64,000 nt of DNA from Agromyces salentinus (GTDB lineage Bacteria; Actinomycetota; Actinomycetes; Actinomycetales; Microbacteriaceae). Shown piece by piece: positions 1-64,000 of this stretch; position 1 is the first letter of the stretch, and every line of letters starts with the position of its first letter. The stretch spans positions 186,001 to 250,000 of the forward strand of contig NZ_WBIR01000001.1 in the NCBI RefSeq assembly GCF_009749395.1, in the 5' to 3' direction. The position numbers and the translations under genes were made by a program. A model generated the notes under the pieces. That model was not told where the DNA came from, searched no databases, and saw only the letters and a list, made by a program, of their open reading frames with translations.

Positions 1-960
1 GCTGAGCACGAGGAGCAGGGCGGATGCCCCGAGCACGACGACGACCCACCACAGGGGGCTGCTCGCGGCATCCGCGCCCCCGCCGGCGGCGATCTCGGTC
101 GGGATGACGGGGAGCATCGCGTGCCAGACCGAGTCGGGGATCGCCGCGGCGGCCAGCACCACCGTGATCCAGTTGAGCCACGCGAAGTTGCCCGTGACGA
201 TGAGCCACAGCTGCGTGAGGATCACGACGGCCGAGGCGATCGCGCCGACGGGGACCGGCCCGATCCACGGCACGAACTGGAGGAACGGCACGACGAGCTG
301 CGCCACGTGGTTGCCGAGCACCTCGGCGCGGTGGAACCAGGGCGGCAAGAGGTGCGCCTGCCGGCTGAGCGGCCCGGGCATCGGCTGGGTCTCGTGGTGG
401 TACATGAGCGCGGTGAGGTCCCGCCACTCGCGCCCGCCGCGGATCTTGATCATGCCCGCGCCGAACTCGAGGCGGAACACGAGCCACCACACGGCGACGA
501 TGATCGTGAGCGGCGGCGGCACCTGCTGCGAGCCGAGCAGCGCGACGGTGAAGAGCGCCTCGCAGAGCAGCATCTCCCAGCCGAAGCCGTAGAAGGTCTG
601 GCCGACGTTCACGATCGAGAGGTACAGGAGCCAGGTCGCGAGCAGCACGACGAGCGGAACCCACGGCGGTCCGAGTTGCGGCAGGCCGAGCACGACGGAT
701 GCCGCGAGCACGGCGCCGGTCGCGGCGACGACGATGAGACGGCGATCCGTGTAGCCCCAGCGGAACACGCTCGGGCCGCGCAGGCGCGACGCACGACGGA
801 GCAGGTCGGGCACGGGGAGCAGCCCGTGCTCGCCGAGCAGCGGCCGGAACTGGTTCAGCGTCGAGATGAAGGCCACGAGCGCGAGCGCGGCCACCCCGCG
901 CTGGAGCACCTCGCGGGCGACCTCGTAGTCGCGAGCATCGAACCAGCCGAACCAGTCCAC
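1..960 (-). CDS. Lipase maturation factor-like membrane protein (3' end cut by window)
   Basis: The protein begins at a GTG (MDWFGWFDARDYEVAREVLQ) and stays open to the left edge, giving 320 codons. It has several hydrophobic segments and the conserved lipase-maturation-factor core: a stretch with GMIKIRGGREWRDLTAL, then YHHETQPMPGPLSRQAH and PPWFHRAEVLGNHVAQL near residues 165-225. Eukaryotic LMF1 helps fold lipases in the endoplasmic reticulum; the bacterial relatives are uncharacterised membrane proteins, so only the family is assigned. There is no clear ribosome-binding site before the GTG. The upstream 250 bp separate it from a co-oriented FAD oxidoreductase. Confidence 0.8.
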   Translation of the reverse strand, partial: MDWFGWFDARDYEVAREVLQRGVAALALVAFISTLNQFRPLLGEHGLLPVPDLLRRASRLRGPSVFRWGYTDRRLIVVAATGAVLAASVVLGLPQLGPPWVPLVVLLATWLLYLSIVNVGQTFYGFGWEMLLCEALFTVALLGSQQVPPPLTIIVAVWWLVFRLEFGAGMIKIRGGREWRDLTALMYHHETQPMPGPLSRQAHLLPPWFHRAEVLGNHVAQLVVPFLQFVPWIGPVPVGAIASAVVILTQLWLIVTGNFAWLNWITVVLAAAAIPDSVWHAMLPVIPTEIAAGGGADAASSPLWWVVVVLGASALLLVLS

Positions 961-983
961 CCGTTCAGGCTACGCCGCCCGGG

Positions 984-1120
984 AACAGGAAGACATGCCG
1001 CGCGCGTCGCCAGGACAGGCAGCGGCGCGGCGCGGCGTGCGGCGGTGCCTGTTCTCGCGCAATTTGGGCGCACCGGCACGGGGCCACAGCCCGGGCTGCC
1101 TGTTCTCGGGCAACGGTGCG
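984..1120. repeat. Dispersed intergenic repeat cluster, family A
   Basis: The segment AACAGGAAGACATGCCGC (984-1001) is followed 13 nt later by ACAGGCAGCGG. A second copy at about 44829-44880 has AACACAGGAAGACACGCCGC and, again 13 nt later, ACAGGCAGCGG. Inverted copies of the second element (GCCTGTTCTCGCGCAA, GCCTGTTCTCGGGCAA) follow at about 1047 and 1099, so the cluster can fold. Confidence 0.6.
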
Positions 1121-1160
1121 CGCACCGGCACGGCGCCGCACGTACCCGGCGCCGCCGTGA

Positions 1161-1211
1161 CCGACCGCCCGACCGGCCGACCGACCGGGCGGCCGACCCA
1201 CCGGCCGACCG
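1161..1211. repeat. Simple CCGACCG-type repeat
   Basis: About 50 bp of imperfect CCGACCG/CCGGCCGA units lie directly downstream of the stop codon of the FAD oxidoreductase at 1213. Nothing else is seen in the rest of 961-1212 apart from the family A repeat. Confidence 0.6.
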
Positions 1212-1212
1212 C

Positions 1213-2649
1213 TCAGCGGATCCCGAACCGTTCGCGCAGCGCGAGCCTCGCCGCCCACCAGCCGTTCATGCCGTGCACGGCCGGCCCGGGCGGCGTCGCG
1301 CTCGAGCAGAGGTAGACCCCTGGCAGCGGCGTGCGCCAGGGCGCGGGCGAGACCACGGGCCGCTTGACGAGCTGCGTCAGCGTGAGCGCCCCGGCGGAGA
1401 TGTCGCCGCCGACGTGGTTCGCGTTGCGCACCGCCATCTCGGACGCCGACACGGACGCCGACGCGAGCACGAGGTCGCGGAATCCGGGGGCGAACCGCTC
1501 GACCTCGGCGGTGATGAGCTCGGTCGCGTCGAACGTCGATCCGGCGGGCACGTGCGTGTAGGCCCAGAGCACGTGCTTGCCCGCGGGCGCGCGGGTCGGA
1601 TCGAGCACGCTCGGCTGCGTCACGAGCACGTACGGATGCCGCGGCCCGTCGCCGACCCCGGGCTGGACGCCGCGGTGCACGGCGTTCTCGGCGGCCGCGA
1701 TCTCGGCCCGGGTGCCGCCGAGGTGCACGGTCGGCGCCTCGCCGACCAGCGGGTTCGTCCATGGCACCGGCCCGTCGAGCGCGAAGTCGACCTTGGCGAC
1801 GCCCGACCCGTACCGGTAGCGTTCGAGCGCCCGCCGGTAGCCGGGCGGGAGGTCGGCCTCGCCGAGCAGCAGCTGCGGCGTCGTGTCGAGCAGCACCACG
1901 CGCGCGTCGCGCACCTCGGCGAGTCGCTCGACCGGGGCATCCGTCACGATCTCGGCGCCCCGTTCGCGGAGTTCGTCGAGCAGGGCGTCGGCGATGGCCT
2001 GCGACCCGCCGCGCGGGAACCCCCAGCCGGCGCCGTGCGCGTGCATGGCGAGCAGCAGGCCGGCACCCGCCGACGCGAGCGAGGGCATCGGCCCGGCCAG
2101 GTGCGCGATGACGCCCGTCAGGAGCGCCGCGGCGCCCTCGGTCTCGAAGCGCCGGTCCCAGAGCAGCGGGACGCCCTGCTCGAGCGACCGCAGGCCGAAC
2201 CGCATCGCGGCGACGGGGTCGCGCGGCACGCGCAGCAGCTGCGAGCCGGTGAACGCGACGACGCCCCGCTTCCGGTCGAGGAGGGGCTCGATGAGCCGGC
2301 GCCAGGCGGGGCCGTCGGCGCCGAGCCCCTCGACGGTGGGATCGAGGTCGCGCCACGCGATGGCCGCGCGCCCGCCGTCGAGCGGATGCGCGTACGAGGC
2401 CTCCGGCACGATCCAGTCGACGCGGTCGAGCAGGCCGAGGCGCCGGAACACGGGTGAGGCGAGGCCAGCCGGATGCACCGCCGACCCGACGTCGTGCCGG
2501 AATCCGGGGAGCGTGAGCTCGGCCGTGCGCACGCCGCCGCCGAGCGTCGAGGCGGCCTCGAACACCCGCACCGAGAGTCCGGCCCGCGCCGCGACGACCG
2601 CCGCGACGAGCCCGTTGGGTCCGCTGCCCACCACCGTGACATCGGTCAT
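1213..2649 (-). CDS. NAD(P)/FAD-dependent oxidoreductase, phytoene-desaturase-like
   Basis: This 478-aa flavoprotein starts with a dinucleotide-binding fold, VVGSGPNGLVAAVVAARAG (residues 5-23), followed by an acidic strand end (VFEAASTLGGG) and PGFRHDVGSAVHP. The C-terminus has GVYLCSSATPPGPAVHGMNG, the typical FAD-closing motif of the CrtI/phytoene dehydrogenase-related superfamily. Members oxidise or isomerise carotenoids and many other substrates; no carotenoid genes lie nearby, so the substrate is unknown. It is followed on the same strand, after repeats, by the lipase maturation factor-like gene. Confidence 0.88.
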   Translation of the reverse strand: MTDVTVVGSGPNGLVAAVVAARAGLSVRVFEAASTLGGGVRTAELTLPGFRHDVGSAVHPAGLASPVFRRLGLLDRVDWIVPEASYAHPLDGGRAAIAWRDLDPTVEGLGADGPAWRRLIEPLLDRKRGVVAFTGSQLLRVPRDPVAAMRFGLRSLEQGVPLLWDRRFETEGAAALLTGVIAHLAGPMPSLASAGAGLLLAMHAHGAGWGFPRGGSQAIADALLDELRERGAEIVTDAPVERLAEVRDARVVLLDTTPQLLLGEADLPPGYRRALERYRYGSGVAKVDFALDGPVPWTNPLVGEAPTVHLGGTRAEIAAAENAVHRGVQPGVGDGPRHPYVLVTQPSVLDPTRAPAGKHVLWAYTHVPAGSTFDATELITAEVERFAPGFRDLVLASASVSASEMAVRNANHVGGDISAGALTLTQLVKRPVVSPAPWRTPLPGVYLCSSATPPGPAVHGMNGWWAARLALRERFGIR

Positions 2650-2715
2650 GCGCTCACCGCCCGTTCATCGCCCCGCGCGGCAGGAGACCTGCCCGAGCCG
2701 CATCTCGTCGTCACC

Positions 2716-3438
2716 TCAGAACGTCTTCACGTAGACCCACGGCAGCCGGTCGACCGTGAGCCGATGGCGCACGCCCTGCACCTCGGATGCCTCGCTCGAC
2801 ACGGCGGGTGCGCCGTCGGCCTCGACGACGGGCGCGAACGCCTCGTCCTCCTGCCAGAGCACCGCCGTGCGGTCGTCGGTGTACCTCGAGACGAACGGGC
2901 GGATCTCCCCGGAGCGCAACTCGTCGAGCGCCTCGTCGACGGATGCCGCGTGCGCGAGTCCGTGCAGCGTGACCCAGGTCGGCGGCCAGAGCGTGAGGTC
3001 GCCGGCCGCATGGCGCTCGAGCACCTCGCCCGGGCGGATCCACTGCACCGCGACCACCTCGTCGGGCGCGAGCGTCAGGTCACCCTCGGGCACCCGAGCC
3101 GCGAAGAACCACGTGCGCAGGCGCTTCGGCGAACCGGGCGGCGGGGTCCAGTGCGAGAAGGGCACGAGTTCGTCGGCGTCGACGTCGAGGCCGACCTCCT
3201 CGCGGGTCTCGCGCACGGCCGCACGTCGCGCGGTCTCCTCACCGTCGAGGGCGTCGCCCGCGACATCCGCCGCATCGACCGCCCCGCCGGGGAACACCCA
3301 GGCGTCCGCGAAGGACCCGCGCTGGGGGCGCCGGGCGAGCAGCACCTCGACCCCGAGTTCGCCGTCGCGGAGGAGGACCACGGTGGCGGCGTATCCGTCG
3401 ACCGGGTCGGCTTCGAGGGCATCCAGCTCGCCGGGCAT
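2716..3438 (-). CDS. NUDIX hydrolase
   Basis: The 240-aa protein (MPGELDALEADPVDG..) has a NUDIX domain with the box starting at GGAVDAADVAG and ending in the REtREEVGL helix (RAAVRETREEVGLDVDA). NUDIX enzymes cleave nucleoside diphosphates linked to another moiety; the C-terminal 100 residues resemble the NUDT19-like/RNA-pyrophosphohydrolase group in layout, but the substrate cannot be told. I chose the ATG at 3438 because GGAGG lies just upstream; a longer reading frame to 3564 would overlap the divergent MBL gene. It is divergently oriented to that gene. Confidence 0.85.
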   Translation of the reverse strand: MPGELDALEADPVDGYAATVVLLRDGELGVEVLLARRPQRGSFADAWVFPGGAVDAADVAGDALDGEETARRAAVRETREEVGLDVDADELVPFSHWTPPPGSPKRLRTWFFAARVPEGDLTLAPDEVVAVQWIRPGEVLERHAAGDLTLWPPTWVTLHGLAHAASVDEALDELRSGEIRPFVSRYTDDRTAVLWQEDEAFAPVVEADGAPAVSSEASEVQGVRHRLTVDRLPWVYVKTF

Positions 3439-3515
3439 GTCCTCCACAGTAGAACGGTCACCGCGGATGCGCACCCGCATGGTCGCCCGGGCGGGCGCGC
3501 CGTATGCTTCGGAGC

Positions 3516-4349
3516 ATGAGCGATCGGCTTCGGCGTCACCTGCGCGTTCCGACTCCCCCGGCAATCGTCTCGCAGCTCGCCACGTGCGTGCTCGCGCCGA
3601 ACCCGGGGCCGATGACCCTCGACGGCACGAACTCCTACGTCCTCAGGGCGCCGGATGCCGCGGGCGTCGTCGTCGTCGATCCCGGCCCGGCCGATGAGGA
3701 GCACCTCGCCCGCCTGGCGGGCTTCGGTCCCGTCGAGCTCGTCCTGCTCACCCACCACCACGGCGACCACCGCGACGGGCTCGTGCGCTTCGCCGAGCTG
3801 GCGTCGGCGCCGGTGCGCGCCGTCGATCCGAGCTACTGCATCGGCGGCGAGCCCCTCCGCGACGGCGAGCGCATCCAGGCCGCGGGCGTCTCGATCGACG
3901 TGCTGCGCACCCCCGGCCACACCGCCGACTCCGCCTGCTTCTCGCTGCCCGAGGACGAGCCAGGTGGCTCGGTGCTCACGGGTGACACGATCCTCGGCCG
4001 GGGCACGACGATCATCGCCGATCCCGACGGTGCGCTCGGTCCCTACCTCGACTCCCTCGAACGACTCCGCACCCTCGGCCGGTCGACCGGTGGGCACGTC
4101 GCGGCACTGCCCGGACACGGCCCCGTGCTGCGGGACCTCGGCGACATCTGCGACGAGTACCTCGCCCATCGCGCCGAGCGCCTCGACCAGGTGCGTGCGG
4201 TGCTCGCCGAGCTCGGAACGGATCCGGCCGACCCGGCGACGGTCGGCCGCGTCGTCGACACGGTGTACGCCGGCACGGATGCCGCGGTGCGGCCGGCGGC
4301 CGAGGCCTCCGTGCGGGCGCAGCTGGCGTACCTGCTCGAGCGCGGCTGA
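3516..4349 (+). CDS. MBL-fold metallo-hydrolase
   Basis: A 277-aa metallo-beta-lactamase-fold hydrolase. The zinc motif HHHGDHRDG, the downstream ligand RTPGHTADS and the GDTILGRG aspartate loop are all present, followed by a GHGPVLRD motif. This arrangement and the C-terminal helical tail fit the human LACTB2-like/glyoxalase-II-like branch. The ATG at 3516 is preceded by GGAG; an ATG at 3504 in the same frame is the alternative. It forms a divergent pair with the NUDIX gene, separated by about 80 bp. Confidence 0.87.
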   Translation: MSDRLRRHLRVPTPPAIVSQLATCVLAPNPGPMTLDGTNSYVLRAPDAAGVVVVDPGPADEEHLARLAGFGPVELVLLTHHHGDHRDGLVRFAELASAPVRAVDPSYCIGGEPLRDGERIQAAGVSIDVLRTPGHTADSACFSLPEDEPGGSVLTGDTILGRGTTIIADPDGALGPYLDSLERLRTLGRSTGGHVAALPGHGPVLRDLGDICDEYLAHRAERLDQVRAVLAELGTDPADPATVGRVVDTVYAGTDAAVRPAAEASVRAQLAYLLERG

Positions 4350-4452
4350 CTGGACGCGACGGCGGACGCACGAAGCCCGGTGCGTGCAGCACCGGGCTCC
4401 GGGAGTCCGTGCGGCCGCTCTGGCGGCCGACAGCGGCGATCAGCGGTCAGGC

Positions 4453-4508
4453 CGTCACGCGGTCACGCCGTCACGCGGTCACGCCGTCACGCGGTCACGC
4501 GGTCACGC
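4453..4508. repeat. Tandem octamer array (GTCACGCN, 7 units)
   Basis: Seven contiguous 8-bp units of the form SGTCACGC (first base C or G). The stop codon of the DUF1540 gene (positions 4503-4505) lies inside the last unit. Confidence 0.85.
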
Positions 4509-4805
4509 GGTCTCGTACGTGAGGCAGTCGGCGCTCTCGGCGCCCGGGCCCACGCGCACGGATGCCGCGGTGCACTCGAGCGACTCGTTGTGCACGCACT
4601 CTGAGCGCTGGCAGGCGCCGACGTGCGAGACGACCTTGTCGAGGCCTCCGCGGGTGCCGAGCGGGATGAACGTCGCGCACTCGGCGTCGCCGACGACGCC
4701 CGCGATCGTGACCGCGGCGGCATGGCAGTGGGAGTGGTCGTTGTACGAACAGCCGCTCACCGAGCACTCGGACACGGCGGGCAGTTCATCGAGGGTCATG
4801 CTCAT
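4503..4805 (-). CDS. DUF1540 Cys-rich protein, two repeats
   Basis: This 100-aa protein has two DUF1540 repeats: CSVSGCSYNDHSHCHAAAV...DAECATF and CQRSECVHNESLECTAASV...SADCLTY. Eight cysteines and two histidines in regular spacing suggest metal binding, although the family is uncharacterised. The start at 4805 has GGAGG six nt upstream. A 19-bp sequence that looks like an IdeR/DtxR box lies 104 bp upstream (4909-4927), so iron-dependent control is possible. The stop codon is within an octamer array, so the C-terminus could shift if the array changes length. Confidence 0.8.
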   Translation of the reverse strand: MSMTLDELPAVSECSVSGCSYNDHSHCHAAAVTIAGVVGDAECATFIPLGTRGGLDKVVSHVGACQRSECVHNESLECTAASVRVGPGAESADCLTYETA

Positions 4806-4908
4806 GGGGAACCTCCACGTCGGTTGCGTATCGCGATGGTACGCCCGGCCCCGCGGCATCCGCCATGCGTTCTAGCCGGATTTGCCCAGATCAATCGGCA
4901 TTTTCTTC

Positions 4909-4927
4909 TTAGGTGAGGCTCACCTTC
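4909..4927. promoter_or_regulatory. Putative IdeR/DtxR-type iron box
   Basis: TTAGGTGAGGCTCACCTTC closely resembles the actinobacterial iron-regulator consensus TTAGGTTAGGCTAACCTAA. It lies between the DUF1540 gene (minus strand) and a small membrane peptide gene (plus strand). Which of the two it controls is not clear. Confidence 0.55.
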
Positions 4928-5038
4928 AGGCTCGTCGTCGGCGCCCGGAGGCGCGCTGTCCGCGCCGATCCGGCCCGGAACTGGAGCCCGGACGGCGAAC
5001 CCGGCAGAATGAGGAGACCACCGACGAAAGGGCGCACC

Positions 5039-5143
5039 ATGTCGATCGAGGCCACCATCTGGACGGTCTTCGCCGTCATCGCCACCGTCGGCGGCGTCGG
5101 CCTGCTCGCCGCGCTCTGGTCGTTGGTGAAGGCACCCAAGTAG
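5039..5143 (+). CDS. Small single-pass membrane peptide (34 aa)
   Basis: The peptide MSIEATIWTVFAVIATVGGV... is one hydrophobic helix with a basic C-terminus (LVKAPK). GAAAGG lies seven nt before the ATG. It resembles the very short subunits that accompany some secondary transporters, but no transporter gene is adjacent, so no role is assigned. It is the first plus-strand gene downstream of the iron box at 4909-4927. Confidence 0.5.
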   Translation: MSIEATIWTVFAVIATVGGVGLLAALWSLVKAPK

Positions 5144-5191
5144 GCCCAGCCACGCAGGCGCCGTCGAGGACGTCGAGCGAGCGGATGCCGC

Positions 5192-5599
5192 TCAGCGGCG
5201 CTTCGGCGAGGTCGCCCAGAGCGCGAGCGCGATGAGCAGCGGCTGGAAGAACAGCCGCACGAAGCGCGCCCGGTCGGTGCTGAGCCCGAAGGCGTCACGG
5301 CGTTCGCGCCACTGCGCGATGTTGCCCGGGAAGACGGCCGCGAAGAACGCCGCCACGATCCAGCCGATGCGCCGCCGCTCCTTCGGCAGCACGACGAGCG
5401 CGGCGCCGAGGCCGACCTCGACGACGCCCGAGGCGACGACGACGCCGTCGGGGTCCATCGGCGCCCAGGTCGGGACCTGTGCCCGGAACTCCTTGCGCGC
5501 GAACGTGAGGTGGCTGACGCCGGCGAACACCAGCGCCGAGGCGAGGAACCAGCGTCCGATCGTGCGGGGAACGGTGGAGGTGCGCGCGTCGTCGGTCAT
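5192..5599 (-). CDS. DoxX-like small membrane protein
   Basis: A 135-aa protein with four hydrophobic segments, typical of the DoxX/DUF4870-like small membrane protein group: FLASALVFAGVSHLTFARKEF, VVASGVVEVGLGAALVVLP, GWIVAAFFAAVFPGNIAQW and a C-terminal PLLIALALWA. The AGxxHLTF and FPGNIAQW motifs match DoxX-family proteins annotated in many actinobacteria. Its function is unknown. It converges with the small membrane peptide gene and diverges from the trans-sulfuration gene. Confidence 0.7.
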   Translation of the reverse strand: MTDDARTSTVPRTIGRWFLASALVFAGVSHLTFARKEFRAQVPTWAPMDPDGVVVASGVVEVGLGAALVVLPKERRRIGWIVAAFFAAVFPGNIAQWRERRDAFGLSTDRARFVRLFFQPLLIALALWATSPKRR

Positions 5600-5786
5600 G
5601 CTCCGACGCTAGGCGAGCGCGACCGAACTGTCACGACCTTGACCCCCGGGGTCCCGTGCCCTAGGCCCGCCAGGGCTGCGCCGTCATGCCCGGTCACCGA
5701 GTCGGGTGCGCCTCGAACTGCGGGTTACGCTGGCTGGGCCCGTGCGTGCGGCACGTGGCATCCGCTCGCCCCCTGGAGGTTCCCCC

Positions 5787-6872
5787 GTGCCCGATTCGAC
5801 CACGGCTGCGTCGGAGCTCCACCCCGAGACGCGCCTCATCATCGCCGGTCGCCCGCCGCACGTGCCCGACCAGCCCATGAACGTGCCCGTGCACCTGACC
5901 TCGACGTACGTCGCGGGCGGCGACCTCGAGTACGCCCGCTACGGCAACCCGTCGTGGACGGCCTTCGAAGACGCCCTCGGCGGGCTGGAAGGCGGTCGCT
6001 GCACCGCCTTCGCGTCGGGCATGGCCGCGATCACCGCGGTGCTCGACCTCGTCCCGGAGGGCGGCACCGTCGTCGCGCCCCGGCATTCCTACACCGGCAC
6101 CGTCGCGCAGCTCGACCAGCTGGCGGCGAAGGGCCGGCTGCGGGTCGACTACGTCGACATCAGCGACACCGCGGCCGTCGCCGCCGCCATGGCGGGAGCC
6201 TCGCTCGTCTGGATCGAGTCGCCCACGAACCCGGCGCTCGAACTCGCCGAGATCCCGGCCCTCGTGGCGGCGGCGCACGAGCACGGCGCCCTCGTGGCGG
6301 TCGACAACACGTTCGCGACCCCGCTCCTGCAGCGCCCGCTCGAGTCGGGCGCCGACCTCGTCGTGCACTCGGCCACGAAGTACATCTCGGGCCACAGCGA
6401 CGTGCTCATGGGCGCCGTGGTCGCGGCCACCGACGAGCTCTCCGCGAAGGTCGTCGCGCACCGCTCGCTGTTCGGCGCGATCCCCGGCCCGTTCGAGACC
6501 TACCTCGCCCTGCGCGGACTGCGTACCCTGCCCGTGCGCCTCGAGCGCGCACAGGCCTCGGCGAAGGAGCTGGCCGCGCGACTCGCCGGCCACCCCGCCC
6601 TCGAGGAGGTGCGCTACCCGGGCTTCGGCGGCATCATCTCGATCGTGGTGGCCGGCGGCAAGGAGCCCGCCGACCTGCTCGTGCAGCGCACGACCCTGTG
6701 GGTGCACGCGACGAGCCTCGGCGGCGTCGAGTCGACGTTCGAGCGCCGACGCCGGTGGCAGCTCGAGCAGCCCACCATCCCCGACGGGCTCGTGCGGCTC
6801 TCGGTCGGCCTCGAGCACGTCGACGACCTGCACCGCGACCTCGTGTCGGCGCTGGACTCGCTGGGCGCCTAG
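5787..6872 (+). CDS. Trans-sulfuration family PLP enzyme (cystathionine gamma-lyase/synthase-like)
   Basis: The 361-aa protein belongs to the Cys/Met metabolism PLP-dependent family. PLP-binding signatures include [19 protein letters not shown], the ASGMAAI turn, [23 protein letters not shown] and the Schiff-base lysine K198 in [13 protein letters not shown]. Members make or break cystathionine or use O-acyl-homoserine; motifs alone do not separate these. Start: GTG at 5787 with GGAGGT six nt upstream, preferred over an ATG-frame extension to 5706. It ends by overlapping the convergent DUF2834 gene by four bases. No SAM riboswitch was recognised upstream. Confidence 0.88.
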
Positions 6873-7252
6873 GCTCCCTCGCTCCCACGGGCGGAGTCGG
6901 GCGCGACGACCGTCGCGGCATCCGTCGCCCGGCCCGCGAGGTGGCGTTCGCGCATCGCGAGGAACAGCGGGAACGTGAACGTGAACGCCGTGACCACGGA
7001 GGCGACCACGTAGAGCCAGCCGAAGCGCATGCCGAGGCGCCTGGCCTCCACGATGATCAGGATGCTGCCGGCCACCGCGACGCCGAGCAAGTCGACGGTG
7101 AGCGAGGAGACCGCGGGGCCGCCGCCGAACCACGCCGCGAGGTAGTCCTGCATCTGCACGACGGCGAGGACGTTGAAGGCCATCGCGCCGACGAGCCCGG
7201 CGATGCTGATGACGAGGTAGGTGATCGCGAGCGGCGTCCATCGGGGTCTCAT
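6869..7252 (-). CDS. DUF2834-like four-helix membrane protein
   Basis: A 127-aa membrane protein with four hydrophobic segments. The middle motif (VDLLGVAVAGSILIIVEARRLGMR) and the FPLFLAMRERHL loop are characteristic of DUF2834 proteins. The family has no established function. The gene overlaps the end of the trans-sulfuration gene by four bases in convergent orientation and runs in the same direction as the hydrolase gene upstream. Confidence 0.65.
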   Translation of the reverse strand: MRPRWTPLAITYLVISIAGLVGAMAFNVLAVVQMQDYLAAWFGGGPAVSSLTVDLLGVAVAGSILIIVEARRLGMRFGWLYVVASVVTAFTFTFPLFLAMRERHLAGRATDAATVVAPDSARGSEGA

Positions 7253-7283
7253 GGGCCCAGTCTGGTCGAACGCCCGCCCGTCG

Positions 7284-8117
7284 TCACCGTTCGAGCAGCC
7301 AGTCCATCGCGTCGGGCACGACGTCCAGCACCGAGACGTGCCCGTCGTCGAGGCGCATCCAGAGGGTCGCGTCGGGCAGGTGCGCGAGCAACCAGGACGC
7401 GTGCGTCCGCGGCACGACCCGGTCGCCCTCGCCCTGCACGACGAGCACGGGCACCCGGACCTCGGCGAGGTCGAATCCCCACGGGTTCACGAAGGCGACG
7501 TCGTCGTCGATGAGGCCGTCGTCGCCGAACTCCGCCGAGCGCGCGACATCCGCGCCGAGGCCCGACCACCGTCCTTCGAGCGCCGCGAAGTCCGCCGGGA
7601 GGAACTGCTCCGGATCGAACTCGTCGATCTCGGCGAACCGCGCTCGGGCCGCGCGCCCCTGCTGCGCGGCCTGCAGGCCGCCCGGAGCCCGCATGCCATC
7701 GAACCAGTCGAACCGGTCGGTGAGTGGTGCGATGCCCGCGAGCGTCACGACCCCGGTGATGCGCTCGGGATGCCGCGCCGCGACGGCCAGCGCGTGCGGT
7801 CCGCCGCCCGAGGCGCCCATGGTCGCGAAGCGGTCGACGCCCACGGCATCGGCGACGGCCGCCGCGTCGTCGCCCGCGGCGGCCACGTCCCGACCCGGGT
7901 TCGGCGACGAGCCGCCGTACGACGGCCGCCCGTACGAGATGACCCGGATGCCGCGCTCCGCGGCCGCAGACACGACGGGCTCGAGCGGGGCGCCGGTCTG
8001 CGGCGAGCCGTGATGCCACATGAGCACCGGGCCCGTCGCGTCATCCGTCACCGGGCCGGTGTCGTGGGCCCGGAGCATCCGGCCGTCGGGCAGGTGCACG
8101 TCGAAGGAAGCGGTCAC
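7284..8117 (-). CDS. Alpha/beta hydrolase
   Basis: A 277-aa alpha/beta-hydrolase. The oxyanion HHGSPQTG loop is near residue 38, the nucleophile elbow is GASGGGPHA, and the acid/histidine end is VVQGEGDRVVP...DDGHVSVL. The family covers esterases, haloperoxidase-like and epoxide hydrolases; the substrate cannot be inferred. It lies upstream of, and in the same direction as, the DUF2834 gene with a 31-bp gap, and may be cotranscribed with it. Confidence 0.85.
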   Translation of the reverse strand: MTASFDVHLPDGRMLRAHDTGPVTDDATGPVLMWHHGSPQTGAPLEPVVSAAAERGIRVISYGRPSYGGSSPNPGRDVAAAGDDAAAVADAVGVDRFATMGASGGGPHALAVAARHPERITGVVTLAGIAPLTDRFDWFDGMRAPGGLQAAQQGRAARARFAEIDEFDPEQFLPADFAALEGRWSGLGADVARSAEFGDDGLIDDDVAFVNPWGFDLAEVRVPVLVVQGEGDRVVPRTHASWLLAHLPDATLWMRLDDGHVSVLDVVPDAMDWLLER

Positions 8118-8215
8118 GGGTCTCCTCGAGCATCGAGCTGGACGGCATCGCGCGTCGTCGGGTGCCGGGCGGCAGCGGGCGGCGCCGCCGGAGCCACCAG
8201 CCTAGGCTGTGAGGG

Positions 8216-8995
8216 ATGGTTCGACGGTTCTTCCTCGGGGTGCGGATGCTCCTGCGCGGCTTCGGCTTCTGGCGCCGGCAGCCGGGTGCGATGCTGCTCG
8301 GGCTCGTGCCCGCCGCGATCGTCTGGGTCGTGGTGCTCGCCGGGCTCGTGGCCCTCGGCGTGAGCCTGCCCGGCCTCACCGTCTGGGCGACGCCCTTCGC
8401 CGCAGAGTGGGTCGAGCCGTGGACCACCGTCGTGCGCACCGCCGTCGTGGCGATCGTGCTCGGCGGCGCGATCGTGCTCGCCGCCGTGACGTTCACCGGT
8501 CTCACGCTCCTCGTCGGCGATCCCTTCTACGAGCGCATCTGGCGCGCCGTCGAGGCCGACCTCGGCGGCGAGCCGACCGGCGACGGCCTCGGGTTCTGGC
8601 GCTCGGCCCGCGATGCGGTCGGCTTCATCGGGCTCGGCATCCTCGTCTCGCTCGGCGTCGGGCTCAGCGGGTTCATCCCGGTCATCGGCGGCGTGCTCGC
8701 GCCCGTGCTCGGCGTGGTGCTCTCCGGGCGCCTGCTCGCCTGGGAGCTCACCGGCCGCGCCTTCGAGTCCCGCGGCATCAGCAGCCACGACCGCGCAGCG
8801 CTGCTCCGCGGGCATCGGGTGCGGCTGCTCGGCTTCGGCATCGCCACCCAGCTCTGCTTCATGGTGCCCCTCGGCGCGATCTTCACCATGCCGGCCGCCG
8901 TCGCCGGGGCGACGATGCTCGCCCGCACCGTGCTCGACGACGTCGCGGCCCGCGCCGCTCGGTCGACGGCGCCGCCGCCGCCCGCCGTCGAGTAG
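8216..8995 (+). CDS. EI24/CysZ-like membrane protein
   Basis: The 259-aa protein has the layout of EI24-domain proteins (etoposide-induced 2.4/CysZ-like): an amphipathic start GVRMLLRGFGFWRRQPG, four to six hydrophobic segments and a GDPFYERIWRAVE loop, with a helical hairpin around residues 140-180. Bacterial members are often annotated as transporters, CysZ being a sulfate transporter, but this assignment is only by family. TGAGGGATG supplies the ribosome-binding site. The last codons, CCCGCCGTCGAGTAG, run into a family R repeat, which provides the stop codon. Confidence 0.75.
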   Translation: MVRRFFLGVRMLLRGFGFWRRQPGAMLLGLVPAAIVWVVVLAGLVALGVSLPGLTVWATPFAAEWVEPWTTVVRTAVVAIVLGGAIVLAAVTFTGLTLLVGDPFYERIWRAVEADLGGEPTGDGLGFWRSARDAVGFIGLGILVSLGVGLSGFIPVIGGVLAPVLGVVLSGRLLAWELTGRAFESRGISSHDRAALLRGHRVRLLGFGIATQLCFMVPLGAIFTMPAAVAGATMLARTVLDDVAARAARSTAPPPPAVE

Positions 8996-9228
8996 CGCCC
9001 CGGCGCACCTCGGCGGACGCGTCCCCCCGGCGCTCCTCGGCGGTCGAGGAGGCGCCCCGGCGCCCCTCGGCGGTCGAGTAGGCGCCCCGGCGCCGTATCG
9101 AGACCCCCCGGCGCTCCTCGGCGGTCGAGTAGGCGCCCCTCCTCGGCGGTCGAGTAGGCGCCCCGGCGCCGTACCGAGACCCGGCTCGCGGTCTCGAGAC
9201 GCTGCGCTACTCGACCGACGACGGCGCG
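8983..9228. repeat. Family R repeat cluster between convergent genes
   Basis: At least five degenerate copies of CGGCGGTCGAGTAGGCGCC..CGGCGCC and TATCGAGACC, with one reverse copy GGTCTCGAGACGCTGCGCTACTCGACC at the right end. The cluster provides the stop codons of both flanking genes (8995 and 9207) and could form large hairpins. Confidence 0.85.
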
Positions 9229-9797
9229 ACGCCCTCGTAGAGCAGGACCGGCACGGGGCCGAACGGCATCGATCGCACCCGCAGGCGCCGCACCTCGACC
9301 CCCGTGAAGCCGGCCGCCTCGAGCACGGGCTGGGGGTCCCGGTTCCAGTGGCACCCGTGATCGAGCCGCCTCGAGAACGGCGACGCGACATCCTGGATCA
9401 CGCGCTTCACGGAGCCGCGTGGGGCCGCGACGTGGTCGACGAAGACCACGCGGCCGCCCGGGACGAGCACCCGCCGCACCTCGGCGAGCGCGGCCGCGAC
9501 ATCCGTCACCGAGCAGAGCACGTAGGTGCCGACGACGGCGTCGACCGAGCCGTCGGGCAGCGGGATGTGCTCGGCGGTCGCGCCCAGCGGCGTCGAGGCG
9601 TGCCGCCACTCCCGCGCGCGGGTCGCCAGTTCGGCACGGCGAGCGGCGTCGGGTTCGAGGCCCGTCCACGCGACCTCCGGGTGGAACGCGCCGAAGTTCT
9701 CGCCGTCGCCGGCGCCGATCTCGAGAACGCGCCCGCGCACCCGGCCGATGAGCTCGCGTTCGAGGTCGTCGAGGTCGTCGTTCGTGATCAGGTCCAC
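9207..9797 (-). CDS. Class I SAM-dependent methyltransferase
   Basis: The 196-aa protein has a Rossmann methyltransferase core: GRVLEIGAGDGENFGAF (motif I), LEPDAARRAEL, the GSVDAVVGTYVLCSV motif and VLVPGGRVVFVDHV. It ends in a family R repeat: the C-terminus reads SSVE followed by TAG from the repeat. The overall layout resembles the METTL7/UbiE-like branch, including HGCHWNRDP. The GTG at 9797 is the likely start; GTG 9806 is another possibility. It lies 32 bp downstream of the cytochrome b gene on the same strand. Confidence 0.82.
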   Translation of the reverse strand: MDLITNDDLDDLERELIGRVRGRVLEIGAGDGENFGAFHPEVAWTGLEPDAARRAELATRAREWRHASTPLGATAEHIPLPDGSVDAVVGTYVLCSVTDVAAALAEVRRVLVPGGRVVFVDHVAAPRGSVKRVIQDVASPFSRRLDHGCHWNRDPQPVLEAAGFTGVEVRRLRVRSMPFGPVPVLLYEGVAPSSVE

Positions 9798-9829
9798 CCG
9801 CGGCACGATACCCCGAGGGGCCGACGACG

Positions 9830-10771
9830 TCAGCCGCGGACCGTGCCGCCCTTGGCCGCGATGCGCTTCAGGAGCGGCGGCTTCGCGAGCACCCACGCGA
9901 CGGCGATGACGACCACGGATGCCGCGAACACGACGAGCCCGATCCAGTCGTCGGCGTCGCGGGCCGTGTACATCTGGTTGAGCTTCCGGAGCGCGCCGGT
10001 GGTGAAGACGAGCACCACGTGCACGAACGTGAAGGCGATGAAGAAGAGCATCACGGGGTAGTGCACGGCGCGCGCGAGGCGCTCGGGCACGGCGCGGGCG
10101 AGCCGTCCTTCCGGCGGCCACACCGAGGACAGCCGGAGACCGGTGAGGATCGCGAGGGGCGCCGCGATGAAGGTGACCGCGAAGTACGCGAGCTGCTGGA
10201 GCGCGTTGTAGACGACCCACGAGTTCTCCGTCGGCCACTCGAGCGACGCGTACTGCAGCGCCGCCGAGATCGCGTTCGGCACGACGACCCAATCGGTGGG
10301 GACGATGCGCAGCCACTGGCCGGTCGCGAACAGCAGCACGACGTAGAGCACGCCGTTCAGCACCCAGAAGGCGTCGAGCCAGAGGTGCAGCCACAGGAAG
10401 ATGCCGAGCCGGCGCGGTGCGCGCTTCGTGCGCGGCCACCGCGAGTTGTCGCGCGTGAAGAAGCCGGGCGGGCGCTGCTTGGACCGCAGCTGAAACCCCG
10501 TGCGCACGATGAGCACGAGGAAGAACGTGTTCAGGAAGTGCTGCCAGCCGAGCCAGGCCGGGATGCCGACGGGCGTGCCCTCGGGCGGCGGCACGATGCC
10601 CGGGTAGGTCGCGATGAAGTCCTCGCCGGCGGGGCTCTGCCGCAGCCATCGGGCGAGCAGCACCACCACGACCACCGCCACGACGGAGAGGAGCGCGGTC
10701 CAGCCGACGAGACGGCGGCGCGCCTTCAGCCACTCCGCGGCGCGCGAGGTCTTCGAGGCGGTCTCGGTCAT
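9830..10771 (-). CDS. Cytochrome b/b6-type membrane protein
   Basis: This 313-aa integral membrane protein has about five transmembrane helices with histidines spaced as in the cytochrome b561/Ni-hydrogenase b-type family: AWLGWQHFLNTFF, IFLWLHLWLDAFWV, VHYPVMLFFIAFTFVHVVLV. Such proteins pass electrons between quinones and a soluble or periplasmic redox partner, often a molybdoenzyme. No partner gene is visible in the window, so the physiological role is open. Confidence 0.75.
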   Translation of the reverse strand: MTETASKTSRAAEWLKARRRLVGWTALLSVVAVVVVVLLARWLRQSPAGEDFIATYPGIVPPPEGTPVGIPAWLGWQHFLNTFFLVLIVRTGFQLRSKQRPPGFFTRDNSRWPRTKRAPRRLGIFLWLHLWLDAFWVLNGVLYVVLLFATGQWLRIVPTDWVVVPNAISAALQYASLEWPTENSWVVYNALQQLAYFAVTFIAAPLAILTGLRLSSVWPPEGRLARAVPERLARAVHYPVMLFFIAFTFVHVVLVFTTGALRKLNQMYTARDADDWIGLVVFAASVVVIAVAWVLAKPPLLKRIAAKGGTVRG

Positions 10772-10962
10772 CGCGCGGCGGGGTCCTTCCGGAGGGCAGA
10801 GGCGATCGGCGGGTGCGGCCGGTCGCTGCGGGGGTCATCACGTCGTGCAGCCTCGAGGGCGATGACGACGGATGCCTCGACGATAGCGCCGACACCTGAG
10901 CGGTGCGAGTCGGCGCGAAACAGGTCGCCACAGTCAGGCCGGGCGGGGCCACTCCCGATGCA

Positions 10963-11005
10963 GGAGTCCCGTTCGATCGGGACTCCATCGCGCGAACGGG
11001 ACTCC
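10963..11005. repeat. Inverted repeat, GGAGTCCCG family
   Basis: GGAGTCCCGTTCG (10963-10975) and CGAACGGGACTCC (10993-11005) form a perfect 13-bp inverted repeat with a 17-nt loop that itself contains GGGACTCC. A related but longer structure is at 27060-27127. It lies between the end of the TetR gene and the start of the cytochrome b gene. Confidence 0.7.
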
Positions 11006-11036
11006 GCCCGAGAGGCTCCGCTGCGGCATCCCTCGA

Positions 11037-11618
11037 TCAGCCCGCGAGGCCCGCCGCCCGCCGCGCCGCGGTGACGAACGCGGGTCGCACCCGCTCCCAC
11101 CCGTCGAGGTACCCGCCGACCATCGCGGCGTCCCGGAGCAGCACGAGCTGACCGGCCGCGATCTCGGCGTCGGGGTTGCCCGCGGCGGTGAGGAGCGCCT
11201 CGAGCGTTCCGCGGAACCAGTCCCGGTGCTGTCCGACCGCGACGCGGACGTCGCTGTCGGCGTCGGGATACTCGGCCGCCGCGTTGATGAACGGGCAGCC
11301 GCGGGTGTGCAGGCGCGCGACGTCGTCGGCGAGGCCCTCGATCACGAGCTCGAGCAACTGCTGCGGATCGTCGGTCGCCTCGCCCGCCCGCTCGAACGCC
11401 CCCCGAATGTTCGCGTCCTCGACGCCGAGGTACGCCTCGACGAGGTCCTCCTTGCCCGGGAAGTGGCGGTAGAACGTGGCGCGCGTGACGCCGGCCTCGC
11501 CGATGATGCGGTCGACGCCGACGGCGTGGATGCCCTCTCGATAGAAGAGATCGGATGCCGAGGCGACGAGCTTCTCGCGTGCGACCGAGGTGCCTGCAGG
11601 TGTGGTTCGTGTTGCCAT
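11037..11618 (-). CDS. TetR/AcrR family repressor
   Basis: A 193-aa regulator with a canonical TetR N-terminal helix-turn-helix: REKLVASASDLFYREGIHAVG, then IIGEAGVTRATFYRHFPGKEDL. The C-terminal ligand domain resembles TetR_C_11/16 types and has no recognisable ligand signature. It is divergent from the alpha/beta hydrolase at 11734, sharing a 115-bp AT-richer region with several AGAACGA heptamers. Autoregulation and repression of the hydrolase are likely by analogy with other TetR divergons. Confidence 0.88.
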   Translation of the reverse strand: MATRTTPAGTSVAREKLVASASDLFYREGIHAVGVDRIIGEAGVTRATFYRHFPGKEDLVEAYLGVEDANIRGAFERAGEATDDPQQLLELVIEGLADDVARLHTRGCPFINAAAEYPDADSDVRVAVGQHRDWFRGTLEALLTAAGNPDAEIAAGQLVLLRDAAMVGGYLDGWERVRPAFVTAARRAAGLAG

Positions 11619-11630
11619 GAAGTAAATGAT

Positions 11631-11714
11631 AGAACGATCTTTCTCTTTTTGCTTGACAGAACGAGAACGAGGGGTCTACCTTGAACTCAACAGCAAAACA
11701 AGACCAATCGTTCT
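11631..11714. promoter_or_regulatory. Putative TetR operators in divergent intergenic region
   Basis: AGAACGA occurs at 11631-11637, 11658-11664 and 11664-11670, and its complement TCGTTCT at 11708-11714. AGAACGATCTTTCT (11631) and AGACCAATCGTTCT (11701) are imperfect palindromes, one next to each divergent start. Confidence 0.5.
11653..11682 (+). promoter_or_regulatory. Sigma-70-type promoter for the hydrolase gene
   Basis: TTGACA (11653-11658) and TACCTT (11677-11682) are separated by 18 bp, followed by AAGGAGA and the ATG at 11734. Two putative regulator half-sites lie between the -35 and -10 boxes. Confidence 0.6.
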
Positions 11715-11733
11715 ACTTCAAGGAGACGGCATC

Positions 11734-12576
11734 ATGACCAGCACCGACAAGACCCCCATCGTCCTCGTCCACGGCCTCTGGATGACCCCGAAGAGCTGGA
11801 ACACCTGGGCCGAGGCCTACCGGGCCCTCGGCCACGAGGTGCTCACCCCCGGGTGGCCCGGCATCGACGACCGCGAGGTCGCCGACATCCGCTCGAACCC
11901 CGAAGCGCTCAAGGGCGTCGGCCTGAAGCAGATCGCCGACCACCTCGAATCCGTCATCCGCACCCTGCCCGTGAAGCCCATCATCATGGGCCACTCCTTC
12001 GGCGGCGTACTGATCCAGATGCTCGCCGACCGCGACCTCGGCGCCGCCTACGTCGCCGTCACGCCCGGCCAGACGGCCGGCATCACGACGCTCCCGCCGT
12101 CGACGCTCCGCACCGGCTTCCCGATCCTCGCCAACCCGTTCGGCAGGAACGGCGCCAAGCCGATCTCGAAGGCCCACTTCCACTTCACGTTCGGCAACGA
12201 CCTCAGCCGCGAGGCATCCGACGCGATCTGGGAGGAGTACGCGGTGAACTCGTACAACCGGGTCTTCTTCGAGGGCGTCGCCGCCGCCTTCAACGAGAAG
12301 GGCGGGGTCACCCACGTGAACTACGCCAAGCCCGACCGCGCTCCCCTGCTCATCATCACCGGCGAGATCGACCACGTCGTGCCGCCGGCCATCGGCAAGG
12401 CGATCCTCAAGAAGTACCGGGACTCGGGCAGCTCCGCGCTCGTCGAGTACCGCGAGTACGCGGGCCGTACGCACCGCATCGTCTCGCAGGACGGCTGGGA
12501 AGAGGTCGCCGGGTACGCCCTCACCTGGGCGCTCGAGCACGCGGTCGACGCCCCGACCGCCGCACCCCTCGTCTGA
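11734..12576 (+). CDS. Alpha/beta hydrolase under TetR control
   Basis: The 280-aa alpha/beta-hydrolase has VLVHGLWMTPKSW, the nucleophile elbow MGHSFGG, and the acid/histidine pair within TGEIDHVVPP and GRTHRI. The ATG at 11734 follows AAGGAGA by seven nt and a clear promoter, making this one of the best-defined starts in the window. Divergent pairing with a TetR repressor suggests that a small molecule, probably its substrate, induces it. The reaction is unknown. Confidence 0.88.
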   Translation: MTSTDKTPIVLVHGLWMTPKSWNTWAEAYRALGHEVLTPGWPGIDDREVADIRSNPEALKGVGLKQIADHLESVIRTLPVKPIIMGHSFGGVLIQMLADRDLGAAYVAVTPGQTAGITTLPPSTLRTGFPILANPFGRNGAKPISKAHFHFTFGNDLSREASDAIWEEYAVNSYNRVFFEGVAAAFNEKGGVTHVNYAKPDRAPLLIITGEIDHVVPPAIGKAILKKYRDSGSSALVEYREYAGRTHRIVSQDGWEEVAGYALTWALEHAVDAPTAAPLV

Positions 12577-12664
12577 GCGGATGCCGCAACAGCACTCGCG
12601 CGACGCACCACATGACGCCCGCACCGGCCGAGAGCCGGGGCGGGCGTCGGCGCGTGGAGGACCC

Positions 12665-12769
12665 CTAGGCGGTGGGCTCGTCCATCGGATCCGGGAGGTA
12701 GTCCGCGATGTCGATCAGGCTGGTCGGCGGCAGCGAGATGGCGGCCGGATCGATGGATGCTGCGGTCAT
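12665..12769 (-). CDS. Possible 34-aa peptide downstream of TetR gene
   Basis: The frame MTAASMDPAAISLPPTSLID..., ending MDEPTA, starts 30 bp after the stop of the ScbR-like regulator and has GAGGGG eight nt upstream. It is acidic and proline-rich with no membrane segment. No homologue comes to mind. It could be a real cotranscribed peptide or a chance frame; codon use fits a gene but the length is too short for certainty. Confidence 0.3.
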   Translation of the reverse strand: MTAASIDPAAISLPPTSLIDIADYLPDPMDEPTA

Positions 12770-12799
12770 GGTGCGTTCCCCTCGGGTCGATGCGGGTGG

Positions 12800-13486
12800 T
12801 CAGTCGTGGAGTTGCCCGGCGGCCGGGACGGGCCAGTTCGATGCGCCCGTGAAGACCACCTCGGCCAGCGCGAGCGCCTCGGTCGTCGCGGCCGACGGCA
12901 CCGTGGCGCAGATCAGCACCCGCCACATGTCGTGCACCCGCTCGACGACGTCGGCCCGGCTCGTGAACGTATCGGAGACGAGTTGCACGCCGGTGAACGC
13001 CGGGATGACGAATCGCGCGAACGTCGCGGCATCGATCGCCGTCGTCATCTCGCCGGCCTCGCCCGCGCGGCGCGCGAGGGCCTCGAAGGTCGCCATCCAG
13101 TCCAGGTACGGGGACTGCAGCGGCGACTGGAACGTGGATGAATCCGTCGTGAGGCGGATGCCGGCCTGCACGACGCGATCGTCGCGGATTCGAACGGCGA
13201 GGTCGGCGCACAGCCGCATCATGGTCTCGAGCGGCGTCAGCTCGGCCCCGACGATCTCCTCGGCCGCGGTGCGTGCGATCGAATGCTGGGCCTCGACCAC
13301 CGCGTGGGCGACGTCCTCCTTCGACTGGAAGTGGAAGTAGAGGGCGCCCTTGGTGACGCCGGCCTCCGCGGTGATGTCCGCGAGGGTCGAGCTGCCGTAG
13401 CCGACCCGCTCGAACACCTCCGCCGCGCCGGCGACGATCCGCTCGTGCGTGGCCCGTGCCCGCGCCTGCTTCACCTGATCGCCCAT
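12800..13486 (-). CDS. ScbR-like TetR family autoregulator
   Basis: A 228-aa TetR protein. The helix-turn-helix reads FERVGYGSSTLADITAEAGVTKGALYFHFQSKEDV, matching the ScbR/ArpA/gamma-butyrolactone receptor subgroup in its YFHFxSKE motif. This subgroup senses gamma-butyrolactone-type signals in Streptomyces, but many relatives bind other ligands. The ATG at 13486 was preferred to 13558 because the helix-turn-helix then starts near residue 25. It is divergent from the TIGR01777 epimerase, and a palindrome at 13557-13574 lies between them. Confidence 0.8.
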   Translation of the reverse strand: MGDQVKQARARATHERIVAGAAEVFERVGYGSSTLADITAEAGVTKGALYFHFQSKEDVAHAVVEAQHSIARTAAEEIVGAELTPLETMMRLCADLAVRIRDDRVVQAGIRLTTDSSTFQSPLQSPYLDWMATFEALARRAGEAGEMTTAIDAATFARFVIPAFTGVQLVSDTFTSRADVVERVHDMWRVLICATVPSAATTEALALAEVVFTGASNWPVPAAGQLHD

Positions 13487-13556
13487 CTCGTCTCGGAAGG
13501 GACATCGGCGCCGCGGCGCCCCCCAACAACGCCGCGACGCGATGTCACTAGGAATC

Positions 13557-13574
13557 ATACCGTTCGCCCGGTTT
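13557..13574. promoter_or_regulatory. Putative autoregulatory element of the ScbR-like regulator
   Basis: ATACCG TTCGCC CGGTTT forms an inverted repeat (AAACCG-N6-CGGTAT on the other strand). CGGTATG-type half-sites are typical of ARE elements bound by ScbR-like proteins. It lies 71 bp upstream of the regulator gene and 89 bp upstream of the epimerase gene. Confidence 0.5.
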
Positions 13575-13662
13575 TTTTTGCACCTTCGATAGGGTCGACT
13601 CGGCCGGAGAACCCGGTCGGAGAGCTCCGGCTGAAGAAGTCAGTTGGAGAGAAGGAGGCGGC

Positions 13663-14637
13663 ATGTCGGACGCAGCGGTCGCGGTCGTCGCCGGGGCGAG
13701 CGGGTTCGTGGGCCGCGCCCTCATCCGGTCGCTCGTCGACGAGGGCTATGCCGTGCGGCGCATCGGACGACGGGAAGCCGTCACCTGGCACGATCCCGCC
13801 GCGGTCGCCCGGGCCGTGGACGGGGCATCCGTGCTCGTGAACCTGGCCGGCAAGTCCGTGAACTGCCGGTACACCGACGCGAACCGCGACGAGATCCTCC
13901 GGTCGAGGATCGAGACGACGCGGGCGCTCGCCGAGGCGGTACGGAGCGCGGCGTCGCCGCCGGCCGTCTGGTTCAACGCATCGACCGCGACCATCTACCG
14001 GCACGCCATGGACCGGCCGAACACCGAGGCCGACGGCCGGCTCGGGGCGGGCTTCTCCGTCGACGTGGCGCGCAACTGGGAGCGGGAGTTCTTCGAGCCC
14101 GACGTGCCGGGCACCCGGCGCGTGGCGCTCAGGATGGCGATCGTCCTCGGCGACGGCCCCGCGACGAACACGTTGGTGAAGCTCGCGCGCCTGGGGCTCG
14201 GGGGCCCGCAGATCGACAGCCCCTGGTTCCCGCACCGTCGCTACCGCGGCATCGGGCCTTCGCCGACGGGCAGCGGCCGATCCGAGTGGCACCGGACCCG
14301 GGGTCACCAGAAGTTCAGCTGGATCCACCTCGACGACGTCATCGGCGCCATCCGGTTCCTCCGCGATCGCGACGACCTCTCGGGGCCCGTGAACCTCGCG
14401 AGCCCGACCCCGAGCGACAACGCCGAACTGATGCGGACGCTCCGGGAGACGGTCGGCGCGCGCGTCGGGCTGCCGGCCTGGCGCTGGATGCTCGAACCCG
14501 CGATGTGGGCGCTCCGCACCGAGCCCGAGCTCATCCTCAAGAGCCGATGGGTGCTGCCCGAGACGCTCACCGCGGCGGGGTTCGCGTTCCGGTACCCCGA
14601 CCTGCGAGCCGCGATCGAGGACGTGGCGGCCCGCTGA
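13663..14637 (+). CDS. TIGR01777 family NAD-dependent epimerase-like protein
   Basis: The 324-aa protein has an extended SDR fold: VVAGASGFVGRALIRSLVDEG at the N-terminus, LVNLAGKSVNCRYT and IHLDDVIGAIRFL in the middle. The C-terminal region (PAWRWMLEPAMWALRTEPELILKSRWVLPETLTAAGFAFRYP) is the DUF1731 domain. TIGR01777 proteins resemble cell-division inhibitor SulA-like/YfcH epimerases but have no confirmed reaction. An AGAAGGAGG site precedes the ATG. The gene is divergent from the ScbR-like regulator. Confidence 0.85.
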   Translation: MSDAAVAVVAGASGFVGRALIRSLVDEGYAVRRIGRREAVTWHDPAAVARAVDGASVLVNLAGKSVNCRYTDANRDEILRSRIETTRALAEAVRSAASPPAVWFNASTATIYRHAMDRPNTEADGRLGAGFSVDVARNWEREFFEPDVPGTRRVALRMAIVLGDGPATNTLVKLARLGLGGPQIDSPWFPHRRYRGIGPSPTGSGRSEWHRTRGHQKFSWIHLDDVIGAIRFLRDRDDLSGPVNLASPTPSDNAELMRTLRETVGARVGLPAWRWMLEPAMWALRTEPELILKSRWVLPETLTAAGFAFRYPDLRAAIEDVAAR

Positions 14638-14830
14638 GGCCGGCGGGTCAGGCGCTCGCCACCCGGGGCGTGATGGGCGGCAGGCGGTAGCCGCCGTCTG
14701 CCTCATGCTCGAACGTGGTCGACCTCATCACCCAGAGGTATCCCACCCACGCGAGATACCCCGGCCGGAGGGCGAGGGGCGCGGCCCCGCGAATCTACCT
14801 TCGAATCACACCCCGACGAAGGAGATCATG

Positions 14831-15757
14831 ATGATCGAGGCACGCGGCCTCACCAAGAGATACGGCGACCGGGTCGCCGTCGACGACATCAGCTTCACCG
14901 TGCGGCCGGGGGCGGTCACCGGCTTCCTCGGACCGAACGGCGCCGGCAAGTCGACCACGATGCGGATGATCCTCGGGCTCGCCCGTCCGAGCGCGGGCAC
15001 CGTGACCATCGACGGCCGCCGCTTCGTCGACGGCCCCTCGCCGCTCACGCAGGCCGGTGCGCTGCTCGACGCGAAGGGCGTGCACCCCGGCCGTTCCGCC
15101 TATCACCACCTGGCCGCGCTCGCAGCGACGCACGGCATCCCGAAGCGGCGCATCCTCGAGGTCATCGATCTGACCGGCCTCAGCGCGGTCGCCGACCGGC
15201 GCGTCGGCGGGTTCTCGCTGGGCATGGGCCAGCGCCTCGGCATCGCGGCCGCACTGCTCGGCGACCCCCAGGTGCTGATCCTCGATGAGCCCGTCAACGG
15301 GCTCGATCCCGAGGGCGTGCGCTGGGTGCGCACCCTCGCCAGGCACTACGCCGGCGAGGGACGCACGGTGTTCCTCTCCAGCCACCTCATGAGCGAGGTC
15401 GCCCTGACGGCCGACCACGTGATCGTCATCGGCCGCGGGCGGATCCTCGCCGACGCATCCGTCGCCGAACTCGTGGGCGACCCGAAGGAGGCGACCCGGG
15501 TGCGCACAACCAGGCCGGCCGACCTCGCCGCACTGCTCGGCCGTGACGGCGTGAGCATCTCGAGCGAGGCCCCCGGAGTGCTCGAGATCACCGGGGCGGA
15601 TGCCGCGACCATCGCCGCGGAGGCGGCGTCGGCAGGTATCGTCCTGCTCGAACTGACGCCGCTCGCGTCGACCCTGGAGGATGCGTACCTGGCGCTCACG
15701 CGCGATGAGGTCGAGTACCGTAGCGATGCCCGCATGGCAGAGGAGGCCACCCGATGA
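14831..15757 (+). CDS. ABC transporter ATP-binding protein
   Basis: The 308-aa protein has Walker A GPNGAGKST (residues 34-42), signature FSLGMGQRLGIAAALL and Walker B VLILDEPVNGLDPEG, with the H-loop SSHL. The C-terminal 80 residues form the small regulatory extension common in CcmA/NatA-type ATPases of bacteriocin or drug exporters. The start at 14831 has AAGGAGAT at the right distance; ATG at 14828 is equally possible. It heads a four-gene operon with permease, histidine kinase and response regulator linked by ATGA overlaps or short gaps. Confidence 0.92.
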   Translation: MIEARGLTKRYGDRVAVDDISFTVRPGAVTGFLGPNGAGKSTTMRMILGLARPSAGTVTIDGRRFVDGPSPLTQAGALLDAKGVHPGRSAYHHLAALAATHGIPKRRILEVIDLTGLSAVADRRVGGFSLGMGQRLGIAAALLGDPQVLILDEPVNGLDPEGVRWVRTLARHYAGEGRTVFLSSHLMSEVALTADHVIVIGRGRILADASVAELVGDPKEATRVRTTRPADLAALLGRDGVSISSEAPGVLEITGADAATIAAEAASAGIVLLELTPLASTLEDAYLALTRDEVEYRSDARMAEEATR

Positions 15758-16581
15758 CCGCCGTCACCGAGCAGCGAACCATCGGTTCGCGCCCGCGCCT
15801 GACGTACCCCCACCTGGTGCGGTCGGAGTGGATCAAGCTCCGCACCGTGCGCTCGACCGTGTGGATCGGCACGACGACGCTCGGCGTCATGGTCGGCATC
15901 GCGGCGCTCCTGGCCTGGGGCATCAAGGGCATCGCGGACACGAGCGAGCAGCCGATCCCGTCGGCGACCATCCTGACGGCTGGCGTCACCCTCGCCCAGC
16001 TCGCCCTCGGCGTGCTCGGCGCGATCGCCGTCACCTCCGAGTACGCCAACGGCTCCATGCGCTCGACGCTGGCGGCGGCACCCCGGCGGTCGGGCGTGCT
16101 GGGCGCGAAGGCGTTCGTCGTCGGCGTCACCACACTCGCCATCGCGACGGTGTCGACCGTGCTCGCGTTCCTCGTCTCCCAGCCCATCCTCACCTCGGAG
16201 GGCACGGCGATCGACCTCGCCGACGGCGAGCAGGTGCGCGCCGTCCTGGGCGGTGCGCTCTACCTGACCCTCGTCGCACTGTTCTCCGTCGGCATCGGCG
16301 CGATCGTGCGGCACACGGCCGGTGCGATCTGCGTCGTGGTCGGCGTGTTCTTCGCCCTGCCGGTCCTGTTCCAGATCGTCCAGGCGATCCTCGGGCTCGA
16401 CTGGCTGGCTCGGATCTACGGGTACCTCCCGAGCGTCGCCGGCCAGCAGGTCATGACGGTCGGCGGCAGCGGCGGCTTCGGCAGCTCCCTCGACCCGTGG
16501 GCGGGCCTGGCCGTGCTCGCCGGGTACACGGCGCTCTCGCTCACCGCGGCGTTCATCGTCTTCGGCAGGCGGGACGACTGA
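15754..16581 (+). CDS. ABC-2 type permease
   Basis: A 275-aa protein with six hydrophobic segments and the layout of ABC-2 permeases: an N-terminal cytosolic start (VRSEWIKLRTVRSTVW) and the EYANGSMRSTLAAAPRRSGVL motif. It overlaps the ATPase gene by ATGA, so the two are translationally coupled. Together they probably export a peptide, lipid or drug, or respond to one; the neighbouring two-component genes suggest envelope-stress or antibiotic-linked control. The substrate is not identifiable. Confidence 0.9.
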   Translation: MTAVTEQRTIGSRPRLTYPHLVRSEWIKLRTVRSTVWIGTTTLGVMVGIAALLAWGIKGIADTSEQPIPSATILTAGVTLAQLALGVLGAIAVTSEYANGSMRSTLAAAPRRSGVLGAKAFVVGVTTLAIATVSTVLAFLVSQPILTSEGTAIDLADGEQVRAVLGGALYLTLVALFSVGIGAIVRHTAGAICVVVGVFFALPVLFQIVQAILGLDWLARIYGYLPSVAGQQVMTVGGSGGFGSSLDPWAGLAVLAGYTALSLTAAFIVFGRRDD

Positions 16582-16706
16582 TCTCCGAGCGGCACGAACC
16601 GGCGTCGCCGGGACCCGAACGGGTTCCGGCGGCGCCGTCGCGCGTCCGCGCATCCGCCCGCACGCCCGCCCTCCTCGATCCGACGCCCACAAGTCCCTTC
16701 ACCGCA

Positions 16707-17978
16707 GTGGATGCCCGGAGACTGGGGCCCTTCCGCCGGTATCTCGCGCAGCATCCGCGTGCTGCCGACGTCGCGCTCGCGCTGTGCTTCCTCATCCCGT
16801 CGCTGACGAACGGCCTGCTCGTCCTGGCCGGCGCGACGCAGGGGCCGGCGTGGCGCGGATGGGGTCTCGTCGCCGTCGCGCTCGCCGGCGGCGCGCTGCT
16901 GCTCCGCCGCCGATACGAACCGCTGCTCGTCGCCGCGGGGGTCACCGCCCTCGGCGTCGCGTCGATCGCGCTCTTCCACGACTCGGGCAGCCTCGAGTTG
17001 GCCGCCGCATTCACCATCTACGCGGTGGCCGCCACGCGGCCGCCCTGGCTCGCGTGGTCGGTGCTCGGCGCCCAAGCCATGGCGCTGCTCGTCGCGGCGA
17101 CGTTGTTCCTCTCGGAGGTCCCGGTGCCATCGGCCCGTCCGGCCGAGTTCGACTCCTCCACCTCCGTCGGCCCGCTCAGCTCGGTGCTGATCGTGGGCCA
17201 GCTCATCGCCATCGCCCTCGGCACCGGGGTCCGCGGACGGCGCCAGCACATCGCCGACCTCGTCGACCGGGCCAATGCCCTCGCCCGGGATCGGGAACGC
17301 CGGTCGCAGCTCGCCGTCGCGGCGGAACGCGAACGGATCGCCCACGAGATGCACGACGTCGTCGCACACTCGCTCACGGTGATGGTCGCCCTCGCCGAGG
17401 GGGCCCGCGCGGCGTCGGGCAAGGACCCGGCCCGGTCGGAGGAGGCGCTCAGCGCCCTCACCGAGACCGGCAGGTTTGCACTCGGCGACATGCGCCGGGT
17501 GCTCGGCGTGCTCCGGGACCCCGAAGAGGAGGCACCGCTGGCCCCGGCTCGTGCGATCGCGCTCGACGACCTGCTGGGCCGGTTCCGCGCCGCGGGGCTT
17601 CCGGTCCGACTCGTCCTGAGCGGCGAGGTGCCACCGCCGTCGGTGCCCGCCCGCTGCACGGCGGATCGCATCGTGCAGGAGGCGCTCACCAACGCCCTGC
17701 GCTACGCCCCCGACGCGGCGGTGGTCGTGGTCGAGCTCCGCCGCCGCGACGAACGCGCGCGCGGGGGCCGGGACTGGCTCGACGTGGTGATCGCAGACCA
17801 GGGTTCGCCGCGCGGCGGGCCCTCACGGCGCGGGATCGGCACCGGCCGCGGCATCATCGGCATGCGGGAGCGCGCCGCGATCCATGGGGGAAGCCTCACG
17901 GCCGGGCCGGACGGTGACGGCTGGCGCGTGCATGCGGCACTGCGCCTCGACGACGACACGGAGGACACGACACGATGA
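16707..17978 (+). CDS. Sensor histidine kinase, NarL/DesK type
   Basis: A membrane sensor kinase (423 aa from GTG 16707). About five membrane helices occupy residues 20-175. The HisKA_3 dimerisation helix holds the phosphoacceptor H216 in AHEMHDVVAHSL, followed by an HATPase domain with QEALTNALRYAP and GTGRGIIGMRERA. No ribosome-binding site is obvious; the frame is open back to a CTG overlapping the permease stop at 16578, so the start could be there. It ends by ATGA overlap with its response regulator. Confidence 0.88.
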   Translation: MDARRLGPFRRYLAQHPRAADVALALCFLIPSLTNGLLVLAGATQGPAWRGWGLVAVALAGGALLLRRRYEPLLVAAGVTALGVASIALFHDSGSLELAAAFTIYAVAATRPPWLAWSVLGAQAMALLVAATLFLSEVPVPSARPAEFDSSTSVGPLSSVLIVGQLIAIALGTGVRGRRQHIADLVDRANALARDRERRSQLAVAAERERIAHEMHDVVAHSLTVMVALAEGARAASGKDPARSEEALSALTETGRFALGDMRRVLGVLRDPEEEAPLAPARAIALDDLLGRFRAAGLPVRLVLSGEVPPPSVPARCTADRIVQEALTNALRYAPDAAVVVVELRRRDERARGGRDWLDVVIADQGSPRGGPSRRGIGTGRGIIGMRERAAIHGGSLTAGPDGDGWRVHAALRLDDDTEDTTR

Positions 17979-18646
17979 CCGACCAGCCGATTCGAGTGCT
18001 GCTCGTCGACGACCAGTCGATGCTGCGGCTCGGCTTCCGCCTGGTGCTGGACGCCGAGGACGACATCGAGGTCGTCGGCGAGGCCGGCGACGGTGCCGCC
18101 GGCATCTCCATGGCCAAGGCGCTGCAGCCCGACGTCGTGCTCATGGACGTGCGCATGCCGGGACTGGACGGCATCGCGGCCACGCGACGGGTCGTGCAGG
18201 AGGCGCCGGCGAGCCGGGTGATCATCCTCACGACCTTCGACCTCGACGAGTACGCCTTCGCCGCGCTGCGCGCCGGAGCGAGCGGGTTCCTGCTGAAGGA
18301 CGCGAGGGGTGCCGAGCTCGTGGACGCCGTGCGGGCGGTCGCCCGCGGTGATGCGGCGGTGGCGCCGCGGGTCACGCGCCGCATGCTCGAACTCTTCGCG
18401 CAGCAGCTCCCCGACGCACGCGAGGCCGAGGATCCCGATGCCCGCCTGGAGGTGCTCACGCCCCGGGAGTCCGACGTGTTCGGCGCGCTCGGCCTCGGGC
18501 TCAGCAATGCCGAGATCGCGGCTCGCTTCGTGCTCTCGGAGGCGACCGTGAAGACGCATGTCGCGCACGTCCTGCGCAAGCTGGGGCTGCGCGACCGCGT
18601 GCAGGCCGTCGTGCTCGCCTACGAGACCGGGGTCGTCGGACGCTGA
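17975..18646 (+). CDS. LuxR-type response regulator
   Basis: The 223-aa response regulator has a receiver domain with phosphoacceptor D58 (DVVLMDVRMPG), conserved lysine in GFLLKDARGAEL, and a NarL/FixJ helix-turn-helix (LTPRESDVFGALGLGLSNAEI, then LSEATVKTHVAHVLRKLGLRD). It is translationally coupled to the kinase and completes the ABC transporter operon, whose expression it likely controls. A strong hairpin at 18703-18743 follows. Confidence 0.92.
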   Translation: MTDQPIRVLLVDDQSMLRLGFRLVLDAEDDIEVVGEAGDGAAGISMAKALQPDVVLMDVRMPGLDGIAATRRVVQEAPASRVIILTTFDLDEYAFAALRAGASGFLLKDARGAELVDAVRAVARGDAAVAPRVTRRMLELFAQQLPDAREAEDPDARLEVLTPRESDVFGALGLGLSNAEIAARFVLSEATVKTHVAHVLRKLGLRDRVQAVVLAYETGVVGR

Positions 18647-18702
18647 GACGCCGGCGTCGCGGCATCCGCCGGGTCCGGAGCATCCGCCGCGTCTGCTGAA
18701 AA

Positions 18703-18743
18703 GCCGACATCCCAGCGCCTCCGAGGAGGGCTGGGATGTCGGC
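18703..18743. terminator. Bidirectional hairpin terminator
   Basis: GCCGACATCCCAGC (18703-18716) and GCTGGGATGTCGGC (18730-18743) pair perfectly over 14 bp with a 13-nt loop. It separates the end of the response regulator gene from the end of the convergent hydrolase gene. There is no T-run. Confidence 0.75.
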
Positions 18744-18768
18744 CGGGGTGGTGTCGTCGCGCTGCGAC

Positions 18769-19488
18769 CTAGCGGGCGAGGTGCGCGAGCGCCTCGGTGA
18801 TGACGGCGACGACCGCATCGGGCTGGGACACCATGATCGAGTGCGAGGCGCCGGGGACCTCGGTGATCGTCAGTCCGCCCGCGCGCTCGGCCATGAACCG
18901 AAGGCCCTCGACGGGGATGTTCTTGTCGGCGTCGCCGAAGACGAACCACGAGGGCAGCGTCTTCCACGCGGGCGTCTCGGCCGGCTGCCCCTCGCCCAGG
19001 GCGAAGTCGCGGATCGGGCGCTGGGTGCGCGCCTGGACAGCGGCCTCCTCGGGCGCGACGTCGGCGGCGAACTGGTTCGGGAACAGGTCGCGGTCCACGT
19101 ACAGGTCGTTCGTGCCGTCGCCGAGCGGGTACGCGCGGACGGTCTCGCCGAGGGTGCTGCCCGGGAACTTCCCGGTCAGCTCGAGCGCGTTCTCGCCGTG
19201 GTCGGGCGCGAACGCCGCGACGTAGACGAGGCCGACGACCCCGGGGTTCTCGACCGCGGCCTCGGTGATGACCGCGCCGCCGTACGAGTGGCCGACGAGG
19301 AGCACGGGGCCCTCGACGCCCTCGACCGCACGGCGCACGTTCTCGGCGTCGGTGGTCACGCTTCGCAGCGGGTTCGGGGTCGCGATGACCGGGACGCCGG
19401 CCTCGGTCAGGCGCGGGATGACGCCCGACCAGCTCGCGGACTCGGCGAACGCGCCGTGGACGAGGACGACGGTGATGGCTTCTGACAT
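18769..19488 (-). CDS. Alpha/beta hydrolase (third gene of hydrolase-RidA-hydrolase operon)
   Basis: A 239-aa protein of the small alpha/beta-hydrolase family related to plant methylesterases: VVLVHGAFAESASWSGVI, nucleophile elbow VGHSYGGAVI, acid near FGDADKNIPV and histidine in PGASHSIMV. The start at 19488 has AAGGAG seven nt upstream. It follows the RidA gene with a 26-bp gap on the same strand. The substrate is unknown. Confidence 0.85.
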   Translation of the reverse strand: MSEAITVVLVHGAFAESASWSGVIPRLTEAGVPVIATPNPLRSVTTDAENVRRAVEGVEGPVLLVGHSYGGAVITEAAVENPGVVGLVYVAAFAPDHGENALELTGKFPGSTLGETVRAYPLGDGTNDLYVDRDLFPNQFAADVAPEEAAVQARTQRPIRDFALGEGQPAETPAWKTLPSWFVFGDADKNIPVEGLRFMAERAGGLTITEVPGASHSIMVSQPDAVVAVITEALAHLAR

Positions 19489-19514
19489 TGCATGCTCCTT
19501 GAGTGTGGTGTGGT

Positions 19515-19979
19515 TCACGCGAATTCGACGGTGAGCTCGACCTCGACGGGCGAGTCCAAGGGGAGGACGGCCACGCCGACGGCGCTGCGCGCGTGGACGC
19601 CGGCATCCCCGAAGATGGCGCCGAGGACCTCCGACGCGCCGTTGAGCACGCCCGGCTGCGCCGTGAACCCGGGATCGGAGGCGACGAAGCCCGTGACCTT
19701 GACGATCCGGGTGACCCGGTCGAGCGAGCCGAGCACCTCGGCGACCGCCGAGAGCGCGTTGAGGGCGCTGGTCCGGGCGCACGCGGCGGCATCGTCGAGG
19801 GTGACCTCCGCGCCGACCTTGCCGGTGACGGGAAGGACACCGTCGACGAACGGCAGCTGTCCGGCGGTGAAGACGTGGTTGCCACTGATCACGGCGGGAA
19901 CGTAGGTGCCCGCCGGTGACGGCGAGCGGCGCGGGATGGTGATGCCCAGCTCGGCCAGGCGCGCGTCGATGCCGGCCAT
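19515..19979 (-). CDS. RidA/YjgF-family protein
   Basis: The 154-aa protein matches the RidA/YER057c family, whose members hydrolyse reactive enamines/imines: it starts RLAELGITIPRRSPSPAGTYVPAV, then GNHVFTAGQLPFVDG and CARTSALNALSAVAEVLGSLDRVTRIVKVTGFVAS. It is of the longer, YjgH-like subgroup, and the canonical arginine of archetypal RidA is not at an obvious position. It shares one base with the stop of the upstream chloroperoxidase-like hydrolase (TGATG) and is therefore coupled. Confidence 0.85.
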   Translation of the reverse strand: MAGIDARLAELGITIPRRSPSPAGTYVPAVISGNHVFTAGQLPFVDGVLPVTGKVGAEVTLDDAAACARTSALNALSAVAEVLGSLDRVTRIVKVTGFVASDPGFTAQPGVLNGASEVLGAIFGDAGVHARSAVGVAVLPLDSPVEVELTVEFA

Positions 19980-20800
19980 CAGCGGGCGATGAAGTCGAGG
20001 ATGTCGGCGTGCAGCGCCGTGCGGAACGAACCCGAGACGCCGTGCGGGGCGCCGGGATAGACCTTCAGCGTGCCGTGCTTGACGAGTTCGGCCGCCTTGG
20101 CGGATGCCGCGCCGATCGGCACGATCTGGTCGTCGTCGCCGTGGGCGAGCATGATCGGCACGTCGAGCGCCTTCAGGTCCTCGGTGAAGTCCGTCTCGGA
20201 GAAGGCCTTGATGCAGTCGTAGGCGGCGGCGAGGTTGACCAGCATGCCCTGACGCCAGAAATCGTCCTTCTCGCCCTGCGAGACGGACGAGCCTTCGCGG
20301 TTCGCACCGAAGAAGGGCTCGGTGAGGTCCTGGTAGAACTGCGAGGCGTCCTTCAGCACGCCGGCGCGGATCCCGTCGAAGACCTCGATCGGGAGGCCGT
20401 CGGGGTTGGCGTCGTTCGCGACCATGACCGGCGGCACGGCGCCGATGGTGATGACCTTCGACACGCGGTCGCCGCCGTGCTGCGCGGCGTAGCGCACGAC
20501 CTCGCCGCCGCCGGTCGAGTGGCCGATGAGCACGAGGTCGCGGAGGTCGAGCGCCTCGACGAGCTCGGCGAGGTCCCGAGCGTAGGTGTCCATGTCGTTG
20601 CCCGTGTAGGTCTTCGACGAACGGCCGTGGCCGCGGCGGTCGTGGGCGATGGCCCGGTACCCGGCGTCGGCGAGCACCTTCAGCTCCACCTGCCAGGCGT
20701 CCGAGCTCAGCGGCCAGCCGTGGCTCAGCAGCACCGGCTGCCCGGTCCCCTGCTCGGTGTAGTAGATCTCGGTGCCGTCGGAGGTGGTGATGAAGGGCAT
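19979..20800 (-). CDS. Non-heme chloroperoxidase-like alpha/beta hydrolase
   Basis: A 273-aa protein very like cofactor-free haloperoxidase/aryl esterases: MPFITTSDGTEIYYTEQGTG, LLSHGWPLSSDAWQ, HDRRGHGRSS, the nucleophile elbow GHSTGGGEVVRY, ITIGAVPP, DFTEDLKALDVPIMLAHGDDDQIVP and the histidine in GAPHGVS. Such enzymes are serine esterases or perhydrolases. It is the first gene of the three-gene operon; a perfect hairpin at 20881-20900 lies about 80 bp upstream. Confidence 0.9.
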   Translation of the reverse strand: MPFITTSDGTEIYYTEQGTGQPVLLSHGWPLSSDAWQVELKVLADAGYRAIAHDRRGHGRSSKTYTGNDMDTYARDLAELVEALDLRDLVLIGHSTGGGEVVRYAAQHGGDRVSKVITIGAVPPVMVANDANPDGLPIEVFDGIRAGVLKDASQFYQDLTEPFFGANREGSSVSQGEKDDFWRQGMLVNLAAAYDCIKAFSETDFTEDLKALDVPIMLAHGDDDQIVPIGAASAKAAELVKHGTLKVYPGAPHGVSGSFRTALHADILDFIAR

Positions 20801-20880
20801 GTGTGGAGCTGTCCTGTTCTGAAGGTGGGGGTGATCCTGCGCTCCGAAACTAGTGCGGGGCACCGCCGACCGGCCGCCCC

Positions 20881-20900
20881 CGTCGGAGGTATCTCCGACG
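20881..20900. terminator. Hairpin after arginase-like gene, upstream of the hydrolase operon
   Basis: CGTCGGAG-GTAT-CTCCGACG is a perfect 8-bp hairpin extended by CCC/GGG pairing outside. It could end the arginase transcript or be an operator for the hydrolase operon; the sequence alone does not decide. Confidence 0.45.
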
Positions 20901-20980
20901 AGGGGCCTACCTCTGAAGGATGAGGCGGGCGGATCCGCTCCCCCGTGCTCCCGGCGGGCGGACAGCTCGTGCTCAGTCCG

Positions 20981-21805
20981 TCATCGGGCGCTCGAGAGCG
21001 CGTTCAGGATCGGCTCCAGCGCCGCGACGATCGACCGAGCGGGACCGAGCGGATCGGCATCGTCGTCGGATGTCTCGAGCTCGCCCACCTCGATGCCGAC
21101 GACCTCGACCTCGGCGAGCACCTCGGCGCACGCGGTGAGCTGGCCGAGCGACATCCCATGCGGAACCCGGTAGTCGGTCGGTACGGCCCCCGGCTCGAGG
21201 ACATCGCAGTCGATGTGCAGGTAGACGGGCCGACCGGCGAGCAGGCGGCGAAGCTCCAGGGCCATCTCCGGGCCCACGCCGACGAGTCGGATGGTCCCGT
21301 CGTCGACGAGCTCCTGTTCGGCCGGGTCGAGGTCCCGGGTCCCGACGAGGACCGCGTTCGCGGGGTCGAGCCCGCCTCCCAGGCCCGAATCCCAGAGCCC
21401 GAGCGGTCCGGACAGCGCCAGGCCGCCGAGGTACCCGGTGCCCGTGTTCTCGGGCGTGTTCAGGTCGGCGTGCGCGTCGAACCAGAGCACGACCGCGTCG
21501 GGCCGGTGCGCCGCCACGACCGGAAGTGTCGCGAGCGCGACGGCGCACCGGCTGAGCGCGGTGACGGGCACGTCCCCAGCGCCGAGGATCGCATCGAGGC
21601 GGGAGGCGATGTCACGCAGCGCGGGCATGGCGGATGCCAGCTCCCGGTCCCAGTTCGCGGGCTCCGGGGGCTGAGGTTCGCCGATCACGGTCGTGCTCGT
21701 CGCGAACCGTTCGCCGAGGACCGTCGCGAGGTGCCCTGATGCGACCATGGCCCGGTCGTTGTGATCGCCGGCGCGCGCGGCGAAGCGGGTGAGTGAGATC
21801 GGCAT
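20981..21805 (-). CDS. Arginase/agmatinase family hydrolase
   Basis: The 274-aa protein carries the binuclear manganese motifs of ureohydrolases: VLWFDAHADLNTPENTGTG (DAHxD), HIDCDVLEPGAVP (DxD) and an acidic GIEVGELETSDDD end. It lacks one or two of the usual loops of true arginases, so the substrate could be another guanidino compound. It is followed upstream on the same strand by an unknown 179-aa gene only 8 bp away, and is probably in an operon with it. Confidence 0.85.
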   Translation of the reverse strand: MPISLTRFAARAGDHNDRAMVASGHLATVLGERFATSTTVIGEPQPPEPANWDRELASAMPALRDIASRLDAILGAGDVPVTALSRCAVALATLPVVAAHRPDAVVLWFDAHADLNTPENTGTGYLGGLALSGPLGLWDSGLGGGLDPANAVLVGTRDLDPAEQELVDDGTIRLVGVGPEMALELRRLLAGRPVYLHIDCDVLEPGAVPTDYRVPHGMSLGQLTACAEVLAEVEVVGIEVGELETSDDDADPLGPARSIVAALEPILNALSSAR

Positions 21806-21812
21806 ACCGCAA

Positions 21813-22352
21813 CTATGCCGCGGAACCTCCCAGACCGACACGGTCGGGCACCGACATCGGCACGCGCGGCAGCCAGGTCTGCACCTCGGGCCAGGCGCGA
21901 CCGGTCGGGAGACGGCGCAGCAGTGCGGCCAGCGATGTGTCGGCCGACGGCCACGGGATGACGCGCGTCGGCGACTCCGCGGCGAGGACGCCGAGCCACC
22001 AGTGCTTCCACGTGGCCGACAGCTCCTCGGGATGCAACACCACGTAGTAGTCGGGCACGCTCATCTCGTGCCGGGTCGCGGCATCCAGTGCCCGTTCGAT
22101 CTCGAGCTCGAGCACCCCGAAGGTCGCCTGGTCGTCGAAGAACTCGACCCAGGCGGCGGCCACGTGGGCGAGCGGATCGTGGTCGTGCACGACGTACGGC
22201 GCGCTCGTGCCGGTCGACCAGCGGGTGACCTCGTCATCGGATGCGTCCGCGAGGCTCGCGGCCTGCACGTTGGGGAAGCGCTCGAGCGAGCGGATGGCCT
22301 GCGACGCCTCGTCGCCGACCACGACCAGGGTGGTGCTGACCGGTGGCTCCAT
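21813..22352 (-). CDS. Hypothetical 179-aa protein upstream of arginase-like gene
   Basis: The protein starts MEPPVSTTLVVVGDEASQAI and has no signal peptide or membrane segment. It contains a conserved-looking YYVVLHPEELSATWKHWWLGVLA block. I do not recognise the family. It is 8 bp upstream of the arginase-family gene and probably cotranscribed, so a role in the same pathway is a reasonable guess only. Confidence 0.7.
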   Translation of the reverse strand: MEPPVSTTLVVVGDEASQAIRSLERFPNVQAASLADASDDEVTRWSTGTSAPYVVHDHDPLAHVAAAWVEFFDDQATFGVLELEIERALDAATRHEMSVPDYYVVLHPEELSATWKHWWLGVLAAESPTRVIPWPSADTSLAALLRRLPTGRAWPEVQTWLPRVPMSVPDRVGLGGSAA

Positions 22353-22448
22353 TTTCGGAGTCTACGTCGGTGCCGCGCGGGTTCGACCGGCGGCGCGCGA
22401 ACCGATTCCGAACCGAAATCGGCGCTCGGCAGCGGGTCGGCGGCGGTG

Positions 22449-23060
22449 TTACGCGGCGCGCGCGTCCTCCGCGGCACGGGCGTCGATCTCGAGGCGCACC
22501 TCGTCGAACGGGCGTCCGCCGATGCTCTGCACGACCCAGGCGGCATCCTGCGCGCGCAGGTGCGAGGCGGACAGGTTGTCGAAGCGCGGGTAGTGCCGGG
22601 CGTCGTGACCGGTGAGGCCCGCGAGCGTGTGCCGGATGAGGGTCCCGTGCGCGACGGCGAGCACGGGGGCGCCCTCGTAGTCGGCGGAGATGCGCACGAC
22701 GCCGGCCGCGCCGCGGCGCGCGACCTCCTCGTCGGGCTCCTTGCCGGGGAAGTCGCGGTCGGGCCAGCGGGTCGCGAGCTCGGACACCGCCACGCCCTCG
22801 GCCGCGCCGAAGTCCTGTTCGAGGAGCTCCTCGTACGTTGCGCCGAGCGGCAGCGCAAGCGCATCGGCCAGGATCCGCGCCGTCTCGCGGGCCCGCCCGA
22901 GCGGTGAGCTCACGACGGCCTGCCACATGCCCCCGGCATAGGCGGATGCCGCGGCTCGCGCCTGCGCGCGCCCGACGTCGTTCAGCGGGATGTCGGTGCG
23001 ACCCTGGAGTCGGCCGGCGAAGTTCCAGTCGGTCTGGCCGTGGCGGATGAGGGCGAGCAT
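22449..23060 (-). CDS. Histidine phosphatase (phosphoglycerate mutase-like)
   Basis: A 203-aa member of the histidine phosphatase superfamily: LIRHGQTDWN (catalytic RHG), SSPLGRARETARI, EQDFGAAEGVAVSEL and the second histidine in AVAHGTLIRHTL. The family includes broad phosphatases such as CobC, PhoE and YtjC-like enzymes. The ATG at 23060 is the first codon of the RHG-bearing domain. No neighbours suggest the substrate. Confidence 0.9.
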   Translation of the reverse strand: MLALIRHGQTDWNFAGRLQGRTDIPLNDVGRAQARAAASAYAGGMWQAVVSSPLGRARETARILADALALPLGATYEELLEQDFGAAEGVAVSELATRWPDRDFPGKEPDEEVARRGAAGVVRISADYEGAPVLAVAHGTLIRHTLAGLTGHDARHYPRFDNLSASHLRAQDAAWVVQSIGGRPFDEVRLEIDARAAEDARAA

Positions 23061-23134
23061 GACCCCCAGCCTAGGCAGGCGCGGCTGGACGACCGCTGCG
23101 CGAGCGGCGGTCGCGGCCTCCGATCGCGCCGCGC

Positions 23135-23575
23135 TCAGTCGGCGCCGGGACCCATCGCCGTGGTGCCATCGGAGAGCACCGGCGAGAGCACGCCGAAGAG
23201 GTTGTTGTCGGGGTCGAGCAGGTAGCCGCCCCGGCCGACGCCCTCCATGTCCTCGAGCGGGGAGGCCTCGACCGCCCCGAGCTCGAGGGCCTTGGCGAAG
23301 GCGGCCTCGACGTCGTCGACGCCGACCACGAAGTTCGCCCCCACGACCGGTGCGCCGGCCTCGGGCTTCGGGCCCTGACGCTGCGTGAGCCCGCCGTTGA
23401 TGCCGTGCCCCGGCTGGCCCTCGACATTGCCGATGGCTCCCTCGCCGGTGTCGATCATCCAGTAGGGCGTGTCGCCGAACTGCACGAAGCTCCAGCCGAA
23501 CAGGCCGGAGTAGAAGTCGACGAGCTTCTCGGGCTCGGTTGCGTGGATCTCGAAGTGCACGACGAGATTGGCCAT
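23135..23575 (-). CDS. VOC family protein (glyoxalase-like)
   Basis: The 146-aa protein has one VOC module pair typical of the family: VHFEIHATEPEKLVDFYSGLFGW, then the GYLLDPDNNLFGVL C-terminal metal/ligand motif. GHGINGGLTQRQGP fits the PhnB/27-kDa-antigen CFP30B-like branch. Metal ligands are likely H8 and a C-terminal glutamate or asparagine position. The function is not predicted. GGGGGAG precedes two tandem ATGs; the second (23575) is spaced better. Confidence 0.82.
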   Translation of the reverse strand: MANLVVHFEIHATEPEKLVDFYSGLFGWSFVQFGDTPYWMIDTGEGAIGNVEGQPGHGINGGLTQRQGPKPEAGAPVVGANFVVGVDDVEAAFAKALELGAVEASPLEDMEGVGRGGYLLDPDNNLFGVLSPVLSDGTTAMGPGAD

Positions 23576-23720
23576 CATCTCCCCCTTGATCGGATGCCGC
23601 GCGGCAGCGGCCGACGGGCCACGGCGCCCGTCCGCGGCACAGGCTACCGGCCGGGCCGGTCGGCCACCACCCCCGGCCGCGCCCCGCACGGCGACGGCTC
23701 GTCACGGGTGGAGGCGCGGC

Positions 23721-24122
23721 TCAGTCGAGCTCCTCGAACAGGGTGAGCTGCAGTGCGGCGGGCCCGCGGAGGCGCGAGTTCATCGAGCGCCACGGCGTCT
23801 CGCGGGCCTCGGCGATGAGCTCCGCGCCGGCGTCGACGAGCCGCGCGGTCACCGTGACGGCGTCGCCGACCTCGAGGGCGACGCGCAGCCGATCGCTGGG
23901 CTGCCCCTCGGCCTCGACCCGGTCGATGAAGCGCACCTGGGCGGGGTTCGAGAGCTCGAGGGTCGCGCGGCCCGCGTCGAGGATCACGACCTCCGCCCCG
24001 TCGTCGCCGCTGTAGGCCTCCTGCTGCGGCATGCCGAGCACGTCGCGGTAGAACGCCAGCGCCGCCTCGAAGTCCTCTGCCTCCACGACGAGCCGCAGCT
24101 GTCGCACCCCGCCCTCGGTCAT
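23721..24122 (-). CDS. VOC family protein overlapping DNA ligase gene
   Basis: A 133-aa VOC-fold protein: RQLRLVVEAEDFEAALAFYRDVLGM, VVILDAGRATLELSNP and a C-terminal LQLTLFEELD. It overlaps the end of the ATP-dependent DNA ligase gene by four bases (ATGA) and must be coupled to it. The family includes glyoxalases and antibiotic-binding proteins; its own ligand is unknown. The combination ligase plus VOC gene suggests a repair-related stress operon but this is an inference. Confidence 0.82.
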   Translation of the reverse strand: MTEGGVRQLRLVVEAEDFEAALAFYRDVLGMPQQEAYSGDDGAEVVILDAGRATLELSNPAQVRFIDRVEAEGQPSDRLRVALEVGDAVTVTARLVDAGAELIAEARETPWRSMNSRLRGPAALQLTLFEELD

Positions 24123-25666
24123 CTCGTGCCCTCTCTCTCGTCGCGCAGCAGCCCGCGCAGCGTCTGGATCGTGTCGGCCTCGGCGGGCGGCTTGTCGTCG
24201 CGGTAGCGCTTCACGCGCGCGAAGCGCAGCGCGACGCCACCGGGGTAGCGGCTCGAGCGCTGCACGCCGTCGATCGCGATCTCGACCACCGTGATCGGTT
24301 CGACGAACACCGTGTTGGCGGTGCGCCTCGTCTCGATCTCGGGGAAGCGCTCGGTCTGCCAGCGCAGCAGCTCGTCGGTGAGGCCCTTGAACGTCTTGCC
24401 CACCATGACGAACCCGCCCGGTTCGCCGAACTCGCCGGCGGGGTCGAGCGCGCCGAGGTGCAGGTTGGACAGCAGGCCGGTGCGCCGGCCCGACCCCCAC
24501 TCGCACGCGAGCACGACGAGGTCGTAGGTGTGCACGGGCTTCACCTTGATCCAGCTCGCGCCCCGACGGCCGGCGGCGTACGGTGCGTCGATCGCCTTGA
24601 CGACGACGCCCTCCTGACCCGCGGCGAGCGCCTCGCGGGACACGCGCTCGGCGACCTCGGGATCATCCGTGACCTCGCCCGGGATGCGGTGATCGGCGGC
24701 GATGCGCTCGAGTTCGGCGATGCGCACCCGCAGCGGCTCGTCGAGCAGGTCGCGGCCGTCGACGTGCAGCACGTCGAAGAACCACGGATGCAGCAGCGTC
24801 TCGCGCGCGGCATCCGCTCCGAAGCGCGACATCGTCTCCTGGAAGGGGCGCGGGGCGCCGTCTTCATCGAGGGCGAGGGTCTCGCCGTCGAGGATCACGT
24901 CGCGCACGGGCAGCCCGCGCACGACCTCGACGACCTCGGGCAGGCGGTGCGTGACGTCGGCGAGGTTGCGGGTGAAGACGCGCACGTCGTCGCCGTTGCG
25001 GTGCACCTGGATGCGCGCGCCGTCGAGCTTGTACTCGACGGATGCCTCGCCGGTGGTCTCGAGGGCGGCCGCCGCACTCGACGCGGTCGAGGCGAGCATC
25101 GGCTGGACGGGCCGGCCGACGACGAGTCCGACGGCGTCGAGCTCGTCGGCCGTGCCGGTCAGCGCGAGCCGGGCCGTGGCGCCGAGGTCGCCCTGCAGCA
25201 TCGCCGCGCGGCGGACGCTCGCGACCGGGCGGTCGGCGGCCTTCGCTATCGCGTCGGTGAGCACGCCCTCGAGCGCGCCCGTACGCATCTCGCCGAGCAG
25301 GGCCCGCGCGATGAAGTCCTGCTCGCGGGCGGTCGCCGACGCGATGAGGTCGTGCAGCTCACGGCTGCGCTCGAGGCTCGATCCAGCGCCGGATGCCGCG
25401 GCCAGCCGGTCGAGCACCGCATCGAGCTCGCCGATGGTGAGCGATGGCTCCGTGGCGGTCTCGGCCGCGGCGAGCACGGTCTGCATGCCGCGCCATCCGA
25501 CCCCGAGCCGGCCCTGGCGCGGCTTGCCCACGAGGAGCCCGACGGCGGGCTCGACCTCGTCGGGCTCGAGCCGCACGAGCAGCGCGGCGAGCGCCTCGAT
25601 CTTCGCCAGTCGCGAGCGGGTCGCGGTGACGGCGTCGGTGGTGGTGACGATCTCGTCAAGCAGCAC
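24119..25666 (-). CDS. lig: ATP-dependent DNA ligase
   Basis: A 515-aa ATP-dependent DNA ligase. The adenylation lysine is K213 in EYKLDGARIQVHR, followed by motif III RVFTRNLADVT, motif IIIa HPWFFDVLHVDG, motif IV EGVVVKAIDAPY and motif V WIKVKP. The N-terminal 190 residues are the DNA-binding domain, and the OB-fold C-terminus ends in the KRYRDDKPP motif. It matches the actinobacterial LigB-type length. These enzymes supplement NAD-dependent LigA. The upstream 150 bp hold nothing notable. Confidence 0.95.
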   Translation of the reverse strand: MLLDEIVTTTDAVTATRSRLAKIEALAALLVRLEPDEVEPAVGLLVGKPRQGRLGVGWRGMQTVLAAAETATEPSLTIGELDAVLDRLAAASGAGSSLERSRELHDLIASATAREQDFIARALLGEMRTGALEGVLTDAIAKAADRPVASVRRAAMLQGDLGATARLALTGTADELDAVGLVVGRPVQPMLASTASSAAAALETTGEASVEYKLDGARIQVHRNGDDVRVFTRNLADVTHRLPEVVEVVRGLPVRDVILDGETLALDEDGAPRPFQETMSRFGADAARETLLHPWFFDVLHVDGRDLLDEPLRVRIAELERIAADHRIPGEVTDDPEVAERVSREALAAGQEGVVVKAIDAPYAAGRRGASWIKVKPVHTYDLVVLACEWGSGRRTGLLSNLHLGALDPAGEFGEPGGFVMVGKTFKGLTDELLRWQTERFPEIETRRTANTVFVEPITVVEIAIDGVQRSSRYPGGVALRFARVKRYRDDKPPAEADTIQTLRGLLRDEREGTR

Positions 25667-25820
25667 GTGCCAAGTCTGGCATCGACCACCGACCCCGGCC
25701 AGGCCGGCGGGCCGGGCCAGGATCGGGCCGGCCGCCGGGCGGAACGTGCACCCTCGACCGGGCGTTCACGGCATTCACCTCGCCCGGTTACTCTGGGCGG
25801 ACCGCACGTCAGGAGCCGAT

Positions 25821-26288
25821 ATGCCAGAACTTCCCGTCTTCACCGTCGCCGATCTCGAGGCGCAGCCCCAGCTCGACGTCCCCTCGTTCGTCAACGACGA
25901 CGCCGTCGACCTCGGCGTCACGGCGATCGAGGTCATCCGCTCCCGCCGCCTGAACCTCGCCGTGCGCATCGTGCTCCGCGGCGACGTGGTGTTCCTCGCC
26001 AAGCTGCGCGACACCGGGGCGGAGAACGATCCGTGGCTGGCCGGCAAGGCCGCCGTCGTCGAGCGCTTCGGCGAGCCGTCGCTGCTCGTGCGCCGCCGCC
26101 ACGAGGAGGCGGGCACGCCGTTCGACCAGCGCGACGACGTCGACCCCGACGTGTTCCGCGCGCACGGCGGCTCGCTGCCGATCCGCGTCGACGGCGAGCT
26201 CGTGGGCACGATCACCGTCTCGGGCGAGCCCGACGTCATCGACCACGAGGTGGCCGCCGAGGCCGTGCGGCGGTTCCTGACCCGCTGA
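25821..26288 (+). CDS. HbpS/UPF0303-type heme-degrading domain protein
   Basis: The 155-aa protein belongs to the HbpS-like/UPF0303 (DUF336-like) family: DVPSFVNDDAVDLGVTAIEVIRSRRLNLAVRIVLRGD, then ENDPWLAGKAAVVERFG and HGGSLPIRVDGELVGTITVSG. Streptomyces HbpS binds heme outside the cell, but this protein has no signal peptide, so it is more like the cytosolic YbgI/GlcG-like relatives. It is a stand-alone gene. The ATG at 25821 follows AGGAG. Confidence 0.82.
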   Translation: MPELPVFTVADLEAQPQLDVPSFVNDDAVDLGVTAIEVIRSRRLNLAVRIVLRGDVVFLAKLRDTGAENDPWLAGKAAVVERFGEPSLLVRRRHEEAGTPFDQRDDVDPDVFRAHGGSLPIRVDGELVGTITVSGEPDVIDHEVAAEAVRRFLTR

Positions 26289-26417
26289 CGCCGGACGCGG
26301 CATCCGATCGCCTGACGCCGCGTCGCGGCATCCGATCACCTCGACGTGACCGGCCGGTGCGGTTCGCCGAGGTCGTTCCTATGATGGTCGCGCCGGCGGA
26401 TTGCGAGGGAGCACACC

Positions 26418-27026
26418 ATGGGAATCATCTCGGTCGACCTGTTCATCACGCTCGACGGGGTCTACCAGGGCCCGGGCGGGCCCGACGAGGACGAGTCGGG
26501 CGGGTTCGAGCTCGGCGGCTGGCAGGGCCATTACCTCGACGACGAGAACGGCGCGGTCATCGGCGAGGGCATCGAGCGCATGGACGCGCTGCTCCTCGGC
26601 CGCCGCACGTACGACATCTTCGCCGCGTTCTGGCCGTACCGGGGCGACGAGCCCATCGCCGTGAAGTTCAACGCGATGCCGAAGTTCGTCGTCTCGCGCA
26701 CGCTCCGCGAGCCCGCGTGGGCGGGCACGACCGCGTTGTCGGATGTCGCGGACGTGCGCTCGCTCAAGGAGCGCTTCGACGACATCCACGTGGTGGGCAG
26801 TGGCGACCTGGCCCGGTCGCTGCTCGAGGCGGGCCTCGTCGACCGCCTGAACCTGTACGTGTATCCGATCGCGCTCGGGCAGGGCAAGCGGCTCTTCGAG
26901 GGGCCGACCGGCGTGCCCTCGGCCTTCGCGCTGGCCGAGCCGCCGAGGGTGTTCTCGACCGGGGCGATGCTGCTCGTGTACGAGCCCGCCGGGCGGGCGG
27001 TCACGGGCTACGACATGTCGAAGTAG
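26418..27026 (+). CDS. RibD C-terminal/dihydrofolate reductase family protein
   Basis: A 202-aa NADPH-dependent reductase-fold protein: IISVDLFITLDGVYQGPGG, ALLLGRRTYDIFAAFWP, VVSRTL, VVGSGDLARSLLEAGLVD and YPIALGQGKRLFEG. The family includes YyaP/YwjB-like stress reductases; no substrate can be given. GGGAGCACACC precedes the ATG. A very long perfect inverted repeat begins 33 bp downstream. Confidence 0.88.
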   Translation: MGIISVDLFITLDGVYQGPGGPDEDESGGFELGGWQGHYLDDENGAVIGEGIERMDALLLGRRTYDIFAAFWPYRGDEPIAVKFNAMPKFVVSRTLREPAWAGTTALSDVADVRSLKERFDDIHVVGSGDLARSLLEAGLVDRLNLYVYPIALGQGKRLFEGPTGVPSAFALAEPPRVFSTGAMLLVYEPAGRAVTGYDMSK

Positions 27027-27059
27027 GCGGCGTCGGCGCCGTGCGGCGGCGTCTCCTGC

Positions 27060-27127
27060 GGCGGAGTCCCGATCTTGCGGTGGAACGCCGTTCGCGCCGG
27101 ACTCCACCGCAAGATCGGGACTCCGCC
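27060..27127. repeat. Perfect 25-bp inverted repeat (GGAGTCCCG family)
   Basis: The arms at 27060-27084 and 27103-27127 are exact reverse complements over 25 bp; the left arm begins GGCGGAGTCCCGATC and ends GCGGTGGA. The loop is 18 nt. It shares GGAGTCCCG with the inverted repeat at 10963-11005. Located between the RibD-type gene and the GNAT gene; it may act as a terminator or be a mobile-element remnant. Confidence 0.85.
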
Positions 27128-27163
27128 GTGCATGAGGCGCTCCTCGTGTCCGAGGATGGAGGG

Positions 27164-27589
27164 ATGCAGCATGGCTTCCGCTTCTCCACCGACCGCGACG
27201 AGATCGACCGCGCTCTCGTGCACCGCTGGCTCTCGATCGACGCGTACTGGGCGCTCGGGCGTCCCCGCGAGCGACAGGATGCCGCGATCGACGGATCCCG
27301 CAACTACGGCGTCTTCGATGAGGCATCCGGGCAGCAGGTCGCGTACGCCCGCGTCATCACCGACGGCGTCACGTTCGCCTGGCTCTGCGACGTGTACGTC
27401 CACCCGTCGGTTCGCGGGCGCGGGGTGGGCGTGGCACTCATCGAGGGCGTCGTTGCCGACCTCGAGCCGCTCGGCCTCCGCCGCACGATGCTCGCGACCG
27501 CCGACGCGCACGGCCTGTACGAGCGGTTCGGCTTCGAGCCGCTGGCTGAGCCCGCCCGGTGGATGGTGCGGCTCGCGCCGACGACGTAG
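27164..27589 (+). CDS. GNAT family acetyltransferase
   Basis: The 141-aa protein is a GNAT acetyltransferase: ALVHRWLSIDAYWALGRPRE at the N-terminus, WLCDVYVHPSVRGRGVGVALIEGVV as the acetyl-CoA-binding loop (R-G-x-G-V-G), and DAHGLYERFGFEPL. It resembles the small GNATs with a SxDAYWA N-terminus often annotated as N-acetyltransferases of unknown substrate. GGATGGAGGG precedes the ATG. The final codons ACG ACG TAG belong to a 20-bp tandem array. Confidence 0.88.
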   Translation: MQHGFRFSTDRDEIDRALVHRWLSIDAYWALGRPRERQDAAIDGSRNYGVFDEASGQQVAYARVITDGVTFAWLCDVYVHPSVRGRGVGVALIEGVVADLEPLGLRRTMLATADAHGLYERFGFEPLAEPARWMVRLAPTT

Positions 27590-27660
27590 CGATCGAGATC
27601 ACGGCGTAGGGATCGGGATCACGGCGTCGCGCTCGAGATCACGGCGTAGCGCTCGAGATC
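27581..27660. repeat. 20-bp tandem array joining two convergent genes
   Basis: Four contiguous 20-bp units of the type ACGGCGTAGCGCTCGAGATC, the first starting inside the GNAT gene. The first unit supplies the TAG stop of the GNAT gene and the last supplies the stop (TCA on the plus strand at 27659-27661) of the convergent SDR gene. Confidence 0.88.
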
Positions 27661-28417
27661 AGGCCGTGGCGCGCGCCCCGTGCTCGCCCAGCCACTGCTC
27701 GAACGTCTGCGAGCCGAGCACGGCGTCGGGGCCGGGCAGTGCTTCGCCACGACGCATGGCGGAGAACTGCTTGCCCGGCAGCGCGACCGGCACGACCGGG
27801 CCGCGCAGGCCGCGGGCCCGGACGAGGCGCGCGACCATGTCGGCGATGTCCTCCTGGCGCGGCCCGGCGAAGTCGGCGCTGCGGCCGGCGGGCTCCTGTT
27901 CGGCGAGCAGCACGAGCCGCTCCCCGACCTCGCGGGCCGCGACCGGCTGCGACGGGATCCTCGGTGCGAGGTGCAGCCCCGCGAACGAGAGCATGCCGAG
28001 CATCTGCTCCGCGAACTCGTGGAACTGGGTCGCCCGCATGATCGTGTACGGCACGGAACTTGCCTCGACGGCCCGCTCCTGCGCCACCTTGCCGGCGTAG
28101 TAGCCGTGGGGCGCGCGGTCGACGCCGACGATCGAGAGCACGACGTGGTGGCCGACCCCGGTCGCCCGTTCGGCGTCGAGCAGGGTCTTCGCGACCATCG
28201 AGAAGAACGCGGTCGCGGCCCCGGCCGAGGTGGTGTTCGCGTTCGCCGTGTCGATCACGGCGTCAACCCCCGCGAGCGCGGCCGCCACCCCGGTGCCCGA
28301 GATCAGGTCGATGCCGTTCGAGCGGGTCAGCACGACGACCTCGTGCCCGCGCTCGCGTGCGGCCTCGACGACGTGGTGTCCGACGGTGCCGGTTCCCCCG
28401 GCGACGGCGATCCTCAT
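27659..28417 (-). CDS. NAD(P)-binding SDR/NmrA-like protein
   Basis: The 252-aa protein has an atypical SDR fold: MRIAVAGGTGTVGHHVVEAARERGH as the dinucleotide loop, VDAVIDTANANT, VVLSIVGVDRAPHGYYAGKVAQE (catalytic-like Y and K) and RATQFHEFAEQM. It belongs to the NmrA/complex I NDUFA9-like branch, whose members sense redox state or reduce quinones. It is convergent with the GNAT gene across a tandem array. Confidence 0.87.
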   Translation of the reverse strand: MRIAVAGGTGTVGHHVVEAARERGHEVVVLTRSNGIDLISGTGVAAALAGVDAVIDTANANTTSAGAATAFFSMVAKTLLDAERATGVGHHVVLSIVGVDRAPHGYYAGKVAQERAVEASSVPYTIMRATQFHEFAEQMLGMLSFAGLHLAPRIPSQPVAAREVGERLVLLAEQEPAGRSADFAGPRQEDIADMVARLVRARGLRGPVVPVALPGKQFSAMRRGEALPGPDAVLGSQTFEQWLGEHGARATA

Positions 28418-28505
28418 GTGCTCTCCTCTTCCTCAGCAACTCCGACCGCGGAGCCGCGCGAGATGTGACACGACGGGCCGGCGCGGCCGCCGTCGTCGGT
28501 GCGGC

Positions 28506-29213
28506 TCACTGCGCCAGGTCGTCGCGTTCCACGATGCGATCCTCGTCCCACGGCTCCGACCAGCCGAGCTCGTCGAACATGCGGGCGAGCACGAGCGCGG
28601 TGAAGCCCCACACCACGCGGCCCCCGACGGTGAAGGCGGCGCCGCGGTAGACCGTGCCGCCGAAGGTCATCTCGGTGTTGCCCCGGTTGGCGGGGTCGAG
28701 CAGGTCGGCGACCGGCACCCGGAACACGTCGACCGACTCGTCGTGGTCGACCGCGGCGACCTTCGACGGCGTGGTCCACCAGGCCGGGACCGGCGTCACG
28801 AGGTGGTTGCTCACGGGCACGGGCAGCGGCGGGAGCGTGCCGAGCGGCTCGATGTCGGCCGGGTCGACCCCGGTCTCCTCGGCCGCCTCGCGCAGGGCAC
28901 CGGCGATGGGGCCGTCGTCGCTCTCCTCGATGCGTCCGCCGGGGAACGCGATCTGCCCGGGGTGGCTGCCGAGCGTCGACGCCCGGCGCAGGAGCAGCAC
29001 GTCGAGGTCGCGGGCGACCCTCGCGACCGGGGCGGCGTCGCGCTCGCCCCTCGCCTGCGCGGGCAGGTCGTCGAGCACGCCGAAGAGCACGAGCACCGCG
29101 GCCGGGCGCCTCGCCTCGGCATCCGTCGCCCACTTCGGCAGGTCGGCATGCCAGGCGAGGCCCCGTTCGCAGAGTGCAGCGAGTTCGGCGCGCGCGTCGG
29201 AGGCGGCGGCCAT
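28506..29213 (-). CDS. NUDIX hydrolase, CoA pyrophosphatase-like
   Basis: A 235-aa protein whose NUDIX box is GGRIEESDDGPIAGALREAAEETGV, embedded in the LGSHPGQIAFPGG context that is diagnostic of the NudL/Nudt7 coenzyme A pyrophosphatase group. These enzymes cleave CoA derivatives to 4'-phosphopantetheine and ADP. Start uncertain: ATG 29213 has little ribosome-binding site, and an in-frame ATG at 29279 also exists. The XRE-cupin gene lies upstream on the same strand. Confidence 0.88.
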   Translation of the reverse strand: MAAASDARAELAALCERGLAWHADLPKWATDAEARRPAAVLVLFGVLDDLPAQARGERDAAPVARVARDLDVLLLRRASTLGSHPGQIAFPGGRIEESDDGPIAGALREAAEETGVDPADIEPLGTLPPLPVPVSNHLVTPVPAWWTTPSKVAAVDHDESVDVFRVPVADLLDPANRGNTEMTFGGTVYRGAAFTVGGRVVWGFTALVLARMFDELGWSEPWDEDRIVERDDLAQ

Positions 29214-29283
29214 CAGCGGTTCCCGACCTCGCGACGCAGCATGCTGCCATCCTGCCACTCCGGCTGGCGCCCCCGCCAAGACC

Positions 29284-29988
29284 TCACGAGTCGCCGCTGC
29301 CGGCGGTCCCGCGCAGGTGCACCCGCTCGCCCTGCGTGCTCAGCAGGTTCAGCACCTCGGCGGGCTGTGTGCCCGAGGCGCTCGCGTGGCCGTGCAGCGT
29401 GCGCGTGTCGAACTCGGCCGCCTCGCCTGCCTCGAGCACGATCTCCTCGTCGCCGAGCGCGAGCCGCACGCGCCCGCTCAGCACGTAGATCCAGTCGTAG
29501 CCCTCATGGGCGCTCTGCTCCACCGGCTGCTCGGGCGGATGCCCCGGGAGCACCATCTTGTACGCGTGCACGTCGGGGTTGCTCCGCGTCAGCGGGATGA
29601 TCGCGCGCCCGTTGCGGAAGAACGGCTTCGGGTGCACGCGAGGATCGGCGATCTGCGGAGCGCCGACCAGGTCGTCGAGGCTCGCGCGGTAGACGGCCGC
29701 GAGCCGCACGAGCAGGTCGAGCGTCGGCCGGCGCCCTCCCGACTCGAGCCTCGACAGCGTGCTGACCGAGACACCGGTCTGCTCCGACAGCTCCGACAGG
29801 GTGAGCCCGCGCCGTGCCCGCAGGGCGCGGAGCCGGGCGCCGACGCCGTCGAGCAAGCGGTCGAAGCCCGCGTCGAGGTCGGTCGCGGCGGCGCCGGCGG
29901 TTCCGGCGGATGCCCGGTCGCCACCGCGTTCAGGAGCAGCGGATGCCGCGGCATCCGTCTCGAACTCCTCCGGGTTCCACCTGGCCAT
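29284..29988 (-). CDS. XRE-cupin transcriptional regulator
   Basis: The 234-aa regulator joins a Xre-type helix-turn-helix (RLRALRARRGLTLSELSEQTG, VSTLSRLESGGRRPTLDLLVRLA; about residues 55-105) to a C-terminal cupin (HEGYDWIYVLSGRVRLALGDEEIVLEAGEAAEFDT). Such proteins sense small ligands and repress neighbouring oxidoreductase genes. It is divergent from a thioredoxin-reductase-like gene; the 80-bp shared region holds the palindrome TTGCCGTTCCGGCAA, which also occurs upstream of a methyltransferase gene at 49.2 kb. Confidence 0.88.
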   Translation of the reverse strand: MARWNPEEFETDAAASAAPERGGDRASAGTAGAAATDLDAGFDRLLDGVGARLRALRARRGLTLSELSEQTGVSVSTLSRLESGGRRPTLDLLVRLAAVYRASLDDLVGAPQIADPRVHPKPFFRNGRAIIPLTRSNPDVHAYKMVLPGHPPEQPVEQSAHEGYDWIYVLSGRVRLALGDEEIVLEAGEAAEFDTRTLHGHASASGTQPAEVLNLLSTQGERVHLRGTAGSGDS

Positions 29989-30011
29989 CTCGACTCCTCG
30001 CACTCGCGACC

Positions 30012-30026
30012 TTGCCGTTCCGGCAA
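30012..30026. promoter_or_regulatory. Putative XRE-cupin operator, copy 1
   Basis: TTGCCGTTCCGGCAA is a perfect palindrome with 6-bp arms. Seven bp after it comes TGCCATTC. The same arrangement (palindrome in the opposite reading, 7 bp, TGCCATTC) is at 49159-49188. It lies just upstream of the -35 box of the gene at 30069. Confidence 0.6.
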
Positions 30027-30032
30027 ACGACG

Positions 30033-30061
30033 TTGCCATTCCACCATGCCGTCGGCACGAT
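30033..30061 (+). promoter_or_regulatory. Promoter of thioredoxin-reductase-like gene
   Basis: TTGCCA (30033-30038) and CACGAT (30056-30061) are 17 bp apart. The expected transcription start is at or next to the ATG at 30069, so the transcript may be leaderless. The gene at 49231 has the same box spacing. Confidence 0.5.
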
Positions 30062-30068
30062 GGGAAGC

Positions 30069-31106
30069 ATGCAGCAGAACTCCTGGGACGTCATCATCGC
30101 CGGCGGCGGCAGCGCCGGCCTCAGCGCCGCGCTCATGCTCGGACGGTCGCGACGGCGCGTGCTCGTCGTCGACGAGGGCCGGCCGCGCAACCGCTTCGCC
30201 GGGCACATGCACGGCGTCATCGGGCGCGACCACACGTCGCCGCTCGACCTGCTCGCCGATGCCCGCGCCGAGCTCGGCCGCTACGACGGCGTCGAGCTGC
30301 GCGAGGGGCGCATCGCCGCGGCATCCGTCATCGAGGACCCTGAGCCGGATGCCGCGGCCGACCGCGCCGACCGCGGCATCGAGATCGTGCTGGGCGACGG
30401 AACCCGGCACCTCGCCCGGCGCCTGCTCGTGGCATCCGGCGTCCGGGATGAACTCCCCGCCATCGCTGGACTCGCCGAACAGTGGGGCCGAAGTGCGTTC
30501 ATCTGCCCGTACTGCGACGGATGGGAGCACCGCGACGAGCGCATCGGCGTGCTCGCGACGAGCGCCATGAACGTGCACCAGGCGCAGCTCATGCGCCAGC
30601 TCTCGCCGGACGTGACGTTCTTCGGCCACGGCATCGAGCTGCCCGGCGCCGACCGGGCGGGGCTGGCCGCACGCGGCATCCGGGTCGAGGAGCGGGCCGT
30701 CGTCGAGGTGCTCGCCGACGCCGAGGGACGACTCACCGGCATCCGCCTCGAGGACGGCACGGAGGTCGCGATCGACGCGCTCTTCGTGGGGCCGCGCCAG
30801 GTGCCGAACGACGACCTGCTGCGCGCCCTCGGCGCCGAGCGCGCCGTACACCCCATGGGCGGGGAGTTCGTCGCCGTCGACCCGATGGGCCGCACGAGCG
30901 TGCCCGGCGTCTGGGGTGCGGGCAACGTCACCGACCCGCGCTCCTCGGTGCCGTTCGCGATGAGCGCGGGCAACGCCGCGGGCGCCGCGATCAACGCGGA
31001 CCTGGTCGCGGCCGAAGTCGCGGCGGCGGTTGCGATGGCGAGCTCGGCGGGCCGACCGGGCCGCCGACGCGGGGACGGACGCGGCAGAACCGTGAACACG
31101 CAGTGA
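30069..31106 (+). CDS. Thioredoxin reductase-like NAD(P)/FAD oxidoreductase
   Basis: A 345-aa flavoprotein: VIIAGGGSAGLSAALMLGRS for FAD, the redox pair C146-P-Y-C149 in FICPYCDGWEH, and GVWGAGNVTDPRSSVPFAMSAG at the C-terminus. It is shorter in the NADPH-binding region than classical TrxB and resembles the reductase half of bifunctional oxidoreductase/methyltransferase proteins known in actinobacteria. An ATG at 30060 is an alternative start. A paralogue is cut by the right edge of the window (63309). Confidence 0.88.
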   Translation: MQQNSWDVIIAGGGSAGLSAALMLGRSRRRVLVVDEGRPRNRFAGHMHGVIGRDHTSPLDLLADARAELGRYDGVELREGRIAAASVIEDPEPDAAADRADRGIEIVLGDGTRHLARRLLVASGVRDELPAIAGLAEQWGRSAFICPYCDGWEHRDERIGVLATSAMNVHQAQLMRQLSPDVTFFGHGIELPGADRAGLAARGIRVEERAVVEVLADAEGRLTGIRLEDGTEVAIDALFVGPRQVPNDDLLRALGAERAVHPMGGEFVAVDPMGRTSVPGVWGAGNVTDPRSSVPFAMSAGNAAGAAINADLVAAEVAAAVAMASSAGRPGRRRGDGRGRTVNTQ

Positions 31107-31157
31107 AACCCCGCGCAAGCCCCGCATGAAGACGCGCCGTGGCCGTATTCTGAACGG

Positions 31158-31889
31158 ATGCTGGTGATCAGCTACAACCTCCGCAAGCATCGCGCGATCT
31201 CCGAACTCGCGGCGCTCGATGAGCGCTACTCGCCGGACGTCGTCTGCCTGCAGGAGTGCGACACCCTCGACCTCGCCGAGCACGTCGGCCGCCTGCGCCT
31301 CGCGCATTCGACGGTGGGCAGCCGGCTCGGCCTCGCGGTGTACTACCGACCCGATCGCATCCACGTGCGCAGCCTCCGTACGGTGGCGCTCAAGAAGTCG
31401 ATGCACGACCGCGTGCTGCGCCCGGCGCACGAGCGCCTGCTCGGCGCCCGCGTGCACGACCTCGAGCACGACCGCGAGGCCATCGTCGCGTCCTTCCACG
31501 CCGCGCCGCTGACCGCGCTCAACTCGCTGCGCCGCCACCAGATCAAGGCCGCCCTCGGCGAGCTGCAACTGCTCGGACCGAACCTGCCGACGCTCATGGT
31601 CGGCGATTACAACTACCCGATCTTCAAGGACAACCTGGCCGAGAAGGTGCGCGAGGCCGGGTACGACCTGACGCTGAGCGACAGCCGCACCTACACGCGG
31701 TACAAGTTCTTCCGCGGGCACTTCGACCTCGCGACCTCGGCCGGCTTCGACATCCGCAAGGTCGAGACCCTGCCCCGCGGGTCGAGCGACCACCTGCCGA
31801 TCCTCGTCGACGCGGTGTACTCCGACACCCAGGCCGGGCACGCATCCGCACACGACGAGCCGCTCGGCGGCACGCCGATCGTCGCCTGA
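31158..31889 (+). CDS. Endonuclease/exonuclease/phosphatase family protein
   Basis: The 243-aa protein has the EEP fold: ISYNLRKHRAISELAALDE, VVCLQECDT (metal-binding E), LMVGDYNYPIF (GDxN) and GSSDHLPIL (catalytic DH). There is no signal peptide, so it acts in the cytosol. The family includes AP-endonucleases, DNases and phosphodiesterases; the exact substrate is not clear. It starts 51 bp downstream of the oxidoreductase gene. Confidence 0.85.
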   Translation: MLVISYNLRKHRAISELAALDERYSPDVVCLQECDTLDLAEHVGRLRLAHSTVGSRLGLAVYYRPDRIHVRSLRTVALKKSMHDRVLRPAHERLLGARVHDLEHDREAIVASFHAAPLTALNSLRRHQIKAALGELQLLGPNLPTLMVGDYNYPIFKDNLAEKVREAGYDLTLSDSRTYTRYKFFRGHFDLATSAGFDIRKVETLPRGSSDHLPILVDAVYSDTQAGHASAHDEPLGGTPIVA

Positions 31890-31908
31890 GCAGTCGCGCC
31901 GCCGGCCG

Positions 31909-32724
31909 TCAGTGCCCGGGCTTGGCGGCCTTCCAGTAGCCGCAGAACACGACGTGCGTCTTCGGCACGCCACGCTCGTTGACGAGGTGACGGCGAGCGC
32001 CGGTCGCGAGCGCCGACTCCCCCGCGGCGAACGCGGTGACGGTGCCGGCCGGGAACTCGAGGCCCTTCACGAACTCGAGGGCCGCGACGCCGGCCTGCTC
32101 GCCGTGGTCACGGACGATCCAGTGCACCGTCACACCGGCGGGCTCGCCGCAGGGCTGGCGGTCCGCGGCATCCGGGATCTCGATGACCGCGTGGCCCCGA
32201 GCGTCGCGCGGCAGGTCCCGCAGGATCCCGGCGACGGCGGGCAGGGCGCTCTCGTCGCCGATGAGCAGGTTCCAGTCGGCGTCGACGGCCTTGTAGCCGC
32301 AGCCCTGGTCGATGAGGCCCACCGAGATGCCGACCGGGAGGGTCTCGGCCCACGGACCGGCGACGCCCTCGTCGCCGTGGACCACGAAGTCGATGTCGAG
32401 CTCGGCCGAGGCGTCGAGCGTGGCGGCACGGAACTCGCGCACCGTGTAGTTGCGGATCACGGGCCGCGTGGCCTTCGGGAGCGTGAGGTACTTGAGGTAC
32501 CCGCCCATGTCGTACTTGTCCGAGAGGTTGTCGAAGCGCGTGTGGTCGGAGGTCGGCACCGCGAGGCGGAACCACTGGTCGAAGCCGATGTGACGCCAGT
32601 CGTCGAGCTCGGGCCCGCTCAGCGTGAGGCGCACGAAGTGCGGGGAGATGCGCTCGGCACGAACGACCTCGGCGGTGACGACGCCGGTGTCGGCGTGGGT
32701 GATCTCGAGGTTGCTGATGGCCAC
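31909..32724 (-). CDS. Siderophore-interacting protein (ferric-siderophore reductase)
   Basis: A 271-aa SIP/ViuB-type flavin reductase. RISPHFVRLTLSGPELDDW and RNYTVREFRAATLDASAELDIDFVVHG form the FAD-binding barrel, and GDESALPAVAGIL is the NAD(P)H-binding start. The C-terminus WKAAKPGH is truncated relative to some members but includes VFCGYWKAA. These proteins reduce ferric siderophores in the cytosol. An IdeR box at 32747-32765 lies just upstream, consistent with iron repression. Confidence 0.92.
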   Translation of the reverse strand: MAISNLEITHADTGVVTAEVVRAERISPHFVRLTLSGPELDDWRHIGFDQWFRLAVPTSDHTRFDNLSDKYDMGGYLKYLTLPKATRPVIRNYTVREFRAATLDASAELDIDFVVHGDEGVAGPWAETLPVGISVGLIDQGCGYKAVDADWNLLIGDESALPAVAGILRDLPRDARGHAVIEIPDAADRQPCGEPAGVTVHWIVRDHGEQAGVAALEFVKGLEFPAGTVTAFAAGESALATGARRHLVNERGVPKTHVVFCGYWKAAKPGH

Positions 32725-32746
32725 GGGGCCTCCGTTGTCGTCGCGA

Positions 32747-32765
32747 TAAGGGCAGCCTCACCTTA
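32747..32765. promoter_or_regulatory. IdeR/DtxR-type iron box upstream of SIP gene
   Basis: On the minus strand the sequence TAAGGTGAGGCTGCCCTTA matches the actinobacterial iron-box consensus TTAGGTTAGGCTAACCTAA at most positions and lies 22 bp upstream of the start codon. Confidence 0.7.
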
Positions 32766-32859
32766 CCTGATCGAGGCGCACGTTGCCGGACCGAGGCATC
32801 CGCCCGGCCATCGACCCGGCCGCCGTCGCCCGATATCGTGACCACCGGAGGGGGAACCG

Positions 32860-33258
32860 ATGCCAGCAGAGAAGCCGACCACCGTCGACGAGTACCTCGC
32901 GACCTTCGAGGGCGAGCCCGCCGAGCGCCTCGCCGCCGTGCGCGCGGCGATCCACGAGGTGCTTCCGGATGCCGAGGAGCGGCTCCGCTACGACATCCCG
33001 GGCATCGCGATCCGAGGCCGCTACTGGCTGCACTTCGCCGGCTGGAAGAAGCACATCGGCCTCTACCCCGTGCCGCACGCCGCCGACGAGGAGCTCGAGG
33101 CGCGCATCGCGCCGTGGCGCGCCGCCAAGGACACCGTGAACCTGCCGTACACCAAGCCGCTGCCGCTCGATCTGGTGCGCGACATCGCGCGGCTCGTGCT
33201 CGAGTTGCACGGCGGGGATGACGACGGCGGGGACGTCGCGCGCGTCGCGCACGGCTGA
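32860..33258 (+). CDS. DUF1801 iron-chaperone-like protein
   Basis: The 132-aa protein has the DUF1801/YdhG fold: TVDEYLATFEGEPAERLAAVRAAIHEVLPDAEERLRYDIPG, YWLHFAGWKKHIGLYPVP and TVNLPYTKPLP. Relatives such as Bacillus YdhG/Fra act as frataxin-like iron chaperones. It is divergent from the iron-regulated SIP gene, which supports a role in iron handling, although no iron box is placed specifically for it. GGAGGGGG precedes the ATG. Confidence 0.88.
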   Translation: MPAEKPTTVDEYLATFEGEPAERLAAVRAAIHEVLPDAEERLRYDIPGIAIRGRYWLHFAGWKKHIGLYPVPHAADEELEARIAPWRAAKDTVNLPYTKPLPLDLVRDIARLVLELHGGDDDGGDVARVAHG

Positions 33259-33300
33259 GCCCGCGCCGTCGGCCGGCGCCGAGCAAGGATCAGATCCGGG

Positions 33301-33801
33301 TCACGAGCCGGAGAATCGGTCGGCCTGCTGACGCACGGCTTCCGAGACGGCGTCGGTGGACCAGGCCCTCACCCGACTGCCCTCGAGCACGCGCGCGAGC
33401 GGCACCCGGCCGAGGAGACGGAGCGGTTCCCAGCCTGCGGCGGGAGCGAGCGCCCCGAGACTCCGATAGTCGTCGATGCGGACCTCGTCCCACGCATGGA
33501 TGACCTCCCCACCGCCGAGACCGAGACCCACATGGCCCCAGTCCCGTCTCGAGCCGAACAGTTCCCCGACGCTCTCGTAGAACACCAGGTCGCCGGGCCC
33601 GGGCTCGCCCGAGGTCCTCCCGGCGTCGTAGAGGCGAGCCGATTCCGCGGCGTCGTCGCCCCCGAAGATCTCAATCCCGTTCCCGCGCTCGATCGCGTCC
33701 TCGACGAACGCCAGACAGCGGGTCGAGTATGCGGAGGAACCCAGGTGCTGCCTCGCCCAGTGGATCGCGTTCCCGGCGATCGCCACGGTGTCGTCATTCA
33801 T
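33301..33801 (-). CDS. NlpC/P60-like cysteine peptidase domain protein
   Basis: A 166-aa protein with a likely papain-like catalytic pair: the Cys in YSTRCLAFVEDAIERGN and the His in DWGHVGLGLGGGEVIHAW, with PGDLVFYES between. This order (C..H) matches NlpC/P60/CHAP-type amidases. There is no secretion signal in the predicted frame, so it may act inside the cell or on imported muropeptides, or the start may be wrong. The start at 33801 is chosen from the family layout. Confidence 0.7.
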   Translation of the reverse strand: MNDDTVAIAGNAIHWARQHLGSSAYSTRCLAFVEDAIERGNGIEIFGGDDAAESARLYDAGRTSGEPGPGDLVFYESVGELFGSRRDWGHVGLGLGGGEVIHAWDEVRIDDYRSLGALAPAAGWEPLRLLGRVPLARVLEGSRVRAWSTDAVSEAVRQQADRFSGS

Positions 33802-33907
33802 CGATGCGAGCCTATCCAGCCGTGACCCCGGGGAGGGAACGGCGGATGCCGCGACAGCTGGGTGCTGCCGCGGCATCCGCGGTGCCCTGGCGGGCGCATG
33901 CGCCGAC

Positions 33908-36574
33908 CTAGCCGAGCGTGAAGGTCCTCGTCGTGGTGTTGCCCGCGACGTCGTGGACGACGAGCGTGTTGACGCCCGCGACCGCGCCGAACATGCCGGG
34001 CCTGACGAAGTTCAGGTCGGACCAGGCGTTGTTCGAGAGGTCCTTGACCGTGCCGTTGAGCTCGATGCGATCGATCCTGCCCGCGTCGTACAGCTTGAAG
34101 CTGACGAGCGAGAACGCCTCGCCCTTCGCGACCGTGTACGCCGCACCGTCCTTGACGGTCACGGTCGGCTTGACCGAGTCGACGGTGAACGCGAAGGTGC
34201 TCGTCCTGGAGATGTTGCCGGCGACGTCCTGCGCGTTGTACTTGACCGTGTACTCGCCCGACGCGAGGGCCACGGTCGCCGTGTGCGATCCGGCCTTCGC
34301 GCCGCCCTCGACCTTGGACTGCGTGCTCTTGACGAGCTTGCCGTCCCGGTAGACGTTCGCGACGATGCGGGCCAGGCCGCGGTCATCGGTCGCGTCGACC
34401 TGCACCGAGAGCTCGCGGAACGGGCCGGATGCCGCGGGCGAGACGAGGGCGACCTCGGGGCGGGTCGTGTCGGGCTCTTCGACGGGCGGCTCGACGCCGG
34501 CCTCGGTGACCCACTTCTCGCCGGCATCCGTCTTGGTGACCGTGAACTCGTCGTAGACCGCGCCCACGGGAAGGTCGGTCGTGACATCCGCCGTCTTCTC
34601 CGCGAGGTAGGAGCGGTAGCGGAGCTGGTCGTTCGAGACGTCGATGACCTGGTAGGTCGTGACGCCGGCACCGCGCAGCACCTGGGTGGCGCCGTTGTTC
34701 GTCCAGACGTTCTTCTCGTCGGTCTCGAGCTCGTAGTGCTTGGCGCCGGAGTTGGAGACGATGTAGACCGGGCCGTCGGTGACGCCGGGCGTCTCGGTGA
34801 CGTCGTCATCGTTGTAGCCGCGTGCGTAGGTGTGGTCGTGGCCCATCATGACGAGGTCGATGTCGTGCTTCTGGAACACGGGCACCCAGAACTCGCGCAA
34901 CACGGGCTCATTGCGACCGGCCGACGTGGAGTACACCGGCTGGTGGAAGGTCACGACGTTCCACTTCGACGGGCTCTGCTCGAGCACGTGGTCGAGCCAG
35001 GCGGCCTGGAACTGGGTCCAGAGCGAGGCGACCTTCGTCGACGGGCAGTCGGCCGTCCCGCAGGCCGGGAGGCCGTCGGGCGTGAGGAACGTGGTGTCGC
35101 GCGTCGCGTTCAGCGTGATGAAGCGCACGCCCTGGTAGTCGGTGAAGTACACCGTCTCCGAGGCGAACTGGGTCCAGTGGGCGAAGTACGCGGCGTACTG
35201 CCTCGCAGCGTCGGTGTCGCCGTCGGCGAGGTCGGCGAGGGCACCGACGGTCTCGGTCGTCGGGTTGTTGTGCGGGTACTCGAAGTTCGCCTTCCACGAC
35301 TTCAGGAGCTTGTCGCCCGAGTACTCGTGGTTGCCGGGCGCAGCCATCACGTTCGTCGTGGCCGCCGACGTCTGCATCCCCTTGAACCAGTTGACCCACT
35401 GCGTCTCGTTGCTCGCCGTGTCGATGAGGTCGCCGGCGTGGACCGAGCCGATCGAGTCCGGAGCGGATGCCTCGGCCATGGCCACGACCTTCGGCCACGT
35501 GGTGTCCAAGCCGATCTGCGCGTCGCCGTAGTACACGAACTGGAACTCGTCGTCGGCCGGGTCGGCGGTGGTGAACTCGGTCCACGGGCTCCAGCCCGTG
35601 TCCGTGCCGACGCGGTAGGTGTACGCGGTGCCCGCGGTGAGGCCGTCGACGGTGGCCGAGAAGTGCTGGAGCGGATTCCCGTTCACGGCACCGGCCGCGT
35701 ACGCGTCGATCGAGCGGATGTCGCCGCCCGCGGTCGGGCGGATCTCGACGCGCCCCGTGGTCTGCGAGGCGTCGCCCGCGAGCCACGAGAACGACTGCGA
35801 CGTCTCGGGCGTCGCGGTGGGCGTGAGGATCACGCGCGACGGCGGTGCGTCGACGGGCTGACCCGGGTCGGTCGCCTCGACGAGGCGGATGGAGGGGATG
35901 TCGAGGTAGATGTCGCTGCTCGTGGCGCGGTCCTGGTAGAGCGCGACGGCGACCGTGTTGACGCCGTCGACGAGCACGTCGCCGGCGGCCTCGAAGCTCG
36001 CCGAGGCGGGGTCGGAGGCGCCGGACCCGGCGTACTGCACGTTCGTCGTGCCGGTGACCCGCTCGTCGCTGAGCCCGGCGACCTTCTCGCCGTTGATCCA
36101 GACGATGGCGCCGTCGTCGTAGACGACGTCGCCGAGCACCTGGCCGACCTGGTCGGCGACGCCGGCCTCGAGCGTGAAGCTCGTGCGGAAGAAGAAGGTG
36201 GGCACGTCGGGCGCGGCCACGCCGTCAAGGTACTGGTTCAGCAGGGTCTGCGGCATGCGCGGGCCGACGGCGGCGAGCTTGCCGGCCTTGGCGCCGAAGC
36301 TGCCGGCGGCGGACTTCCACGCCGAGTCGTCGAATGCCCCCGTCGTCCACGCCCGGAGGTTCGCGTCGCCCTTCACGGGATCGGTGCCGTCGTCGAGGTA
36401 GCGCCAGGTGGTCGCGCTGGTCACGACCGGCGCGGTGGGCACCTCGGCTGCGGCGTCGTCGACCGCGAACGCCGCCGCGGGTGCCGCGATCGCGCCGCCG
36501 ACGAGGGCGAGCATGAGCGCGGATGCCGCGGCTCGCCTCCCCCGTCGCGTCGGTGTCGTCTTCGTCATCGTCAT
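33908..36574 (-). CDS. Secreted metallophosphoesterase (purple acid phosphatase-like)
   Basis: An 888-aa secreted protein. Signal peptide (TTPTRRGRRAAASALMLAL...AAPAAAFA), an N-terminal beta domain (about 50-240), a fibronectin-like purple acid phosphatase domain (about 255-350), a calcineurin-like domain with YYGDAQIG, HAGDLIDTASN, APGNHEYSGD, VVTFHQPVY and MMGHDHTYARGY, and Ig-like repeats at the C-terminus. It probably releases phosphate outside the cell. Of several tandem ATGs the one at 36574 is spaced best from GAAGGA. It ends near the NlpC/P60 gene on the same strand. Confidence 0.9.
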   Translation of the reverse strand: MTMTKTTPTRRGRRAAASALMLALVGGAIAAPAAAFAVDDAAAEVPTAPVVTSATTWRYLDDGTDPVKGDANLRAWTTGAFDDSAWKSAAGSFGAKAGKLAAVGPRMPQTLLNQYLDGVAAPDVPTFFFRTSFTLEAGVADQVGQVLGDVVYDDGAIVWINGEKVAGLSDERVTGTTNVQYAGSGASDPASASFEAAGDVLVDGVNTVAVALYQDRATSSDIYLDIPSIRLVEATDPGQPVDAPPSRVILTPTATPETSQSFSWLAGDASQTTGRVEIRPTAGGDIRSIDAYAAGAVNGNPLQHFSATVDGLTAGTAYTYRVGTDTGWSPWTEFTTADPADDEFQFVYYGDAQIGLDTTWPKVVAMAEASAPDSIGSVHAGDLIDTASNETQWVNWFKGMQTSAATTNVMAAPGNHEYSGDKLLKSWKANFEYPHNNPTTETVGALADLADGDTDAARQYAAYFAHWTQFASETVYFTDYQGVRFITLNATRDTTFLTPDGLPACGTADCPSTKVASLWTQFQAAWLDHVLEQSPSKWNVVTFHQPVYSTSAGRNEPVLREFWVPVFQKHDIDLVMMGHDHTYARGYNDDDVTETPGVTDGPVYIVSNSGAKHYELETDEKNVWTNNGATQVLRGAGVTTYQVIDVSNDQLRYRSYLAEKTADVTTDLPVGAVYDEFTVTKTDAGEKWVTEAGVEPPVEEPDTTRPEVALVSPAASGPFRELSVQVDATDDRGLARIVANVYRDGKLVKSTQSKVEGGAKAGSHTATVALASGEYTVKYNAQDVAGNISRTSTFAFTVDSVKPTVTVKDGAAYTVAKGEAFSLVSFKLYDAGRIDRIELNGTVKDLSNNAWSDLNFVRPGMFGAVAGVNTLVVHDVAGNTTTRTFTLG

Positions 36575-36869
36575 CGTCATTCCTTCGTCGCTGCGGAGGG
36601 CGCGCGTGCGGCGTCGCCCGCTCGTCCGCGAGGAGCACCACCTGCCGCCGGAGGCCGTGCTCCATCTCATCCGGGACGGATGACCTTCCCCTTGCCCCGT
36701 CGTGGCGGCCCGGTGAACCTGCGGTGACGCCGCTCGTCACGTCGGGCTGCTACGCTCCGGACCCGCCCGAGGCGAGGCCGGTGCCGGCTCGGCACCTCGG
36801 CCGATCGGCCGATGCGGTTCGGCCCCGACGGCCGATGTCCGGGAACGCGCCGCCCGCGAGCATCGAGTC

Positions 36870-37571
36870 ATGACCCAGATCGAACGCCCGTCCCGGCGCG
36901 GAGTCGGCGCCAACCGCCCCGCCTCACGACCGTCCCGCCGCACCGGATGGCTCGCCCCGGTCGGCCTCATCGCGCTCTCCCTCGTGCCGATGGCCGCGGG
37001 CGCGAGCCGGCTCGCCCAGCTCGGGACCGGCGCGAGCGTCACCGCCGAGAACGCCCGGTTCTTCGACTCGCCCGTACCGGTCATCGCGCACATCGTCGGC
37101 TCGTCGGCGTTCCTCCTGCTCGGCGCACTGCAGTTCGCCCCCTCACTGCGCCGGTACGCCTGGCATCGCCGGTCGGGTCGCATCGTCGCGATCGCCGGGC
37201 TCGTGTCCGCGGCATCCGGACTCTGGATGGCGGTCGCGTACGACCTGCCCGCGAACAGCGGGCTCGGGCTCATGGTCATCCGCGTGGTGCTCGCACCCGC
37301 GATGGCGGCGGCCATCGTCGCCGCGTTCCTGGCGATCCGGCGAGGGGATGTCGCCACGCACAGCGCGTGGATGACGCGCGCCTACGCGATCGGCCTCGCC
37401 GCCGGGACGCAGGTGCTCACGCTCATGCCGTGGGTGCTCCTCGTGGGCGAGCCCGGCGAGCTGGAGTACACCGTGCTCATGGCGCTCGGCTGGGCGATCA
37501 ACCTCGTGGTCGCGGAGCTCGTCATCCGGCGACGGGCCCGGCGGAGCGGCCGCGGCCGAGCCCTATCATGA
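36870..37571 (+). CDS. DUF2306 membrane protein in two-component operon
   Basis: The 233-aa protein has about six hydrophobic segments and the DUF2306 motif (FLLLGALQFAPSLRRYAWHRRSGRIVA and THSAWMTRAYAIGLAAGTQVL). The function is unknown. It lies 4 bp upstream of a histidine kinase gene with which it shares an operon, so it may sense a signal or be a target. Its start (ATG 36870) follows a weak GAGTC site. Confidence 0.82.
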   Translation: MTQIERPSRRGVGANRPASRPSRRTGWLAPVGLIALSLVPMAAGASRLAQLGTGASVTAENARFFDSPVPVIAHIVGSSAFLLLGALQFAPSLRRYAWHRRSGRIVAIAGLVSAASGLWMAVAYDLPANSGLGLMVIRVVLAPAMAAAIVAAFLAIRRGDVATHSAWMTRAYAIGLAAGTQVLTLMPWVLLVGEPGELEYTVLMALGWAINLVVAELVIRRRARRSGRGRALS

Positions 37572-37575
37572 GGGC

Positions 37576-38739
37576 ATGACGAGCCCCGTGCGGTCGCTGT
37601 GGGATTCGCCGCCCGCGGTGCCGCCGCCCCCGCGACGGGTCTGGCGCGACTGGGCACTCATCGGCGTCCTCGCCCCGCTCGCCCTTTTCGAGGCGGCCCT
37701 GCGGATCGACGTGCCGTGGCGCTGGCTCTGGGCGGTCGTGCTCGTCGCGCTCCTGCCGACGCTCCTGTGGCGACGCATCCGCCCGTTCACGATGCTGGCC
37801 ATCGCGTTCACGACCGGCACGGTGCTCGGCCTCGCACTCGGCGGCGATCCGCAGCTGTTCACGACCGGGTACTTCCTCGTGCTCGTGTACGCGGTGACGC
37901 GGTGGGGCTCGGGGCGGGCGATGCTCGGCGGCGTCGCGCTGGTCATCGCGGGCACGCTCCTCCCGCTCGCGGTCGAGACGCCCACGCTCGGCGACGTGAT
38001 CGGCGGCATCGCGGTGGTGATCACGACGTTCACGCTCGGGCTCGCCTTCCGGTGGCGGGCCGGCGCCCGGGCTCGTGAGCTCGAACGGCTGCGACTCGTC
38101 GAACGCGAGCAGTTCGCCCGCGACCTCCACGACACGGTCGCGCACCACGTCTCCGCGATCGCCATCCAGGCGCAGGCCGGGTCCGCGGTCATCGAGGCGA
38201 ATCCGGATGCCGCGGCCGACGTGCTCCGCACGATCGAGGTCGAGGCGTCCCGCACGCTCGACGAGATGCGCGCGATGGTGCGGGTGCTGCGACGCGACGA
38301 GGATCCTGCGAGCCTGAGCCCGGCGCCCGGGCTCGCCGATCTCGGCCGGCTCGCGACCTCCGGCGATCCCGCCTCCGCGGGCGATCGGCGCCCGACGGTC
38401 GCGATCGACGCGGCCGGCGACCTCGAGTCCGTGCCGCCGGCGGTCGCCGCCGCCGCGTACCGGATCGCGCAGGAGGCCGTGACGAACGCGCGGCGGCACG
38501 CGACGGGCGCGACGCGCATCGACGTGCGGCTGCGGGTCGACGCGTCGGGCGTGCGACTCGAGGTTCGCGACGACGGCACGCCCGCGGCATCCGCTCGACC
38601 GGGGTACGGCGTCAGGGGCATGGTCGAGCGCGCGACGCTCGTCGGAGGCACGTGCGAGGCGGGCCCCGCCGCGGGCGCCGGCTGGACCGTCACCGCGGTG
38701 CTGCCGCGAACGGGGTGGACGAGGGGAGGCGCGGCATGA
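37576..38739 (+). CDS. Sensor histidine kinase, NarL/DesK type (second system)
   Basis: The 387-aa kinase has four to five membrane helices (about residues 25-160), a HisKA_3 helix with phosphoacceptor H185 in RDLHDTVAHHVSAIA, and an HATPase domain with QEAVTNARRHATG and GYGVRGMVERATLVGG. Nothing in the membrane part identifies the signal. It overlaps the response regulator gene by ATGA, and lies 4 bp after the DUF2306 gene. Confidence 0.9.
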   Translation: MTSPVRSLWDSPPAVPPPPRRVWRDWALIGVLAPLALFEAALRIDVPWRWLWAVVLVALLPTLLWRRIRPFTMLAIAFTTGTVLGLALGGDPQLFTTGYFLVLVYAVTRWGSGRAMLGGVALVIAGTLLPLAVETPTLGDVIGGIAVVITTFTLGLAFRWRAGARARELERLRLVEREQFARDLHDTVAHHVSAIAIQAQAGSAVIEANPDAAADVLRTIEVEASRTLDEMRAMVRVLRRDEDPASLSPAPGLADLGRLATSGDPASAGDRRPTVAIDAAGDLESVPPAVAAAAYRIAQEAVTNARRHATGATRIDVRLRVDASGVRLEVRDDGTPAASARPGYGVRGMVERATLVGGTCEAGPAAGAGWTVTAVLPRTGWTRGGAA

Positions 38740-39425
38740 CCGTGCGCGTGCTGATCGCCGATGACCAGGAGCTCGTACGGGCGGGGCTGCGGATGATCCT
38801 CGACGCCCAGCCCGACCTCGAGGTGGCCGGCGAAGCCGCCGACGGCGTCGAGGCCGTCGCGATGGCGCGCGCGCTGCGGCCCGACGTGTGCCTCTTCGAC
38901 ATCCGGATGCCCCGGGCCGACGGGCTCGCCGCGACCCGCGAGCTCGCCGGGCCGGGCGTCGCCGACCCGATGGCCGTCGTCGTGATCACGACGTTCGACC
39001 TCGACGAGTACGTGTACGAGGCGCTGCGCTCGGGCGCGCGCGGCTTTCTGCTGAAGAACGCCGGGCCAGTCCTGCTCCGCGAGGCGGTGCTCGCCGCCGC
39101 CCGCGGCGACGCGCTCATCGACCCGAACGTGACCGTACGGCTCATCGAGGCGTTCGCCGGGTCGGCGCCCCACCGCGGAGCAGAGCCCTCGACCCCGCTG
39201 ACCGACCGTGAGGAGGATGTCCTCGACGCCGTCGCACGAGGGCTCGGCAACGCCGAGGTCGGCCGTGAGCTGCACATCTCGCTCAGCACGGTGAAGACGC
39301 ACATCGCGAGCATCATGGCCAAGATCGGGGCGCGCAACCGCGTGGAGATGGCGATCTGGGCCGTCGAGGCACGAGCGGCGCGGGAGCCGCGGGAGCCGCG
39401 GCGCGACGGTCGCCGACCGAGCTGA
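38736..39425 (+). CDS. LuxR-type response regulator (second system)
   Basis: A 229-aa NarL-type regulator: receiver with D55 (VCLFDIRMPR), K in GFLLKNAGPVLL and a helix-turn-helix with LTDREEDVLDAVARGLGNAEV and LSTVKTHIASIMAKIGARN. The gene is coupled to its kinase by an ATGA overlap. A 10-bp inverted repeat with a 28-nt loop (39429-39476) follows. Confidence 0.92.
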   Translation: MTVRVLIADDQELVRAGLRMILDAQPDLEVAGEAADGVEAVAMARALRPDVCLFDIRMPRADGLAATRELAGPGVADPMAVVVITTFDLDEYVYEALRSGARGFLLKNAGPVLLREAVLAAARGDALIDPNVTVRLIEAFAGSAPHRGAEPSTPLTDREEDVLDAVARGLGNAEVGRELHISLSTVKTHIASIMAKIGARNRVEMAIWAVEARAAREPREPRRDGRRPS

Positions 39426-39428
39426 GAG

Positions 39429-39476
39429 GGACGCCCGGCTCCACGCGATTGGGGGGTGCGTCGAAACCGGGCGTCC
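39429..39476. terminator. Possible terminator after response regulator gene
   Basis: GGACGCCCGG (39429-39438) and CCGGGCGTCC (39467-39476) pair perfectly but with a 28-nt loop, so this is weak as a terminator. The rest of the 315-bp gap to 39741 holds no gene; its end is occupied by the tandem repeat. Confidence 0.35.
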
Positions 39477-39660
39477 GATCGGCCGGGATGAGACCCGAAC
39501 CTGTCACGCGACCGGGGGGCTGGTCGCGAGGTACAGCGACGCTACGCCGCCCGACCGACAACCGCGAGGGAACTCGGCGCTCTGGAAGCGAAGTCCCAGC
39601 GGGCTGTCGGGATCGGCCGCCGGGCGGGTCCGCGGCGGATGCTGCGCCGCGCTGCGGGAG

Positions 39661-39750
39661 CCGTCAACCGGCACCGGTCAGCCGTCAGCCGGCGCCCGTC
39701 ATCCGTCAGCCGCCACCCGTCAGCCGTTCGCAATCAGCCGTCAGCCGAGC
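39661..39750. repeat. Irregular CCGTCAGCC tandem repeats
   Basis: About nine degenerate copies of the 7-8 bp word CGTCAGCC. They run into the 3' end of the serine hydrolase gene, whose stop (TCA at 39741-39743) lies in one of them. Confidence 0.65.
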
Positions 39751-41102
39751 GCGGCGATCGCGTCCTCGACGAGCTGCACCTCCGACGCCTCGTCATTGTA
39801 GGCGGGCGTGAAGCCCATGCGCACGACGACGAGCCCTTCGGAGGGCACCATGATGACCTTCTGGCCGTCGTGTCCGCTCATGTGGAAGGTGTCCGCGGGC
39901 AGGTCCGGCCAGCGCAGGCTGCCGTCGGGCAGCTCGTTGACGCGGAAGCCCATGCCATAGCCGGGGTCGTCGGTCTTCTCGACGTCGGTGACGGTGAGGC
40001 TCTCGTCCATCCAGCCCTCCGGCAGCAGCTGCTCGCCGTTCCACTCGCCGTCCTGGAGGGCGAACTGGCCGATCGCGGCCCAGTCGCGGGGCGTCGCCCA
40101 GAGGTACGAGGAGCAGACGGGCGTGCCCGCGGCATCCGCCTCGAAGACTGCCGAGGAGATGCCGAGCGGCCCGAGCAGGGACTGACGCGGCAGGTCGGCA
40201 CCGAGCCCGGTGCGCTCGGTCAGGACCGAGCAGAGCAGGGTCGTGCTGCCGCTGGAGTACTGCTGGACGGTTCCGGGCTCGTGCAGCAGCGGCAGGCTCG
40301 CCACGTACGCGCCCATGTCGGGCTCGAGGTAGAGCATGCGCGTGATGGGCGTGCCGAGGTCGTAGGTCTCGTCCCATTCGAGGCCGCTCTGCATGCGCAG
40401 CAGGTCCTCGACGGTGATGTCGGCGCGCTCATCGGACCACTCGGGCCGCAGGTGGTCGTCGTCGAGCGCGACGACGCCCTGCTGCACGAGCACGCCGGTC
40501 ATGAGGTCGGTGACGCTCTTGGACATCGACCAGCCGAGCTGCGGCGTGGTCGCGTCGAAGCCGTCGGCGTAGCGCTCGGCGACGAGTTCGCCGTCCTTCG
40601 CGATGACGACCGCACGCGTGCCGAGGGCCTCGGTCTCGGATGCCGCGAGGTCGTCGCCGAACGCGCCGGCCATCGCCTGCTCGAGCGCCGCATCGGCCTC
40701 GGGCGAGGGTGCCTCGGGTGCCGCCGTGCCCGCGAACGGGTTGCCCGCGTCGTCGATCGGCGTGGGGTCGCCGAGTTCGGGACGCTGGTCGGCGAGCGTG
40801 CAGCCGAAGCCCTCGGTGAACCAGGCGCGCTGGTGCGCGATGAGGCCGAGCACGGACCCCGTGGTCTCGCCCGCCTGCTCGTCGGAGGCGACCTCCAGGT
40901 ACGGCACGAGCGGGTTCGGCGGCAGGTCGGTGGCGGGGTCGTCGCGACCGGCGACCTCCGTGACCGCGCAGGCGTTGTGGGCGGCGTACCCGGTCCCGGT
41001 GAGCAGGATCGGCTTCTGCCAGAGGTAGACCCCGGTGAACGCGGCGATGAGGACGAGGGCGGTGACGGCGACGATGACGATCACCCGACGGAGGATGTGC
41101 AC
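39741..41102 (-). CDS. Serine hydrolase, class C beta-lactamase fold
   Basis: The 453-aa protein has an N-terminal membrane anchor (RRVIVIVAVTALVLIAAFTGVYLW) and the penicillin-recognising fold: SxxK motif S192-M-S-K195 in GWSMSKSVTD, YSSG for the YxN box, and MSGHDGQK near the end for the HxG/KTG motif. This is the layout of 6-aminohexanoate-dimer hydrolase/EstB-like beta-lactamase relatives. It probably faces the outside of the membrane. The substrate is not known, and a beta-lactamase role should not be assumed. Confidence 0.88.
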   Translation of the reverse strand: MHILRRVIVIVAVTALVLIAAFTGVYLWQKPILLTGTGYAAHNACAVTEVAGRDDPATDLPPNPLVPYLEVASDEQAGETTGSVLGLIAHQRAWFTEGFGCTLADQRPELGDPTPIDDAGNPFAGTAAPEAPSPEADAALEQAMAGAFGDDLAASETEALGTRAVVIAKDGELVAERYADGFDATTPQLGWSMSKSVTDLMTGVLVQQGVVALDDDHLRPEWSDERADITVEDLLRMQSGLEWDETYDLGTPITRMLYLEPDMGAYVASLPLLHEPGTVQQYSSGSTTLLCSVLTERTGLGADLPRQSLLGPLGISSAVFEADAAGTPVCSSYLWATPRDWAAIGQFALQDGEWNGEQLLPEGWMDESLTVTDVEKTDDPGYGMGFRVNELPDGSLRWPDLPADTFHMSGHDGQKVIMVPSEGLVVVRMGFTPAYNDEASEVQLVEDAIAALG

Positions 41103-41263
41103 CAGCGGATGCTAGCAAGCGGCGCACCCGCCACCGAATCGTGCTCGGTTTCGGCGAGCGCGGACACACCTCGGCCTGGGCCGGTGGGTTGGCGAGCCGA
41201 GCGGATGCCGCGTGCGGGCGACATCCGGACGCCCCGATGAACTCGGGACGAACGTCCGATGAA

Positions 41264-41280
41264 GCCCCCCGAACGGGGGC
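41264..41280. promoter_or_regulatory. GC hairpin in divergent region
   Basis: GCCCCC-CGAAC-GGGGGC lies between two divergent secreted-protein genes (start codons 41102 and 41334). Near-identical words GTCCGATGAAG and CTCCGATGAAG occur on its two sides. It might be an operator; this is only a guess. Confidence 0.3.
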
Positions 41281-41333
41281 CGGTCGTCGTAGCGTGGGAG
41301 CATCCGACCCACCCTCCGATGAAGGAGCTGCGC

Positions 41334-42641
41334 ATGCTCGCGAGACGCCGCCACACCCTCACCCTCGCCGCCACGGCACTCGGCGCCGTCGCCGCCCTCG
41401 GCCTGGGGGCCTCCCCGGCGGCGGCGGTCGTCGCCACCGGAGACCCCTCCGACGACCGGCACTCCCGCATCGGGCAGTTGCTGCAGCGCGGTTCCACGGA
41501 CCTCCGGGTCGCCACATACAACCTCTCGTTGAACCGCGCGGTCGCCGGCGAGCTCGAGGCCGACCTCTCGAACGGCGACGACGTGCAGGCGCAGACCGTG
41601 GCCGAGGTGATCCAGCGGGCGGATCCCGACATCGTGCTGCTGAACGAGTTCGACTACGTGCCCGACGGGCGGGCCGCGGACCTGTTCCGCGAGAACTACC
41701 TCGAGGTGTCGCAGGGCGGCGCCGACCCCGTCGAGTACCCGTACGCCTTCGTCGCCCCCTCGAACACCGGCATCCCGAGCGGGTTCGACCTGAACAACAA
41801 CGGCGTCGTGTCCGGTGGCGACGACGCGTTCGGCTTCGGCCTCTTCGAGGGGCAGTACGGCATGCTCGTGCTCTCGAAGTTCCCGATCGTGACCGACGAG
41901 GTGCGCACCTTCCAGAACTTCCTCTGGAAGGACATGCCCGGCGCGCTGCTTCCCGACGACCCCGCCACGCCGGCGGCCGCCGACTGGTACAGCCCCGAGG
42001 AGCTCGAGGTCGTGCGGCTGTCGAGCAAGTCGCACTGGGACGTGCCGATCGAGGTCGGGCGTTCGACGGTGCACGTGCTGGCGTCGCATCCGACCCCGCC
42101 GACCTTCGACGGCCCCGAGGACCGCAACGGCCTGCGCAACCACGACGAGATCCGGTTCTGGGCCGACTACGTCTCGCCCGGCAAGGGCCGGTACATCGTC
42201 GACGACGAGGGCGGCCGGGGCGGACTGCACCCCACCGAGCCGTTCGTCATCATGGGCGACCAGAACGCCGACCCGCTCGACGGCGACTCCGTCGACCAGG
42301 CGATCGACCAGCTGCTCGACCACCGTCGCATCACCGACCCGCTGCCCACCTCGGAGGGTGCCGTCGAGGCCGCCGCGCTGCAGGGCGGCGCGAGCGCCGC
42401 GCACGTCGGCGACCCGGCCTACGACACCGCCGACTTCGCCGACACGGCGCCCGGCAACCTGCGGGCCGACTACGTGCTGCCCTCCCGCGTGCTGCTGAAG
42501 GTGAGGGATGCCGGCGTGTTCTGGCCCGAGCAGGCCGACCCGCTCTCGCGGCTCACCGGGGTCTTCCCCTTCCCGAGCAGCGACCACCGTCTCACCTGGG
42601 TCGACCTGCGCGTGCCCGGCTGGACCGGCTGGATCAGCTGA
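41334..42641 (+). CDS. Secreted endonuclease/exonuclease/phosphatase
   Basis: A 435-aa secreted EEP-fold protein. The twin-basic signal sequence LARRRHTLTLAATALGAVAAL ends at PAAAVVA. Motifs: VATYNLSLNRA, IVLLNEFDY (metal E), VHVLASHPTPP, VIMGDQNADP (GDxN) and SSDHRLTW (catalytic DH). The gene lies downstream of GAAGGAG at the right spacing. It might be an extracellular nuclease or phosphodiesterase. A divergent serine hydrolase gene shares its upstream region. Confidence 0.88.
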   Translation: MLARRRHTLTLAATALGAVAALGLGASPAAAVVATGDPSDDRHSRIGQLLQRGSTDLRVATYNLSLNRAVAGELEADLSNGDDVQAQTVAEVIQRADPDIVLLNEFDYVPDGRAADLFRENYLEVSQGGADPVEYPYAFVAPSNTGIPSGFDLNNNGVVSGGDDAFGFGLFEGQYGMLVLSKFPIVTDEVRTFQNFLWKDMPGALLPDDPATPAAADWYSPEELEVVRLSSKSHWDVPIEVGRSTVHVLASHPTPPTFDGPEDRNGLRNHDEIRFWADYVSPGKGRYIVDDEGGRGGLHPTEPFVIMGDQNADPLDGDSVDQAIDQLLDHRRITDPLPTSEGAVEAAALQGGASAAHVGDPAYDTADFADTAPGNLRADYVLPSRVLLKVRDAGVFWPEQADPLSRLTGVFPFPSSDHRLTWVDLRVPGWTGWIS

Positions 42642-42751
42642 GTCGTGCTTCGCGCGACGCCGCCGGGTGGGCACTCCTGCCCGTCGCCCACCCGACGGAG
42701 GCCGCGGTAGCCTGACCGGCGAGCCGGGAGTTCCGGCCGAGAGGAGCTCCC

Positions 42752-43312
42752 TTGTCCACGAACACCGCATCCCGTCGGCGACGCCTCGTCGGCACCTCCA
42801 CGGCGATCGCCGCCTCGATCGCGCTCGTGCTCGGCACGCCGTCGATCGCCCAGGCCGCACCGCTCGCGCAGGGGCTGTACAAGGCACCGTGGGAGTCGTG
42901 CGTCTTCGAGGTTGACGCGGCCTCCAATGGCGGAGGCGTGAGCTACGTCTCGGCAGACCGGTGGAAGGCGCTCGGGTATCCGGCGGTCACCGCGAGCCAG
43001 CAGTTCGCCCTCGAGAAGTCGTACATCTTCAAGAACGGCACGTCGTCGCACGAGATCTTCGCCGATACGTCGCGGTTCACGAGCACCCCGTGCGGCGTGC
43101 ACAAGCTCACGTTCGCCGAGTGGCAGGCGATGGGTTCGCCGACTCCCGTCGCGATGAACCCGCAGTTCTACAAGCTCAACGGCAGCGCGACGATCTACGG
43201 CCGCATGTTCACGCTCGGTTCGACCTACGTGCCCTCGCTGCGCGCGATCACCTACGCCGAATGGACCGAGCTCGGGTTCCCGACACCGCAGGTCGTCTCG
43301 AAGCTGCCCTGA
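42752..43312 (+). CDS. Secreted protein with threefold sequence repeat
   Basis: The 186-aa protein starts with TTG (GAGGAG six nt upstream) and has a signal peptide ending IAQAAP. After it come three degenerate segments, each ending in a similar block: YVSADRWKALGYPAV, KLTFAEWQAMGSPTPVA and AITYAEWTELGFPTPQVV, preceded by beta-rich stretches (YIFKNGTSSHEIF, YKLNGSATIYGRMF). I do not recognise a family, but the repeats suggest a cell-wall or sugar-binding module. It ends next to a heptamer array and a strong terminator. Confidence 0.75.
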   Translation: MSTNTASRRRRLVGTSTAIAASIALVLGTPSIAQAAPLAQGLYKAPWESCVFEVDAASNGGGVSYVSADRWKALGYPAVTASQQFALEKSYIFKNGTSSHEIFADTSRFTSTPCGVHKLTFAEWQAMGSPTPVAMNPQFYKLNGSATIYGRMFTLGSTYVPSLRAITYAEWTELGFPTPQVVSKLP

Positions 43313-43364
43313 TCGAGTACCCACTGACTGGGAGCGAGCGGATGACGCGGCCGCTCGCCGCGCC

Positions 43365-43399
43365 GATCGGCGATCGGCGATCGGCGATCGGCGATCGGC
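43365..43399. repeat. Tandem heptamer array (GATCGGC x5)
   Basis: Five contiguous perfect 7-bp units lie directly before the terminator stem. Confidence 0.85.
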
Positions 43400-43433
43400 G
43401 AAGGCCCGGCCTCTCTCGGGGCCGGGCCTTCGC
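43398..43433. terminator. Strong hairpin terminator between convergent genes
   Basis: GCGAAGGCCCGGCC (43398-43411) pairs with GGCCGGGCCTTCGC (43420-43433) over 14 bp with an 8-nt loop. It separates the secreted repeat protein gene from the convergent fosX gene. A related GAAGGCCCGG hairpin is at 54540-54573. Confidence 0.8.
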
Positions 43434-43449
43434 TCCGAAATCCAGCGCT

Positions 43450-43489
43450 ACATCGCCACATCGCCACATCGCCACATCGCCACATCGCC
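43450..43489. repeat. Tandem octamer array (ACATCGCC x5)
   Basis: Five contiguous perfect units of ACATCGCC. The unit differs by one base from the ACTTCGCN array at 50110-50301. Confidence 0.88.
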
Positions 43490-43506
43490 ACAGGATTCTG
43501 GCAGCG

Positions 43507-43926
43507 TCACCCCTGCGCGTACGCCACGAGTCGTTCGCGCAGCGAGCCGGCGTGCAGCTCGAAGAGGTGCCCGTCGTCATCATGGAAGTAGATCGACTCC
43601 CCCTCGCCCGCGACCCGTGACCGCGGCGGCCGGATGTCGAGGCCGAGCCCGGTGATCGTCTCGCGGAGCCGTGGCAGGTCTGCCTGCTCGACCTGGAAGG
43701 CGACATGGTTGTAGCTGCGCGGCAGTCCGCCGTCGCCGAGCATGATCGCCACCCAGGTCCCCCCCGTCCCCTCGCCGACGAGGAAGAACCGCTCCTCCGA
43801 GAGCGAGAAGGTGTCGCGGCCGCTGTCGTACACCCGGACGGCACCGAGCACGCTCGTGAGCATGTCCTCCATGCGGTCGAGGTCCCGCACGACGAAGGTC
43901 ACATGGCTGAGTCCGCTGCTGGTCAC
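43507..43926 (-). CDS. fosX: FosX-type fosfomycin resistance hydrolase
   Basis: The 139-aa protein aligns along its length with FosX: GLSHVTFVVRDLDRME, TFSLSEERFFLVG, RSYNHVAFQVE, RVAGEGESIYFHDDDGH and LFELHAGSLRERLVAY. By comparison with Listeria FosX, H8, H74 and E123 should bind manganese and E45 corresponds to its general base E44, which hydrates fosfomycin without a thiol. Length matches. The GTG at 43926 fits the family start; no ribosome-binding site precedes it, and a 30-bp repeat array lies upstream in the same open frame. Confidence 0.92.
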   Translation of the reverse strand: MTSSGLSHVTFVVRDLDRMEDMLTSVLGAVRVYDSGRDTFSLSEERFFLVGEGTGGTWVAIMLGDGGLPRSYNHVAFQVEQADLPRLRETITGLGLDIRPPRSRVAGEGESIYFHDDDGHLFELHAGSLRERLVAYAQG

Positions 43927-43980
43927 CGGGACAGGGTACCGGGCTGTGTCGGGCGGTACCCGGCACGACCGGGCGGTACC

Positions 43981-44090
43981 GGGCACGACCGGGCACGACC
44001 TGGCGGGACGGGGCACGACCGGGCACGACCTGGCGGGACGGGGCACGACCGGGCACGACCTGGCGGGACGGGGCACGACCGGGCGGGACG
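43981..44090. repeat. 30-bp tandem array upstream of fosX
   Basis: Three exact 30-bp units (43981-44010, 44011-44040, 44041-44070), each built of GGGCACGACC, GGGCACGACC and TGGCGGGACG, plus a partial fourth. The unit length keeps the fosX frame open to an in-frame start at 44076. Confidence 0.9.
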
Positions 44091-44110
44091 GGCGGGGGCG
44101 GGTCTGTGCG

Positions 44111-44746
44111 TCAGCGCGCCGACGGCTCCCAGGCGAACCCGTCGGGGTCCGTGAAGACCCCGCCGTCCGAGTTGATCCGGATGCGGTGCGAGCCCGTGCC
44201 CTCGGGCGCGACGCCGGCCTGCTTGGCCAGGGCCCGGCGCTTGTAGAGGCCGAGGCCGATGGGGCTCGATCCGGTCGCGAAGTCGACGTAGCTGCCGAAG
44301 CTCTTGCCGACCGCGAGCCCGCGGTCCGTGTAGAACCGCTTGCTCGCCGACACGTCCTCGGCGCCGAGCAGCAGCACGAGGTTCTCGTACTCGCGCGTGG
44401 CCGGACCGGTGTCCTTCCTGGCCGAGGTCGCGAGGGTCCAGATCGAGCCGTCGGGCGCCTGCACGACGCCGCCGATGCCCCAGAGGGACTTCTCGACGGG
44501 CTTCAGCACCGTCGCTCCCGCGGCGATCGCGGCCTGGTACAGCGCGTGCACGTTCGCCGGCTGCGCGACCACGATCGACATCGTGAATCCGCGGAAGCCG
44601 CTCGTCGCGGCATCCGCTGCGGTGGTGCGCACCTGGCGGTCGAGGCTGAACGCCTCCCGGTAGAACCGGGCGGCGGCCTCGGGGTCTGCGGCCTCGATCG
44701 TGATCGAGTCGATGGTCGTGATGGTGGTGAGGTCTGTGGTTTCCAT
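44111..44746 (-). CDS. VOC family protein (two-module)
   Basis: A 211-aa protein with two VOC modules: DSITIEAADPEAAARFYREAF...RGFTMSIVVAQPANVHALYQAAIAAG and YENLVLLLGAEDVSASKRFYTDRGL...GVFTDPDGFAWEPS. The layout matches glyoxalases annotated in many soil actinobacteria. The ligand is unknown. It precedes fosX on the same strand, separated by the 30-bp array. Confidence 0.85.
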   Translation of the reverse strand: METTDLTTITTIDSITIEAADPEAAARFYREAFSLDRQVRTTAADAATSGFRGFTMSIVVAQPANVHALYQAAIAAGATVLKPVEKSLWGIGGVVQAPDGSIWTLATSARKDTGPATREYENLVLLLGAEDVSASKRFYTDRGLAVGKSFGSYVDFATGSSPIGLGLYKRRALAKQAGVAPEGTGSHRIRINSDGGVFTDPDGFAWEPSAR

Positions 44747-44828
44747 GACTGAGAAAGTACGCCCGGGCGTGCGGGGGCGGCTTCTCGATTCCTGCTCGAT
44801 CGGCGTCGCCCGACCCGGCCGGGTCACG

Positions 44829-44880
44829 AACACAGGAAGACACGCCGCCCCGTGCCCGAAAACAGGCAGCGGGACGGCGT
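44829..44880. repeat. Dispersed intergenic repeat, family A copy 2
   Basis: AACACAGGAAGACACGCCGC, 13 nt, then ACAGGCAGCGG: the same order and spacing as at 984-1026. Single copy, between the VOC gene and a secreted protein gene. Confidence 0.6.
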
Positions 44881-44958
44881 GGCGGCTCCGACGTTCCTGC
44901 GCTCGAGCGAGCGAGCGCGCGCGGCGGGCGCACGTCGCTGCGCCCGCCGCGGCCCCGG

Positions 44959-45606
44959 TCACTCGAAGAGCGAGAGGGTGAGCGTCGAGGTGTAGCTTCC
45001 GGGCGCGACGTCGCTCGGGGTGCGGAGGAACAGGTCGGCGTCGGCGGTCCAGGCGCCGTCGGGCGCGACATCCTCGGAGTCCCACGCGGAGGCGAAGAGC
45101 TCCTGGTCGACGAGGCCGACGTTGTTGCCTCCCTGCGTGGGCGCGTCGATCACGGTCACGACCTCGTCGCCGACCGCGACGAGGCCGGAGTCGCCCCCGT
45201 CGATGAGGTTCGGCCGCCAGCCGAGGTGGCCGGCACCGATCGGCTCCTGGCCGGCGTCGCCGACGAAGTCGCTCGTCGTGCCGAGCACGTACCAGGCCGC
45301 CGCGTCGCCGATCTCGTCGGACGTGCGCGTGTCGGTGACGGTCACCGTCGGCAGTTGCCCGGTGAACTCGCGCACGGTGGGCTCGCCCGACTCGCCCTCG
45401 GTCAGCGCGACACCGGAGCCGGCGACGCTCATCGCGAGCACGCCGGGCTCGGTCACGGGCGCGACCTCGACGCTGACGTCGACGGTGCTGTCGGCGCCGA
45501 TCGACTCGTCCGCGTTGGCGGCGGCCGCGGCACCGACCGCGAGCAGCATCGCGCCGACGGTCACCGCCGTCGCGCGGGCCGCAGCGGTCTTCGTGATGCT
45601 CTTCAT
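44959..45606 (-). CDS. Secreted beta-rich protein, WxL-domain-like
   Basis: A 215-aa protein with a signal peptide ending AAAAANADE. The mature part is acidic and beta-rich: PGVLAMSVAGSGVALTEG, TVTVTDTRTSDEIGDAAAWYV and a C-terminal GSYTSTLTLSLFE. The overall pattern fits the WxL-like surface proteins of actinobacteria, which attach to the cell wall. No catalytic motif is seen. The 373 bp upstream to the DUF2188 gene hold only a CCCC-TGACA-GGGG mini-hairpin (45837-45849). Confidence 0.65.
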   Translation of the reverse strand: MKSITKTAAARATAVTVGAMLLAVGAAAAANADESIGADSTVDVSVEVAPVTEPGVLAMSVAGSGVALTEGESGEPTVREFTGQLPTVTVTDTRTSDEIGDAAAWYVLGTTSDFVGDAGQEPIGAGHLGWRPNLIDGGDSGLVAVGDEVVTVIDAPTQGGNNVGLVDQELFASAWDSEDVAPDGAWTADADLFLRTPSDVAPGSYTSTLTLSLFE

Positions 45607-45979
45607 CTGGGTTCTCTCTTCTGTCTCGTGGGCGAGCCGTTCCGGTTCCGGCGCACAGGGCGGCCGAAGCTCGCGATGCGGTGCCGGCGCAACGCTCGCG
45701 ACGCTACGCACGGGCCTGCTCGCCTCGGCCGACGGTTCCTCGCCGACTGGCGAACGTCGCGTGAACTCCGGCAGCAGTCGTTCGGACAAGGCGGGCGGGT
45801 TCGAATGGTGAACGATGGCCGAGAGTCCGCTCGACCCCCCTGACAGGGGCTTCCGAGGGGCGTACCGTGAATGGTCACGACCGGCTGGTCATGGCATGGG
45901 CGCGATTCCGTACGCGGCACGCGAGACATGCGAACCGGCACGACCGACCATCGAGACGAACGAGATGTGAGGGCCGCAC

Positions 45980-46195
45980 ATGGCTGAGGGCGACGTCGAG
46001 ACCCACTCGAACCGTGGGCAGTGGGAGAACCGGGTCGAGGGGCATCCGGAGCTCTCGCAGAGCTACGCGAGCCGCGACGAGGCGATCGAGGCCGGCCGCA
46101 GGTTCGCCGAGGAACGCGGCACGGCGCACACCGTCGTCGACAGCGACCCGACCGGCGTCATCACCGATCCAGCGCCGACGGACGTGCCCGACTGA
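45980..46195 (+). CDS. DUF2188 protein
   Basis: The 71-aa protein has the DUF2188 layout: VETHSNRGQWENRVEGHPELSQSYASRDEAIEAGRRFAEERGTAHTVVDSD. Such proteins are small, of unknown function, and often found in stress clusters. The stop codon overlaps the DUF427 start (TGATG), so the two are coupled. Confidence 0.8.
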   Translation: MAEGDVETHSNRGQWENRVEGHPELSQSYASRDEAIEAGRRFAEERGTAHTVVDSDPTGVITDPAPTDVPD

Positions 46196-46689
46196 TGCAG
46201 CCGACCCCGCTGCCGGCCGCGCCCGGCCAGGAGTCCGTCTGGGACTACCCGCGCCCGCCGCGCCTCGAGGTCGTCGACGCCCGGGTCACCATCACCCTGG
46301 ACGGGCAGGTCATCGCGAGCACGCGCGACGTGATGCGCGTGCTGGAGACGAGTCATCCGCCCGTCTACTACGTGCCCATCGAGGAGTTCGTGCCGGGCAC
46401 GGTCGTGCCGACCGGCGGTTCCTCGTTCTGCGAGTTCAAGGGCAGCGCGAGGTACTACGACCTGCTCTCGGGGCCCACGAGGGCGGCCCGCGCGGCGTGG
46501 GAGTATCCATCGCCCGCGCCGGGCTACGAGCCGCTCGCCGGACGCGTCGCGGTCTACGCGGGCCTCGTCGATGCGTGCACCGTCGACGGCGAACGGGTCG
46601 AACCGCAGCCCGGCGGCTTCTACGGCGGCTGGATCACGTCGAACGTCGTCGGCCCGTTCAAGGGCGGTCCGGGCTCGATGGGCTGGTAG
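46195..46689 (+). CDS. DUF427 protein
   Basis: The 164-aa protein is a DUF427 member: ESVWDYPRPPRLEVVDARVTITLDGQVIASTRDVMRVLETSHPPVYYVP, EFKGSARYYDL and the C-terminal [18 protein letters not shown]. The family is widespread in soil bacteria and has no assigned reaction. It is coupled to the DUF2188 gene and overlaps the catalase gene end by 32 bp in convergent orientation. Confidence 0.88.
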   Translation: MQPTPLPAAPGQESVWDYPRPPRLEVVDARVTITLDGQVIASTRDVMRVLETSHPPVYYVPIEEFVPGTVVPTGGSSFCEFKGSARYYDLLSGPTRAARAAWEYPSPAPGYEPLAGRVAVYAGLVDACTVDGERVEPQPGGFYGGWITSNVVGPFKGGPGSMGW

Positions 46690-48928
46690 GCCGGGCGGGC
46701 GCGGGCGTCACGGCGGGTTCGCCGCCGAGTTCGAGTCGCTCCCAGACGCGGTGCCGCGGCAGCAGGCCGAGCAGGCCGGCCGCGACGACCTGCAGTGCGC
46801 CGGTCAGCACGCCGGGCGCCTGCGTGTCGAGCCCGGAAGCCTCGACCCCGGCCACCGCCTCGTCGACGACGCCGATCGCCTTGCCGTGCCGGAACGCCTC
46901 GGCCAGCAGTTGCGCCGAGCGAGGATCAGCGGATGCCGCGAGCACGAGCACCCCGTCGAGCTCGACGCTCGTCGCGGTGTGGAAGCTGCGCTGCACCGGG
47001 ATCTCGCCGAGGCGCCCGCCCGTCGGTGCGATCACGATCGGCAGCGCGCCGGCGTCGGCGATCGCCTCGCGAACGCCCTCGAGCGCCGCGACGTCGGTCG
47101 CGGCATCCGCCACGATGCCGACCATGCGACCGGCGATCGGCCACTCCTCGCCGACCATGCGCAGCGCCGGGCTCGGGTCGAGGTCGAGCACCTCGACGTC
47201 GGCATCGGCGTCGGGCACTGGCACGCCGAGCGCGGCGGCGACCGTCGCGCACAGGTCGGCGTCGATGCTCGCGAGGGCACGCAGCTGGCGCAGCTTGATG
47301 TTCTCCTCGAAGCACTTGCCGAGCTCGAACGCGTAGGCGTCGGCGACGTGCTGCTGCTCGATCGGGGTCAGCGAGCGGTAGAAGAGCCGCACCTGCGAGA
47401 AGTGGTCGTCGAAGCTCGCAGGCTTCGCCCGCTCCTTGACGGACTCGGCGACGGGCGCGGGCACCTCGATGAAGGCTCCCTCTGCGGCACCGGCCTCGAA
47501 GGGGCATCCGCCGTCGAGCGAGTTCGGGTGGTACGGCGCGACGCCGGAGTGCACCGCGGTCTGGTGCATGCCGTCGCGGAGCATGTCGTTCACGTCGGCG
47601 TGCGGCCGGTTGATCGGCAGTTGCGCGAAGTTCGGCCCGCCGAGCCGCGAGATCTGGGTGTCGAGGTACGAGAACAGGCGGCCCTGCAGCAGCGGGTCGT
47701 TCGTGACGTCGATGCCGGGCACGAGGTGGCCCGGGTGGAAGGCCACCTGCTCGGTCTCGGCGAAGTAGTTCGACGGGTTGGCGTCGAGCGTCATCGTGCC
47801 GATGACCTGCAGCGGGCAGAGCTCCTCGGGCACGATCTTCGTCGGGTCGAGCAGGTCGATGCCCTCGAAGGTCTCGTCCGGGGTGTCCGGCATGACCTGC
47901 AGCGCGAGGTCCCACTGCGGGTGCGCGCCGGCCTCGATCGCGTCCGCGAGGTCGCGGCGGTGGAAGTCGGGGTCCTTGCCGCCGAGCAGCTGCGCCTCCT
48001 CCCACGTGAGCCCGTGCGTGCCGAGCCTCGGCCGCCAGTGGATCTTCACGAGCGAGGTCTCCCCCGCCTCGTTCTCGAAGCGGAACGTGTGTACCCCGAA
48101 GCCCTGCATCATGCGGTACGAGCGGGGGATGCCGCGGTCGGACATGTTCCAGATCGTGTGGTGCTGCGCCTCGGTGTGCAGCGACACGAAGTCCCAGAAG
48201 GTGTCGTGCGCGGACTGCGCCTGAGGGATCTCGCGGTCGGGATGCGGCTTGCCGGCGTGGATGACGTCGGGGAACTTGATCGCGTCCTGGATGAAGAACA
48301 CCGGGATGTTGTTCGCGACGAGGTCGTAGACGCCCTCCTGCGTGTAGAACTTCGTGGCGAAGCCTCGCGTGTCGCGCACGGTGTCGGCCGAGCCGCGCGA
48401 TCCGAGCACGGTCGAGAACCGCGTGAACACGCGCGTGCGCACCCCCGCCCGCAGGAATGCGGCCTTCGTGATGCCCTCGGCCGCGCCGTTCGCCTCGAAG
48501 ACGCCGTGCGCGGCCGCGCCGCGGGCGTGCACGACGCGCTCGGGGATGCGTTCGTGGTCGAAGTGCGTGATCTTCTCGCGCAGGTGGTGGTCCTGGAGCA
48601 GCACGGGTCCGCGCGGACCCGCCTTCAGCGAGTGGTCGGTGTCGGGCAGGCGAGCGCCCTGCGCGGTGGTGAGGTACTGCCCCTGCTGGGCGACGGCCTG
48701 CGGGGGCAGGTCGGTGGCCGCGCCGGTCGGCGTGCGGCGGTCGGGCCCGGTCTGGTCCGGCTTCGGCGGCAGCGGATGCCGCGGGGTCGTCGGTTCCTCG
48801 AGTGCGGGCGGCTCGGGCGCCGGGGCACCCGGAAGGAAGACCTCCCCCGAGGCCTGCGTCCCGCCGGTGCGGTTCTCGTCGGTGCGGTTCTTCGTGCGCT
48901 TCTCGTCGGAATCTCGCGTGTCGCCCAT
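46658..48928 (-). CDS. katE: Large-subunit catalase (KatE/HPII type)
   Basis: The 756-aa protein is a clade 2 catalase. Heme and catalytic motifs: [12 protein letters not shown] (catalytic His134), [15 protein letters not shown] (Asn near 206), [14 protein letters not shown] and the heme-ligand tyrosine in [14 protein letters not shown]-terminal flavodoxin/GATase-like domain starts near residue 600. It degrades hydrogen peroxide, and its length matches E. coli HPII. Start: ATG at 48928 has GGGGAGG five nt upstream; a TTG at 48949 is another candidate. It is convergent with the DUF427 gene. Confidence 0.95.
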
Positions 48929-49065
48929 GTCGGCCTCCCCGTCGCTCAACGTCGTCGTCGTGGTGTGCTTGGCAGGCTAGGGGCTGGGCGCGCGCCCGGG
49001 GAACGGGCTTGACTCCGCCCCGCGGTTCGACCAGACTCGCGCCTCCCGCGCTCCGGCGGCGATCG

Positions 49066-49142
49066 GCCGGCGGTCGAGTCCAGCCGGCGGTCGAGCTCAG
49101 CCGGCGGTCGAGTAGGGAGCGCCAGCGACCGTATCGAGACCC
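49066..49142. repeat. Family R repeat
   Basis: Three GCCGGCGGTCGAG words are followed by a half unit GTCGAGTAGGGAGCGCCAGCGACCGTATCGAGACC. It lies just upstream of the operator of the methyltransferase gene. Confidence 0.75.
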
Positions 49143-49158
49143 CGGCACCCACCCGAAC

Positions 49159-49173
49159 TTGCCGGAACGGCAA
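49159..49173. promoter_or_regulatory. Putative XRE-cupin operator, copy 2
   Basis: TTGCCGGAACGGCAA is the exact reverse complement of the palindrome at 30012-30026, and is followed after the same 7 bp by TGCCATTC. See the shared-operator finding. Confidence 0.6.
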
Positions 49174-49179
49174 GCGGGC

Positions 49180-49208
49180 ATGCCATTCGCGCGCGGCATC
49201 CGTACGCT
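49180..49208 (+). promoter_or_regulatory. Promoter of methyltransferase gene
   Basis: ATGCCA (49180-49185) and TACGCT (49203-49208) are 17 bp apart, identical in spacing to the TTGCCA/CACGAT promoter of the gene at 30069. A GAAAGGAACCCC site precedes the ATG at 49231. Confidence 0.5.
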
Positions 49209-49230
49209 CTGATGCAGCGAAAGGAACCCC

Positions 49231-49938
49231 ATGAACGCACCCGAGCACGGCTCTGGCCACGATCACGAGCACAGCGATCGAGCCCCCGACGACCGGGGCC
49301 ACGACGATCGAGGCCACGATGCAGGCGAGATGTTCGAGGCGCCCAGCTGGGAGGAGCGCTACTCCGGCGAGCAGACCGTGTGGAGCGGCAACCCCAACGC
49401 GCAGCTCGTCGCCGAGGCGTCGGCGCTGACGCCGGGCACGGCGCTCGATGTCGGATGCGGCGAGGGCGGCGACGTGATCTGGCTGGCCCAGCGGGGCTGG
49501 CGGGTGACCGGCGCTGACTTCTCGGCGAACGGCCTCGCCCGAGCCGCCGGCCACGCCGAGGCTGCCGGCGTCGCCGACCGGACGGCCTGGTGGCAGGTCG
49601 ACGCCCGCGAGTTCACGGCCGAGGGCCGGTCGTACGACCTCGTCACGACGCACTTCCTGCATCCGCCGGACCACGGCATGGTCGAGGTGACGCGGCGCCT
49701 GGCCGAGGCGGTCACGCCCGGCGGCCACCTGCTGGTCGTCGGCCACGCGCCTGATGCGACCTTCACGCACCTGGCCGAGAGCCACCGGTCGGCGATGTTC
49801 CTGGCCGAGGAGCTGCTGCCCGCCCTGCCCGAGGACTTCGACGCGCTCGTCGTCGAGCAGCGGCCGCGCACGATGACGCGCGACGGCGTCACGATGGACG
49901 TGCACGACTCGACGCTGCTGGCTCGCCGCCGCGCCTGA
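49231..49938 (+). CDS. SAM-dependent methyltransferase with His/Asp-rich N-terminus
   Basis: A 235-aa class I methyltransferase: EASALTPGTALDVGCGEGGD (motif I), WRVTGADFSANGLARA, YDLVTTHFLHP and TPGGHLLVVGHAP. Residues 4-32 are rich in His and Asp (HGSGHDHEHSD...HDDRGHD), a possible metal site or linker. This architecture matches the methyltransferase half of actinobacterial bifunctional reductase/methyltransferase proteins (known family; here split). It shares promoter and operator with the thioredoxin-reductase-like gene at 30069. Confidence 0.88.
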   Translation: MNAPEHGSGHDHEHSDRAPDDRGHDDRGHDAGEMFEAPSWEERYSGEQTVWSGNPNAQLVAEASALTPGTALDVGCGEGGDVIWLAQRGWRVTGADFSANGLARAAGHAEAAGVADRTAWWQVDAREFTAEGRSYDLVTTHFLHPPDHGMVEVTRRLAEAVTPGGHLLVVGHAPDATFTHLAESHRSAMFLAEELLPALPEDFDALVVEQRPRTMTRDGVTMDVHDSTLLARRRA

Positions 49939-50109
49939 ACTCGCCCTGGGTCGGCGGTCGCCGGTCGGCCGTCGCCTGTCGGCGGCCGGCGGTCGGCGGT
50001 CGCCGGTTGGCGGTCGGACGGTTGGCGGATGAGCGGTCCCCCGCCGGCGCTCGGTCAGGCCGGCAGGTCGGCCCTGTCGGCTCGGGAGCTCGATCGGCCG
50101 TCGCGCGCC

Positions 50110-50301
50110 ACTTCGCCACTTCACCACTTCGCGACTTCGCCACTTCGCTACTTCGCGACTTCGCTACTTCGCGACTTCGCCACTTCGCGACTTCGCCACT
50201 TCGCTACTTCGCCACTTCGCGACTTCGCCACTTCGCCACTTCGCTACTTCGCCACTTCGCTACTTCGCCACTTCGCGACTTCGCTACTTCGCTACTTCGC
50301 C
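50110..50301. repeat. Tandem octamer array (ACTTCGCN, 24 units)
   Basis: Twenty-four contiguous 8-bp units. Twenty-three have ACTTCGC in the first seven positions, one has ACTTCAC. The eighth base is C (11 times), T (7) or G (6), never A. The rest of the 526-bp gap (49939-50464) holds irregular GTCGGCGG words (about 49955-50035) and no gene. Confidence 0.95.
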
Positions 50302-50464
50302 ACCGGATCCTGAGACGGAACTCTCCCTCCCCGAGCGCGCCCGCCGGACCGGGCCGCCGAGCCGTCGGGAAGCCGGGCAGCCGGCCGCCGCAACACCGGC
50401 TTTCCGGCGCGACCCGGCGCATCTCGTGATTGTGCCCGGCCGCCGACCGGAGGATCCTGAACCC

Positions 50465-50860
50465 ATGAGCGACCGCGAAGAGTTCCTGGTGTGGCTGCAG
50501 AGCGAGTTCGTGCGTGCCGAGCGGGCGATGTTCGACGGCGACGACGGCCCGCGCCGTGCGATCTGGTCTGCCGACGAGCCCGTGAGCGTGCTCGGCGCGT
50601 GGCGCAACGCCACGAACCGCGCCGAACTCGTCGAGGCGTTCGAGGTGCTCTCGACGACGTTCTCGAACTGCACCGACTACGCCTTCGACCTGATCGCGTT
50701 CGACGTGCGCGGGTCGATGGCCTACACCGTCGGCTACGAGCGCGTGGCCACCTCGATCAACGGCCAGCCGCGCGCGTTCTCGCTGCGCGCGACGCAGGTG
50801 TACCGCCTCGAGGCCGACGGATGGCGCGTGGTGCACCGCCACGCCGACCACGTCGGGTAG
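50465..50860 (+). CDS. SnoaL/NTF2-like protein (DUF4440 type)
   Basis: The 131-aa protein has an NTF2-like fold: SEFVRAERAMFDGDDGPRRAIWSADEPVSVLGAWRNA and an all-beta C-terminus ending YRLEADGWRVVHRHADHV. The central CTDYAFDLIAFDVRGSMAYTVGYER fits DUF4440/SnoaL-type proteins. These bind small ligands or act as isomerases; none is named here. The ATG at 50465 follows AGGATCCTG. A family R cluster follows it. Confidence 0.82.
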   Translation: MSDREEFLVWLQSEFVRAERAMFDGDDGPRRAIWSADEPVSVLGAWRNATNRAELVEAFEVLSTTFSNCTDYAFDLIAFDVRGSMAYTVGYERVATSINGQPRAFSLRATQVYRLEADGWRVVHRHADHVG

Positions 50861-50898
50861 CTCGCGCGCCGACCCGCCCTCCGTCGGCGATCACCATC

Positions 50899-51092
50899 CG
50901 GCGGTCGAGTAGGCGCGCCAGCGCCGTATCGAGACCCTGGCGGGTGCGGGGTCTCGATACGCTCCGCTACTCGACCGCCGAGAGGTTCCGGCGGTCGAGT
51001 AGGCGCGCCAGCGCCGTATCGAGGCCCTGGCGGGTGCGGGGTCTCGATACGCTCCGCTACTCGACCACCGAGGGGGGCTCCGCTACTCGACC
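50899..51092. repeat. Family R repeat cluster
   Basis: Two forward/reverse pairs: GGTCGAGTAGGCGCGCCAGC..CGTATCGAGACC and GGTCTCGATACGCTCCGCTACTCGACC, at 50900-50985 and 50992-51078, followed by a truncated GCTACTCGACCACC. Confidence 0.9.
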
Positions 51093-51109
51093 ACCCGGAC
51101 GGTCTGGGC

Positions 51110-51352
51110 TCAGGCGGCGTGGCGGCCGCGCGGGGCTCGCACGGCCAGCGACCGCATCGAGACCGCACGGCGGCGGTGCCCGGTCGCGTGCCCGGCACCA
51201 GCGCCGGCCCCGACCCCGAGCTCCAGCCCAGCGGATGCCGCGGCGAGCCCCGTCGACCCGAGACGCGGGTGGTCGGCGACCCGCGCGCACGCGCAGGGCA
51301 GCGCGGCGAGCTCGCCGAGCGATCCGGTCACGAATTCCAGGTGCGTGGTCAT
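51110..51352 (-). CDS. Possible 80-aa small protein
   Basis: The frame MTTHLEFVTGSLGELAALPC... has GGAGGG eight to nine nt upstream of the ATG. It is Ala/Gly-rich with no clear membrane segment, and the C-terminal third is low-complexity basic. I know no family. Codon use is acceptable but the position between two repeat clusters leaves doubt that it is translated. Confidence 0.35.
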   Translation of the reverse strand: MTTHLEFVTGSLGELAALPCACARVADHPRLGSTGLAAASAGLELGVGAGAGAGHATGHRRRAVSMRSLAVRAPRGRHAA

Positions 51353-51486
51353 GGCACGGGTCCCTCCTCGGTCGTGAACGGGCGATCGCCCCTCACCCCT
51401 AGAGATGCAGGATGCCCCGGATCATGACGCCGCGGCATCCGGATCAACCCTGAAACCGCGAAGATCCGGCGACGCGGGCCCGGATC

Positions 51487-52284
51487 TCACCAGGGGGCGC
51501 CCGCCTGCCGAGCGGCTTCGGCCGCCGCGCGTGCCGGGCCGATCCACGCCTCGCCGTGCCCGGGCAGCACGACGCGGGCGGTCGACCAGCCGATGGCGCC
51601 GACCGATTCGCGCGCGCGCTCGGCGTCGCTGTGGAACATCGAGGGCAGCAGGTGCGGCCCGAGCAGGCGCGTGGTGCGGTGGCGGGTGACGAGCGCATCG
51701 CCGACGACGAGCACGCCCTCATCGTCGAACTCGAACACGGCGTGCCCGGTGGTGTGGCCGTCGACGAGTCGCATGCGCGGGCGTCCGGGCACGTCGACGC
51801 GCTCACCGCGCAGGGGTGCGGCCGTCGCGGCCGGAACCCCGAGGCCGGCTCGGCCGTCGAGGAGCGGCAGGATCGCGAGCGCCCAGGCGAGGACGCCGGG
51901 CCGCCAGGCGTTGCGCAGCACCCCTCCGGGCCCGGCCTGCTCGAGCACGTCGCGCCGCACGTTCGCGAGCTCGAGCGGGTGCGTGTGCACGGGCGTGCCG
52001 AACTCGGCGGCGAGCCACGCGGCACCGCCGAGGTGGTCGGCGTGGCCGTGCGTGATGAGGACCGCTGCGACATCCGCGGGCCTGGTACCGACCGCGTCGA
52101 GGGATGCCTCGAGCTGCGCGCGCTGCCCGATGTAGCCGGAGTCGACGAGCGTGACGCCGTCGGGGCCCGAGTAGATGACCCAGTTGACGTGCTCGGTGTG
52201 GGCGAAGTGGATGCGCTCGCTCACGCGGTCGACGCGCACGTGCGCGCCGTCGCGCTCCCCGCTGCCGCCAGCCGTGCCGACCAT
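51487..52284 (-). CDS. MBL-fold metallo-hydrolase
   Basis: A 265-aa metallo-beta-lactamase-fold protein: GVTLVDSGYIGQ, LITHGHADHLGG (HxHxDH), GHTTGHAVFEF for the second site and VLPGHGEAW at the end. There is no signal peptide. This group includes glyoxalase II-, lactonase- and quorum-quenching-like enzymes; the substrate is not evident. It is 37 bp downstream of an unknown membrane protein gene on the same strand. Confidence 0.87.
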   Translation of the reverse strand: MVGTAGGSGERDGAHVRVDRVSERIHFAHTEHVNWVIYSGPDGVTLVDSGYIGQRAQLEASLDAVGTRPADVAAVLITHGHADHLGGAAWLAAEFGTPVHTHPLELANVRRDVLEQAGPGGVLRNAWRPGVLAWALAILPLLDGRAGLGVPAATAAPLRGERVDVPGRPRMRLVDGHTTGHAVFEFDDEGVLVVGDALVTRHRTTRLLGPHLLPSMFHSDAERARESVGAIGWSTARVVLPGHGEAWIGPARAAAEAARQAGAPW

Positions 52285-52321
52285 GCGCCCTCCCCGGGCC
52301 CAACCGTACGCCCGCGGGGCG

Positions 52322-53206
52322 CTATCCGCCGATGCAGTTCGGATCCCCCTCGCCCATGCAGCCTCCGCCGCCGCGCTCTGTGGGCGCGGGAGGCGGGGCG
52401 GGAGCGAACCGGTCGGAGGGAACCGGCACGGCGAACGCGATGATCAGGCCGAGGCATCCGACGATGCAGGAGGCGACGATGAGCCCGCGCCGCCGGCTGA
52501 TCGCGGCGAACACGATGGCGCCGGCGAGCGCGCCGAGCGTGATCGAGGCGGTGACGACGTAGCGGTCGCCGTCGGCGGCGGTGACGACCGGCACGACGCC
52601 GAAGAGCGTGAAGTACGTCTCGAACGCCTGCCAGACGAGCACCATCGTGAGCAGCCCGCCGAGCGCGAGCAGCGTGCCCGCGATCCGTGCGGAGGTGCGC
52701 CGTTCCCGGCCGAGCGCCGCCGTGGTGAACGCGATGCCGAGCGCGACGACGAGGGTGAGGATGCCGGCGTCGATCCACGCGATGCCGCTGCCGAGGAACG
52801 CGCCGAGGCTCGCGCTCGCGAGGCTCGGCAGGGTCCGCACGGCGGTCGCGACGAGGGCCGCGACGGGCGCGGCGAGGAGGATCAGCGCCCACCGCCCGGG
52901 CCGGGGCATCGTGCGGAAGCCGAACTGCACGGCGACCGTGAGTGCGACCCAGACGAGCAGGTTCGGGTCCGCGACCATGGCGACGAGCGGACCGAACGCG
53001 TCGAACGAACCGAGCCCGTACGACGAAGACACGAGCAGCAGCAGGCCCAACAGCCGCAGCACCAGCACGGATGCCACGAGCACGACCGTCTCGACGACGC
53101 GCGCCCGCACGTCGAACGTCGGCCGGCGGGGCGCGACCTCCGCGGACGCGCCGGGGTCGTCGTGGGCGTCATGGGAGTCGTGGGCGTCGGTCGGGGCTCC
53201 GCTCAT
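52322..53206 (-). CDS. Hypothetical seven-helix membrane protein
   Basis: The 294-aa protein has about seven hydrophobic helices, from VVETVVLVASVLVLRLLGLL to LIVASCIVGCLGLIIAFAV, and a Cys-containing Gly-rich C-terminus (GGGGCMGEGDPNCIGG). The N-terminus carries a His/Asp-rich stretch (DAHDSHDAHDDPG). I do not recognise the family. The two cysteines at the end could form a disulfide outside the membrane. It may be cotranscribed with the MBL gene. Confidence 0.75.
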   Translation of the reverse strand: MSGAPTDAHDSHDAHDDPGASAEVAPRRPTFDVRARVVETVVLVASVLVLRLLGLLLLVSSSYGLGSFDAFGPLVAMVADPNLLVWVALTVAVQFGFRTMPRPGRWALILLAAPVAALVATAVRTLPSLASASLGAFLGSGIAWIDAGILTLVVALGIAFTTAALGRERRTSARIAGTLLALGGLLTMVLVWQAFETYFTLFGVVPVVTAADGDRYVVTASITLGALAGAIVFAAISRRRGLIVASCIVGCLGLIIAFAVPVPSDRFAPAPPPAPTERGGGGCMGEGDPNCIGG

Positions 53207-53270
53207 CGGGTCAGTCTCCCCCGGATCCGACGCCCGCACTTCAGTGACATCCCTGAATGCGACGACGTTG

Positions 53271-53353
53271 GGGGTCTCGATACGCTGCGCTACTCGACCG
53301 CCGAGGCGGAGAGTTCGGTGGTCGAGTAGGCGCGTCAGCGCCGTATCGAGACC
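53271..53353. repeat. Family R repeat
   Basis: GGTCTCGATACGCTGCGCTACTCGACC is followed by GGTCGAGTAGGCGCGTCAGC..CGTATCGAGACC, in the opposite order to the copy at 50.9 kb. It lies just after the end of an unknown secreted protein gene. Confidence 0.85.
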
Positions 53354-53372
53354 CGGCTGCGAGGGCGACTGC

Positions 53373-54437
53373 CTAGGAGTTGCACGCGAGGACGTTGATG
53401 CGGTCGCTGAGCCACTCGTGGCTCCACGGGCTCGACATGCCCGATTCGAGTCCGTTGCCGAAGTCGTACGTGGGGAACGACTTCACCACGCGCGGGGTGC
53501 CGCACTGGTCGATCGGCCGCCAGTACTCGTTCCAGAGGAGGGGCCAGACGTCACTCACGGGCGGCGAGTTCACGATCGGGTCCTCGGGTGGCGGACTGCT
53601 CGGCGGGCCCACGACGGCGATCGGGATGTCGGCCATCCAGTCGGGCGCCGGGCTCTCCGTGGCGGTCCAGCCCGTCTCGACATCCTCGTACTCGAGGGCT
53701 CGCTCGGCCTCCTGCTGCTCGAGGGCGAGGCGGGCAGCGGCCTCGGCCGTCGACGCTTCGAGCGCGGCGACCGCGGCGATCCAGTCCCGAAGGCCGTCTG
53801 CGGTCCACTCCTCGCCGAGGCCGGCCACGACGGTACGGACTCGATCCGAGGTCTCGACAGATGCGACGGCGTTCGCGACGAGCAGGGTCTCGGTGCTGCC
53901 GATCACCCCGTCGACCAGCGTCTTCGCCGAGGTGCGAGCCGCGGTCACCGCGTCGGCGAGGCCGGTCTGCAGACCGGCGAACTCCGCAGCCCGGTCGTCC
54001 AGTGCGTCGATCGCGTCGGCCAGGTTCTTCTTGGCGGATCGCAACTCGTCGGCCGTGGCCTCGTCACTCACCACCGGTACGGTCGTCGCAGTCGACACAG
54101 GGAGCGGCGACGAGGTCTCGAGCTGCTCGAGCGATCGCTGGACCTCCGTCCAGGCGGACGCGTCGAATCGCTGCGACGGCAGCTCCAACGCGGCGGAGAG
54201 TTCGGCGGCCAACTCGTCGGCCTCCGCGAGATCTGCTTCGTACCCGGCTTCGGCCGCGCTGACGGCAGCCAGCTCCGATTCGTAGGCGGTTGCCGCCGCT
54301 TCGACGTCTGCGAGCAGCGCCAGCCGCTGCTGTTCCTGAGCACCGAGTACGGCACCGACCGATGCCCCGGCGCCGAGGACGACGATGGCCGTCACGCCGA
54401 TCACCATCGCTCGTCTGTTCGCGACCCTGCGCAGCAT
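53373..54437 (-). CDS. Membrane-anchored coiled-coil protein with a small C-terminal domain
   Basis: The 354-aa protein begins with a single membrane helix (VANRRAMVIGVTAIVVLGAGASVGAVLGA), followed by about 200 residues of Ala/Glu-rich coiled coil (LLADVEAAATAYESELAAVSA..., EELAAELSAALEL...) and a compact C-terminus with WNEYWRPIDQCGTPRVVKS and a final ACNS. The two cysteines may form a bond. It is probably exposed outside the cell. I do not recognise the family. Confidence 0.75.
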   Translation of the reverse strand: MLRRVANRRAMVIGVTAIVVLGAGASVGAVLGAQEQQRLALLADVEAAATAYESELAAVSAAEAGYEADLAEADELAAELSAALELPSQRFDASAWTEVQRSLEQLETSSPLPVSTATTVPVVSDEATADELRSAKKNLADAIDALDDRAAEFAGLQTGLADAVTAARTSAKTLVDGVIGSTETLLVANAVASVETSDRVRTVVAGLGEEWTADGLRDWIAAVAALEASTAEAAARLALEQQEAERALEYEDVETGWTATESPAPDWMADIPIAVVGPPSSPPPEDPIVNSPPVSDVWPLLWNEYWRPIDQCGTPRVVKSFPTYDFGNGLESGMSSPWSHEWLSDRINVLACNS

Positions 54438-54539
54438 CACCGAGAGGCGTGCGGGCACGCCCGTCACGAAGGGGTCACACGGGCGCGCGGGTCGAACCCG
54501 TGGGCGATCATCATGGCTCGAAGGTAGCAAATGCACGAC

Positions 54540-54573
54540 GAAGGCCCGGCCCCTGGGGAGGGACCGGGCCTTC
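54540..54573. terminator. Hairpin terminator downstream of Clp ATPase gene
   Basis: GAAGGCCCGG (54540-54549) and CCGGGCCTTC (54564-54573) pair perfectly with a 14-nt loop. It lies beyond the Clp gene end in the minus direction, with family R repeats between. Confidence 0.6.
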
Positions 54574-54577
54574 AGCG

Positions 54578-54808
54578 GGGTCTCGATACGCTTCGCTACT
54601 CGACCACCGGAAGTTCGGCGGTCGAGTAGGCGCTCCAGCGCCGTATCGAGACCCGGCAGTGTGGGGTCTCGATACGCTTCGCTACTCGACCACCAGATCG
54701 GGCTGCGCTACTCGACCGCCGGGGAGCGTCGGTGGTCGAGTCGGCGCTCCAGCGCCGTATCGAGACCGGCAGGGGTCTCGATACGCTTCGCTACTCGACC
54801 ACCGGCGG
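54578..54808. repeat. Family R repeat cluster
   Basis: Five alternating copies: GGTCTCGATACGCTTCGCTACTCGACC three times and GGTCGAGTAGGCGCTCCAGC-type (once GTCGAGTCGGCG) twice. It abuts the stop codon of the Clp ATPase gene. Confidence 0.9.
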
Positions 54809-57463
54809 CTACGCCGCCTGCGGCAGCACGACCGTCGCGCGGGGTACCGGCGTGACGACGAACTCGCCGTCTGCGGCATCCACTCGCACGCCCTCGCCGT
54901 CGCCGAGCGCGCCCGAGACGAAGAGGTCCGCGATGCGGTCGTCGACCTCGCGCTGGATCACGCGACGCAGCGGGCGGGCACCGTACTCGGGCTCGTACCC
55001 GCGCTCGGCGAGCAGCGCGACCGCGGCATCCGTCACCTCGAAGGCGACCTCGCGGGCCTCCAGTCGAGCGGACGTCGCGCCGAGCATGAGGCGAACGATC
55101 TGCGACAGCTCCGAGGCGCCGAGCTTCTGGAACAGCACGATCTCGTCGATGCGGTTCAGGAACTCGGGGCGCATGGCCTCGCGCACCTTGCCCATGACGC
55201 GGTTGCGCACGTCGGCGGCGGAACTGAAGCCCGAGCCATCGGTCGACGCGACGAACCCGAGCGCACCCGAGCGCGACGCGAGGAACTCCGAACCGAGGTT
55301 CGAGGTCATCACGATCACCGTGTTGCGGAAGTCGACCGTGCGACCCTGGCCGTCGGTCAGGCGTCCGTCGTCGAGCACCTGCAGCAGCAGGTTGAACACG
55401 TCGGGGTGCGCCTTCTCGATCTCGTCGAACAGCACGATCGAGTACGGGTTGCGCCGCACGCGTTCGGTGAGCTGTCCGGCCTCGTCGTAGCCGACGTATC
55501 CGGGAGGGGCGCCGACGAGGCGCGACACGGTGTGCCGCTCGCCGAACTCGCTCATGTCGAAGCGGATGATCGCGCCCTCGTCGTCGAACAGCCGGTCGGC
55601 CAGCGCACGCGCCAGCTCCGTCTTGCCGACGCCCGTGGGGCCGAGGAAGAGGAACGACCCGACCGGTCGACGGGCGTCGCCCATGCCGGTGCGGCTGCGG
55701 CGCACGGCCTTCGCGACCGCGGTGACCGCGTCGTCCTGGCCGATGACGCGCGCGTGCAGCTCGCCCTCGAGATCGCCGAGACGCTCGCGCTCGGTCTCGG
55801 TGAGGCGGTTCACCGGGATGCCGGTGGCCCGCGAGATCACCGCGGCGATCTCGGCCTCGTCGATGAAGGTGCTCCCGGCGGTCGAGTAGGGCGCCCCAGC
55901 GCCCGTATCGAGACCTTCGGGGGTGGTGGTCTCGATACGCTCCGCTACTCGACCACCGGGGGCGGAGGTGGCCGCATCCAGTCGGGCCTGCACCTTCGAG
56001 ATCTCGTCGCGGATGCGCGAGGCCTCCTCGTAGTGCTCGGCGCTCACGGCCGCGTTCTTGTCGGCCTCGAGCGAGCCGAGGCGCGCGATGAGCGCGGAGA
56101 CATCCGTCTTCATGCCGAGCTTGAGGCGCAGCCGCGCCCCGGCCTGGTCGATGAGGTCGATGGCCTTGTCGGGCAGCACGCGGTCGGTGAGGTACCTGGC
56201 CGAGAGCTCGACGGAGGCGCGCAGCGCGGCATCCGTGTACTCGACGCCGTGGTGCTCCTCGTATGCCGGGCGCAGGCCCTGCAGGATCAGCACCGCGTCT
56301 TCGATCGAGGGCTCGCCGACGCGAACCGGCTGGAACCGGCGCTCGAGGGCGGGGTCCTTCTCAATGGTGCGGTACTCCTTGAGCGTGGTCGCGCCCACGA
56401 GGTGCAGGTCGCCGCGCGCGAGGCGGGGCTTCAGGATGTTGCCCGCGTCGGTGCCGCCGTCGCCGGAGCCGCCCGCGCCGACCACGGTGTGGATCTCATC
56501 GATGAAGATGATGAGCTCGCCCTTGTGCGCGGCGATCTCGTCCATGGTCTTGGTGAGGCGCTCCTCGAAGTCGCCGCGGTAGCGGGTGCCGGCGAGCATG
56601 CCGGGCAGGTCGAGCGAGATGACGCGCTTCTCGAGCAGCGCCTCGGGCACCGACTCCTCGACGATCGCGCGGGCCAAGCCCTCGACGATCGCCGTCTTGC
56701 CGACGCCGGCCTCGCCGATCAGCACGGGGTTGTTCTTCGTGCGGCGGCTGAGGATCTCGATGGTCTGCTCGATCTCGTCGGCGCGCCCGATCACGGGGTC
56801 GAGCTCGCCGTTCTCGGCGAGGGCCGTGAGGTCGGTGCCGAACTTGTCGAGCATCGGGGTCGCGGATGCCTCGGAGCCGGCGCCGTTCGCACCGTATCGA
56901 GACCCGTCGCCGTCCTCGTCGGTCTCGAACCCGCCGTCGACGGTCTCGCGCATGCCCTGCGTGAGGGCCTCGGCGGTGACGCCGGCGCGCGCCAGCACCT
57001 GGCCGGCGGGGGCGTCCTGCCCCAGCACGAGGGCGAAGAAGAGGTGCTCGGGGTCGATGTAGGTCGAGCCGGCCGAGCGCGCCACCTGGTAGCTGTGGAA
57101 CAGCGCGCGGGAAGCGCTCGGCGTGATCGTGGCCGCGTTGATGTCAGCAGCATCGGATGCCGCGGGCAGGCGCGCCTCGGTCGCCGTGATGAGTCGCTCG
57201 GGGGCGACCCCGATGCGGGCGACGGCCTGCTTCACGCTGTCGTCCTCGACGATCACGCGCAGGATGTGCAGGGCGTCGAGCTCGGTCTGGCCGCGCTCGA
57301 GCGCGAAGCGTCCTGCGCGCTGCAGGATGCCTTGCGTGCGGGCGGTCAGGAACCGGCTGAGGTCGATCGACCGAGCCTGGCGAGCCTGCTCACCCGCGAG
57401 GTACCGGCTGAGGAACTCGTCGAACGAGCTCGCACCGGCTTCGGGGTTGAAGTCTTCGGGCAC
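54809..57463 (-). CDS. Clp ATPase (ClpC-like Hsp100) with in-frame repeat insert
   Basis: An 884-aa Hsp100 protein. Two Clp_N repeats (about 35-165), first AAA+ domain with Walker A GEAGVGKT (250-257) and B IIFIDEIH, a short UVR-like middle segment ([15 protein letters not shown]), second AAA+ with GPTGVGKT (608-615) and a D2 C-terminal domain. Length and short middle domain fit ClpC rather than ClpB. Residues 501-531 are encoded by a family R repeat (55871-55963). Start: GTG with AGGAGG upstream; a HAIR element precedes it. Confidence 0.9.
55871..55963. repeat. Family R repeat in frame inside Clp ATPase gene
   Basis: GTCGAGTAGGGCGCCCCAGC..CCGTATCGAGACC and GGTCTCGATACGCTCCGCTACTCGACC form a hairpin. 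Read on the minus strand they give [20 protein letters not shown] plus [11 protein letters not shown], between the middle domain and the second ATPase domain. Confidence 0.88.
56892..56915. repeat. Partial family R sequence inside Clp ATPase gene
   Basis: GCACCGTATCGAGACCCGTC encodes DGSRYGANG (about residues 187-194) in the linker between the N-domain and the first AAA+ domain. It is a fragment of the TATCGAGACC half. Confidence 0.55.
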
Positions 57464-57478
57464 CAATCCTCCTGGGAA

Positions 57479-57499
57479 CTTGAGTGGCGTACGCTCAAG
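57479..57499. promoter_or_regulatory. HAIR element (HspR operator)
   Basis: CTTGAGT-GGCGTAC-GCTCAAG matches the HspR-associated inverted repeat consensus CTTGAGT-N7-ACTCAAG at all but one position. It lies 16 bp upstream of the GTG start of the Clp ATPase gene. Confidence 0.8.
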
Positions 57500-57913
57500 T
57501 TCAACGCGGAGGGGGCTGGGGTATTCCCGCGCGTCCAGCATGCGATTACGGAAGGGCGTGCATCACATCTGCGAGCGGCAACCGACGTCACCGCGGGGAA
57601 TCGTCGTCGTAGCGTTGAGGCCTCGACTCGACCCATAAGCCAGCCTCGGCGGCGATAGATTTAGTCCCTTCATCGAAGCCCCTTCGACGTGATCATTGCC
57701 AGGGACTTGGTCTCCGAGAGGCAGCGCGCACAACGAACGCGAACTAGGCGCTGGACCCGGTCCGCACGCTTGATCCCATGGTTCGCGACAAGATTCTCGG
57801 AGCCGCAGATATCGAGGCATGCAAAGCCTGTCAATCCCCCGGAATGGGGCGGTCTGCCAGAGGGAATGAGTTTGCGATCGATGCGTCAGCGTGCAAGTAT
57901 GAGACACATAACT

Positions 57914-57948
57914 CCCCACCGTCCTCCGGGACTGGTGGGGCTTTTTTT
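57914..57948 (+). terminator. Intrinsic terminator directly before NYN gene
   Basis: CCCCACC (57914-57920) pairs with GGTGGGG (57934-57940), followed by a T-run (57942-57948). It ends 17 bp before the NYN start codon. The rest of the 500-bp gap 57464-57965 has no recognisable gene; a CCCC-GGAAT-GGGG mini-hairpin (about 57837-57849) could pair alternatively. Confidence 0.8.
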
Positions 57949-57965
57949 ACCCATTTGGAGCGCCG

Positions 57966-58628
57966 ATGCCCGACCTCAGAGCTGCTGTGATCATCGACTA
58001 TCAGAATGTGCATCTCACCGGCAGGGGGCTTTTCGAGCCATTTCAGCCTCCACATGAGCACCTTGTGCACCCCCTCCACTTCGCAAACCAACTAGTTTCC
58101 CGGCGCAACGCGAATCAACGAGCGGGAATGGCGCACGCTGTCCTCACCAAGGTCCTCGTCTATCGCGGGTTGCCGTCCGTAGATGTGGACCCCAAGGCCT
58201 ACGCACGAAACCTCGCCCAGAAAGCAAACTGGGAACTGGACCCCCGGGTGAACGTGACGCTGAGACCGCTCAAGTACCGTTACCAACGCACGGCGGATGG
58301 GCGAAAAGCAACCGATGCGCGCGGGCATTTCATGATCGACGGCAAGCCGCAGGAGAAAGGCGTAGACGTACTCTGTGCACTAGCACTCGTGCGTGAAGCA
58401 AGCGATCCGAACGTCGATCTCGTAGTCCTCGCCTCGCAGGATTCTGACTTGGAGCCCGCGCTCGATGAGGCGTGCGCGCTGGGAAGTGCAAAAGTTGAGA
58501 CAGTCTCCTGGTTTGACCATGGTCAATGGCACAGCCGCGAAATACGCCCTGCGACACAAAAGATCTGGAATACGCGGCTGAATGCTAACGCCTTCTCCGC
58601 CTGCCGGGATGTTGAGGACTACAGCTAA
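57966..58628 (+). CDS. NYN (LabA-like PIN) domain protein
   Basis: The 220-aa protein has a NYN nuclease-like domain: AAVIIDYQNVHLTGRG with the first acidic residue, QEKGVDVLCALALVREASD with the second and VVLASQDSDLEPALDEACALGSAK with the third and the S/D cluster. NYN proteins are predicted RNases; a role in stress response or defence is common but not shown here. Start: ATG 57966, with GGAG five nt upstream. Codon use and GC are clearly lower than in the flanks. Confidence 0.88.
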   Translation: MPDLRAAVIIDYQNVHLTGRGLFEPFQPPHEHLVHPLHFANQLVSRRNANQRAGMAHAVLTKVLVYRGLPSVDVDPKAYARNLAQKANWELDPRVNVTLRPLKYRYQRTADGRKATDARGHFMIDGKPQEKGVDVLCALALVREASDPNVDLVVLASQDSDLEPALDEACALGSAKVETVSWFDHGQWHSREIRPATQKIWNTRLNANAFSACRDVEDYS

Positions 58629-58834
58629 CGAACCGTGGCGCCATCTGGCCCAACAGCAGGGGCGAGCGATCCGTCATCATCTCGCGCCGCACCGGCGTCG
58701 ACCAGTGACGTCGACGCTCTGGCGCGAGTGTCCTAGTCTTTGGCCGCGATCGAACATCGGAACCTCGAGCGGAATGCGGTGGTGTCAGAGAAACACGAGG
58801 GAGGTGTGCCCGTGAACTGGGGGTTCCATGTCCG

Positions 58835-59671
58835 GTGCGCACAGTACGTTCGAAGGAACTGTCTCCTAGGTCGAATGGATTAATCTTGCTCCGCAATTTC
58901 CTGTATCTGAACGAACCGCAGCTCGACCAGTACATCGCCCAAGTGGAGGACGGGCTGCGCAAGGCGATGAGTCGTTCTGAGAAGGATGGGACTCGCGCAG
59001 GTGGGGCCCTTGGAACGAAGGTCCTCGGGGTGAGCGGTGAGAAATCTGGCGAGCAGACCGTCACTGAGGAACTTGCCGACACTAGTCCGGCGAAATTCGA
59101 ACGACTGCAGCAACTCGTTGATGGCGCAGAGGAGCAGTTCGGGTGGGTCACGATTCTGCAGGAGGCGGATCTCGAAGGGGTCCGTCTCGGCAACCTCGTC
59201 GATGTCACATGCGAGCTCTACGAAGCAGATGCTTCCAAGATCGCGAGCCCTGGGGGCCTGCTCGACGCCATTCCGCTGATGAAGATGATGGCGAAACTTT
59301 CAAAAGGGCAGGGAATGAACCCGCTCGCCGGGATGCCGGACAACGAGTCATTGGACACTATGGCGGCATTCGGCGCGGCCATGCCGACCAGCATCGTCTT
59401 GGGCGATGTCGTGGATTCTGCTTGGCGCATCGTGGGCTCGTTGAAGGGCGAGCCTCTCGACGAGATCGACGGAGACGCTCGAGTTGTCGGCAAGGTCTCG
59501 AAACTGTGGGGAGCGTCGGCATGGCGTCCGCTGCCTGGGCTGCCAATCATTTCTCAGATGCCCCGTGATCAGCGTCGGGAGTTCGAGCGGAAGGGGCCGA
59601 CGCCCGGGCAGGAGATGTTCTGGGTTGAAGGTCCCGCGCTCCAACTAGATGTCCTTGCGATCTACCGCTAA
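58835..59671 (+). CDS. DUF6414-like hypothetical protein
   Basis: The 278-aa protein starts GTG (MRTVRSKELSPRSNG); a TTG at 58886, giving MLRNFLYLNEPQLDQYIAQV, is equally plausible. The motif FLYLNEPQLDQYIAQVEDGL is followed by a Gly-rich basic stretch (GGALGTKVLGVSGEKSG), a central helical region and a beta-rich end (WVEGPALQLDVLAIY). It resembles DUF6414 proteins of unknown function. It is separated by 206 bp from the NYN gene and has the same lower GC, suggesting one acquired cassette. Confidence 0.75.
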   Translation: MRTVRSKELSPRSNGLILLRNFLYLNEPQLDQYIAQVEDGLRKAMSRSEKDGTRAGGALGTKVLGVSGEKSGEQTVTEELADTSPAKFERLQQLVDGAEEQFGWVTILQEADLEGVRLGNLVDVTCELYEADASKIASPGGLLDAIPLMKMMAKLSKGQGMNPLAGMPDNESLDTMAAFGAAMPTSIVLGDVVDSAWRIVGSLKGEPLDEIDGDARVVGKVSKLWGASAWRPLPGLPIISQMPRDQRREFERKGPTPGQEMFWVEGPALQLDVLAIYR

Positions 59672-59838
59672 GCAGCGTCCGGCCGAAATGACGAAACCCC
59701 TCTCGCCGGTGTGGTCCTGGTCTTGGTCAGCATCCATACCGAGGTCGGATGCGCGCTCGATGTCGGCCAAAGTGAGTCGCCAAGGCCGACGAGGTACCGC
59801 TCCGATCCGCTGAGCCGCCCGCATCCTATGGTCGCCAC

Positions 59839-60355
59839 ATGACCCACCACCCACGCACCGCGATCACCGGCGGCACCGGCTTCGTCGGACGACGCCGTGG
59901 CCCACAGCTCAGGCCCGAGGCATCCGTCACCACCTCGGAGCGCACTGGCGTCGACGCCAGTGGGTCGAAGGGTTGACGCGAGCGTTCGAGGGGTGCGAGG
60001 TCGTCGCGCACTGCGGGGGCATCAAGCGCGAGATCGACGACCAGATCTACAAGCGCGTGCACATAGAGGGCACCGCGAACGTGATCGAGGCAGCCAAGCG
60101 CGCCGGGGTGCGCAAGGTCATCGTGCTGACCTTCCTGCGGGCGCGCCCGGACTGCGGGTCCGCGTACCACGCGTCGAAGTGGGCGGCCGGGTCTCGATAT
60201 GCGTCGCTTCGCGGCGCTACTCGACCACCGGGGTAGCGACTCGGGCCTCGACTTCACGATCCTCAAGGCCGGCATGCCGCTGCCACGGCGCCGCCGTGCA
60301 CGCCACGAGAATGGCCAACGCCAACCAAGTGGGTGCCGCCATCACCCGGTGACGC
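59839..60355 (+). pseudogene. SDR/NAD-dependent epimerase pseudogene interrupted by a family R repeat
   Basis: The start MTHHPRTAITGGTGFVGR is a clean dinucleotide loop, but the frame is lost at once. A second frame (59973 on) gives AFEGCEVVAHCGGIKREIDDQ, GTANVIEAAKRAGVRKVIVLT and YHASKWAA (YxxxK). There a family R half unit (60187-60236) is inserted and ends the frame; the sequence resumes with LDFTILKAGM in a third frame. It is therefore a broken atypical SDR gene, with both a deletion/frameshift and an insertion. Confidence 0.8.
60187..60236. repeat. Family R half unit inside pseudogene
   Basis: GGGTCTCGATATGCGTCGCT and the following CGCGGCGCTACTCGACC; a single F-type copy with a slightly altered loop. 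Confidence 0.8.
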
Positions 60356-61516
60356 TCACACGAGCGCGGGATACGGGTACTCGGCCGAGCGCCCCTGGAA
60401 CTGCAGGATCGCCTCGTTGCGGACGCGACCGCCCTCGATCTCGATCGCACGGCTGATGGTGTCCGATTCGGCCCACGCCCCAGGGCCCTCCATCACGGTG
60501 CGGAGGAACGGCATCAGGGCTTCGCTGATCTCCCACGTGGCCGAGTTCCACAGGAACGACGGGCTGTGGTCGACCGCGTAGTAGTTGGTCGAATCACCGA
60601 CCATGAACATCGGGTCGGCGAACGAGGTGGGCCGCGCCCACTCGAATCCCATGCCCTCGTCGATCGAGACGTCGACGATGAGGCTGCCGGGGCGGAAGGC
60701 CCCGAGGTCCTCGGTGCGCAGGTAGGTGAGCGGTGCGTTCGGATCCTGCAGGGTGCAGTTGACGACGATGTCGTGCGCGGCGAGGAACGGGGCGAGTGCG
60801 ACGGGGCCGTCCTCCGTGTTCACGGTGCTCGCGAACGGCGCCTCCGGGTCGTGTTCGAACTGGATGATGTCGACGGACGGGATCGGGGAGCCGACGGCAG
60901 CCGTGTCGCGGTTGGTCAGTACGCGCACGTCGTGGATGCCGTGCGCGTTCAACACGGTGACGGCGCCGCGCGCGGTCGCGCCGAAGCCGATGACCACCGC
61001 GTTGAGCCGCCGCCCGTAGTCCCCCGTCGAGCCGCACAGTTGCAGGGCGTGCAGCACGCAGCAGTACCCCGCGATCTCGTTGTTCTTGTGGAACACGTGC
61101 AGCCCGAACCCGCCGTCGGCCTTCCAGTGGTTCATGGCTTCCCACGCGATGAGCGTGAGGCCCTTGTCGATGGCATATTGGGTCATGTCCCGGTCCTGGA
61201 CGCAGTGCGGCCAGCCCCACAGCACCTGTCCGTCTCGGAATTCGGCGAGGTCGGATGCGAGCGGCTTCGGCAGGGCGATGACGTCGGCCTCGGCGATGAT
61301 GGCCTCGCGGCTGGCCATCGCGCCCACCAGCGGAGCGAGCTGTTCGTCCGAGAATCCGAAACGCTCGCCGTAGCCGTGCTCGAGGATCATGTTCGCCCGT
61401 AGGTCAGCGGGGATCCGCTCGAGGTGCGAGGGATGGATCGGCAGTCGCCGCTCGTCGGTCTTGCGCGAGGTGACCAACACCCCGAGTGTGAGGAGAGCGG
61501 ATGTCGGCGTGTTCAT
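60356..61516 (-). CDS. N5-(carboxyethyl)ornithine synthase-like / alanine dehydrogenase-type enzyme
   Basis: The 386-aa protein has the AlaDH/PNT fold: LGVLVTSRKTDERRLPIHPSHLERI, ILEHGYGERFGFSD, PLASDLAEFRDGQVLWGWPHC, NAVVIGFGATARGAVTVLNAHG (NAD(P) loop) and NCTLQDPNAPLTYL, VDVSIDEGMGFEWARPTSF. These match N5-(carboxyethyl)ornithine synthase, which reductively joins pyruvate to ornithine, more than true alanine dehydrogenase. Start: ATG 61516 after TGGAGC. The 328-bp gap to the lipoprotein gene shows no feature. Confidence 0.82.
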   Translation of the reverse strand: MNTPTSALLTLGVLVTSRKTDERRLPIHPSHLERIPADLRANMILEHGYGERFGFSDEQLAPLVGAMASREAIIAEADVIALPKPLASDLAEFRDGQVLWGWPHCVQDRDMTQYAIDKGLTLIAWEAMNHWKADGGFGLHVFHKNNEIAGYCCVLHALQLCGSTGDYGRRLNAVVIGFGATARGAVTVLNAHGIHDVRVLTNRDTAAVGSPIPSVDIIQFEHDPEAPFASTVNTEDGPVALAPFLAAHDIVVNCTLQDPNAPLTYLRTEDLGAFRPGSLIVDVSIDEGMGFEWARPTSFADPMFMVGDSTNYYAVDHSPSFLWNSATWEISEALMPFLRTVMEGPGAWAESDTISRAIEIEGGRVRNEAILQFQGRSAEYPYPALV

Positions 61517-61844
61517 GTGAGCTCCAGTTGTGCGGCTGCCGGTGTCGGCTCGAGCTCGCTCACCGGCATCCGTCATGGCAGGTGTAGACCACGGGTGAAC
61601 CGCCGTCCGTCGAACCGGCGTCCTTCCCTGAGGGTACGTCACGGATGTTCGCCCGATCGCTGATCGCGGCGCAGGCTCACGGCCGAGCAGATCCGCGGGA
61701 GCCTGCCGAGCCGGGCGGGTTCGGGCGGAAGGACCTGCGGGTCAGCGGCTGAGCGCCGCATCAGTGGAAGCCCTGAACTGCCGGAGCACAGATCGGCAGT
61801 AGTGTGTGGCGATCAGTTTCGCTCATCGCCCGAAGTGGAGCCCC

Positions 61845-62600
61845 ATGAACGTCGCTACTCGCCGCTCCACCATCCTCGTGTCCGTTGCGGCTGCGCTCGC
61901 ACTTTCGGGGTGCACGATCGGCGCCGCTCCGGCGGCGGCGCCGACGCCGTCGGCTGAGGTGAGCGCATCATCGGCTCCGACGCCGACGCCGACACCCGAG
62001 CCGATCGAGTCGACCGAGCCCGCCGACCCGCTCACCACGGTGGCGGCGATCGTGGTTCGCCCAGAGCACCTCGATCTGGTCGACTCGGCGGGCGCCGTCG
62101 TGACGACGCTCTCCTACGACGCCGAAAGTGCCGAGTTCATCGACACCCTTTCGACGGTGCTCGGCGCAGAACCCACCCCCAGCGAGCACGGTGGCAGCTT
62201 GGAGACCCCGCCGAGAACCGAGTACGACTGGGATGGCGTGCGCGTCACCGACGACCTCGACGCCAAGGTTCCGACGGAGAACGGGCCGATCTACGGCGAA
62301 ATCGATATGAACCTGAGCGTGCTGTTCACAGCACCGACCGTGGGCGATGGCGTGGCCGTACGCACGGTGAACGGATTCCAGCCCGGCGGTGATGCGCATG
62401 CGCTCGCCATCGAACTGGGTGAGCCGTGGTACGGCAACGGATACGACCAGGTGCGGGTCGAAACCGGCGAGCCGATCGGTGAGCAGCAGCCGTACAACGA
62501 GTACGAGAACGCCTATTCGGTCGCGGTCAACACCTGGGAGTGGCAGGGCGCGTCGAACACGGTGTTCGCGCCGTGGAACTTCGGCGTCGGACACGTGTAG
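61845..62600 (+). CDS. Lipoprotein of unknown function
   Basis: A 251-aa protein with a lipobox (LALSGC) after a short signal (RRSTILVSVAAA). A Pro/Thr-rich linker (PTPTPTPEPIEST) precedes a beta-rich domain with YDAESAEFIDTLSTVLGAEP and EYENAYSVAVNTWEWQG. No family recognised. It should be anchored on the outer face of the membrane. GTGGAG precedes the ATG. Confidence 0.82.
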   Translation: MNVATRRSTILVSVAAALALSGCTIGAAPAAAPTPSAEVSASSAPTPTPTPEPIESTEPADPLTTVAAIVVRPEHLDLVDSAGAVVTTLSYDAESAEFIDTLSTVLGAEPTPSEHGGSLETPPRTEYDWDGVRVTDDLDAKVPTENGPIYGEIDMNLSVLFTAPTVGDGVAVRTVNGFQPGGDAHALAIELGEPWYGNGYDQVRVETGEPIGEQQPYNEYENAYSVAVNTWEWQGASNTVFAPWNFGVGHV

Positions 62601-62669
62601 CGGCGCTCCACGGTCACGGGATCTCGACCTCGTCACCTGCGGGTCAGCGCTCGATCGTAGGCTGGAACG

Positions 62670-63260
62670 GTGCCCCGACTCCACGCCGAACCCGATCGCA
62701 CCACGTGGGTGCCCGTCACCGACTCGCTCGGGTTCCGCGGCCGCCGTGCCCGCAAGACGGCGATCGCGATGCTGCTCTCACAGCTCAAGGGACCGGGTGC
62801 AGCTCCCTCGAAGCCCGGTGGTGGCGTCAGCGCCTGGGCCATGAGCCAAGCCGTCCCGTTCCTGATGCGCAAGGCCGCAGGCCGAGTGCTCGCCTGGGTC
62901 TGGAAGGCCGAGCCCGACCTGCTCGTCGTGCTGGCGCAGGTGCAGGCGGCGACCCCGGAGATGCGCATTGCCCGGGCGTCGATGCCGATCGAGTACGACG
63001 ACACCGAGGAGTTCCGCGGCACCTACCTCGGCGTCGGCGAGAAGCTCGTCATGCCGCTCCCGCCCGGCGGCCGGCCGCCGTTCGCGACGTACACGTGGGT
63101 TCTCGGCACGCATCTGGTGAGCGTGACCGCGGTGTGCAGCGATCGCGAGCGGTTCGGCACCGTCATCGCGGACGTCGACGAACTCGCCCGCGGCATCCGC
63201 GTGATCGACGATCTGACGGTCGGCGAGTCGGAGCCGGTACTGCGGATCGACCCGGCCTGA
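62670..63260 (+). CDS. Hypothetical cytosolic protein
   Basis: The 196-aa protein (GTG start, GGAACG just upstream) begins PRLHAEPDRTTWVPVTDSLG and is largely soluble, with a beta-rich second half (KLVMPLPPGGRPPFATYTWV...VSVTAVCSDRERFGTVI). I do not recognise a family. It stands alone between the lipoprotein and the convergent flavoprotein gene. Confidence 0.65.
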   Translation: MPRLHAEPDRTTWVPVTDSLGFRGRRARKTAIAMLLSQLKGPGAAPSKPGGGVSAWAMSQAVPFLMRKAAGRVLAWVWKAEPDLLVVLAQVQAATPEMRIARASMPIEYDDTEEFRGTYLGVGEKLVMPLPPGGRPPFATYTWVLGTHLVSVTAVCSDRERFGTVIADVDELARGIRVIDDLTVGESEPVLRIDPA

Positions 63261-63308
63261 TCGGCGGGCCGGGCGTTCTCAGCGCGGTCCGGCCAATGCA
63301 TTGCCGTC

Positions 63309-64000
63309 TCACGCGTCAACCAGCGCGTCGATGTCGTCGGCCACGAGGTCGGCGTTCAGCGCACCGGCCACGAGCGAGCCGAGGCCGAGCGAGACGGAGA
63401 CGTTGGCGCGCACGTTCACGACGTTGCCGACCGCCCACACCCCGGGCACCGAGGTGCGACCGTCGTCGTCGATGTCGACCCACGAGCCGAGTTCGCTCTC
63501 GGTCGTCGTCGCGCCGAGCGAGCGCAACAGGGCATCGCGTGGGCGCAGCGTCGGGCCGGTGAAGACCACCTCCACGTCGACCACGCGCCCATCGACCTCG
63601 ACGCCCGTGACCCGTTCCCCTTCAACGCGCAAAGAGGTCACCGCACCGGATTCCACGCGGATGCCACGGCGCGCGAGCCGGTCGAGGTCGGCAGCGGATG
63701 CCTCGCCGACGACGTTCTCGAAGTAGACGACGCGATCCGACCACTGCCGGAGCAACTGCGCCTGCTCGACGCTGCGTGCGGAGGTCGCCACGACGCCGAT
63801 GACGTTATTGCGGTGCTCCCACCCGTCGCAGTAGGGGCAGACGACGACGCCTCGGCCCCACTGCTCGCGGAAGCCGGGGATATCCGGCAGTACATCTTCG
63901 AGGCCGGACGCGACCAAGAGCCGGCGCGTTCGGAGGGTGCCGTGCGCGGTGTCGACCTCGATGACGCCATCCTCGACCCGTGCAGACGCGACCTCACCCT
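63309..64000 (-). CDS. Thioredoxin reductase-like FAD oxidoreductase (5' end outside window)
   Basis: The last 230 residues are visible. They include RRLLVASGLEDVLPDIPGF, the redox motif VCPYCDGWEH (C-x-x-C), GVVATSARSVEQAQLLRQW and GVWAVGNVVNVRANVSVS at the C-terminus. It is a paralogue of the product of the gene at 30069 (same CPYCDGWEH core). The start and any promoter lie beyond the right edge, so I cannot say whether it carries the same operator. Confidence 0.88.
   Translation of the reverse strand, partial: GEVASARVEDGVIEVDTAHGTLRTRRLLVASGLEDVLPDIPGFREQWGRGVVVCPYCDGWEHRNNVIGVVATSARSVEQAQLLRQWSDRVVYFENVVGEASAADLDRLARRGIRVESGAVTSLRVEGERVTGVEVDGRVVDVEVVFTGPTLRPRDALLRSLGATTTESELGSWVDIDDDGRTSVPGVWAVGNVVNVRANVSVSLGLGSLVAGALNADLVADDIDALVDA

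What the first reader, a model, noticed from the sequence alone, without database searches (positions are those of the whole stretch)
30012..49208. Shared operator and promoter for a split reductase/methyltransferase pair
The palindrome TTGCCGTTCCGGCAA (30012-30026) upstream of the thioredoxin-reductase-like gene and its reverse complement TTGCCGGAACGGCAA (49159-49173) upstream of the methyltransferase gene are each followed by exactly 7 bp and TGCCATTC, and then by a promoter with identical geometry (-35 TTGCCA/ATGCCA, 17 bp, -10 CACGAT/TACGCT). The first site also lies in the region shared with the divergent XRE-cupin regulator. Reductase and methyltransferase domains of these types are known fused in one protein in some actinobacteria. 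I infer a two-gene regulon of the XRE-cupin protein, producing a pair that probably works on one substrate (reductive methylation or detoxification). This link between separated genes seems undescribed.
Basis: partly seen in the sequence, partly recalled or inferred. Interest (0 to 1): 0.8.

Follow-up and report, generated by a model that had tools for sequence, protein, structure and literature searches.

The report
Shared switch for dithiol-handling enzymes
Two distant genes, one like the enzyme that closes the sulfur-sulfur bond of the antibiotic holomycin and one a methyltransferase, share a regulator-binding DNA site that recurs in front of the same kinds of genes across many actinobacteria, pointing to a dedicated way of handling reactive dithiol compounds and to candidates for a missing holomycin-methylating enzyme.

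Summary
TTGCCGNNNCGGCAA occurs only at these two sites in the 4.23-Mb genome. The operator (at most 1 mismatch) precedes both an oxidoreductase with divergent XRE-cupin gene and a separate methyltransferase gene in 20 family genomes of 14 genera. A gene-blind scan for palindrome + 6 bp + TTGCCR (80 loci listed, capped) put 41 of 43 actinobacterial hits at the oxidoreductase, a methyltransferase or the XRE-cupin gene, and 0 of 37 others. The bare palindrome is less specific (9 of 29 family loci). The oxidoreductase is closest to the holomycin dithiol oxidase HlmI, not to a reductase. A genome with a holomycin-type cluster (HlmI 98% identical) has the XRE-cupin gene and a 1-mismatch operator beside hlmI, and operators before two methyltransferases. 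Best reading: an XRE-cupin regulon that closes dithiols to disulfides or S-methylates them; the methyltransferases are candidates for the undiscovered holomycin S-methyltransferase. Shared control is strongly supported by comparative genomics; binding, ligand and substrate are inferred. The pair is not obligate: two relatives lack the methyltransferase.

The parts
29284..29988 (-). XRE-family regulator with C-terminal cupin domain (HTH_3 + Cupin_2); proposed sensor and binder of the operator (start codon assumed at 29988)
   Evidence: (Pfam)
30012..30026 (.). operator 1, palindrome TTGCCGTTCCGGCAA
30033..30038 (+). -35 element TTGCCA, 6 bp after the palindrome; TTGCC, TTGTC or TTGCT in many relatives
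30056..30061 (+). -10-like element CACGAT (yAnnnT in many relatives); start codon 30069 lies 7 nt further on, consistent with a leaderless mRNA (inference)
30069..31106 (+). Pyr_redox_2 flavoprotein with CPYCDGWE motif, HlmI/DepH/GliT-like; proposed dithiol oxidase (alternative start 30060)
49159..49173 (.). operator 2, palindrome TTGCCGGAACGGCAA
49180..49185 (+). -35 element ATGCCA of the methyltransferase gene
49203..49208 (+). -10-like element TACGCT of the methyltransferase gene
49231..49938 (+). class I SAM-dependent methyltransferase (family MT1 of this report), histidine-rich N-terminus (6 His in first 35 residues); proposed S-methyltransferase
63297..64000 (-). paralogous oxidoreductase (continues beyond the window to C12:250217) with its own divergent XRE-cupin gene and 1-mismatch operator outside the window

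Best explanation
A small actinobacterial regulon. A dimer of the XRE-cupin protein binds the palindrome TTGCCRNNNYGGCAA, which lies 6 bp upstream of the -35 element of its targets and, at the oxidoreductase, just upstream of its own start codon, so that it probably also controls itself. Its cupin domain senses a small molecule, probably a reactive dithiol or disulfide compound or the stress that it causes. The targets give two ways to neutralise such a dithiol: the HlmI-like flavoprotein closes it to the disulfide, and the methyltransferase caps the thiols by S-methylation. The two activities may be one fused protein, neighbouring genes, or distant genes that keep the same operator, as in this window. 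Shown by sequence: the sites, their conservation, gene content, the association with the XRE-cupin gene. Inferred: binding by that protein, direction of control, ligand, substrate, S-methylation. My odds: shared control about 0.93; dithiol handling about 0.6.
For: Only 2 exact sites in 4.23 Mb, both here. Family: site with at most 1 mismatch in front of 41 of 62 XRE-flanked oxidoreductase loci (shuffled mean 0.35, max 3 in 200) and 26 of 63 separate methyltransferase loci, 14 exact (shuffled means 0.33 and 0.01). 20 of 25 genomes with a site-bearing separate methyltransferase also have a site at XRE/oxidoreductase, against 6 of 35 with a site-less one (p 1.4e-6; 14 genera). XRE-cupin also found divergent from methyltransferase genes (MT1: L364, L376, L425; second family: L352, L366). 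Oxidoreductase frames of 501-588 aa that include the methyltransferase in 11 of 87 loci. Oxidoreductase best PDB match 4ntd, then 3fbs, DepH, 4fk1, GliT; C..C.G.E in 86 of 87. Methyltransferase model (pLDDT 87) closest to TehB and to 4nec, an echinomycin enzyme converting a disulfide to a thioacetal. In G469 operator and regulator sit at hlmI inside a holomycin-type cluster and operators at methyltransferases elsewhere.
Against: No binding or expression data. The bare exact palindrome also stands elsewhere: 20 of 29 family loci (one per genome) are not at system genes, and in nine genomes chosen through an operator, of 8 further exact sites 1 is firmly at MT1, 2 possibly at the second methyltransferase, 4 at none and 1 was not seen. 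21 of 62 XRE-flanked loci have no site within 1 mismatch (many show a more degenerate version by eye, two a different palindrome), and 5 of 25 loci without the XRE gene do have one. 37 of 63 separate methyltransferase loci have no site. The pair is not obligate: the named relative Agromyces mediolanus (G178) has XRE, oxidoreductase and operator but no methyltransferase match better than E 3.4e-6; G079 of the window's genus lacks it too (best 7e-7). The strict 27-bp pattern was in only 1 of 396 genomes sampled over the phylum, the own one. The methyltransferase fold is generic; substrate cannot be read from it.
Confidence: 0.65

Rival explanations
1. The regulon is real but serves metalloid or metal stress (tellurite/selenite-like substrates reduced by the flavoprotein and methylated to volatile forms), as TehB-like enzymes do.
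For: Best Foldseek matches of the methyltransferase are TehB structures; tellurite methyltransferase models appear among the HMM hits, far below cut-off; a second methyltransferase family under the operator has histidine-rich N-termini, 5-12 His in the first 35 residues in 10 of 10.
Against: The flavoprotein is closer to dithiol oxidases (4ntd 227 bits, DepH 168, GliT 111) than to mercuric reductase (34 bits) or to the first plain thioredoxin reductases after 4ntd and 4fk1 (62 bits); operator and regulator occur inside a holomycin-type cluster. TehB matches are at 19-22% identity.
Confidence: 0.15
2. The regulon belongs to natural-product tailoring: the two enzymes finish an own secondary metabolite rather than detoxify a foreign or accumulated one.
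For: HlmI, DepH and GliT act in biosynthesis (PMC3826145, PMC11317636, passages); 4nec is a biosynthetic methyltransferase (title); the G469 hlmI lies in a biosynthetic cluster.
Against: Weak: in the window and in the separate-gene genomes the two genes are not in one cluster, but I did not search the neighbourhoods for biosynthetic genes, and family loci were seen with 1.5-kb flanks only.
Confidence: 0.15
3. Another regulator, not the adjacent XRE-cupin protein, owns the operator.
For: 5 of 25 oxidoreductase loci without the XRE gene have a site; binding untested.
Against: Strong gene-to-site association in the family and in 28 genomes chosen through methyltransferase sites; the site also lies at XRE-cupin genes without the other genes nearby (L384, L440).
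Confidence: 0.06
4. Chance resemblance of two palindromes in a G+C-rich genome.
For: One-mismatch variants occur elsewhere in this genome and bare exact palindromes at other genes in relatives.
Confidence: 0.01

Closest known systems
HlmI dithiol oxidase and S-methylation backup in Streptomyces clavuligerus (holomycin)
   Same: HlmI is the best PDB sequence match (4ntd; the name HlmI for 4ntd is recalled) of the window oxidoreductase; loss of hlmI leads to mono- and di-S-methylated products (PMC3826145, passages).
   Different: No shared operator, XRE-cupin regulon or dedicated methyltransferase is described in the passages I read; the methylating enzyme 'remains to be discovered' (PMC10500201, passages). 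A regulator gene hlmM is listed for the cluster (PMC3992018, passages); whether it is the XRE-cupin gene seen here I could not tell.
GliT (oxidase) and GtmA (bis-thiomethyltransferase) of Aspergillus fumigatus
   Same: Two-pronged handling of one dithiol by oxidation and S-methylation (PMC5356443, passages), with the methyltransferase not encoded in the cluster (PMC10500201, passages).
   Different: Fungal; GtmA also dampens biosynthesis; no operator-based bacterial regulon; GliT is more distant in sequence (111 bits).
DnoP (PA4170) of Pseudomonas aeruginosa
   Same: Dithiol oxidase of a bacterium that meets gliotoxin; induced by it and protective against ETP and dithiolopyrrolone compounds (PMC11317636, passages).
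   Different: Induced through zinc starvation, DepH group, no methyltransferase partner reported in the passages read.
XRE-cupin regulators such as PuuR
   Same: HTH_3 plus Cupin_2 architecture; window protein hits the PuuR model at 30.8 bits.
   Different: Far below the PuuR cut-off of 211 bits; other targets (recalled).

Membership tests
HlmI/DepH/GliT dithiol oxidases | Sequence kinship closer to HlmI/DepH/GliT than to plain thioredoxin reductases | tested here: met
   4ntd 227 bits, DepH 168, GliT 111; 4fk1 ('putative thioredoxin reductase') 129; next entries named thioredoxin reductase 62 and below
HlmI/DepH/GliT dithiol oxidases | Redox-active CxxC motif | tested here: met
   CPYCDGWE in the window protein; C..C.G.E in 86 of 87 family proteins
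HlmI/DepH/GliT dithiol oxidases | Oxidation of a natural-product dithiol with O2 or NADP+ | not testable with these tools
   needs enzyme assay
Dithiol S-methyltransferase (as GtmA) | Class I SAM-dependent methyltransferase fold | tested here: met
Dithiol S-methyltransferase (as GtmA) | Transfer of methyl to a thiol substrate | not testable with these tools
   PDB sequence hits include thiol methyltransferase 1, MitM, Rv0560c: mixed substrates
XRE-cupin regulon with a common operator | Site conserved at regulator and target genes across species | tested here: met
XRE-cupin regulon with a common operator | Regulator binds the site | not testable with these tools
   needs gel shift or ChIP
PuuR | Score above curated cut-off | tested here: not met
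   30.8 of 211 bits

The most novel reading that the evidence does not exclude
Actinobacteria carry a dedicated, widespread sensing and detoxification regulon for dithiol antibiotics (dithiolopyrrolones and similar), run by an XRE-cupin sensor, in which a dithiol oxidase and one of two methyltransferase families are co-induced; holomycin producers have captured the regulator and oxidase into the cluster, and the operator-bearing methyltransferases (MT1 or the histidine-tailed MT2) are the undiscovered holomycin S-methyltransferase, with the histidine tail taking over the zinc that the dithiol chelates.
Probability: 0.3. Interest if true: 0.88.

Novelty: new variant of a known kind. Interest (0 to 1): 0.74.

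Why it matters
It links scattered genes of unknown role by a shared operator, turns a generic 'thioredoxin-reductase-like' and a generic 'methyltransferase' into one testable pathway, and names concrete candidates for an enzyme that a 2023 review calls undiscovered (the one that bis-thiomethylates reduced holomycin; PMC10500201, passages). It also suggests how soil bacteria may sense and survive dithiol antibiotics.

Tried and rejected
Chance palindromes: rejected. A broad regulator with many targets: rejected for the extended element, open for the bare palindrome: 61 of 150 family genomes have an exact one, and of the 29 loci held outside the own genome (one per genome) 9 are at system genes and 20 are not. 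In nine genomes chosen for an operator at oxidoreductase or XRE there are 17 exact sites; 9 are the ones used for choosing; of the other 8, 1 is at MT1, 2 are possibly at the second methyltransferase family (371 and 459 nt away), 4 are at none, 1 had no locus. In nine genomes with HlmI-like enzymes the looser pattern (2 mismatches) finds about as many sites as its reversed control; of 30 loci held, 11 are at system genes (5 of the 9 genomes have such a site at a methyltransferase) and a twelfth (L417) near an XRE-cupin gene. Catalase as a third partner: the window methyltransferase is divergent from a catalase gene, but the other 156 family loci and the 80 named loci do not show it (family flanks only 1.5 kb), so rejected. 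Histidine-rich tail as a hallmark: true for the second family (10 of 10), not for MT1 (0-5 in 18 named ones; family with-site mean 2.8, n 21, against 1.7, n 19, p 0.14). Strict 27-bp pattern over the phylum: 1 of 396, uninformative. 3-mismatch pattern search: no better than control. Mutual exclusion of fused and separate forms: not claimed, since of 17 genomes with adjacent or fused genes a separate methyltransferase locus was looked at in 1 only (G122).

Rows left out: oxidoreductase loci were limited to hits of about 181 bits or more in the listing (87 loci, 77 genomes, second copies included). 70 methyltransferase loci were taken from the listing: those next to a fetched oxidoreductase and several weaker hits (below about 85 bits, such as G046 and G084) were not fetched; 7 of the 70 that also hold the oxidoreductase were left out of the 63 tested. 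One of 29 handles was not held, and one of the 28 genomes (L282) was chosen through a methyltransferase that already stands beside an XRE-cupin gene. In the 80 named loci one Atopobiaceae MAG (L232, an actinobacterium by phylum) was counted among the 37 others; it has no match.

Literature: 8 searches (listings and starts of abstracts seen) and passages of PMC3826145, PMC5356443, PMC10500201, PMC11317636, PMC3992018, PMC6856088 and PMC5702194 gave no description of this operator or regulon. Only open-licence papers are held, and two key holomycin papers could not be read, so prior description elsewhere is possible, including of the regulator gene beside hlmI.
Full report
OBSERVATION. In the whole 4,229,103-base genome the pattern TTGCCGNNNCGGCAA is found at these two places and nowhere else; the reversed control is absent. 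With R/Y allowed at the inner positions and one mismatch there are ten more sites (39 per strand for the control), one of which lies in front of a second XRE-cupin/oxidoreductase pair just beyond the window end.

PROTEINS. The regulator has an HTH_3 and a Cupin_2 domain. The oxidoreductase carries CPYCDGWE and matches in the PDB, in order, 4ntd (227 bits; recalled to be HlmI of Streptomyces clavuligerus), 3fbs, DepH (4nte, 4jn9), 4fk1 (putative thioredoxin reductase, 129 bits) and GliT (4ntc, 111 bits); further entries named thioredoxin reductase follow at 62 bits and below. The C..C.G.E motif is present in 86 of 87 family proteins. The methyltransferase is a class I SAM enzyme. Its AlphaFold model (mean pLDDT 87.3, under 50 only in the N-terminal tail) is closest in Foldseek to TehB, to 4nec (title: conversion of a disulfide bond into a thioacetal group during echinomycin biosynthesis), to Slr1183 and to the M. 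tuberculosis heterocyclic toxin methyltransferase: compatible with thiol chemistry but not proof.

FAMILY TEST. In 150 genomes of the family I took 87 oxidoreductase loci and 70 methyltransferase loci. Of 62 oxidoreductase loci with a divergent XRE-cupin gene, 41 have a TTGCCN5GGCAA site with at most one mismatch in the 260 bases upstream, 22 exact; of 25 without the gene, 5 and 2 (Fisher p 1.2e-4 and 0.009). Dinucleotide shuffles of the 62 give a mean of 0.35, at most 3. Of 63 separate methyltransferase loci, 26 have a site, 14 exact; shuffles give means of 0.33 and 0.01. By genome, 20 of 25 with a site at a separate methyltransferase also have one at XRE/oxidoreductase, against 6 of 35 whose separate methyltransferase has none (p 1.4e-6); the 20 belong to 14 genera (genus labels). 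Relatedness of genomes is not corrected for in these p-values. The window methyltransferase and its four closest relatives (300-472 bits) have a site, 3 of 5 exact. Loci that fail the one-mismatch rule often show a weaker version by eye; two show a different palindrome, TTGCGTCATACGCAA.

MOTIF-FIRST TEST. Of 43 actinobacterial loci, 19 have the window-type methyltransferase (MT1) directly downstream, 10 a second methyltransferase family (MT2), 6 the oxidoreductase, 4 oxidoreductase followed by or fused to MT1; one more (L277) is the start of an XRE-cupin gene and one (L286) the oxidoreductase cut by the locus end. L247 and L308 are unrelated. None of the 37 other loci has any of these genes. 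Organisms by record title include Streptomyces, Nocardia, Rhodococcus, Actinomadura, Micromonospora, Paractinoplanes, Pseudonocardia, Microbispora, Cellulomonas and Agromyces.

HOW SPECIFIC. The -35-like half that follows is needed for this specificity. The bare exact palindrome occurs in 61 of 150 family genomes, and of 29 loci held outside the own genome 9 are at oxidoreductase, methyltransferase or XRE-cupin genes and 20 are not. In nine genomes chosen through an operator, 8 further exact sites exist: 1 at MT1, 2 possibly at MT2, 4 at none, 1 unseen.

REGULATOR TEST. In 28 genomes chosen because an operator stands before a methyltransferase not next to the oxidoreductase (in one of them, L282, next to an XRE-cupin gene), 28 have an XRE-cupin homologue; 22 of 30 such loci have the site upstream of it, 17 are divergent from the oxidoreductase, two from MT1 and two from MT2.

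SITE ANATOMY. Aligned sites show the palindrome, 6 bp, often TTGCC/TTGTC/TTGCT as -35, then yAnnnT about 17 bp on, and often the start codon some 7 nt later; at family methyltransferases the -35 half is weaker. The palindrome centre lies near -50 of the oxidoreductase start (inference from a leaderless start), and the palindrome 23 bp in front of the assumed XRE start codon, where it would hit that gene's own promoter. This suggests autoregulation; repression or activation of the targets is open.

MT2. The second family is about 300 aa, a generic class I methyltransferase by Pfam and PDB (one protein tested), and has 5-12 histidines in its first 35 residues in 10 of 10 proteins. The window MT1 has 6; 18 named MT1 proteins have 0-5. 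Zinc binding is a guess, made more interesting by reports that reduced holomycin and gliotoxin chelate zinc (PMC10500201, passages) and that gliotoxin disturbs zinc balance in Pseudomonas (PMC11317636, passages).

LINK TO HOLOMYCIN. A search of 392 Streptomyces genomes with the 4ntd letters found one, G469, at 302 of 307 identities: a very near relative of S. clavuligerus, or that species. Around it lie a thioesterase, an MFS transporter, a globin, a condensation-AMP-PCP NRPS and a GMC oxidoreductase, which fits the holomycin cluster as described in PMC3826145 (passages). Beside this hlmI is a divergent XRE-cupin gene, with TTGCGGAAACGGCAA, one mismatch, between them. Elsewhere in the genome an MT2 gene has the exact operator, an MT1 gene, itself divergent from another XRE-cupin gene, a one-mismatch operator, and a second oxidoreductase and a further XRE-cupin gene one-mismatch operators. 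In all, of 10 sites that the loose pattern finds in G469 (its control: 7), these 5 are at system genes; two others precede other frames (by eye a hydrolase and unrelated ones) and three were not looked at, save that the locus of one (L433) shows no system gene. Four more of the nine genomes with HlmI-like enzymes (67-78% identity) have such a site at MT1 or MT2. Loss of hlmI leads to mono- and di-S-methylated products (PMC3826145), and the responsible enzyme is said to remain undiscovered (PMC10500201). The operator-bearing MT2 and MT1 are therefore candidates; nothing here shows that they act on holomycin.

MECHANISM. Best reading: an XRE-cupin sensor controls two ways to disarm a dithiol, oxidation to the disulfide and S-methylation, the same logic as GliT and GtmA in Aspergillus (PMC5356443, passages). 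Weak points: no binding data; the pair is not obligate, since Agromyces mediolanus (G178) and G079 of the window's genus lack the methyltransferase and 37 of 63 separate methyltransferase loci lack the site; generic methyltransferase folds do not tell the substrate.

NOVELTY. Eight literature searches found no account of the operator or regulon, but only open-licence papers are held. Parts are of known kinds (dithiol oxidases, XRE-cupin regulators, S-methyltransferases); the combination and the shared operator appear new.

Noticed in passing
window 63297-64000 and beyond (C12:249297-250334): A second XRE-cupin/oxidoreductase pair, 33 kb from the first, with a weaker operator TTGCTGAGGTGGCAA followed by a TTGCC element.
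   Followed up: partly
window 46658-48949: Long catalase gene divergent from the methyltransferase gene, with the operator in the shared upstream region; not seen next to the relatives' genes.
   Followed up: yes
window 50106-50303: Array of about 25 copies of the 8-base unit CGCCACTT just downstream of the methyltransferase gene, and other short-unit arrays (43446-43492, 43958-44095, 49949-50028) in the same region.
   Followed up: no
window 50897-51072: Two copies (97% matches) of a 90-base unit beginning TCCGGCGGTCGAGTAGG; units that look alike by eye stand at 8987-9182 and 49066-49113.
   Followed up: no
L091 (G132) and L153 (G004): A different palindrome, TTGCGTCATACGCAA, between XRE-cupin and oxidoreductase genes, suggesting a regulator subfamily with another specificity.
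   Followed up: no
L229, L231, L239, L243, L251, L252, L278, L281, L282, L292 (downstream of the operator): Strongly histidine-rich N-termini (5-12 His in 35 residues) on operator-bearing methyltransferases of Streptomyces, Nocardia and Sinosporangium.
   Followed up: partly
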